Below are positions 1-32,815 of a DNA stretch of 32,815 nt, piece by piece. The first letter of the stretch is position 1. The number at the start of each line of letters is the position of its first letter. The notes under the pieces were generated by a model, which worked only from the letters and a program-made list of their open reading frames with translations, had not been told where the DNA came from and ran no database searches. The DNA lies in the NCBI GenBank assembly GCA_020848295.1, contig JADLAI010000086.1, forward strand, positions 1 to 32,815, read 5' to 3'. The translations under genes were made by a program, and so were the position numbers. The stretch is from Flavobacteriales bacterium (lineage in GTDB: Bacteria > Bacteroidota > Bacteroidia > Flavobacteriales_F > PHOS-HE28).

Positions 1-631
1 AACCGGGGAAGACTTTTTTCACCGCTTCGTGGCGGCTGTTCACCTGCAGTTTCTCGTAGATGTTACGGATGTGGACGCGCACGGTACCAATGCTCACGCC
101 GCCTTTTTCCGCGATCTCCTTGTACATGAGTCCGGCAGCGAGACCGTCCACCACTTCGCGCTCTTTGGTGGTGAGTTGGCGGTCGCTGATGTTCTGGCGT
201 GCCTGTCCTTGGAATGAATTGACCACCAGACGAGCGATGGCCGGGCTCATGGGCGAACCACCATCCACGACCTCATGGATCGCAGGCACGAGTTCGTGTA
301 CACTCAAACTCTTGAGCAGGTATCCGGTGGCTCCGGCGCAGAGGGCTTGGAAGATGTATGTGGGGTTCTCGAAGACCGTGCTGATGATGTACTGGACCTG
401 TGGGTTCAGCGGCTTGGCGTTGGCTACGCAGTCGATACCGTTGGTGCCTGGCATGTTGATGTCCATCACCACCACATCGGCCTCCTGTGCGGTGAAGCTC
501 TTCAGGAATTCGGTCCCGTTCGAGAAGCTCTTGATGAACTGTACGGAGGTATCGTCTGATAGGATCCTTCGGACCAGGTCGCGGATCTCCTCATCATCTT
601 CTACGACCACTACTCTTATGCGCTTTGTCAT
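1..631 (-). CDS. NarL/FixJ-type response regulator, cut by the window edge at its C-terminus
   Basis: I translated this from the raw sequence; the ATG is at 631 and 210 codons are present. Residues 1-120 form a receiver domain with the acidic pair at 11-13 (EDD), phospho-acceptor Asp57 in VVVMDINMPG, and the conserved Lys107 in GYLLKS. Residues about 145-208 form a LuxR-type helix-turn-helix (LTTKEREVVDGLAAG, then YKEIAEKGGVSIGTVRVHI). The paralogues at 10619 and 29722 end in YPGQ and FPGR; this one reads FPG at the edge, so at most a few residues are missing. It starts 13 bases after the stop of the histidine kinase upstream, its obvious partner. It is a DNA-binding transcription factor, and the shared dyad promoters of this window are its likely class of target. 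Confidence 0.95.
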   Translation of the reverse strand, partial: MTKRIRVVVVEDDEEIRDLVRRILSDDTSVQFIKSFSNGTEFLKSFTAQEADVVVMDINMPGTNGIDCVANAKPLNPQVQYIISTVFENPTYIFQALCAGATGYLLKSLSVHELVPAIHEVVDGGSPMSPAIARLVVNSFQGQARQNISDRQLTTKEREVVDGLAAGLMYKEIAEKGGVSIGTVRVHIRNIYEKLQVNSRHEAVKKVFPG

Positions 632-644
632 CTCTCTTGGCGGT

Positions 645-2480
645 TCACGTGAGCGGGCCATGTGCCTGCAGGAGCGTTCCTTTTCCTGGCGTGCTGTTGA
701 TGGTCAACCGGCCGTCGTGTTGTTCGATCCGGACCTTCATGTTCCGCGTCCCATTGCCATTTCCGGTGGCGGCTGCAGTATCGAAACCGATCCCGTCATC
801 CTCCACCTTCAGCTCGAACGAGCCATGCCGGAGATGGAACTGCACGCGAACGTTCGTGGCCTGCGCGTGTTTGAGGATGTTATTGAAGCATTCGTTGAAG
901 ACCAGATGTAGATCGCGTTTGAAGGCTGGGGCGATGGGTCCATCCGGCAGGTCTGTGTGCAGATCCAGCTGGAATTGGATCCCGTTCTCGCCCAGCGCAC
1001 GTTGGGCAAGATCTCGTACATGTTCGAGCATGCCTTGTCGGGTGTCGCGTTCGGGGTCCACGGCCCACACCACATCGCTCAATGTGCGGGTCAGGCGTTT
1101 GGTATGATCGCTGATGCGCTCGAAGCTGCGTTGTGCCTCGGAGGGCTCCGTTATTCCGCGCATGGCTACACCGCTCAGCAGGGCGATCTTGGTGAGGGTG
1201 GCTCCGATCTCGTCGTGGATATCGCGCGCGATACGTGTACGCACCTGTTCCGCTTCACGTTGTTTTTCACTTTTGATCAGTTCGGCTTGTGCGCGTTGGA
1301 TCTGGTCATTCTTGCGTGCAAGAGCTTCGGCGGTCGCACTCTTCGCGCGGTACGATCGGTATACCATCAATGCGAGTACGACGGCGAGAATTCCCATGCC
1401 CAAGGCCCCCCATTTCTGCCACCGTTCCTTCGCAGTGCGCGCTTGTTGCACAGCAAGCTCCTTCTCATGTTCGAATGCACTACGGGCCTTTTCCGTAGCC
1501 CGCACTTTCTCCAGGTCCATGTCCTCGGCGTGCGCCTCGCGCGCAGCGAGTTGGTCGATGAAGGCCGCCTCTGAACGCCCGGCCTGGGTGTGGGCCATGG
1601 ATCGCAATAGGAGCGTGTGATGCTCAAGGTTCAGATCACCCAGCTCGCGGGCCACGATCAATGCGCTGTCCAGCAGGGGGAGGGCAGCCGCATGTTGGCT
1701 CATGCGCAGCAGGGATCGTGAACGGGTGACCGCCCAACGACCGAAGAGGCTGGGGTCTTCCATCTGTTCCATCATAGTGGACGTGAGTTCCTGCATGGAA
1801 TCGGCTTCTGCCCAACGGGCGGCCTCGAAGAAGGTCTCCGACAAACTGAGGTAAGTGTTGGCCAGGTGGTGCGTGTTGCCTTGCTCCTTGTACAAGCGCG
1901 CGGCCTCTTGGTACGCGCGCATGGCACTGTCGAGCATGCCCGCCTCGCCTTGTATGATCCCCAGTTCGTGGTAGCAATTGGCGAGATCGGGGCCTGGCGG
2001 TATCTGGGCGAGGACCTTCATGGCGCGCTGGATCATCTCCAATGCACCGCGCTGATCCCCCATCTGGCGCAATGCGAATCCCTGGTATGATAGCGCGGCA
2101 CCCATGTCCTTCACGATCGGTTGCCTTTCAGCGGAGCGGTACATCTGCTGGAAAGCCACGATGGCCGAATCGAAACGCGATGTGGCGAACCACCCCATGC
2201 CGCGGATGCGCCAGAGTTGGGTGGCCCAGAATTCGTGCTGCGTGCCCAGCGACGCTGATGATGCGAGGCGTGCAGCCCCGAGCCTGCCGTAATGGATCGC
2301 GCTGTCAGGCGCTCCGCTACGGAAGTGATCGCGAGCGAGGTAGTAGGCTGTTCGCGCGAAGCTGGTGTCATCCGGTGCCGTTCGCAAGGCTGAATGCAGG
2401 CTGTCCATTTCCTGTGCCGTACACCGGGGCGGGATGGTGTTCACCAACGCGAGGAACAGCATGAGAGCAAGGATGCGCAT
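645..2480 (-). CDS. TPR-containing sensor histidine kinase (HisKA_3 / HATPase_c)
   Basis: A 611-residue membrane kinase. The chosen start is the ATG at 2480, which opens a signal peptide (MRILALMLFLALVN...TAQ); the frame is open further upstream but inside the preceding gene. Order: signal peptide 1-23, TPR-like helical repeats to about residue 330 (predicted periplasmic), one membrane span at about 355-377, a coiled coil, then the HisKA_3 H-box with His422 in ARDIHDEIGATL. The ATPase follows with N-box (NECFNNILKHA), G1 box (EDDGIGFD) and G2 (GNGTRNMK). There is no receiver domain, so it is not a hybrid kinase. Only one base separates its start from the stop of the ThiF-like gene, and the response regulator follows after 13 bases, so all three are probably made from one transcript. 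The ligand is unknown. Confidence 0.95.
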   Translation of the reverse strand: MRILALMLFLALVNTIPPRCTAQEMDSLHSALRTAPDDTSFARTAYYLARDHFRSGAPDSAIHYGRLGAARLASSASLGTQHEFWATQLWRIRGMGWFATSRFDSAIVAFQQMYRSAERQPIVKDMGAALSYQGFALRQMGDQRGALEMIQRAMKVLAQIPPGPDLANCYHELGIIQGEAGMLDSAMRAYQEAARLYKEQGNTHHLANTYLSLSETFFEAARWAEADSMQELTSTMMEQMEDPSLFGRWAVTRSRSLLRMSQHAAALPLLDSALIVARELGDLNLEHHTLLLRSMAHTQAGRSEAAFIDQLAAREAHAEDMDLEKVRATEKARSAFEHEKELAVQQARTAKERWQKWGALGMGILAVVLALMVYRSYRAKSATAEALARKNDQIQRAQAELIKSEKQREAEQVRTRIARDIHDEIGATLTKIALLSGVAMRGITEPSEAQRSFERISDHTKRLTRTLSDVVWAVDPERDTRQGMLEHVRDLAQRALGENGIQFQLDLHTDLPDGPIAPAFKRDLHLVFNECFNNILKHAQATNVRVQFHLRHGSFELKVEDDGIGFDTAAATGNGNGTRNMKVRIEQHDGRLTINSTPGKGTLLQAHGPLT

Positions 2481-2481
2481 G

Positions 2482-3531
2482 TCAACCTTCCTGTAGGCTG
2501 TATGTATCCAGATCAAGGACCAGACGACGCTCAACAAGCTGGAGCGCTCCTGCACCGGTGATGAGCTTGATGAGTTCCAATGCTGCGATGTTCGCCATGA
2601 TCGCGTTGCTAGCGGCCATGCTGGGGGCTATGCTGCGGGCGTTGAATTCCTTGATGTTCTGTGGCTGTGCGTTGATGATCGGTGCCCAGGATGAGAATAG
2701 TTCGTCATGGCCTTTTGTGTCGGGGCCCAGCAATGGACCGATGAGACCCTGTGTGGTCATGTAGCCGCATTTGATGAAGGAGTAGTCGTGCTCTTTGCGT
2801 GCCGCGTTGATCCAATTCACCAAATTAACTGAGCCATCAGCACTTAGAACAACATAACGCACCTTCGGAAAGGTACCGATCACCTGGTTCCATTCTTCCG
2901 CGCTCACCACCATGGCCTCTCTCGTTCGCACCTGGCAGGCTGGCGCTACCCGCAGCAAGCCGTCTCGGACAGCGTAGGTCTTTGGGCGTCCGATATCGTT
3001 GGCATTCAAGAGTATCTGTCTATGGAGGTTGCTTTCCTCGACAACATCACCATCCACTAAGACCAATGACCCCACCCCTGCCGCTGCCAGTGAAAGAGCG
3101 ATCTGCTGCCCGATGCCGCCGATCCCCAGGATGAGGACCTCGGCTTTATGAAGCTGTTCCTGGCGACGCCGGTTCTCTTCAAAATATTTCGTTGGAGCAA
3201 GAGCATCGAACAAGAGCATCTGCCGATCGTACCGCGCAAAGGAGCTGGATGAGGGGCTGAATCGTTCGATGAGATCCAACTCGAACAGACGGGTGATCAA
3301 TGTTTCAACCAGGGCCTCACTCACTTGTAGGCGCTGTGCAAGCCGATCCCGGAAGGCAAATTCCTTCGGTGCTTCTCGGAGGGCTTCGAGCAGTTGATCG
3401 AACGCTTCGCCGGCCGGGAGCTCCGTTGTTGGGTTCAAGTCGGCGATCACACGCACGTTTGCGCCATCACGCAAGAAGCGGAGGTGTCGTTTGAATCGCA
3501 GATGCGTTGTTTCCCGAGAGGATGTGTACAT
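2482..3531 (-). CDS. MccB-like ThiF/E1 adenylyltransferase with N-terminal peptide-clamp-like domain
   Basis: A 349-residue E1-superfamily enzyme expected to use ATP to adenylate a peptide or protein C-terminus. The ATG at 3531 is chosen; an upstream in-frame start at 3594 would overlap the small frame before it. Residues 1-95 look like a small winged-helix clamp or RiPP-recognition fold. ARYDRQ at 99-104 opens the E1 fold. The nucleotide loop is GIGGIG (136-141), followed by LVDGD (158-162), the arginine motif NLHRQ (168-172) and LSADG (229-233), where family members place the metal-binding Asp. From memory, E. coli MccB has the same order, including an SAD...NLxNWxN stretch like the one at 230-242. 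The usual CxxC zinc motif after GPLLGP is missing (HDEL there). No thiS, moaD or moaE lies nearby, so thiamine or molybdopterin roles are unlikely. Its single-base spacing to the kinase implies coupled expression. Confidence 0.85.
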   Translation of the reverse strand: MYTSSRETTHLRFKRHLRFLRDGANVRVIADLNPTTELPAGEAFDQLLEALREAPKEFAFRDRLAQRLQVSEALVETLITRLFELDLIERFSPSSSSFARYDRQMLLFDALAPTKYFEENRRRQEQLHKAEVLILGIGGIGQQIALSLAAAGVGSLVLVDGDVVEESNLHRQILLNANDIGRPKTYAVRDGLLRVAPACQVRTREAMVVSAEEWNQVIGTFPKVRYVVLSADGSVNLVNWINAARKEHDYSFIKCGYMTTQGLIGPLLGPDTKGHDELFSSWAPIINAQPQNIKEFNARSIAPSMAASNAIMANIAALELIKLITGAGALQLVERRLVLDLDTYSLQEG

Positions 3532-3574
3532 GGTGGTGATCAGGCTCGTTCTGGGAACGGTTCTGCGGGATCGA

Positions 3575-3736
3575 TCAGTTTCGGTCCCACCCACCCCGTT
3601 TCAGCGTGATTTGTCCTTTATCCGGCCCTGGTTTGGGCTTCTCCAGCTGCTGTTCCTGATCGGGAGGCGTGGTTTTGGTCGGTGGCGTTGGTGCAGTGAT
3701 GCCCATGAGAAAGGCGAGGAACGCGATGGGGTTCAT
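3575..3736 (-). CDS. possible RiPP precursor peptide, 53 residues, C-terminal Asn
   Basis: A small frame directly upstream of the MccB-like gene, same strand, with 43 bases between them. It has a hydrophobic N-terminus (MNPIAFLAFLMGITAP), a Pro/Gln/Lys-rich middle (TPPTKTTPPDQEQQ, KPKPGPDKG) and the C-terminal tail ITLKRGGWDRN. Third codon positions are mostly G or C, as in the neighbouring genes, which supports real coding. MccB-type enzymes act on a precursor whose last residue is Asn, and this peptide ends in Arg-Asn; that match is the reason for the call. The ATG at 3736 is preferred because it lies about 17 bases from the predicted transcription start of the dyad promoter; the ATG at 3706 would give 43 residues. 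It could instead be a small protein of other function or a chance frame. Mature product and role are inferred only. Confidence 0.5.
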   Translation of the reverse strand: MNPIAFLAFLMGITAPTPPTKTTPPDQEQQLEKPKPGPDKGQITLKRGGWDRN

Positions 3737-3756
3737 GTTTGGGTTGTTTGAAGCAC

Positions 3757-3804
3757 CAAAAGTGGAAGCCCATGCACCCGCAGCACCATACCATGTGCAT
3801 GGTA
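3757..3804 (-). promoter_or_regulatory. dyad-controlled promoter of the peptide / ThiF / kinase / regulator operon
   Basis: On the plus strand 3789-3804 reads TACCATGTGCATGGTA, a dyad in which all but the central base pair match. On the gene strand the half near the promoter is ATGGTA. After 28 bases comes TTTG (3757-3760, within CACTTTTG), matching the core of the Bacteroidota TAnnTTTG -7 box. The predicted start of transcription falls about 17 bases before the ATG at 3736. The site has the same geometry as five others in this window. The dyad would sit near -42, the position of an activator touching RNA polymerase. Confidence 0.65.
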
Positions 3805-3848
3805 TATGACCGATGCGGCGGTTGGGATATGATGAAGATGGTATGGTG
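3784..3848. repeat. nested inverted repeat between divergent operons
   Basis: CACCATACCAT at 3784-3794 is repeated in inverted form as ATGGTATGGTG at 3838-3848. The left arm overlaps the dyad of the minus-strand promoter and the right arm overlaps the dyad of the plus-strand promoter. The arrangement could let a dimeric regulator bound at both dyads coordinate the two divergent units, or it may simply reflect the shared ATGGTA half-sites. Confidence 0.5.
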
Positions 3849-3874
3849 TGCGCCTGACGAACAGGGGAGTTTTG
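3828..3874 (+). promoter_or_regulatory. dyad-controlled promoter of the plus-strand fibre gene
   Basis: 3828-3843 reads TATGATGAAGATGGTA. The promoter-side half ATGGTA is intact and the outer half is degenerate. After 27 bases comes TTTG (3871-3874, within GAGTTTTG). Transcription would begin roughly a dozen bases before the ATG at 3892. Spacing and half-site match the other five promoters, although the dyad is the weakest of the set. Confidence 0.5.
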
Positions 3875-3891
3875 CCCGAACACGAACGGAC

Positions 3892-5316
3892 ATGCTGCGC
3901 TTCACCATCACCTTATCGCTTTTCGTGGTTGGCACCGTGGTAGGGGCACAAGGGGTAGCCATTAACAGCAACGGGGCCTCTCCCGATCCCAGCGCGTTAC
4001 TGGACGTGGATGCCGCTGCCCTGGTCGGGACCAAGCGCGGGCTTCTGATACCGAGAGTCTCTTCCACAGAGCGCTTGGCCATAGTAGCTCCGGCCACTGG
4101 CCTGCTCGTTTTCGACACCACCTTCCTTGAATTCTGGTTCTTCGATGGGTTGGTATGGGTTCCCCTGAACAATGGTCGTGCATGGCGCCTCAGTGGGAAT
4201 GCGGGCACAACTGCGGGCACGCATTTCCTAGGCACCACCGACGCGGTGCGAATGGACTTCCGGGTGAACAACGAACCGGCCGGGCGCGTGGATCATTTCT
4301 TCAAGAACACCTTTCTCGGTTACAGGTCCGGTGCAAGCATGGTCAATGCACAGGGCAACACCTTCCTTGGGGCACATGCTGGTGAACAGTGTACCACCGG
4401 TCCGTTCAATACGGCGATCGGGTGGCTGAGTTTGCAGGACCTGGCCACCGGCAATGCGAACATCGCGATCGGCCCATACAGCATGCAGCACAGCACGGCA
4501 GGGCTTTCCAATATCGGGATCGGCACCGGCGCCTTGCGGTGGACCACCGGTCAACACAACGTGGCCATTGGTGCATCGGCGTTGACCAACACGGTTGCTG
4601 TGAATGGGAATACGGCGGTGGGATCGATGGCCCTTTACCAGAACACCACGGGTGTCTACAACACCGCCATCGGATCGAACGCGGGCCAGCAGAACGTGAC
4701 CGGAGAATACAACGTTGCCGTGGGTCAGATCGCGGGACCTGCGTCTGCTGGCCTTCAACATACCACGGCCATCGGTACGCAGAGTTCCACCCATGCCGAT
4801 GAGTCTACGGCCGTAGGTGATGTATCACGTGCGGAGGGTTTGAGGAGTTCGGCTTTGGGGTATTTCTCGCGGGCGGTGGGCCAGAACAGCACGGCCATTG
4901 GCCAGAATGCACTCGCCCTTTCGGCCAACAGTATTGCATTGGGCGGAACGGGAGCGAATGCCGTGAACGTCGGTATCGGTGTAGCCGCGCCGTCCGCCAC
5001 CCTGGAAGTGAACGGCTACACCAAGTTGGGCTCCAACGCTCCGGCGGTGCGCATGCTGAAGCTGACCAGCAACACCGCCAATGTCCAGGGGGGTAGCACA
5101 GCGATCGCTCACGGGCTGAGCGCTGCAAGGATCCTCTCTGTGAGTGTGCTCGTGGAGACCACCGCAGGTGATCTGCTGCCCGCGTTGCACCCGGTGTTCG
5201 GGTACACCTTCTACTTCACGGTGAATGCAACGAACGTGGTTGTGGTCAACCAGAGTGGCTCTTCCGGGAGCATACTCTCCAGACCCGTTCGCATCTTGAT
5301 CACTTACGAGCAATAG
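3892..5316 (+). CDS. secreted fibre/adhesin-like protein with YadA-type repeats, no S74 domain
   Basis: A 474-residue secreted protein. The start at 3892 opens a signal peptide (MLRFTITLSLFVVGTVVGAQ); the longer frame upstream would translate through the promoter. The N-terminal domain (GASPDPSALLDVDA, then RGLLIPRVSSTERLA, then a FWFFDGLVWV stretch) is shared with the three fibre genes at 5347-10534. The middle, roughly residues 140-370, consists of degenerate repeats of about 23 residues centred on NTAIG/NVAIG, like the beta-roll head of trimeric YadA-type adhesins. The C-terminus differs from its paralogues: it has GIGVAAPSATLEVNG and a beta-rich domain ending in RPVRILITYEQ instead of the S74 chaperone. 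I recognise that ending from other Bacteroidota fibre proteins. It is probably a surface fibre, divergently transcribed from the peptide/ThiF operon. Confidence 0.88.
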   Translation: MLRFTITLSLFVVGTVVGAQGVAINSNGASPDPSALLDVDAAALVGTKRGLLIPRVSSTERLAIVAPATGLLVFDTTFLEFWFFDGLVWVPLNNGRAWRLSGNAGTTAGTHFLGTTDAVRMDFRVNNEPAGRVDHFFKNTFLGYRSGASMVNAQGNTFLGAHAGEQCTTGPFNTAIGWLSLQDLATGNANIAIGPYSMQHSTAGLSNIGIGTGALRWTTGQHNVAIGASALTNTVAVNGNTAVGSMALYQNTTGVYNTAIGSNAGQQNVTGEYNVAVGQIAGPASAGLQHTTAIGTQSSTHADESTAVGDVSRAEGLRSSALGYFSRAVGQNSTAIGQNALALSANSIALGGTGANAVNVGIGVAAPSATLEVNGYTKLGSNAPAVRMLKLTSNTANVQGGSTAIAHGLSAARILSVSVLVETTAGDLLPALHPVFGYTFYFTVNATNVVVVNQSGSSGSILSRPVRILITYEQ

Positions 5317-5346
5317 TGCTTCGGTATTCTGGCGAGCGGTCAGCGC

Positions 5347-7053
5347 TCAATTCTTCGGCAGGGCCGTGGTCAGTAGCGCGCACCGCATGCGGATGATCTC
5401 CTGTTCCGCCCGGACCTCCTCCAGCTCCTTCTGTTGCTCTTGCACCGCCTTCACCAAGGGCACCACGAACTGTTCATAGCCGATGGTGTAGTGATCACGT
5501 TCCGTCAAAGGCCGATGAACACCGGAGAACTCGAATCCGAATGCCTGCGCCAGGCTGTCCACTTGCTGCGCGATGAAGCCGGTTTGTCGTTCCGCGGAAG
5601 CTGCGGTCACCGCTGTGTTGTAGTCTTCAACCTCCTGCACATGCGCACTGTCGCGCATGCGTTGCGCTAGGCCGGTGAAGGTGTCGTACGCAGCTACGTC
5701 GAACGTGTACGTGACCGGCCGCAGACCGTTGATGAAGGAGAGACCGAGCACATCCTCGCGCACATCGCGTTTGAAGCGCGCGTCGCTGATGTTCTGCCAG
5801 GCGCCGTAACCACCGGTGAGGTTGTTGTTGTTCGCGGCGTTCCCGATGCGGATGATATTCGCAGCAGGGCACACCGCATTGTAGCCCAAGGCCGTCTGGT
5901 TGCTCCCGCTCACGCTCATGACGGCTGTGTTGCCTACAGCGGTGCACAAGGACCCCGTGGCGTTGTTGGCCAGGGAGAGGCGGCCTATCGCGACATTGTA
6001 GTCACCTGTTGTGATCTGCTGTGCGCACATGGACCCAAGCCCGATGTTGTATTCCCCGTTGGTGAGGCTCGCCAGCGTACTCCCGCCCATACCACAACTG
6101 CCATCACCACCTGTCGTATTGCCCACGCCGAACGTGGTGATCCGGTCCGCGGTGGTGATGAAGGTCATTCCGAAGAGGGTGGTGTTGCGGGCCCCAACGT
6201 TCTGGCCCAAGGCGTTGTAGCCGACCGCGGTGTTCTCATCGTTCATACTTGCGACCTCCAGCGCGCCATATCCAAAGGCCGTATTATCGGTGCCTGTGCC
6301 GTACAACAGCGCGTTGTAGCCCATGGCCGTGTTGTTGGTGGCCGTTCCGGTGAAGCCGATCATCGCTTGCATGCCCACCGCCGTGCAACCCGTTGCCGTA
6401 TTCATTTGGGCCAGTGCCCATGCACCCACCGCCGTATTGCCGCTGTTGGTGCTGATGCTGTTCAGTGCTTGATAACCGACGGCTACATTATTGGAACCTG
6501 TTGTCAGGCTCCCGAGTGCGCGCCTGCCACACGCTGTATTGTTGGTGCCGGAGGTGTTGTCCCACAACGCGTATGAGCCCAACGCACTGTTGCCGGTGCC
6601 GGTATTGACCAGTAGCGCTCGATAGCCCCAGAGCGTATTGTCCGAGGTGTTGGACACCCATCCGCTGCGCCAACCACTTTGCCTGAATTCCAGCGGCACC
6701 GCATCGGTGGTGCCCACGAAGTGCGTGCTTGCCGTGATGCCGGTATTGGACGGGAGCCTCCAGCCGAGCAGGGTGCCGAACAAACGTACCCATACTGTTC
6801 CATTGAAGTGCCAGAATGCGTCGGTGGTGGTCTCGTACACGAGCGCACCTTGCGCAGGTGTTGCGATCGCCGTGCGTTCCGTAGCCGTCATCCGTGGCAC
6901 GAGCATGCCCTTCTTCGCAACCAGGGAAGTGACATTCAGATCCAGCATCGCCGATGGGTCGGGCGCCGCGCCGTTGGCGCTGATGCCGACCTGTGCATGG
7001 ATGATGGGGCACGGACACAGCACGAACACGAGGAAGGCGAACAAGCTTCTCAT
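5347..7053 (-). CDS. secreted fibre protein with YadA-type repeats and C-terminal S74 chaperone domain
   Basis: 568 residues, third gene of a three-gene fibre operon. The ATG at 7053 overlaps the stop of the gene before it (ATGA), which fixes the start and gives a signal peptide (MRSLFAFLVFVLCPC...HAQ). Then come the shared N-terminal domain (SAMLDLNVTSL, KGMLVPRMTATERT), NTA(V/F/M)G repeats over about residues 140-400, and the S74 domain, the chaperone of endosialidase first known from phage tail spikes. Ser423 starts SDARFKRDV; in that family the chain cleaves itself just before this Ser after trimer folding. The domain continues with RQTGFIAQQV and [16 protein letters not shown] and ends in a coiled-coil helix. 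It is probably a trimeric surface adhesin. No T9SS sorting domain is visible, so the export route is unclear. Confidence 0.92.
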   Translation of the reverse strand: MRSLFAFLVFVLCPCPIIHAQVGISANGAAPDPSAMLDLNVTSLVAKKGMLVPRMTATERTAIATPAQGALVYETTTDAFWHFNGTVWVRLFGTLLGWRLPSNTGITASTHFVGTTDAVPLEFRQSGWRSGWVSNTSDNTLWGYRALLVNTGTGNSALGSYALWDNTSGTNNTACGRRALGSLTTGSNNVAVGYQALNSISTNSGNTAVGAWALAQMNTATGCTAVGMQAMIGFTGTATNNTAMGYNALLYGTGTDNTAFGYGALEVASMNDENTAVGYNALGQNVGARNTTLFGMTFITTADRITTFGVGNTTGGDGSCGMGGSTLASLTNGEYNIGLGSMCAQQITTGDYNVAIGRLSLANNATGSLCTAVGNTAVMSVSGSNQTALGYNAVCPAANIIRIGNAANNNNLTGGYGAWQNISDARFKRDVREDVLGLSFINGLRPVTYTFDVAAYDTFTGLAQRMRDSAHVQEVEDYNTAVTAASAERQTGFIAQQVDSLAQAFGFEFSGVHRPLTERDHYTIGYEQFVVPLVKAVQEQQKELEEVRAEQEIIRMRCALLTTALPKN

Positions 7054-9295
7054 GGTGTGCGCGGGCTTGTGGTAGAATACGTTGCGGAAGCGTCTTTTTC
7101 CAGTTGTTCCAGGCGCACCATCAGTTCCTGGTTGGCGGTGCGCAACGCCGCGATGCGTTCTTGCTGCTGTTGTACGCTGCGCACCAAGGGCACCACCCAA
7201 GCGGCATAGCCGATGGTGTAATGGTCCTGCTCGGTGCTGGGCACGTGAACGATATCGGTACACACGTCGAGTTGGTGCAATGTGGCGGCAGCTTCTTGTG
7301 CAAGCAATCCGGTGTGGCGTTCCTGTGCCACGCGCTCCCATCCCGCGCGGTGCTCGGCCAGGGCGGCGGCATCGCCCGATCGTTCCAGTCGTGCTTCAGC
7401 ACCCAGGAAGCGCTCGATGGCCGGTGCATCCAACCGGTAGGTGACCGGTCGCAAAGCGCCGATCAGTTCAATGCCGGGCACATCTTCGCGTACGTCGCGT
7501 TTGAACCGTGCATCGGAAGGGTTCTGCCAGGCGCCGAAACCACCCGTGAGGTTCGTGCTTAACGTGGTGCCGAACACGATGCGGCCGGTTGCGGAGGGAA
7601 CCGCATTGTAGCCGATGGCGGAGGTGTAGTTGAGGGTGCCCACAGTGGGTCCAGCGAATGCACCCAAGCCTGTGTTGAAGCTGCCGGATCCTACACCATC
7701 CAGAGCGGAAAAGCCGAGCGCCGTGTTCTGCGAGCCTGTTGCGCCGATGAGGCTCTGCGCGCCGATGGCCGTGCAGTTGTCGTTGACCGTGCCGGTCGAT
7801 AATGCGGCGAACCCCACGGCGCAATTGCCATTACCGGTGGTCACGTTCGTCAGCGCGTTGTACCCGAAGGCGTGGTTCGCGTACTCATCCGAAGTGGCAC
7901 ACGCACCAGCGCCGAAACCGAAGCCGGCCAGCCCCATCGCGGCACCACGGCCCACACCGTTCGCTCCGGCCATGCCCGCCTGGTAGCCCATGGCGGTGTT
8001 GTCATAGTTGTTCGGGGTGGCGAGCATGGCTTGCGAACCAGCTGCAGTGGCGTAGTCATTGTCCGAAGCTTCCAGTGCGCGGTAACCCACCGCCGTGCTC
8101 GAACTGCCGTACACATCCCTGAAGGCGCGATGACCGATGGCCGTGTTGCTGGAGAATGCCGGGATGGACAGGTCGTTCAGCATGGTTTCGCTGCCGATGG
8201 CGGTGCAGTCGTAGGTGCCTGCCGGTGGCTTTATGGCGTTGTGACCGATGGCCGTGTTCTCTTCTTGTGTTGCGGCCCCGGATCCTTGCAAGGCCTCGTA
8301 GCCGAAGGTGGTCTGGTCCACTGCCGTGGTGAGGTTGGCCAGGCTTGCGCGTACACCGAAGGAAGTGATGTCCAAGGCGATGCGCCCCGCCATAACGCCG
8401 TTCGCGCGAAGCTGCAACGGCTGTACATCGCTGGTGCCGATGAAGTGGGTGCCTGCGGTGAGTCCGGTATTGCCGTTCACTTTCCAGGTGTTCAGATCAT
8501 CGGCCCATTCCACCCACACCGTTCCGTTGAAGTACCAGAAGCTGGTGGTGGTGATGTCGTAAACGAGCAAACTGACCGCCGGTGTAGGAATGGCGTTGCG
8601 CTCTGCGGTGGTCATGCGCGGGATCAGCATCGCGCGCTTGCCGTTCGCCGGAAGGGCCGTTGCGTCCACATCCAGCAAAGCGCTCGCATGGGGCGTTGCT
8701 CCGGTGGTGTTGATGCCCACGTTCTGCGCATGAAGGGCGCTGCCCAACAGCAATGAGCAGCACAGCCACAATCCCCAACGCACGCTATGTTGAATGCTGT
8801 TCATGGCGCTTTTTGGAGTGGTCCGTTCGCGACTTCCATTTCCGCGATGCGCTGTTGGAGCATCACATTCACCTGCTCCAGTTCTTCGATCACGGCATGT
8901 TGCTCTTTCACCGCTTGGATCAGCGGAAGCGTGAACAATTCATACCCGAGCGTATAGTGGTCGTTGGCATCCACCGGATGGTGTACCCCATCGAAATCGT
9001 ACCCGATCGCCGCTGCGGCCGCTTCGACCTCTTGCGCGATGAAACCTGTCTGGCGTGCAGCGGAAACCTCCGCAAGGCGCTGGATGTATCCGGCGCGGTA
9101 TTCGCCTTTCGAAAGGGTGTCCATCACGTACCATGCGCCGGAGGCCTTCTCGATCAGCTCCGCATCCAGTGCATAGGTGACCGGTCTTAAGCGCAGCACG
9201 AAGTCGAGACCGGGCACATCGGCTTGTACATCGCGTTTGAAACGGGCGTCGGAGAAGTTCTGCCAAGTGCCATATCCTCCGGTCAGGTTGTTGTT
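5755..9295. repeat. homologous DNA blocks around the S74 cleavage site in three tandem genes
   Basis: The DNA coding for the start of the S74 domain is closely similar at about 5755-5825, 7486-7556 and 9225-9295. For example GTTCTGCCAGGCGCCG occurs identically at 5791-5806 and 7521-7536. A more diverged version lies at about 15890-15920 in the collagen-like fibre gene. Such blocks could support recombination or gene conversion among the fibre genes. Confidence 0.6.
7050..8804 (-). CDS. secreted fibre protein with YadA-type repeats and C-terminal S74 chaperone domain
   Basis: 584 residues, middle gene of the fibre operon. Both ends are 4-base ATGA overlaps with its neighbours. It has a signal peptide (MNSIQHSVRWGLWLCCSLLL...HAQ), the shared N-terminal domain (HASALLDVDATALPANGK, then AMLIPRMTTAERNA), head repeats built on NTAIG/NTAMG/TAVG over about residues 150-400, and the S74 domain with the putative self-cleavage Ser430 in NPSDARFKRDV. 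TGLLAQEAAATLHQ and HYTIGYAAWVVPLVRSV follow, then a coiled coil rich in Gln and Glu. Its repeat region is less regular than that of the 8801-10534 protein. Like its neighbours it is most likely a homotrimeric surface fibre; a heterotrimer among the three is possible given their equal size and coupled translation. Confidence 0.92.
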   Translation of the reverse strand: MNSIQHSVRWGLWLCCSLLLGSALHAQNVGINTTGATPHASALLDVDATALPANGKRAMLIPRMTTAERNAIPTPAVSLLVYDITTTSFWYFNGTVWVEWADDLNTWKVNGNTGLTAGTHFIGTSDVQPLQLRANGVMAGRIALDITSFGVRASLANLTTAVDQTTFGYEALQGSGAATQEENTAIGHNAIKPPAGTYDCTAIGSETMLNDLSIPAFSSNTAIGHRAFRDVYGSSSTAVGYRALEASDNDYATAAGSQAMLATPNNYDNTAMGYQAGMAGANGVGRGAAMGLAGFGFGAGACATSDEYANHAFGYNALTNVTTGNGNCAVGFAALSTGTVNDNCTAIGAQSLIGATGSQNTALGFSALDGVGSGSFNTGLGAFAGPTVGTLNYTSAIGYNAVPSATGRIVFGTTLSTNLTGGFGAWQNPSDARFKRDVREDVPGIELIGALRPVTYRLDAPAIERFLGAEARLERSGDAAALAEHRAGWERVAQERHTGLLAQEAAATLHQLDVCTDIVHVPSTEQDHYTIGYAAWVVPLVRSVQQQQERIAALRTANQELMVRLEQLEKDASATYSTTSPRTP

Positions 9296-10534
9296 CACAA
9301 CCACCCCGATGTTGATGCGGTTCGTGGCCGTTGGGGTTGCCGTTGCCCCTATACCTGCGCTGTTGTTGTAGTTGCCGGTGATGCCTGCGAACGAGCCGAT
9401 GGTGGTGTTGTAGTCGCCGGTGGTAAGGCCCAACGACGTGTTGTAGCCACAGGAAGAATTGTACAGGCCGTTGGTAAGGCCCGTGGCACTGCCAATGCCC
9501 GCGCCGGTGTTGTACGATCCCGTGCAAGCGGGCAGCGCATCTTCGCCGAAAGCCGTGTTGTACGAGCCGGTGCTGTTGGCATCCAGTGCGTTGGCCCCGA
9601 TGGCACTGTTGCCGGCACCGGTGGTGTTGTTGAACAGGGCCTGGAAGCCCATCGCGGAATTCTGCGAGCCCGTGGTGTTGTTCATCAAGGCGCGACTACC
9701 CACGGCTGTGTTGGAGGCACCCACCGTGTTGTCCCGCAGTGCATTGAATCCAAAGGCCGTATTGCTGGATGCGGTGGTGTAGCGAAGTGCTTGATATCCC
9801 ACGGCGGTGTTGTAGTCACCGGTGAGGTTGCTGCTCAAGGCGAGGTAGCCCACAGCGGTATTGTCGAAGCCGGTGGTGTTCAGGGCCATTGCGCGATAGC
9901 CTATTGCGGTGTTGCGCGAGCCGGTGTTGGCGTTCAAAGCCTCGTAGCCCACGGCGGTGTTGGAGCTGCCCGTGGTGATGTTGCGCAATGCGTAGGCCCC
10001 CACGGCCGTGTTGTTCGTACCCGTGGTCAATGTGCGCAACGCGAACTTGCCGAAGGCCGTGTTGTTCACACCGGTCGCGGTGGGCATCGCCAAGTGGCCG
10101 AAGGAGGTTTGCGGTATGCCATCGGCGAGATATCCCGCGCGTTCGTTGGCGACGCGGAACTCCAAGGTGGTACTACCAACCAATGAGCCGACCGCATCGG
10201 TCGCGGCGGTGCCTGCATTCCCACGCGTGCTCCAGTGGTTACCTGCTGTCACGGCCATCCACACCACACCATCGTAGTACCAGAATTGGCCCAGCGATGT
10301 ATCGAACACGAGCAGTGCCTCGGCAGGGCTGGCAATGGCGGCGCGCTGCACCGTGGTCATGCGCGGCACCAGCAGGCCTTTCTTCCCGTTCGCTGGGAGG
10401 GCGCTCACATCCACATCCAGCAAGGCCGAAGCGTGGGGCGCGGCACCGTCGGCGTTGATGCCGATGTTCTGCGGTAACGCCGACCCGACGAGCCCGCAGC
10501 AGAGGCATGTGACGAGTGCACGCATGGTGGACAT
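8801..10534 (-). CDS. secreted fibre protein with regular YadA-type repeats and C-terminal S74 chaperone domain
   Basis: 577 residues, first gene of the three-fibre operon. I choose the ATG at 10534; the ATG at 10525 (MRALVTCLCCGLVG) would also give a signal peptide. Its repeats are the clearest in the window: about ten copies of a 23-residue unit of the form NTAVGYxAL-x-NTTGS over residues 150-390. The S74 domain begins at Ser428 (FSDARFKRDV) and contains RQTGFIAQEV and HYTLGYELFTLPLIQAV before a terminal coiled coil. A dyad promoter lies in the 84 bases between the response-regulator gene and this one, so the fibre operon is probably a direct target of a NarL-type regulator. Alternatively it is read through from the kinase/regulator operon. 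Confidence 0.92.
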   Translation of the reverse strand: MSTMRALVTCLCCGLVGSALPQNIGINADGAAPHASALLDVDVSALPANGKKGLLVPRMTTVQRAAIASPAEALLVFDTSLGQFWYYDGVVWMAVTAGNHWSTRGNAGTAATDAVGSLVGSTTLEFRVANERAGYLADGIPQTSFGHLAMPTATGVNNTAFGKFALRTLTTGTNNTAVGAYALRNITTGSSNTAVGYEALNANTGSRNTAIGYRAMALNTTGFDNTAVGYLALSSNLTGDYNTAVGYQALRYTTASSNTAFGFNALRDNTVGASNTAVGSRALMNNTTGSQNSAMGFQALFNNTTGAGNSAIGANALDANSTGSYNTAFGEDALPACTGSYNTGAGIGSATGLTNGLYNSSCGYNTSLGLTTGDYNTTIGSFAGITGNYNNSAGIGATATPTATNRINIGVVVNNNLTGGYGTWQNFSDARFKRDVQADVPGLDFVLRLRPVTYALDAELIEKASGAWYVMDTLSKGEYRAGYIQRLAEVSAARQTGFIAQEVEAAAAAIGYDFDGVHHPVDANDHYTLGYELFTLPLIQAVKEQHAVIEELEQVNVMLQQRIAEMEVANGPLQKAP

Positions 10535-10541
10535 GGTAGAG

Positions 10542-10588
10542 CAAAGCACGGCGGCTTGCGGAGTGGCGGCAATACCACTCCCGTGTTA
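10542..10588 (-). promoter_or_regulatory. dyad-controlled promoter of the three-fibre operon
   Basis: Plus-strand 10573-10588 reads TACCACTCCCGTGTTA, five of six outer pairs matching; on the gene strand the promoter-side half is GTGGTA. After 27 bases comes TTTG (10542-10545, in GTGCTTTG). The start codon at 10534 lies only 7 bases beyond that box, so the message would have almost no leader if 10534 is right, or a slightly longer one if the ATG at 10525 is used. A separate 6-bp hairpin (GAGTGG/CCACTC, 10561-10580) overlaps the dyad. Confidence 0.6.
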
Positions 10589-10618
10589 ATGGAACGTGTT
10601 TCAGGAGCCGGATGCGGC

Positions 10619-11254
10619 CTATTGACCCGGATAGACCTTGCGGATCGCCTCCATGCGCCCGCGCACCTGCAACTTGCTGTAGATGCGCCGAACATGTACG
10701 CGCACGGTCTCGGTGCTGAGCTCCAGCTTGGCGGCGATCTCCTTGTATTGCAATCCTGCGGCAAGGCCATCGAGTACCTGTTTCTCTCGCTCGCTCAATT
10801 GCTCGTCGTTGATGCGTTGCTGCGTGCCTTTGTGCAAGCTGTTCACCACCATGCGGGCGATGGCGCTGTTCATGGGCGAACCACCGCGATGGATGTCGCG
10901 AACAGCCTCGAGGAGTTCTTCTTCGGGTGTACTCTTGGTGAGATAGCCCGTAGCTCCAGCGCACAAGGCCTGGAAGATGTAGGCGGGGTTCTCGAAGATG
11001 GTGAGCATCAGGTACTGCACCTCCGGTCTGCGTGGCTTGGCCGCACGTACGGTCTCGATACCGTTCCGGCCATCCATGTTGATGTCCATGAGCACCACGT
11101 GGAGCTCGAGTTCGTCCAGCCGTTCGAGGAACTCATCCCCATTGTTGAATACGCGGACCACTTGCATGTCCCCGCTGCGGACGATGCGCCGCCGGATGAG
11201 CTCGCGAAGCTCATGGTCGTCCTCGACGATCGCGGTGCGGATGGTGGCGGCCAT
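10619..11254 (-). CDS. NarL/FixJ-type response regulator
   Basis: 211 residues. The ATG at 11254 is chosen over an in-frame TTG three codons upstream. The receiver domain has EDD at 11-13, phospho-acceptor Asp57 (VVLMDINMDGRNG) and the conserved Lys in GYLTKS near residue 107. The LuxR-type helix-turn-helix covers about 145-205 (LSEREKQVLDGLAAG, YKEIAAKLELSTETVRVHV). It follows the two tandem kinases with 16 bases between it and the nearer kinase, so it should take phosphate from one or both. Downstream lies the dyad promoter of the fibre operon, the most obvious candidate target. It is close in sequence to the regulators at 1-631 and 29722-30359, and cross-talk in DNA recognition is likely since all six dyads are alike. 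Confidence 0.95.
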   Translation of the reverse strand: MAATIRTAIVEDDHELRELIRRRIVRSGDMQVVRVFNNGDEFLERLDELELHVVLMDINMDGRNGIETVRAAKPRRPEVQYLMLTIFENPAYIFQALCAGATGYLTKSTPEEELLEAVRDIHRGGSPMNSAIARMVVNSLHKGTQQRINDEQLSEREKQVLDGLAAGLQYKEIAAKLELSTETVRVHVRRIYSKLQVRGRMEAIRKVYPGQ

Positions 11255-11270
11255 TCGCCGCAAGATAGCC

Positions 11271-13376
11271 CTATGGCTTCAGATCGAGCGATAGTTCGGC
11301 CCGAAAGCCCACTGAGGTGCCTTTGCCCGGCTGACTTTCCAAGCTGAGGACACCTGCGACACGCGCCGCCCGGGCCTGTATGTTGGACAAGCCATGGCCT
11401 TTGGAAGGGTCATCACCAAGGCCGACCCCATCATCTTTCACCAGGAACTCCACGGCCGTGGCCGAGGTGCGGAACAGGACGTCGATATGCTTCGCCTTCG
11501 CGTATTTGATGGCGTTGTTCAGAGCTTCGCATAGCATCAGGTAGATGTCGCGCTTGGTGGCGGGGTCCAATGAACGATCGGGTCCTGCGTGGATACAGTC
11601 GATGCGGTGCTCCGTCTTGCTCAACTGTAGCATGCGCTCGCAATGTGCGCGCACGCGTTGGGTCAGGCTCGCGAGTGAGTCGTGGTGCGGATCGATGGCC
11701 CAAACAATGTCGCCCAACGATCGGTTGGCTTCACCGGCGATACGTTCGATGTCAGTGGCGATCACTGACAGATCATTCGTGCTGCCTTGCGCAACGGCTT
11801 TGGCCTCGCTGCTGAGCATGACGAGTTTGGTGAGGTCGCTGCCGAGTTGGTCGTGTACATCGGTGGCGATACGGGTGCGCACTTCACTTGCTTCACGGGA
11901 GCGTTCGCTTTCCATTAACCGCGCTTGTGCATCGATGATCGCATGGTTGGTTCGGCGAAGGAGCAGAGCGCGCTGCCAGATGATGATCAAGCCCAGAAGC
12001 AGCATCGCGCCGATACCAAGGGCTGCATTCCGTTTGGTCCGCTCCGCGCCCATCCGCTGTTCGGTTCGCACCCCTTCTTCGCGTGTCAGAAGGATGTGTT
12101 CCAGGCTATCAGCGAAGAGTTTCTTACCGAACTCGTATCGGTAGGCGTTGCGCAGAACGGCGCGCTGGTTGTCCTCGTGCAATAGGCTGTCATTCCACCT
12201 TACGGTCTGCTCGTGAGCGGCCAATGCTTCGCGCCAACGACCCAGCTCGCTGAACACACGGTATCGCAGGTCACTCGCATCGTGGAGCAGGGTCACATCA
12301 TCGGCTTCCTGTGCGGCGCGATCCGCAGCTTCACTGGCGCGCAAGGCCTCGTCCGTTCGTCCCAGTGCCAGCAAGGCACCGCCCTTCCCCACCAATGCGC
12401 CGCCAAGCCCCCACGGCAATTCTTTGGCCGAGGCCATCGCTGCCGCCTCCTCGAATAGGGCCAACGCCTCCGTGTGCTTCCCTCGCTCGTTCAACAGGTT
12501 ACCGATGCGGTTCTTCACGTTCACCAGGCCGTGGTGATCATCGAGTGCCGTGCGCAGCGAGAGGCTTCGTTGATAGGAGCGCGTGGCCCCAGCCGTATCT
12601 CCAAGTTCTTCCTGGCATGCACCGATCAACTCCAGGTCCTTGCCCATGAGAAGCTTGTCGCCCACCGCTTCGGCAAGATGCAACGCTTCACGGAAGTACC
12701 CGATTGCAGCGGCGTGGTCATCCTGATTCTGGAACAAGGCTCCCATGTTGGATCGACCGGTGGACATGCCGCGCATGTCTCCCATCGCTTCCAGGATACG
12801 GAGGCTCTGCATGTACAGGTCGGCTGCCCGCACATGATCGCCGCGCACCATGTGTACGCGCCCCATGGCGTTGAGGTCGTTGGCCATGCTCACGCTGTCG
12901 TGGATGCGCTCATGGATCGCCATTCCTTCCGCGTACATGGCAAGCGCCCGTTCATGTTCGCCGAGGTAGGAGCGCATGCTTGCGGCGTTGGTGATCACAT
13001 CGGCATAGCCGTCATCATCGTTGTTCCGTTCATGGAGGGCGAGAGCCGTATCGTAATGCAGCAGTGCGGCACGCAGATCACCACGTACGTACCAGCTCGC
13101 CGCCATCAGCTCGCTGGCGCGCGCCTCGTATGTGCCACTCGCCTTCAGGCGTGCCTCACGTTGCAACCAGCGGCCCATGGTGTAGGCCGTATCCGGGTCC
13201 GAGAAGAGGTAGCCGTCCCAGACGAGGTCATGATAGGCCCTGAAGCGGACGCTGTCTGGGCGAGACCTATCATGCGCTATCCTGCGGAGCGAGTCCAGGT
13301 CGGCCTGCGCATGAAGCGAAGACGTGACGAGGGTAAGGCTCAGGAGTGTTGTACGCACGGTGGAAGGTTCAGGCAT
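11271..13376 (-). CDS. TPR-containing sensor histidine kinase, second of a tandem pair
   Basis: 701 residues. The ATG at 13376 lies 8 bases inside the end of the preceding kinase gene, and the product opens with a signal peptide (MPEPSTVRTTLLSLT...HAQ). The N-terminal part to about residue 420 is TPR-like (for example YADVITNAASMRSYLGEHERA), predicted to lie in the periplasm. One membrane span lies at about 451-468, followed by a coiled coil. The HisKA_3 helix carries His508 in ATDVHDQLGSDLTKLVML. The ATPase has the N-box LCEALNNAIKYA, G1 KDDGVGLG and G2 GHGLSNIQ. The kinase half is very close to that of the neighbour at 13369-15381, while the sensor halves differ, which suggests duplication followed by sensor divergence. 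Confidence 0.95.
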   Translation of the reverse strand: MPEPSTVRTTLLSLTLVTSSLHAQADLDSLRRIAHDRSRPDSVRFRAYHDLVWDGYLFSDPDTAYTMGRWLQREARLKASGTYEARASELMAASWYVRGDLRAALLHYDTALALHERNNDDDGYADVITNAASMRSYLGEHERALAMYAEGMAIHERIHDSVSMANDLNAMGRVHMVRGDHVRAADLYMQSLRILEAMGDMRGMSTGRSNMGALFQNQDDHAAAIGYFREALHLAEAVGDKLLMGKDLELIGACQEELGDTAGATRSYQRSLSLRTALDDHHGLVNVKNRIGNLLNERGKHTEALALFEEAAAMASAKELPWGLGGALVGKGGALLALGRTDEALRASEAADRAAQEADDVTLLHDASDLRYRVFSELGRWREALAAHEQTVRWNDSLLHEDNQRAVLRNAYRYEFGKKLFADSLEHILLTREEGVRTEQRMGAERTKRNAALGIGAMLLLGLIIIWQRALLLRRTNHAIIDAQARLMESERSREASEVRTRIATDVHDQLGSDLTKLVMLSSEAKAVAQGSTNDLSVIATDIERIAGEANRSLGDIVWAIDPHHDSLASLTQRVRAHCERMLQLSKTEHRIDCIHAGPDRSLDPATKRDIYLMLCEALNNAIKYAKAKHIDVLFRTSATAVEFLVKDDGVGLGDDPSKGHGLSNIQARAARVAGVLSLESQPGKGTSVGFRAELSLDLKP

Positions 13377-15381
13377 GAGCCGGTTCCGGTAGGTTGGCTA
13401 CGAGGGTGACGCGTGTTCCGTGTGCATCGGCTTTCTCCAAGGTAAGCCGAGCACCGCAGCGTTGCGCACGTTGGTGCATGTTCGCCGTTCCATGCCCGGG
13501 ACGTGCGGCCGATGAAAGACCCACGCCATCGTCCTCCACGACCAGCTCCACACGCTGCATTGAAGTACGGAGGTACACCCGGATGTGCGCTGCCTGAGCG
13601 TATTTGATGGAGTTGTTGAGCGCCTCACGCAGGATGAGGTGGATATCGCGTCTGGTCGCCGGATCCATTGATCGGTCCGGCCCTTCATGTGCGCAGTCAA
13701 TGGTGTGTGCTATGTCGCAACCCTTCAGCGTACGTTCACAATGGATCCGCATGCGCTCGGTGAGGCCGGCGAGCGAATCGTCGTGCGGATCGATGGCCCA
13801 GACGATATCGCCCAATGAGCGGTTGGCCTCCCTGGCGATGCGTTCAATGTCACTGGCGATGTCCGGAAGTTCGCTCGGTTTGCTCTTGGCGAAGTCTTTG
13901 ACCTCGCTGCTGAGCATGACAAGCTTGGTAAGGTCGCTACCCAGTTGGTCGTGAACATCGCGCGCGATGCGTGTACGGATGGCTTCAGTGGCCAGTGCCC
14001 GCTCGCTTGCGAGGACTTGTTCTTGAGCGGCGAGGATCGCGGCGTTGCTGCGCCGGAGTAGCCGGATGCGGCTCCAGATGGTAATGACGATGGCTACGAG
14101 CAGCGCGATGGCGAGGATGAAGATGTTGCGGCGGGAGGTCTCTCTGGCGATGCTCCGTTCATGTGCGGCCTGTTGAGCAGCCACCGCGTTCACGTGCTTC
14201 AGGCTGTCCGCGAATTGCTCGCGTTCGAATTCGAATAGCAGGATGTCATCCTGACCGCTCATGCGCGACACACTGTCCTTCAGCTGCACCCATTGTTCGG
14301 TCATGTCCAGGGCTTCCTCTGTTCGTCCTTGCTGCCGATAGAGATCCTTGAGCAGTTCGGCCGTACGCAGCAAGGATCCTTCGTCACCGAGTTCGCGCGC
14401 CACCCCCACGTTGTTGTTCAACCGTGCCAGCCGTGCCCCTTCGAGCAATGCGTGTTCAGCCCTGGCCAGGTCTCCGGTGGCCATACGTCCGATGCCCATC
14501 AATACGGTGCATCCGCACTGGGCCGTGAGGTCGCCCATTCGCTCGGCGATCTGAGCGCATCGTTCGGCTGCGGCAAGCCCATTGACGTGATCGTTCATGG
14601 CATAGTACGACCGTGCCAAGGGGGTGAGTGCTGGTAGCAAGTCCCACGCGTTGGAGGAATGCTCGGCGGCTTCTACGGCTTGGCGCAACAAGAGCATCGC
14701 TTGTGCGTGCTCCCCTTTCAAGGTCCGCATGCGTCCGCGTTCGATGAAGAGCGTGGAACTGTCCGCTGCTGATCCCGGTCTGCACGAGTCCAGGTAGGCC
14801 TCGGCGATGTGCGGTTGACCGCGATCGGTATGAGTGCCCGCCAGATGGATCAGCGCTTGTGCGGTGACATGCTGGTGATGGATCTCGCGCCCGATACGAA
14901 GTTCCTCCTGGAAGAACGCCGCCGCACGATCGGGCCTGCCCACGGCGTTGAACAACACCCCGAGGGCGTCGTTCGTTTCGGCGAGCGCGTGGCGTTCGTT
15001 GTGGACCTTGAAATCGGTGAGCGCGCTTTGGAATGATCGTAATGCCAGGGGAATATTCCGTGCGAATTTGGCATGATACCCGACGAAGAAGTTGTAGGCA
15101 CCGCGCCCATGCCTTCCTCGCCGTCGGATGTCCCCGTCCTTGCTTTGGAGCAGGTAGTGTGAAAGACTGTCCAGCCTGTGGAGGTAAGGGAAGGCATTGT
15201 CCGAAGTGGTCCAGGACTCGGCCACACTGATGAGCATGTCCATCTGGTTCGTATCCTGGATCGCAGGGTCGAGCAGTGGAAGAATGGAATCCAGACGCTC
15301 AGGCGACTCCTGTGACCTGGCGTTCGCACTGGCGTACAGCATCGTAAGGAGCAACGACCAACGCTGGCATCTCAGGATCAT
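13369..15381 (-). CDS. TPR-containing sensor histidine kinase, first of a tandem pair
   Basis: 670 residues. The ATG at 15381 starts a signal peptide (MILRCQRWSLLLTMLYASANARSQ); a longer frame runs back through the terminator hairpin upstream and is not credible. TPR-like repeats fill about residues 30-400. A membrane span (FILAIALLVAIVITIW) lies at about 421-436, then a coiled coil, then His477 in ARDVHDQLGSDLTKLVML. The ATPase shows LREALNNSIKYA, EDDGVGLS and GHGTANMHQ. It overlaps the next kinase by 8 bases. Nearly identical dimerisation helices (QLGSDLTKLVMLSSE, ANRSLGDIVWAIDPH) make heterodimers with the partner kinase plausible. No dyad promoter was found upstream, so this kinase/regulator operon seems controlled differently from its presumed targets. 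Confidence 0.95.
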   Translation of the reverse strand: MILRCQRWSLLLTMLYASANARSQESPERLDSILPLLDPAIQDTNQMDMLISVAESWTTSDNAFPYLHRLDSLSHYLLQSKDGDIRRRGRHGRGAYNFFVGYHAKFARNIPLALRSFQSALTDFKVHNERHALAETNDALGVLFNAVGRPDRAAAFFQEELRIGREIHHQHVTAQALIHLAGTHTDRGQPHIAEAYLDSCRPGSAADSSTLFIERGRMRTLKGEHAQAMLLLRQAVEAAEHSSNAWDLLPALTPLARSYYAMNDHVNGLAAAERCAQIAERMGDLTAQCGCTVLMGIGRMATGDLARAEHALLEGARLARLNNNVGVARELGDEGSLLRTAELLKDLYRQQGRTEEALDMTEQWVQLKDSVSRMSGQDDILLFEFEREQFADSLKHVNAVAAQQAAHERSIARETSRRNIFILAIALLVAIVITIWSRIRLLRRSNAAILAAQEQVLASERALATEAIRTRIARDVHDQLGSDLTKLVMLSSEVKDFAKSKPSELPDIASDIERIAREANRSLGDIVWAIDPHDDSLAGLTERMRIHCERTLKGCDIAHTIDCAHEGPDRSMDPATRRDIHLILREALNNSIKYAQAAHIRVYLRTSMQRVELVVEDDGVGLSSAARPGHGTANMHQRAQRCGARLTLEKADAHGTRVTLVANLPEPAHA

Positions 15382-15427
15382 GGTGGTGCGTTCGCAGGTG
15401 TTCAGACGACCTCCACAAGATAGAAGA

Positions 15428-15461
15428 CCGAACGCTCCCGGAGTCATCCGGGCGCGTTCGG
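15428..15461 (-). terminator. likely intrinsic terminator after the collagen-like fibre gene
   Basis: A 14-bp stem with one mismatch (plus strand CCGAACGCTCCCGG against CCGGGCGCGTTCGG) and a six-base loop AGTCAT lies 15 bases past the stop codon at 15477. On the gene strand it is followed by TCTTCTATCTT, a modest U-rich tail. It separates the long barrel/giant/fibre operon from the kinase pair and implies that the kinases have their own promoter in the remaining 46 bases, where I see no clear -7 box (TATCTTG is the nearest). Confidence 0.7.
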
Positions 15462-15476
15462 CCTTCCAAAGGCTAC

Positions 15477-18458
15477 TCAACGGTGTTGGATCAGGTCCCG
15501 CACTTGTTGTTTCAGCAGTTCGATCTCTCGCTGCTGCGTGTCGATCTGCACTTGTTGCTCCTGCACGGCTTTCACCAGGGGCACTACGAATTCCGCGTAG
15601 CGCAGGCCATAGAGGTCGCCAGCATTGTCAGGGGCATCAACACCGCTGAAGGTGAAACCGGTCTCCTTGGCGGCGCTCTCCACCTCCTGTGCCAGGAACC
15701 CGGTATATCGGATGGCGCTTTGGTGCGCGATGGCGGCCTCGGTCTCCGGATCGCTTACGCGCACCACGTTGCCTTCGTTGTCGTGCTCATGGCCTTCTTT
15801 CATCTGCTCCCGTAATCCGGACACATCGTAGTTGTAGGTCACGGGGTTCAATTTCATCACGAAATCCAGACCACGGACATCGCGTTGCACGTTCTGTTTG
15901 AAGCGTGCATCGCTCACCACGGTGAAGTTCACCGCGCCATTGATGCTGGTGACAAGCGTGTTGCCTACACGGACCATGTTCGTCGCGGTGGGGTGTGCGT
16001 CGTACCCGATGGATGTGGTGTTGCCGAATCCGTTCGCCGAGGGCCCTGCGGAGCGACCGATGGCGGTGTTGTTGTGCCCGGTGGTATTGTTGTCCAGCGC
16101 ATTGAATCCAACGCCGGTGTTGTAGCGCGCTGTGGTCAGCGTAGACCCAGCGTTGTAGCCTACCGCTGTGTTGTATTCCCCGTTGCCCGTGGTGCCGAAA
16201 AGCGCGAAGAAACCGAGACCGGTATTGCCGCTTCCGGTCGTATTGGACCGTAGCGCCTGATCACCTACGGCCGTATTGGTCTCACCGGAGGTGTTCAGCG
16301 AGAGCGACCAGGATCCAACCGCTGTGTTGCTGGTGCCATTGGAGAGGTTCATGGCTTGGTAGCCAACGGCGGTACAGTTGAGGCCGGAAACGTTCGCGAA
16401 CATCGCCTTGCTGCCCACGGCCGTGTTGTAGTAGCCTTCCATCGGTGGGAGTTTGCCGCCTGGAACGCCAAGCCCCGATGCGTTGTTGTACAGTGCGCTA
16501 TCGCCGATAGCCACCAGGTTGCTGCGGTTGCTGCCGAGGTAAAGGGCCCGCACACCGATGGCCACGTTGGAGTTGCCGACCTGATTACCGCGTAGCGCAT
16601 TGTGCCCCAGCGCTGCGTTGGACGAGCCAGTGGAGTTCGAGTACATCGAAGCACTACCGATCGCGGAGTTGCCGGTACCTGAGGTGGTAGTGTACAAGGA
16701 TCGGTAACCCATGCCGGTGTTGCTTTGCCCGGTCTGGTTGTTGTATAAGGTTCCTGTTCCGTTGGCTGTGTTCCCGTAGCCTGCAGTGTTCCGATAGAGT
16801 GATTGATAGCCGGTCGCTGTGTTCCAATAGCCGTCAGCATTATTGCGCAACGCCTGGAAACCGAATGCACTGTTCAATGCTCCAGTCGTGTTCGCCATCA
16901 AGGCCATCTTCCCGATGCTGGTCATTCCGGTGGTGGAGTCGGTGGCTATGTAGCCCGCCCGCGTGTTCGCGACGCGGATCACCATCGGTTGAGCATCGGT
17001 GGTACCCAGGAAGTTGTTCGCTGGGTTGGTGGATGCATTTCCCAGCAATGCCCAGCCATTTGCGCTGCCTGCGGGACCTGCTGGGCCTTGCAGCCCTTGC
17101 GGTCCGACCAGCGACGTGCCCGTTCCCCAACCACCGGCCGTCTTGGGGCCGAAGATGAAGTCGCTGGTGGTGTTGATGTAGAAGTCGCCGATAGCGCCGA
17201 TCCCCACTGCGGGATCGGTCGTGCCGTTGAGGACCGTTTTGCCATCAAGACCGTTCGTGCCGAGGGCCCCTTGTGGGCCTGTGGGACCGGTCGCACCTTG
17301 AGGACCAGCCGCACCCGTAGCACCAGTGGCGCCTGTTGCACCGATCGGTCCGGCAGGCCCCATGGCTCCCGTTGTTCCTTGAGGCCCCATGGGCCCGGTA
17401 GCTCCTGTTGCACCAGTGGCACCTTGTGGACCGACAGCACCTTGCGCACCCGTTGCCCCCGTGGCGCCAGTTGGCCCGACCAGCGGAGTACCTGCGCCCC
17501 ATGCACCTGCGGTCTTGGGTCCGTAGATCTGATCGCTGGTGGTGTTGATGTAGAAATCACCGTTCGCACCAACAGCTGCCGTGGGGTTCGTGGTTCCGTT
17601 CAACAGCGTTCTTCCATCGGCACCGGCAGGCCCCATGGCGCCGGTTGCACCCGTAGGGCCTGTGGATCCTTGTGCGCCCGTTGCACCGGTCGCGCCCGTC
17701 GCTCCTACGGGTCCCGTTGTCCCCATGGCGCCGGTAGGCCCCTGTGGTCCGGTCGGTCCTTGTATCGAACCAACGTTCTCCCACGAGTTGGTGTTGTCGC
17801 TCCACACGAAAAGACTACCGTCGATCAAGTAGGCGTCACCGGGATCGCCGTTAGGAGGCAACTCGCTTTCGTCATCCAAGGACCCAAGGATCGATACGCC
17901 TGTTCCATCTTGACCAGCCGCACCTTGCGGACCCGTTGGTCCGGGCACGCCCTGTGGCCCTTGCGGTCCGGTTGCGCCGGTAGGTCCAGCTGCGCCCGTC
18001 GCGCCGGGGGGGCCTTGTGTGCCGGCGGGACCGGGAACGCCTTGTACACCTTGCGGGCCTTGAGGGCCGGGTGTATTGCTGGTCTCAGCGAAGAGGGCGT
18101 AGGGTACGCTCATCAGTTGCGAGGTACCCACCGGCGTGCCATTCATGCTGGTCCGCACGAAGTAGGGACCGTTGCTCCAATCGATGTTCGCGAAGGTGCC
18201 GCTCACCACGGTTCCACCACCAATGGCCACATTGGCGAGGCCGAACGCGTTGGTGGTCACAGCGTGGGTTTCGTTGTAGACCACCGGTCCGTTCGCACTG
18301 CCTTGCAGCAAGGCGATGCCGAGCGTGGCTTCGGTGTTGGCTTCGATCGCTCCTGCACCATCGCGCAGGATCGCCTGGTAGTTGATACGCTGTGGCGCTT
18401 GTGCCCACGCGGCCGATGCGAGCGTGAAGGCAAAGAGAAGGGATAAGGGCTTCTTCAT
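15477..18458 (-). CDS. large secreted collagen-like fibre protein with YadA-type repeats and S74 chaperone domain
   Basis: 993 residues. Signal peptide 1-19 ([20 protein letters not shown]) is followed to about residue 125 by the common Bacteroidota fibre N-domain ([45 protein letters not shown]). Residues about 129-465 are collagen-like Gly-X-Y tracts split by three spacers; two of these are near-copies of one module ([24 protein letters not shown]). YadA-like NTAIG/NTAVG repeats cover about 500-830. The S74 domain starts at Ser849 ([13 protein letters not shown]), with YTGFLAQEV and a terminal coiled coil ([21 protein letters not shown]). Collagen-like and S74 domains both form trimers, so a long trimeric stalked fibre is likely. 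It starts 3 bases after the small T9SS gene and shares its promoter. Attachment to the surface is inferred. Confidence 0.93.
17065..18072 (-). repeat. collagen-like Gly-X-Y coding region with a duplicated spacer module
   Basis: Coding repeat within the 993-residue fibre gene. Gly-X-Y runs are dominated by [17 protein letters not shown] and GPAG. The DNA at about 17100-17240 and 17460-17615 encodes two similar spacers of about 45 residues, each flanked by collagen tracts, so a collagen-plus-spacer unit seems to have duplicated. Repeats of this kind often change length between strains. Confidence 0.85.
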
Positions 18459-18461
18459 GGC

Positions 18462-18932
18462 TTAGTGGGTTATGGAGATCTTGAAGGACTTCAGGGTGGT
18501 GTTTTCGTCGCTGAGCACGCGGAGGAAGTATCCGCCGCTCGCGTAGGCTTGCATGTCCAACTCGGTGATGCTGCTTCCGATGCGGCCCTCGGTCACCAGG
18601 CGGCCAGCAGCGTCGTGCAGGAAATAGCGTTGGGCCTGTGTGGTGGAGCCCGCGTCGATGTGCAGCGTATGCCGTACCGGGTTCGGATACACGGTGATGG
18701 TCACGGCCTCCTCCGTATCAGCCACCAGCGTGGTGATGTCCGCCCAGGGTTGGTTGAAGCCTTGTGTCAGCGTGGTTCCGCTAGCGGATACCGTGTTGAT
18801 CACGGTTTCGCCGATGGTGTAGGAGATGGCATCCGTTGCGTTGACATGGTGGCCACCACCGCCGGATACCACCTGTTGCGCCACGCCCGCGAAGGGTAGG
18901 GCCAGTAGGAGGGGAAGGATCATGTTGCGCAT
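18462..18932 (-). CDS. small secreted protein with T9SS type A C-terminal sorting domain
   Basis: 156 residues. The ATG at 18932 opens a signal peptide (MRNMILPLLLALPFAGVAQ); the longer frame upstream crosses the promoter. The mature N-part (QVVSGGGGHHVNATDAISYTIGE, then LTQGFNQPW) is a short beta-rich stretch often found before sorting domains in Bacteroidota. From about residue 75 it is a classic T9SS type A domain: ITVYPNPVRHTLHID, then HDAAGRLVTEGRI, LDMQAYASGGYFLRVL and a Lys-containing last strand (TTLKSFKISITH). The domain directs transport across the outer membrane by type IX secretion and usually anchoring at the surface. Almost nothing remains besides export signals, so it may be an anchor or partner for the fibre encoded 3 bases downstream. 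Confidence 0.93.
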   Translation of the reverse strand: MRNMILPLLLALPFAGVAQQVVSGGGGHHVNATDAISYTIGETVINTVSASGTTLTQGFNQPWADITTLVADTEEAVTITVYPNPVRHTLHIDAGSTTQAQRYFLHDAAGRLVTEGRIGSSITELDMQAYASGGYFLRVLSDENTTLKSFKISITH

Positions 18933-18950
18933 GGGTCTTCGTTGTTGATG

Positions 18951-18997
18951 CGAAGTACCCGCGCGGTTGGTGGCACTACAATACCACGTGCGTAGTA
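18951..18997 (-). promoter_or_regulatory. dyad-controlled promoter of the T9SS protein / collagen-like fibre pair
   Basis: Plus-strand 18982-18997 reads TACCACGTGCGTAGTA, five of six outer pairs matching; the gene-strand half near the promoter is GTGGTA. TTCG (18951-18954, in GTACTTCG) follows after 27 bases and the ATG lies 18 bases further on. The dyad starts 2 bases past the stop codon of the fibronectin-III gene, making this an internal promoter of the long operon. A 25-bp block including the dyad (18976-19000) recurs without mismatch at 29696-29720. Confidence 0.65.
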
Positions 18998-18999
18998 CG

Positions 19000-21036
19000 C
19001 TAACGCATCTCCACGCTGGCGCCCATTTCCACGATGCGCGATGAACCACCGTCGGCATACACGGCCTTCACCGCATACCGATAGCTGCCTTTGCCCGGAA
19101 CACGGATATCCGTGTAGGTGGTGGCATCAGCAGGAGCGGAGGCGATGGAGGTGCCTGCCGACCCGTTCTTGGAACGATAGATCACATAGTGCTTCACCGG
19201 TTTTGCTGGAACGGTCCAGCGCACGTGTACCACATGGTCCATCGGTGTGGCGAACACGGCTCCCACGGCCGGGCGCTGGGGCTGTGCGTTCAAACGCACT
19301 TCCAATGGAACGGAGCGTGGCGAAGTATTGCCCGCACTGTCCAGGGCCAGCATCACATAGGTGTATGCGGAAGGGGCCTCCACGGTGCGGTCCGCCCACG
19401 TACGGCGATCCTCGTTCGTGTACCAAGCCGTCACTTCGCGCCAGGCGGTATCACGTTCGCTGCGGCGCAGTAGGAGGTGACGAGCCACATCGTTGCTGCT
19501 GCTCGGAACGAAGTGCAGGACCACGGAACTGTCGCTCACGGCATAGCGTTCGAACACCGGTGCAACAGGGGCCACCACATCGGGTTTCACCAGCATCAGC
19601 GTCGCGCTCATTGCGCTGTGGTTGAAGTTGCGGTCCACGGCCACCACCCGGTAGTAGATGTGTTTAGTGAGGGTGCGCAAGGGGATGGTGTCGTGGAAGA
19701 TCGTATCCTGGATCGGCTCTGGTGAGAGGTTGTTGAAGTTGTGGTCCGCCGCATTGGCGAAGAAGACCCGGTACCCGAGGATGTCATTCTCTTTTCCCAA
19801 GGGCCAATGCACGGTCACCACACCTGCTGTGTCGATGCTGCCGCGCAAGTTCATCGCGGGTGCTGGTGCGATGGAATCCACGAGTGTGCCATAGCCACTG
19901 AGCGAAACGGATTCATTCCCTGCCGTGTCCACTGCCCACACACGGAAGTGGTTCTCGGCGATCAGGAACGTTGATGTGTCGGTGAACTGTCGTGCGGATG
20001 GGGGAAGCAGTTCGCGATGCAAGGGCACATACGCAGCTTGGGCATGGTGCGTCTTCTCCACGCGGAATCCTTTGAGATCGTTGGCGAGACCAGGTTGTTC
20101 CCAGTGCACCACTAAACGCCCATTCTCATCCTTCACGGCTTTCATTTCCGGACTGGCTGGCGCGGTGCGATCACGCCCCATGGCGCTGACCACGGGTGCT
20201 TCGGTACTCACCATGCCGAAGGGTGTGATGCCGATCGCGCGGTAGTCGTATGTGGTGTAATCACGTGCGATGGTGGTATCGGTGTAGGTGTAGTAAGGCG
20301 CTGCGCCGCGCTTATTGTCCATCGGCACGAAAGGCACGTTGTTCAAGCGCTGCCATGCTGCGCCGTTCTGCCTGCGTTCGATCCAATATGCGCTGAAGGA
20401 TCCGTACACCAGGTCGCGTTCCCATCGGAGTGCGATGCTTCCTTCCTTCTCCTGTGCCGATAGGGATGGTCCGTGAGGAATGGCATCCACTCCTTGTTCG
20501 CGGTCCACCGCGACCACGGCCGTATCCGGATGACCTGGGTCCAGTGTGATCACCCGATAGAGGTAGTAACCCGTTCCACTCACATCCTTGTCCACCCAGC
20601 GGTAGCCCAGCGCGTTGGCAATGGCCGGATCGATGTCCGCATACAGTGCACAGAGCGACCAGCGCAAGGCCACTTGATCAGCGGCATCCATCTGTGCGCG
20701 GAGGTCACCGGTGTTCGGTGCCATGTTCGTTCCGTACAGGGCCTGCGCAATGATCGGCGCAAACAGGTTCTGCGAGAGTCGCTGTTTCAGCAATTCCAAT
20801 GACGCGGGTTTCAGCGTATCGGTGTTGAGTCGTTTTGCAGTAAGGTCCGTGGTGCTCACATCCACGCGTTCGATCCGGCATCCGTTACGATTGAATCGTT
20901 CCCAGGCTTCGACCGTGCTGGGTGCCCAGCGGACGACGATGGAGTCCTTCGCATTGAAGGCAAGAGCGCGCAGACTTTGTGCGGACGCCGAACCAATGGT
21001 CATCGCGCCAAGGAGGAGAAGTTGAATGTAGCGCAT
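19000..21036 (-). CDS. secreted fibronectin type III repeat protein
   Basis: 678 residues with a signal peptide (MRYIQLLLLGAMTIGSASAQ) and no further membrane span. Fibronectin-III-like modules are clear from about residue 190 on: paired strands such as GSIALRWERD...YWIERR, GRLVVHWEQP...GFRVEKT, GVVTVHWPLG...GYRVFFA and HVVHVRWTVP...HYVIYRS, each ending in a YRVVAVD-like strand. The first 190 residues hold one more divergent module with a helical insert. There is no sorting domain or lipobox. Its ATG lies 3 bases after the stop of the 2297-residue protein gene, so the two are translated from one message and probably act together at the cell surface or in the periplasm. The specific function is unknown. 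Confidence 0.85.
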   Translation of the reverse strand: MRYIQLLLLGAMTIGSASAQSLRALAFNAKDSIVVRWAPSTVEAWERFNRNGCRIERVDVSTTDLTAKRLNTDTLKPASLELLKQRLSQNLFAPIIAQALYGTNMAPNTGDLRAQMDAADQVALRWSLCALYADIDPAIANALGYRWVDKDVSGTGYYLYRVITLDPGHPDTAVVAVDREQGVDAIPHGPSLSAQEKEGSIALRWERDLVYGSFSAYWIERRQNGAAWQRLNNVPFVPMDNKRGAAPYYTYTDTTIARDYTTYDYRAIGITPFGMVSTEAPVVSAMGRDRTAPASPEMKAVKDENGRLVVHWEQPGLANDLKGFRVEKTHHAQAAYVPLHRELLPPSARQFTDTSTFLIAENHFRVWAVDTAGNESVSLSGYGTLVDSIAPAPAMNLRGSIDTAGVVTVHWPLGKENDILGYRVFFANAADHNFNNLSPEPIQDTIFHDTIPLRTLTKHIYYRVVAVDRNFNHSAMSATLMLVKPDVVAPVAPVFERYAVSDSSVVLHFVPSSSNDVARHLLLRRSERDTAWREVTAWYTNEDRRTWADRTVEAPSAYTYVMLALDSAGNTSPRSVPLEVRLNAQPQRPAVGAVFATPMDHVVHVRWTVPAKPVKHYVIYRSKNGSAGTSIASAPADATTYTDIRVPGKGSYRYAVKAVYADGGSSRIVEMGASVEMR

Positions 21037-21039
21037 GGA

Positions 21040-24000
21040 TCAGGGAGCTGTTTGCATCGCGCCGCCATTTGGAATGCCACCTGCGGCTTGGTTGGGCGTG
21101 GCGAGCGGTCCTTGGGTATGGTTGTAAATGGCTTCGCCGGAGCTCAAGTCGATGGTCTGGTTCCAATCTGCGAACTGCTGACAGGTCGGTGGTGGCTGGA
21201 AGCTGAAGCGGATGCGGTAGTTGCCGCGGTAGGCCCGTTTGAAGCCGGAGTTCTGGAAGCGGATCACCATGCTCCGCAGCGGTTCCACCATGTCGCCCAT
21301 GTTCTCGCCGGGAGAGTCGGCGCCATTCAACGGGCCGCATTTGGCGATCACGTTCGCGGTGATGGAGACGAGGCGTTGCTGATCGTTGCGTACCCACCGC
21401 GGTGTGGCGTTGTCCAGGCGCACGGAAGCAGGTGGTGCTCCGTCGCTGATCGCCATGCTGCCCACCTGCTGAGCGACCATCCCCATTGCTGGCGCAGGGG
21501 CGGTCTCCTCGCTGGTCAACGGTTGCATCGTGGGGTTGCCGGCCCGCCAGGTAACGGTGCGGTAGGGCGGCATACCGATCGGATCCGGGCTATCGGAGAT
21601 ATACGGAACGCCCATACTATATACCAGGCTGCGTTGCAGGTCCATGCTGCTGCATCCCTGGGCCTTGATCTCTGCATAGTAGTCGTACAACACCGGATCG
21701 CTCCATTGCCTTGACCAGGCATCGGCGAGCGCATCCGTTAGGCCGATGAGCGGTGCGATCTTGAACGAGGGCCGGACAGCGGATGTGTAGCCCAATACAT
21801 CGAACACATCGAAACGTTCGCCTTGGAAGTCGGGCCGCAGTGTTTCACGTGGGGGGCTCGCACCATCGCTCTCGAGGTGGGTGATGCTGTTGGTGAGCGA
21901 GGCTGCCTTGGCCGTGATGGTGTTGAAGTTGGATGTGGCGAAGAAGTAGGTGAAGAGCAACTTCTCGTTGCGGCGCAAGGAGTAGCCAGAGAGTCGGCGA
22001 CGCTTGATGTTCATGGTAAGGCCGTTCGCGCTGCTGGTGCTCGCACTGGTGTTCACCGTGCTCATCGAAAGCGCACTGATATCCGCGAGGTCGGCGCCTA
22101 GGGCCTGCTGCCCCACCGTGCCTGCTATCAGGCTGTCGCGGTAGATGAACTGCGCCACGTAGGTCTTGTGGTTCATCAACGGCGGCAGGTTGAAGGTGAT
22201 GATCGTGGGGTCATTCTCTTCCAAGGCAACGATGGCCAGGCAGGTGATGGTGGCGCCGCCGAGGTGCGGTGTGAGCATTACCTTGTAGATGCGTGTACGG
22301 CCCGGCGCGGCGGGTCCGAAGAGCAGCGTTTGCGAGGAAAGGTCGCCCTTGCAATGGATGATGGCCGATCGGCATTCATCCTGTAACACATAGCGTTGGC
22401 CGATGAACGGGTAGGTGTACACGATGTCCTGTTCGCGCAGTTCCTTCAGTCCCTCTCCCGTCTTGAATGCGATGGTGCTATCCCAGACCGCTTGTTCGCC
22501 CTGTGTGATGGCGGTCGCCCACAGCCCCTCGCTGTTGCGCTCCTCGGCACGCAGTTTCACGCTGAACGTGTATTTGGTGAACGGGTCCAGGTAGCGCGCG
22601 GGCACAACCACTATTTGATCCTTGGAGGGCGACATTTCAATGGTGGTCTGCTGTTCGGTGCCTACCCGCTTCAGTTGCGCGGCATCCAACACCAGGCGGA
22701 AGGTGCGCCAGTATGAGCTGCCATCCTCGCGGTATTCCTTCAGGTTGAAGGGGACATCCAGCTTCATGTTCAGCGCCACTTCGCAATTGATGCCCACGTC
22801 CACGGGTGTGGTACCCGGTGCTATGCCATCGTTGTGGTGTGGTGTGATATCGCCGATGGGGTCCAGGCCGGCCAAGGCCCCGCCACCGAAGTTGTCGCAC
22901 GGGTGACCTGCGGAGAAGGGGAAGTTGAATGACCCATCGATCATGCCGCCGAGAATGCTGTACTCCCCACCCACGTCGCCGCGCACCCAGCTGGGATCGG
23001 CGAAGCCACCCTGGAGCATGGCTGCGGCCGCGATCTTCATGATCTCGAAATCACCTTCGGCGAACCACACGTCCACGTGCAGGCTCACGCTGCCGCCGAG
23101 GTAGGCGAATACCTGCCCGGTCGCGTAGAACCCGGCGATGCCCGGATCGGCGATGCCCTCGCACGCCATGTTCGCTGCGGACACGAAGGCCATGTCGAAG
23201 CCCAGCCCGGCATGCAGTTGCATGCGCAGCAGATAGAAGTCGAACTTCTGATCCATGGCAGCCCGTGCACCGAAGGCGATGCCCGTTGCTTCATCCACGC
23301 CGTTGGGCCAGCTGAAGTCGGTGTTGCCTAGCAGGGCTAGCACGGCGGAGGAGTCAGGTGGTAGCGGATCGGGCAGGTCCTGGCCCACCATGAAGTAGCT
23401 CGTGCTGGAGAAGAGGCCGAGGTAGTCCAGTCCAACAGGCGTTTGTGGTGTGCCCACGAAGAAGTGCCAGGTGTCCGGCGTGATCAGCAGTTCCGCACCA
23501 CCGGCAAGATCATTGGGGCCTGTGCCGGTGACGATGCCGATTCCGATGGTGACGAACATCTGGAAGTTCGCCTGGAACACATCATTGGGGAAGTCGTAGC
23601 TGATCGCTGCGGTGCCTCGGATCGGAACGTGTTCGCGATCATTGCGATCGGCCATCATGTACACGTTGCCGTTGAGGAACGCCGTGCTCACACCGCCACT
23701 TTCACTGAAGGTCATACCGGCGGTGAGGTCACCGTTGTAAGCGCGGCCGCTGGCGCCATCGCCGAAGATCACGGTGGCCTTGAAGCCGAAGAGCTCGGAT
23801 GCATCGGGCCGATACACCACGTTGCTCAGGGTAAGCCCTGGCGTGTAGTCCTCATCATCCTGGTTGGTGATGGTGGCCGCCGTGACCGTTGCTGCGCTGG
23901 GCACCTCGCCCACACGGCGCATGTGGTACCAGGCACCACCACCAAAGCCGTACACGTTGAACGGTTGCCCCGGAGAGAAGCCACCTTCCTTGGCGAACAT

Positions 24001-27000
24001 GGCATCGGCGAACCAGTACCGTGTGCCATTCACGGTACCGAACTGTGCCGCCGCTGCCACTTCCAACGCGCCTTTCATGAACCACGCTTTCACGCTGCCG
24101 TTGATGCCATTGCCGTAGGTGGGATCGTCGTGGTACCAGCGGAGCCCACCGATGATCTTCACCGCGCCGGTCTCGCCGGTCACCCCGATGGAGTCGAGTT
24201 CCACGGAGTGGTGACCCCACTGGTGCAATGCCGAGGTGTTCAATTGGCCCAGCACAGCAATACGCGTGGTGGCCACGAAGATGTTGGTCTGTCCGCTCAG
24301 GTTCAGGTTGATGTCGAAACCGATACCGGCCATGATACCACCTTCGGAGTTGCGCCGTTCGGTGGTCACGCGGGTGATGCTGATCGGAAAGCCGCCAGTA
24401 CTTCCACCGGTGGGTGCGTTGTCATCCGACAAGTCTTCGGCGTACGCTGCGCCCATGTACTTCTGCGGGCTCGCTAGGGAGAACACGCCGTTGTCGGTGG
24501 CGTTGGTATACGGGTCGTCCGTTTGGAAGTAGAGGCCTTGGAATGCGATGTCGCGGAAGTTGATGTTCAAGGCACTGGGCATGTTCACATCCACGGTGAG
24601 CTTACCGTTCAGTTCGGCGCGCGCGCTGTTGCCGGTGTTGGCATCGCCGAAAATGGCCCGCACCGTACTGGTCTCGAGCAGCTCGAGCTGGCCCACGTAC
24701 ATCGGTATGTTCAATTGTCCATCGGGGTGCAGCAGGAATTCCATGCGTGTATCCTCTGTCTGCGGATCATGCTGGATCATGCCGGTGTACAGCAGCAACG
24801 TGTCGCTGAACGGCATGCGGATCCGCCCGCTGAAACCGCCTTGGGCGAAGGCGTTCGCAACAATGTCGGCGTGCAGGGTGTCCAGGGAGAATCCCCATCC
24901 GTCCAAAGTACCCTCGTCGGTATCGAGCACATTGGCCACCTTGAATTTCGCGGACACGCCGTTACCGAACTCATAGATGAAGTCGTCCACTTGAGCGGTC
25001 ACGCGGCCTGCACCTTCCAAGCGCTGGATGGTCGGAGGCATCCGCAGCATGGTGCGCTTTACGAACACCCCGGTCCAATCATCGGTGATGGTGCCGTCTT
25101 CCTGCATGCGATCGCTGGTGAGGAAGTGGCCCTGCGGCAATTCCATTTCCGGCGGATTGATGTAGCTCGCCAGATCCAGCCAGGCTTCCTGCACATCGAA
25201 GCCCCAGCTCTTGGCGTTGGTCAGGTGGAAGGGGACGTTCATGTCCAGGCGCCCCATCACACCGCCACGACCGGTGCGCACGCGAAGCGAGCCGATCACT
25301 TTGCGCGGCCCATCTTCTCCGTTGGCGAGATCCTCGCGCAGCTTCTCTTGGCCGAAGCGGTATTCGAGGTCGATGGTGGCTGCGCGGAATCCGTTGCAAT
25401 CCCAGGCCACGAAGGTTCCGCTATCCTGCACGGTGGTGAAACCATCGGCGAAACGCGCGCCGTTCAACTTCACGGTGTCTTCACCAAGCGGCACACGCAC
25501 TTCACCCAGGAGATAGAGCGTGGCTTCTTCGGAAAGATCACCGATACCGCCGGGGTGGAACGGTACCGCCATATTGCCGAGGCCAAGCACTTCGCCCAGG
25601 TCTTGCATGGGTAGAGCCATGCCGGCGTTCAAGCGTGCGATGGTGTCGGTGAACTGTACGCCGAGAATGCCGATCACCACACGCCCTGCGGGCAATTCCT
25701 TGTCGATGCCGATGGGTAAGCCCATGGGTGAGCTGCCCGCGAACTGGCTCACCAAACGGCCGGCGGTGTTCAGGTAGTCATCAATGGCTTGGGCGGCTTG
25801 TGGGTTGAAGCCTGCGGCGAGCGAGGTGCCCGTGGCCCATGCAGGCGGGATCACACCTTCGTTGTCGTACATGCCGTTCACCACACCGTCATACACGCGT
25901 TTGTTCGCATTGATCCGGACATTCGTGAAGCGCACGCGCAAGGCGGCTTTCATCACCGGCACATCCACCAGTCCTTCACCGGATGCCATGTTGGCCGCAC
26001 CGTAGGTGATGCTGGTCAACCGCATCTTGAACAGGCCCACTTCCACGGTGTCGCCGGTGTGGAAGGTGGTCACAGCCACTTGATCGATGATGGATGTGGG
26101 CGCACGACGACAGACCGCCAAGCATTCCGCAGGTGGGATCACGTCCTCTTCTTCTGTGGTCGTTGTGGATCCGCCACCGCCTTCGCCATTCTCACCGATG
26201 GTGAAGCTGTACGTAGGACCTGCCCGGTAATGTGGACCGAGTTCACTGTTGGGGTCGGTCAGCCAGACGATACGCCAGTAGTAGGTGCCTTCTGCGTTGG
26301 GTGTGAAGGCGAACTCCACTTCCTTGTAGAGTTCGGCGATCATGCACGCTTCATCGCAGCTCTGTTCCAGCAGGTCAAGGAGCATGCCCACCCGTCCGCT
26401 TTCAAAGGCTTCCCGGATGGCGAAATCGGTGGTCTTGGAAACATCCAATCGCCAGCGCTGGTAGATATGGCCATTGGTCTGTGTGCTGATGCCGTCCACG
26501 TTCTGGATGATGGGGAATGGAGGCAACAGGCGCGCGGGTGGCTCGGCCGTTTTGAAGCGAAGGAGCACGGGCGCGTAGCCGGTCTCTTCGAGATCACCGC
26601 CGTTGCGGGGCAGTTGCGCCTGGTGCGGCGGGCTGATCATGCGGGGCGTGCCCATGCCAGTAGCGAAGCCGCCAGCCATGTACCCGGTGATCGGGTCGCC
26701 ATTGTCCGGCATCAAGCGAACGGTCGCGGTCATCATGTGCTCTTCACCGGAGTCGAATCGCATCACGCCGGGATCGGTGTCCCGCTTGTAGATGTTCACG
26801 TGTCGCGACTGGTCTTGCGTTACCGGAATACCCAACACTTCTTGTTGGGAGGGCTGTGGCCCATCGGCCCAGACCAATTCGCGTTGGTAGTCCTGCTGCT
26901 CACCACCCACATGGATCAGCGTTAGCTCGCTTTCGAACTGTGTGATGTCCGCGCGGTATGGATCGAAGCGCGCCACGATGGGCATGAAGTCCCACGGTAG

Positions 27001-27933
27001 CGTATCGTTCACCAGGGGATAGGCGAAGGTGAAGCTGGCGTCGTCGCTCCACGTGAACGTACACGGTTCGGACCAGCCGTTGTTCTGGAAGGTGTGTGCG
27101 CCGTTGATGTCCACTGCGCGCACGTACCACGCGTACCGTCGACCGGTCAACAGGGCCGGCATCAACTGCGTATAGAGGAACTGTGGGTTCATCACATCCT
27201 CCTCCCAAATGGGGTCCATGGATGTTTCCAATGCCGAGAGCGGGTCGATGGCCTCAGCTTCTTCCGGTAACACCACCAGCTTGAAATGGTATTGCACCAC
27301 GGCGCCCATCGGTGGTCCGGAAGGCAGGATCCAGTTGAAGAGCACGGATTGCGGTTGGGTTCCGTTCACGACCTGGCCACATGCCGGGTTGAGCAATTGC
27401 GGCGGCGGCGGATAGCTTACGGTGAAGATGTTGGAACAACCCGAGCTGGGCGCACCCGCGCTCAAGGGTTCGTTGGTGATGTAGTCGAATGCCTGGAGGC
27501 AGATCTGGTAATCGCCCTCGGGCAACAAGCCCAACCGGATATCCTCTTCGGTGATGCCGGTGTATTGCACCTGCCCTCCGCCATTGGCGATGAACGGTTG
27601 CAGGTCGGCGCCGGTGAATGCGGAGAAACCCACGGGAACAATGAGCGGCGGAGCGTTCCAAGGCTGGCCACCTTCAATGCGCACGCTGATGCTGCCATCC
27701 AGGGTGGCGATGGAACCCGCGAGATAGATATCCCGCGTTTGCGCTTCCAGTCCCTCGTTGACGATCATCAACGATACCTGCATGGGGTTCTGGAAGTAGG
27801 CGGCGTAGTTGGCCGTGTACGGTGGGTTAACCGTGGTGCTCAGCGTGAGCGGATCGAGTTGTGCGCGTGTGCCGAACGTGAGCAGTGACACGAATGCGAC
27901 GACGAACGGACGCAGGAGAAGTTTGGTGGCCAT
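21040..27933 (-). CDS. giant secreted multidomain protein (2297 residues)
   Basis: The largest gene here. A signal peptide (MATKLLLRPFVVAFVSLLTFG...AQ) leads into a beta-rich N-domain (residues about 26-170: VNPPYTANYAAYFQNPMQV, LPEGDYQICLQAFDY) that resembles what I remember as the TANFOR domain of Bacteroidota surface proteins; this match is not firm. Fibronectin-III-like modules follow to about residue 575 (YAWYVRAVD, YYWRIVWLTDP), then a Gly/Thr/Glu-rich linker (GEGGGGSTTTTEEED) near 580. The middle and C-terminal parts are long beta-strand-rich regions that I cannot assign. I see no T9SS sorting domain at the C-terminus (GGIPNGGAMQTAP), unusual for so large a secreted Bacteroidota protein. 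It is flanked by an outer-membrane barrel gene (6 bases upstream) and a fibronectin-III gene (3 bases downstream), which suggests one envelope complex. Confidence 0.8.
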   Translation of the reverse strand: MATKLLLRPFVVAFVSLLTFGTRAQLDPLTLSTTVNPPYTANYAAYFQNPMQVSLMIVNEGLEAQTRDIYLAGSIATLDGSISVRIEGGQPWNAPPLIVPVGFSAFTGADLQPFIANGGGQVQYTGITEEDIRLGLLPEGDYQICLQAFDYITNEPLSAGAPSSGCSNIFTVSYPPPPQLLNPACGQVVNGTQPQSVLFNWILPSGPPMGAVVQYHFKLVVLPEEAEAIDPLSALETSMDPIWEEDVMNPQFLYTQLMPALLTGRRYAWYVRAVDINGAHTFQNNGWSEPCTFTWSDDASFTFAYPLVNDTLPWDFMPIVARFDPYRADITQFESELTLIHVGGEQQDYQRELVWADGPQPSQQEVLGIPVTQDQSRHVNIYKRDTDPGVMRFDSGEEHMMTATVRLMPDNGDPITGYMAGGFATGMGTPRMISPPHQAQLPRNGGDLEETGYAPVLLRFKTAEPPARLLPPFPIIQNVDGISTQTNGHIYQRWRLDVSKTTDFAIREAFESGRVGMLLDLLEQSCDEACMIAELYKEVEFAFTPNAEGTYYWRIVWLTDPNSELGPHYRAGPTYSFTIGENGEGGGGSTTTTEEEDVIPPAECLAVCRRAPTSIIDQVAVTTFHTGDTVEVGLFKMRLTSITYGAANMASGEGLVDVPVMKAALRVRFTNVRINANKRVYDGVVNGMYDNEGVIPPAWATGTSLAAGFNPQAAQAIDDYLNTAGRLVSQFAGSSPMGLPIGIDKELPAGRVVIGILGVQFTDTIARLNAGMALPMQDLGEVLGLGNMAVPFHPGGIGDLSEEATLYLLGEVRVPLGEDTVKLNGARFADGFTTVQDSGTFVAWDCNGFRAATIDLEYRFGQEKLREDLANGEDGPRKVIGSLRVRTGRGGVMGRLDMNVPFHLTNAKSWGFDVQEAWLDLASYINPPEMELPQGHFLTSDRMQEDGTITDDWTGVFVKRTMLRMPPTIQRLEGAGRVTAQVDDFIYEFGNGVSAKFKVANVLDTDEGTLDGWGFSLDTLHADIVANAFAQGGFSGRIRMPFSDTLLLYTGMIQHDPQTEDTRMEFLLHPDGQLNIPMYVGQLELLETSTVRAIFGDANTGNSARAELNGKLTVDVNMPSALNINFRDIAFQGLYFQTDDPYTNATDNGVFSLASPQKYMGAAYAEDLSDDNAPTGGSTGGFPISITRVTTERRNSEGGIMAGIGFDINLNLSGQTNIFVATTRIAVLGQLNTSALHQWGHHSVELDSIGVTGETGAVKIIGGLRWYHDDPTYGNGINGSVKAWFMKGALEVAAAAQFGTVNGTRYWFADAMFAKEGGFSPGQPFNVYGFGGGAWYHMRRVGEVPSAATVTAATITNQDDEDYTPGLTLSNVVYRPDASELFGFKATVIFGDGASGRAYNGDLTAGMTFSESGGVSTAFLNGNVYMMADRNDREHVPIRGTAAISYDFPNDVFQANFQMFVTIGIGIVTGTGPNDLAGGAELLITPDTWHFFVGTPQTPVGLDYLGLFSSTSYFMVGQDLPDPLPPDSSAVLALLGNTDFSWPNGVDEATGIAFGARAAMDQKFDFYLLRMQLHAGLGFDMAFVSAANMACEGIADPGIAGFYATGQVFAYLGGSVSLHVDVWFAEGDFEIMKIAAAAMLQGGFADPSWVRGDVGGEYSILGGMIDGSFNFPFSAGHPCDNFGGGALAGLDPIGDITPHHNDGIAPGTTPVDVGINCEVALNMKLDVPFNLKEYREDGSSYWRTFRLVLDAAQLKRVGTEQQTTIEMSPSKDQIVVVPARYLDPFTKYTFSVKLRAEERNSEGLWATAITQGEQAVWDSTIAFKTGEGLKELREQDIVYTYPFIGQRYVLQDECRSAIIHCKGDLSSQTLLFGPAAPGRTRIYKVMLTPHLGGATITCLAIVALEENDPTIITFNLPPLMNHKTYVAQFIYRDSLIAGTVGQQALGADLADISALSMSTVNTSASTSSANGLTMNIKRRRLSGYSLRRNEKLLFTYFFATSNFNTITAKAASLTNSITHLESDGASPPRETLRPDFQGERFDVFDVLGYTSAVRPSFKIAPLIGLTDALADAWSRQWSDPVLYDYYAEIKAQGCSSMDLQRSLVYSMGVPYISDSPDPIGMPPYRTVTWRAGNPTMQPLTSEETAPAPAMGMVAQQVGSMAISDGAPPASVRLDNATPRWVRNDQQRLVSITANVIAKCGPLNGADSPGENMGDMVEPLRSMVIRFQNSGFKRAYRGNYRIRFSFQPPPTCQQFADWNQTIDLSSGEAIYNHTQGPLATPNQAAGGIPNGGAMQTAP

Positions 27934-27939
27934 GGTGCG

Positions 27940-29643
27940 TCAGGACTTGGGTTGGAACACGAACACGTAACCGGCGAGGATGCGCACCTCGGTGAATTCG
28001 CGGGAGGCCACGAACGTGGTGCTGTTGAAGAGTGCGTTGGCGGTGAGTTGAAAGCGATGCATGGCGGTGCAGCGGTATTGCATGGTGGCGCTGGCGTTCA
28101 CGGTGTTGCCCGCGGTGCGTCCGTCCTGCATGGCAGCGTTCCATGCCCCGTTCAGCGAGGCGGTCACCCTCTGCTTGGCCATGGTGCGGGAGAGGCCGAG
28201 CGATGGACCCACGAGGATGTACGACCCGTTCGCCGTGGCATTGCGGCTCATGTTCACCCCCCCGCTGATGCCCAGGTTGTCCGCATGGCGCGTGCGGCTC
28301 ACGAAAAGGTTGCCATAGACCACTTCGTTCTCTGCGGAAGCGAACGTGCCGTAGGGGTTCAGGTCTTGCAACTGCTGTAGACCGCCGGAAAGTGAAACGG
28401 TGAACGTGCGGTGCGAATTGGTGCGCATGTACCGTTGCGAAAGTGTCATGCTCCGGTTCACTTGCGCCACACGGAACGTATCGCTCAACACCCGCAGGCC
28501 CGCTTGCTGTTCGATGCCGTAGTTGCTGAAGTTGAGGTCTGCTCCGTAGCTGCGCGAAGGCGTCCAGCTCAGATTGGCCGAACCGATGCGACGCACGCTG
28601 GTAGCGGCTTTCCGACCGCTGAGGTTGTCCTGTTGGTGGCCGTAGCTACCCCCGACGCGCACCTTGTTCTTCCACAGCCGGAGGTTCGGTGCCACGGTGA
28701 TCGCGCGCAGATCGGCAGCCTGATAATACGCGCCCAAGGTGCGGTAATCAGGGTCCACCTGTTTCACTTCACCGCGCAGGCTGAAGATCTTGTAAGCGTA
28801 CGTGAGCGAGGTGTTGCCTGCGAACAACAGCTTCGCGCCAAGTCGTGGGTTGAAGATGCCTTGCACGCTGGTGGGCACATCGGAATCGGTGATCTCCAGG
28901 GCGCGCACATCCTCATTCATCGCACTCGCCCCCAGATCGAATTGCCACGTAAGGCGTTTGCCCAAGGCCAGACGGCTGCTGATGCCAGCAGCCACGTTTT
29001 CCTTGGGCGCGCTGGCTTGGTCCACGCTCTTCACCGCAGGGATGGAAGCACTGTCATCCGCCGCGCGGAAGAACATCACATCGAAGTAGTTGCGGCGGTT
29101 GCCCACGCCGATCTTCACGCCGTACCCGGTGCGTTCGTAAGCGGGTCGTGGTGCGATGGAGGCCAGCGTATCCTGCGCTACTGGCTTGTTGAAACGCCCA
29201 TAGAAAGCAGCGAAGCGGAAGCCTTTCGGTTCCAGTTCCACACCTGCACCGAAGAACTGCACACCCGCCATGGTGTACGGGTTGAACCGGATGCTGCGAT
29301 AGCCCAGGTGCAACCTCGCCCACTTGTAATGGGGGCTCATGCCGTAGCGGTTGAAGGGCTGCGTCCATGTGCGCTGTTGCGAGCCCACGTTGAAGCTCAC
29401 GGGTACCTGTAGACCATACACGCTCAGCGTTACGGACCCGCTGGTATTCCACCAGAACGGCTCATTGCGCGGGGTGCCATCACCACTATGGAAGTAGGGA
29501 CCCCCCAGCAACGAAAAGCTCCCGTTCAGCCGTACGGGCTTCTCCTTGCCGATGGCACCCAGGTCCTGCCCGTGCGCACCACAAGCGACCAGCATCGCGA
29601 CCAGCAAAGGCGCAAGGGAAGAGAGCGGAACAAGGCGGGACAT
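27940..29643 (-). CDS. outer-membrane beta-barrel protein
   Basis: 567 residues. The ATG at 29643 opens a signal peptide (MSRLVPLSSLAPLLVAMLVACGAHGQ); a Cys near its end raises the possibility of a lipoprotein, but the typical lipobox is not convincing. The rest is made of alternating amphipathic strands ending in aromatic residues (for example WARLHLGYRSIRFNPY, FRFAAFYGRFNKP, YGVKIGVGNRRNYFDVMFF) and closes with AGYVFVFQPKS, as expected for a barrel C-terminus. It begins the long operon and lies 6 bases before the giant-protein gene, so it may export, anchor or assemble that protein. A dyad promoter sits just upstream. I cannot place it in a named family. Confidence 0.8.
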   Translation of the reverse strand: MSRLVPLSSLAPLLVAMLVACGAHGQDLGAIGKEKPVRLNGSFSLLGGPYFHSGDGTPRNEPFWWNTSGSVTLSVYGLQVPVSFNVGSQQRTWTQPFNRYGMSPHYKWARLHLGYRSIRFNPYTMAGVQFFGAGVELEPKGFRFAAFYGRFNKPVAQDTLASIAPRPAYERTGYGVKIGVGNRRNYFDVMFFRAADDSASIPAVKSVDQASAPKENVAAGISSRLALGKRLTWQFDLGASAMNEDVRALEITDSDVPTSVQGIFNPRLGAKLLFAGNTSLTYAYKIFSLRGEVKQVDPDYRTLGAYYQAADLRAITVAPNLRLWKNKVRVGGSYGHQQDNLSGRKAATSVRRIGSANLSWTPSRSYGADLNFSNYGIEQQAGLRVLSDTFRVAQVNRSMTLSQRYMRTNSHRTFTVSLSGGLQQLQDLNPYGTFASAENEVVYGNLFVSRTRHADNLGISGGVNMSRNATANGSYILVGPSLGLSRTMAKQRVTASLNGAWNAAMQDGRTAGNTVNASATMQYRCTAMHRFQLTANALFNSTTFVASREFTEVRILAGYVFVFQPKS

Positions 29644-29670
29644 GGTGGTGGCGTGTTCTCCACGCGTCGC

Positions 29671-29717
29671 CAAAAGTCCCGGTATGGCCGGGGGGCTACA
29701 ATACCACGTGCGTAGTA
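29671..29717 (-). promoter_or_regulatory. dyad-controlled promoter of the barrel / giant-protein operon
   Basis: Plus-strand 29702-29717 is TACCACGTGCGTAGTA, identical to the site at 18982. TTTG (29671-29674, in GACTTTTG) follows after 27 bases, and the ATG at 29643 lies 27 bases beyond it. The dyad begins 4 bases after the stop of the response-regulator gene. A short 5-bp stem (CCCGG/CCGGG, 29678-29692) lies between dyad and -7 box; on the gene strand ACTTTTGG follows it, so it could be read as a weak terminator, but its place inside the promoter spacer makes that doubtful. Confidence 0.65.
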
Positions 29718-29721
29718 CGCC

Positions 29722-30359
29722 CTACCGTCCCGGGAACGCCTTGCGCACCACTTCCATACGCGAGCCTACCTGCAATTTCTCGTAGATGTGGCGCACGTGT
29801 TTGCGTACCGTTTCGGTGCTGATGCCGGCCTTGGCGGCGATCTCTTTGTACATGAGACCATTGGCCAGCTGATCCAGGATCTGTTTCTCGCGCTCGGTGA
29901 GCAGTTGGTCCTGTATGCTTTGCTGGGCCTGCTGTTGGAAGCTGGCCACCACCAAGCGTGCAATGGGTGGTGACATGGGCGAACCACCAGCGTGGATGTC
30001 GCGCACAGCGGCGATGATCTCTTCCGGATCGGCGTTCTTCACCAGATCGCCGGTAGCGCCAGCGCACAGCGCTTGGTGGATGTAGGCCGGGCTTTCGAAC
30101 ACAGTGCTCATCAGGTATTGGGTGGAGGGCTGGAGAGGCTTGGCGTGCCGCACGACTCGATACCGTTGGTGCCGGGCAGCCCGATGTCCATCAGGACCAC
30201 AGCGGGAGTGATCCGTTCGCGGTCCGCCAGGAACAGGTCCGCGTCAGGAAACGCCCCCACGACCTGAAGCCCGTCGGCGCGTTCCATCATGCTGCGCAAG
30301 AGCTGTCTGATCTCGCGATCATCTTCAACGATGGCGACACGGATGGGAGAAGCGGGCAT
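29722..30359 (-). pseudogene. NarL/FixJ-type response regulator with a one-base frameshift
   Basis: Two reading frames together rebuild one response regulator of about 212 residues. The N-part from the ATG at 30359 holds EDD, phospho-Asp in VVLMDIGLPGTNGIE and then runs into a wrong frame. The C-part, in frame to the stop at 29722, resumes with VRHAKPLQPSTQYLMSTVF, the receiver Lys (GDLVKN) and the LuxR-type helix-turn-helix (LTEREKQILDQLANG, STETVRKHV). Compared with its intact paralogues (NGIETVRAAKP, NGIDCVANAKP) exactly one base is missing at about 30154-30155, where GAG-TC-GTG should be GAG-TCn-GTG. There is no homopolymer at the spot. It is either a real inactivating mutation or a sequencing/assembly error. 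Everything else is well conserved, which favours an error or a very recent loss. It lies 25 bases after the kinase stop. Confidence 0.85.
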
Positions 30360-30384
30360 CCCCTTCAATATACGGAAGGTCCGC

Positions 30385-32208
30385 TCACGTCAGGGGCCCT
30401 TCAAGCGTCACGGTGCAGCCCGTACCAGGTGTTGCCTCCACGGTGAGGTTGGCTTCCATGGCTGCGGCGCGGGACCGCATGTTGCGCAGGCCATTACCGA
30501 CACGTGCCAGCGCCTCCGGGTCGAACCCCGCACCATTGTCCGTCACAACCAGCTTCACACGGGTTGCACCGGCATCCAGGAGCACGGTGATGTGTGATGC
30601 GTTGGCGTACTTCATCGCATTGTTGATCGCTTCCTTCATCACCATCACCACATGGTGCTTGGTGCCGGGGGCTACGGTGTGCTCCGGATCGTTGTGCTGG
30701 AAACGCAGTGTACTGGCGATACCGCTATCCTGCAGTGTGCGCTGCGCCACGGCACGCGCGTGGCTCACCAGTTCGGCGCTGGTGTCGCGCATGGGGTCCA
30801 CGGTCCAAACGATATCGCTGAGGGCGGCGTTCACCTCGCGGCTGTGCCCGATGATGCGGTCCAGGGCACTGCGCAGCTCATTGGAATGTTCGTGCAGGCT
30901 GCGTTTGACCTCGCTCCCCAACATGGCGATCTTGGTCAGACCGCTGCCGATATCGTCATGGATATCACGAGCGATGCGGGTGCGCACCTGTTCGTTCTCG
31001 CGTTGCTTCTCGGCGTCCACCACCAGCTGTTGTGCGGCCAGGATCTGTGCGTTCTTACGGCGGGTGGTGATCAGCAATGCGGCCAGCAGCACGGCCACGA
31101 GCAGGATCAGCCCACCACCCACCATGGTGTTCCGCTTCATCCGGCGCTCTTCTTCCAGGCGCGCGTGCAGCGCAGCCTGCTCTCGGTCGTGTTCGGCTGT
31201 CAACCGCACCTCGGTAAGTTCCTGGGCTTTCTCCAAGTCCAGACTTTTGATCAATGCTGCACGGGAACTATCCTGTTTCAGCAACGCCTCCTTGTAGTGT
31301 CCTTTTGCGCTGGCCACCAGAGCGAGCAGTTCGTTCGCGCGATACAAGTGCTCGTCATTGCCCACTTCCTTCGCCAGGCGCAGGGCCACTTGGGCAAGGC
31401 GTTCCGCCTCATCCGCTCGTCCCAGGCCGAGCAAGGCATGTGCTTCGTGGTACAGGAAGATGCACTGATCAGGGGCATTCTCGCCATCCATGATCAATGG
31501 CCTGGCCAGCGAGAGTTCATGGTAGGCCGAGTCGAACCGGCCGAACTTATTGTGGATCTCGGCCACGTCCATACGGCTCAGCGCGGCCAGCCCGTCATGT
31601 CCCGAGCGAATGTGAAGGTCCACCGCGCGGTGCTGCATGGCCATGGCCTTGTCGAACTGTTGCAGCTCGAAGTGGATGGTGCCCAATCCGGAATAGGTGT
31701 TGGCCAGGTTGCCATCTGCTGGAAGTGTAAGGAGGATGGCCAATGATCGTTCGGTGATCTCCAGCGCTCGCTCAGTCTCGTCCATGGATCGGTACTGATA
31801 GCCTTGATAGTTCAGGGCGGCTGCTTCATCCTTCTTACGCCCGAGCGTCCGTGCGGCTTTTTCCATCTCTTGGAAACGCAGTAGGGCTTGTGCGTACCGA
31901 CCAGCATAGTGGTGGGCCACTCCTTGCAACTTGTTGGCGTGGAGGGTACGCTCCGTCAGGGCGGCTGCGTTGCTGTGGATCTGAGCGACCAGCTCCAGAG
32001 CGGCATTGGTGGCGGTCACTGGACTTTCGGTGCGCCCGGTGGATACCCAAGCCTTGGCACTGTCCAGCAATGCGTCGATGCGTACCGTGTCTGCGAGTGT
32101 CTTGCTCGCTCCGCGGGCCAATTCCTGTATCGCGAGGCTGTCGGGGTTCTGCCCAAACGAAGCGATGGCCATGGCCGAGAGCAGGAGCAGGGCGGAGGAC
32201 TTCAACAT
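30385..32208 (-). CDS. TPR-containing sensor histidine kinase
   Basis: 607 residues. The ATG at 32208 is chosen over a GTG two codons upstream; it starts a signal peptide (MLKSSALLLLSAMAIASFGQ). TPR-like repeats cover about residues 60-330 (for example ALNYQGYQYRSMDETERALE), then comes a membrane span at about 363-382 (GGGLILLVAVLLAALLI), a coiled coil and the H-box with His417 in ARDIHDDIGSGLTKIAML. The ATPase has MKEAINNAMKYA, TDNGAGFD and GNGLRNMRS. It is closer to the kinase at 645-2480 than to the tandem pair. The frameshifted response regulator follows directly, so if the frameshift is real this kinase lacks its own partner. Its dyad promoter suggests autoregulation. Confidence 0.94.
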   Translation of the reverse strand: MLKSSALLLLSAMAIASFGQNPDSLAIQELARGASKTLADTVRIDALLDSAKAWVSTGRTESPVTATNAALELVAQIHSNAAALTERTLHANKLQGVAHHYAGRYAQALLRFQEMEKAARTLGRKKDEAAALNYQGYQYRSMDETERALEITERSLAILLTLPADGNLANTYSGLGTIHFELQQFDKAMAMQHRAVDLHIRSGHDGLAALSRMDVAEIHNKFGRFDSAYHELSLARPLIMDGENAPDQCIFLYHEAHALLGLGRADEAERLAQVALRLAKEVGNDEHLYRANELLALVASAKGHYKEALLKQDSSRAALIKSLDLEKAQELTEVRLTAEHDREQAALHARLEEERRMKRNTMVGGGLILLVAVLLAALLITTRRKNAQILAAQQLVVDAEKQRENEQVRTRIARDIHDDIGSGLTKIAMLGSEVKRSLHEHSNELRSALDRIIGHSREVNAALSDIVWTVDPMRDTSAELVSHARAVAQRTLQDSGIASTLRFQHNDPEHTVAPGTKHHVVMVMKEAINNAMKYANASHITVLLDAGATRVKLVVTDNGAGFDPEALARVGNGLRNMRSRAAAMEANLTVEATPGTGCTVTLEGPLT

Positions 32209-32213
32209 CGGCA

Positions 32214-32261
32214 CGAAGGTCGTTTGGTGGATCGATCAACAGGAATACCACATAGGTAGTA
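32214..32261 (-). promoter_or_regulatory. dyad-controlled promoter of the fourth histidine kinase
   Basis: Plus-strand 32246-32261 reads TACCACATAGGTAGTA, five of six outer pairs matching; the gene-strand half near the promoter is GTGGTA. TTCG (32214-32217, in GACCTTCG) follows after 28 bases. It lies only 5 bases before the ATG at 32208, so transcription would begin at or beside the start codon and the message would be essentially leaderless. Confidence 0.6.
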
Positions 32262-32304
32262 GCGGCTAGGCCAATTCGCTCATCCCGCCCAGGAGCCGCC
32301 CATC

Positions 32305-32342
32305 CCATTGGAAACAATTTTGTGATAGAACGTTTCCAATGG
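32305..32342. repeat. perfect 11-bp inverted repeat upstream of the ChaN-like gene
   Basis: CCATTGGAAAC (32305-32315) is repeated in inverted form as GTTTCCAATGG (32332-32342), with a 16-base AT-rich spacer. The right arm covers the place where a -33 element would lie for the -7 box at 32356. It could be an operator or the hairpin of a terminator; no gene reads into it from the left on the plus strand, so an operator is more likely. Confidence 0.6.
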
Positions 32343-32355
32343 ATCCATCGACCTC

Positions 32356-32363
32356 TACATTTG
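32356..32363 (+). promoter_or_regulatory. Bacteroidota -7 box (TAnnTTTG) for the ChaN-like gene
   Basis: TACATTTG matches the Bacteroidota -7 consensus fully. A weak -33 candidate (GTTTC, 32332-32336) lies 19 bases upstream, inside the inverted repeat. Transcription from here would give a leader of about 95 bases before the ATG at 32463. Unlike the other promoters it has no dyad and a full TA-TTTG box, so it looks like an ordinary housekeeping-type promoter. Confidence 0.6.
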
Positions 32364-32462
32364 CACTCACGCACGCTCAACGGCAAAGGAACGAAGGCGG
32401 CTGTTCATGGCGTACAGCACGGCGATCAGGAGCGTATCCGGGCACGGCCGTTCCTTTGCACC

Positions 32463-32815
32463 ATGTTCCCCCGTTCCCTGCTTTGTTCCGCCGGGCTGCT
32501 GTGGTGTAGCCTCACCGCTGTCGCCCAGGCGCTACCCGCATACGCACTCTACACAGCACAAGGCAAGCCCCTTTCGCACAAGGGTATGCTGAAACGGTTG
32601 AAGCAGGCCGACATCATCCTCTTCGGCGAGCTGCACGACAATGCCATAGCCCATTGGTTGCAGCTTGAGGTGACCCGCGACCTGATCCAGGCCGGTCCGC
32701 TGGTGCTGGGTGCCGAGATGATCGAGCGCGACGACCAGGCCACGCTGGACCGCTACCTGCGCGGGGAGATCGATCAGGCCGCATTCGATACGCTGGCCCG
32801 CTTGTGGAAGAACCA
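32463..32815 (+). CDS. ChaN-family (haem-binding/Tiki-like) secreted protein, cut by the window edge
   Basis: 117 complete codons are visible. The ATG at 32463 opens a signal peptide (MFPRSLLCSAGLLWCSLTAVAQ). The mature part shows ILFGELHDNAIAHWLQLEV and GAEMIERDDQATLDRYL, the hallmark start of ChaN-domain proteins, in which the E-L-H-D segment belongs to the conserved core. Known members include haem-binding lipoproteins and Tiki-like metalloproteases; which applies cannot be told from this part. It is transcribed away from the fourth kinase and has its own promoter. No lipobox Cys follows the signal peptide, so it may be periplasmic rather than lipid-anchored. Confidence 0.88.
   Translation, partial: MFPRSLLCSAGLLWCSLTAVAQALPAYALYTAQGKPLSHKGMLKRLKQADIILFGELHDNAIAHWLQLEVTRDLIQAGPLVLGAEMIERDDQATLDRYLRGEIDQAAFDTLARLWKN

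Follow-up and report, generated by a model that had tools for sequence, protein, structure and literature searches.

A 16-bp dyad at promoters of Bacteroidia: predicted docking sites by which a two-component regulator family very probably switches on itself and neighbouring secreted and surface proteins

The closest described counterparts of the sites reported here are those of the Escherichia coli regulator NarL, which precede the start at both napF and yeaR; an engineered 7-2-7 site of this kind, employed in EMSA, has the 16-letter sequence TACCCCTAAAGGGGTA (PMC4549865). In the Bacteroidota, the FimS/FimR two-component system of Porphyromonas gingivalis regulates surface fimbriae (PMC1974823), and no FimR operator sequence was found in the text of that paper; a transcriptome paper on F. 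psychrophilum describes sigma motifs, and neither LuxR nor a palindrome occurs in its text. Promoters of the Bacteroidota primary sigma factor carry a -33 TTTG element and a -7 TAnnTTTG box, the latter spanning -12 to -5 (PMC6847099). For peptide modification of the microcin C type, the substrate position of MccB is the C-terminal Asn of the precursor (PMC12250964). Bacteroidota have many two-component regulators of the LuxR type, and the kinds of component involved here are already known; for the operator itself, in the regulator family studied here (the RR1 family), literature searches found no published description.

The window, that is, the whole stretch of 32,815 nucleotides that was analysed, holds the following genes:

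1..631, minus strand: RR3, of the RR1 family by family search, running into the contig end
645..2480, minus strand: TPR + HisKA_3 histidine kinase, pairing with RR3
2482..3531, minus strand: MccB-like ThiF/E1-type adenylating enzyme (Pfam ThiF)
3575..3736, minus strand: 53-aa precursor-like peptide, MNPIAFLAFLMG...KRGGWDRN
3892..5316, plus strand: exported YadA-head surface protein
5347..10534, minus strand: three consecutive exported YadA-like/S74 genes
10619..11254, minus strand: RR1, receiver + GerE (LuxR) response regulator (Pfam PF00072, PF00196; family search)
11271..13376, minus strand: TPR + HisKA_3 histidine kinase, adjoining RR1
13369..15480, minus strand: second TPR histidine kinase of the RR1 operon (from ORF and translation; homology to its neighbour by reading)
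15477..18932, minus strand: T9SS sorting-tail protein and collagen-like S74 protein
19000..29643, minus strand: 577-aa exported protein, 2297-aa protein and 678-aa fn3 protein
29722..30368, minus strand: RR2, of the RR1 family by family search, in two frames (indel)
30385..32208, minus strand: TPR + HisKA_3 histidine kinase, pairing with RR2

RR2 and RR3 match RR1, in which both the receiver and the GerE HTH domain are found, and the three are the only regulators of the family in the assembly, all inside the window. Rfam and tRNA searches of the window gave no match.

The first-pass annotation had described six dyads sharing one promoter architecture, and their coordinates, orientation and spacing to TTYG (27 bases at 3828, 10573, 18982 and 29702, 28 at 3789 and 32246) were all verified in the sequence. 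With the 16-mers in gene orientation, the sites and the units that they precede are:

3789..3804, minus strand: TACCATGCACATGGTA, 28 bases to TTTG; operon of peptide, ThiF, kinase and RR3
3828..3843, plus strand: TATGATGAAGATGGTA, 27 bases to TTTG; YadA-head surface protein
10573..10588, minus strand: TAACACGGGAGTGGTA, 27 bases to TTTG; three S74/trimeric-adhesin-like genes
18982..18997, minus strand: TACTACGCACGTGGTA, 27 bases to TTCG; T9SS-tail protein, collagen-like S74 protein, two kinases and RR1
29702..29717, minus strand: TACTACGCACGTGGTA, 27 bases to TTTG; 577-aa exported protein, giant protein and fn3 protein
32246..32261, minus strand: TACTACCTATGTGGTA, 28 bases to TTCG; kinase, then RR2

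The start codon is indeed close by, 9 to about 31 bases past the first base of TTYG (with the start for the 29702 promoter, 29643, taken from the ORF). Sites 18982 and 29702 share one 16-mer, the outer letters are TA/TA in all six sites and TAC/GTA in four, and the site with the lowest symmetry, 3828, has an identical 16-mer at the same place in a relative (G002). Sites similar to 3789 are found at the peptide-gene promoters of three genomes (G002, G415 and G411), and orthologous sites were located for 18982 (G002, L045; G009, L117), for 29702 (G002, G009 and G365) and for the kinase promoter at 32246 (G365, L118:3193). The proposed division into four surface-protein and two kinase promoters was slightly off in its tally: only 32246 drives a kinase directly, and the 3789 promoter leads with a microcin-C-like peptide, followed by the ThiF/kinase/regulator operon. 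Each transcription unit recognisable in the window begins with a dyad site, so that the kinase/regulator pairs would control themselves as well as the adhesin-like, T9SS-tailed and peptide-modifying genes.

The geometry of dyad promoters across the class is narrowly constrained. Specifically, TTTG is found 26, 27 and 28 bases past the dyad in 12, 20 and 3 cases, respectively, against a background of about one per offset, and 19 of the 22 occurrences of TAnnTTTG near dyads are at offsets 26-27; TAnnTTTG is the -7 box of the Bacteroidota primary sigma factor, and TT(G/T) is common immediately past the dyad. The -7 boxes of the window match poorly, TTYG alone being kept there. When the published coordinates of the -7 box are applied, the dyad centre is computed at about -43.5, which bears out a position near -43 and corrects the -42 given earlier.

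The best explanation of the six dyads, and one that we consider likely, is that they are operators of the three cluster-encoded NarL/LuxR-type regulators, which would activate a primary-sigma promoter in the manner of NarL. The sequence comparisons establish the sites, their geometry and conservation, and the way they associate and co-vary with the regulator family; as to mechanism, we infer binding by these regulators, its dependence on phosphorylation, activation over repression and the assignment of individual regulators to individual sites. Each regulator would be partnered by a TPR-containing HisKA_3 kinase, and its phosphorylated dimer would occupy the inverted repeat of 16 bp (TAnnAY-N4-RTnnTA in its general form), with its centre about 43.5 bases ahead of the transcription start, and would abut the -33 region. 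The bound dimer would then recruit RNA polymerase with the primary sigma factor, bringing it to the TAnnTTTG element at -7, which is degraded to TTYG in the G+C-rich genome of the window. Alternatively, the same regulators on the same operators may repress when bound (or only their unphosphorylated form may), by covering the -33 region, a reading in keeping with the often repressive nature of autoregulatory sites. By the published coordinates the dyad ends at about -36, beside the -33 element, and NarL itself represses from some sites (PMC4549865). However, the spacing is fixed at 26-28 bases across the class, which argues against repression because contact activation needs fixed spacing and repression does not, and the weak -7 boxes of the window are like those of activator-dependent promoters; on balance, repression is unlikely.

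The even spread of matches through coding DNA that had been named as contrary evidence is not seen in the window's own genome. In the 2.59-Mb assembly (66% complete), TAnnAY-N4-RTGGTA has 11 matches, of which 7, representing the six sites, fall within the 33-kb window, leaving 4 for the remaining 2.56 Mb; at that outside density the window should contain 0.05 matches (Poisson P about 2e-11, an optimistic value because the pattern was derived from these same sites). A neutral 12-position scan of the window returned exactly the six sites at a score of at least 11/12, and when the pattern with a 27-base spacer was searched assembly-wide, both matches without mismatch and two of the three with one mismatch were in the window. 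Genome-wide there is no excess over the reversed-pattern control (11 vs 22; 22 vs 32), so the sites constitute a local cluster; a genome-wide regulon in this genome was rejected, the matches outside the window being at or below the reversed control. The single regulon that had been proposed is supported, but as a local set of sites and not a genome-wide one.

Beyond this genome, the architecture is found across Bacteroidia directly upstream of response-regulator genes of the LuxR/NarL type, of their kinase operons or of adjacent genes for secreted proteins, and the module of kinase, site, regulator, site and secreted protein is widespread. Nearly all full-architecture sites in same-genus genomes are upstream of signal-peptide proteins, a kinase or the peptide gene. 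One genome (G021) has a single perfect dyad that separates two divergently oriented genes and has TTTG at a distance of exactly 27 bases on either side; another (G007) encodes the closest RR1 (85% identical), yet has one weak candidate site only (L043:6404). Recurrence in related genomes was located mostly via regulator searches, not motif searches. Indeed, the raw class-wide motif count (about 60 matches vs about 80 for the reversed control) shows no excess and was dropped as evidence, so that the signal rests on context, which alone is informative. Such context is provided by 15 of the 43 inspected motif matches from 395 Bacteroidia genomes, which are within 2.4 kb of an RR1-family regulator, where about 0.03 would be expected (at an estimated one RR1-family gene per 6 Mb or so); several regulator-adjacent matches have the start codon 5-6 bases past TTTG.

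Part of the seed of the reference profile (A1) consists of regulators found beside motif matches, which makes one family-association comparison partly circular. Less circular, but also fetched or ranked by A1, are (i) a regulator-only retrieval, in which Flavobacterium luteum, F. cellulosilyticum and many MAGs proved to carry the dyad at -50/-51 relative to the regulator gene, and (ii) a comparison of 165 non-redundant regulator loci, in which a TACYAY dyad is upstream of 42 of 104 close relatives vs 2 of 61 more distant regulators (scrambled palindromes: 1-8 of the 104 close loci). With TTYG required at 25-28, the counts are 20 close and 0 distant regulators; about half of the close regulators lack a site at the thresholds applied. 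A strict rule (at least 5 of 6 pairs, TA...TA, TTNG at 25-28) recovers 14 of the 165 promoters, with 0.65 expected in shuffles, the yield being low because many half-sites are imperfect. The letters of the dyad also track the regulator tree, with 23 changes vs 52 in shuffles, none of 200 being as low.

It could be argued that another regulator, external to the cluster or global, binds the dyads and that the response regulators are mere neighbours, given that inverted repeats are bound by many regulator families. Against this, the good matches in the whole genome are found only in the window, which holds all three family regulators, the dyad co-occurs and co-varies with the regulator clade across the class, and NarL sites have the same 16-bp TAC...GTA layout; an external regulator is decidedly improbable. 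One regulon under cluster-encoded LuxR-type regulators, as first suggested, stands as the best explanation, the dyad accompanying the regulator family across the class. Because the layout recurs across Bacteroidia beside one two-component regulator family, the dyads are very probably docking sites, as predicted from sequence, whereby this family activates its own genes and those of secreted or surface proteins nearby.

RNA hairpins, acting as terminators of the preceding gene or as 5′-UTR elements, might be suspected at 18982 and 29702, which start 2-4 bases past the preceding stop codon, but this explanation was rejected on the folding results (z-scores near 0 in 4/5, and a best fold in 4/5 that does not pair the arms with each other); moreover, 3789/3828 and the G021 site are between divergent genes with nothing to terminate, and the dyad is upstream of the -7 box, making hairpins highly improbable. 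Chance palindromes have next to no probability: the pattern was fitted post hoc and has no genome-wide excess over control, but position and spacing are conserved across independent genomes and loci, and the comparison of close and distant regulators with its scrambled controls refutes them.

With a recognisable 16-bp site whose distance to TAnnTTTG is fixed, regulons would become readable from sequence class-wide, including the autoregulation of regulators and the linked surface proteins, and the dyad architecture would represent a natural design for regulated promoters that use the Bacteroidota primary sigma factor. It would also link the control of surface proteins with a peptide system resembling microcin C. 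A bolder proposal, to which we give a slim chance, is that the operator is the hallmark of a sensory module that induces itself and is present throughout the Bacteroidia, and that in this genus the kinase and RR3 might form a signalling loop: RR3 would drive the MccB-like enzyme and the 53-aa precursor ending in GGWDRN, and the modified product, a secreted signal or antibiotic, would be perceived by the TPR kinase at the same time as adhesins are turned on.

Compared with the described systems, the locus combines features of several. The likeness to microcin C (MccA/MccB) lies in the ThiF enzyme, whose best relative among solved structures is MccB (E 3e-26), and in the linked short peptide ending in Asn; the precursors differ in their length of 53-55 aa, not 7, in a conserved GGWDxN tail and in their place inside a two-component operon. 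With FimS/FimR the cluster shares a Bacteroidota two-component system associated with surface structures, a window kinase hitting the NCBIfam FimS model weakly (42 bits vs a cut-off of 600, over part of the N-terminal region only). TAnnTTTG is at the place predicted for a Bacteroidota primary-sigma promoter, to which an upstream operator at fixed spacing is added here, with a -7 box weakened in the genus of the window. The resemblance to NarL that had been pointed out holds for a receiver and GerE regulator, a 16-bp inverted repeat of the same length and with the same outer TAC...GTA as the NarL 16-mer (PMC4549865), and a site immediately upstream of the promoter. The dyad is nevertheless not a NarL site proper, since 39 of 41 sites have A at position 5, where the NarL 16-mer has C. 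The score with the NarL equivalog of NCBIfam is 122.6 bits, below the 250-bit cut-off. Further differences from NarL are the TPR kinase as partner in place of NarX/NarQ, the Bacteroidota -33/-7 promoter, the near-invariant spacing and the regulator genes being themselves targets.

The six 16-bp inverted repeats (dyads) of the window, named here by their plus-strand starts, have the positions, strands and spacings that a first-pass annotation had described, and a scan of the window with a symmetric 12-position consensus (at least 11 of 12 matching) returned the same six sites and nothing else. Read in gene orientation, 27 bases separate the dyad from TTYG at 3828, 10573, 18982 and 29702, and 28 do so at 3789 and 32246. 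The start codon, claimed to lie within 34 bases, was found 9 to about 31 bases after the T that opens TTYG. The genome-wide scan proposed by that annotation was run on the full assembly (2.59 Mb in 254 contigs, 66% complete), where the pattern TAnnAY-N4-RTGGTA gave 11 matches, 7 of them in the window (at the six sites), versus 22 for the reversed control. Adding the 27-base spacer and allowing up to two mismatches gave 22 matches versus 32 in the control, and the window holds both of the perfect ones and two of the three that have one mismatch. Site density is about 100-fold higher in the window than outside, with a Poisson P of about 2e-11 that is optimistic because the pattern was derived from the same six sites. 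The six sites are therefore a local cluster and are not scattered genome-wide.

Gene content, established by ORF reading, Pfam and NCBIfam, includes the following features:

Contig start: RR3, a NarL/LuxR-type response regulator
2482-3531, minus strand: ThiF enzyme, best solved relative MccB
3575-3736, minus strand: 53-aa peptide precursor, with the same promoter type as the other dyad units
10619-11254, minus strand: RR1, a NarL/LuxR-type response regulator
13369-15480, minus strand: fourth TPR kinase, assigned by reading of its translation
29722-30368, minus strand: RR2, a NarL/LuxR-type response regulator split over two overlapping frames

The two-frame reading of RR2 points to an indel in the assembly or to decay of the gene. 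Four kinases combine TPR repeats with HisKA_3-type domains, an assignment tested by domain search in three of the four, and the exported proteins comprise YadA-head and S74 trimeric-adhesin-like proteins (one with collagen-like repeats), a T9SS sorting-tail protein, an fn3 protein and a 2297-aa protein. The genes are arranged almost head to tail, and every recognisable transcription unit starts with one of the six sites. A division into four surface-protein and two kinase promoters had been suggested; most of it stands, except that the unit driven by 3789 consists of the 53-aa peptide, the ThiF enzyme, a kinase and RR3, and 32246 is the only site whose first gene is a kinase.

RR1 homologues of same-genus genomes were retrieved by protein and not by motif, and their loci have the same dyad architecture before signal-peptide proteins and the peptide gene; locus L118, found by motif, adds a kinase with this promoter architecture. 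Orthologous promoters (for example those of the T9SS-tail protein and a 577-aa protein in genomes G002, G009 and G365) have retained the dyad and a distance of 27 bases, with changes in the sequence of the spacer. In genome G021 a single perfect dyad, TACCATCTTGATGGTA (L055:7004-7019), serves a divergent gene pair and has TTTG at exactly 27 bases in both directions. Two copies of TACTACTATTCAAGTA in genome G004 (L052:10640 and L052:16418) are followed by TTGAC and by TTTG at 27, the second half-site being divergent. A short orphan GerE-domain ORF (68 aa) directly follows the regulator gene in genome G028 (L059:4024-4230), and partial copies resembling it occur in L053 and L126.

Across 395 Bacteroidia genomes, TACYAC-N4-GTRGTA-N26-28-TTYG gave about 60 matches and its reversed control about 80, so that the raw count shows no excess; the matches are told apart by their genomic context. 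Among 43 inspected matches, a simple gene caller places 28 between genes, and 15 have a response regulator of the RR1 family within 2.4 kb, in some cases with the regulator start codon 5-6 bases after TTTG.

When all non-redundant sites from loci chosen without the motif are counted, TTTG lies 26, 27 or 28 bases from the dyad in 12, 20 and 3 cases, with about one case at each other offset, and 19 of 22 TAnnTTTG matches fall at offsets 26-27. Although unasked for in the search, T occupies position -4 of TTYG in 23 and A position -3 in 31 of 41 architecture sites. TAnnTTTG is published as the -7 box for the primary sigma factor of Bacteroidota; it spans -12 to -5, and transcription starts 4-5 bases further on (PMC6847099; PMC9723704). 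By these coordinates the dyad extends from about -51 to -36, and its centre, earlier put near -42, is thus close to that position but computes to -43.5. T is also frequent in the two bases just after the dyad (31/41 and 25/41), as would fit a -33 element that adjoins the dyad. In many Bacteroidia the TTTG box of the regulator gene ends 4-5 bases before ATG (L131, L132, L133, L135, L136 and others); if transcription starts at the published distance from the box, the mRNA of the regulator would have no leader or almost none.

A response regulator bound to the dyad would probably activate by touching polymerase. Repression by the regulator from the same site has a small but appreciable probability; activation by polymerase contact is favoured because the spacing is fixed across the class and the -7 boxes in the window are weak. 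We infer binding, phosphorylation dependence and the direction of regulation at the dyads.

Regulator loci at all scores were then retrieved with A1, a profile of the regulator family, together with 80 named genome records. A dyad was present at 15 of 29 high-scoring versus 1 of 41 low-scoring loci, a comparison that is partly circular, since some of the regulators used to seed A1 were motif-adjacent. A better test is offered by 165 non-redundant regulator genes, 104 close and 61 distant (TACYAY dyad threshold 10/12): an upstream dyad was found at 42 of the close versus 2 of the distant regulators, and a dyad with TTYG at 25-28 at 20 versus 0. Twenty-two dyads lie at -50/-51 from the regulator start codon (at -51 in Flavobacterium luteum and F. 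cellulosilyticum), and kinase, site, regulator, site, secreted protein is a recurring neighbourhood order. Chitinophaga (L249, L254, L284) and other groups (L241, L244, L247, L253, L255) have TAACAT or TAACAC half-sites at a similar promoter position, and these clades are a possible data set for the specificity code of LuxR-type regulators. Dyad type tracks the regulator tree, with 23 changes versus a shuffled mean of 52 and none of 200 shuffles as low, in a test where near-copies favour low change counts.

Such co-occurrence and co-variation of dyad and regulator make it unlikely that a different protein binds the dyads. RNA hairpins are very unlikely, in view of the folding results and of dyads between divergent genes, and chance palindromes are excluded by the excess at close over distant regulators and by six scrambled palindromes of like composition, found at only 1-8 of the 104.

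The first-pass annotation knew of no description of the site, and our search of the open literature (subscription papers being mostly outside its scope) likewise found no operator described for this LuxR-type regulator family. The parts are of known kinds; what appears undescribed is their combination, the invariant geometry that it has relative to a Bacteroidota promoter, and its spread across the class. The NarL dimer binds inverted heptamers with two bases between, as in the engineered EMSA site TACCCCTAAAGGGGTA; at napF and yeaR, its sites are found shortly upstream of the start (PMC4549865). The NarL-like layout noted earlier holds for length and the outer TAC...GTA, and the likeness extends to position and regulator class, but the inner letters disagree, and the dyads are therefore NarL-like and not NarL sites.

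A second likeness, to microcin C, lies in the MccB-like ThiF enzyme and a precursor ending in Asn, the C-terminal residue that MccB modifies. Of about 35 same-genus genomes searched, 5 (the window's included) encode the enzyme, and the four loci with context each have 1-2 precursors of the form MNPIA...GGWDxN (53-55 aa) with a dyad upstream, all ending in Asn without exception; the pair is found in relatives at L303, L305 and L306. The peptide (3575-3736) and the ThiF enzyme (2482-3531) belong together, as a microcin-C-like pair.
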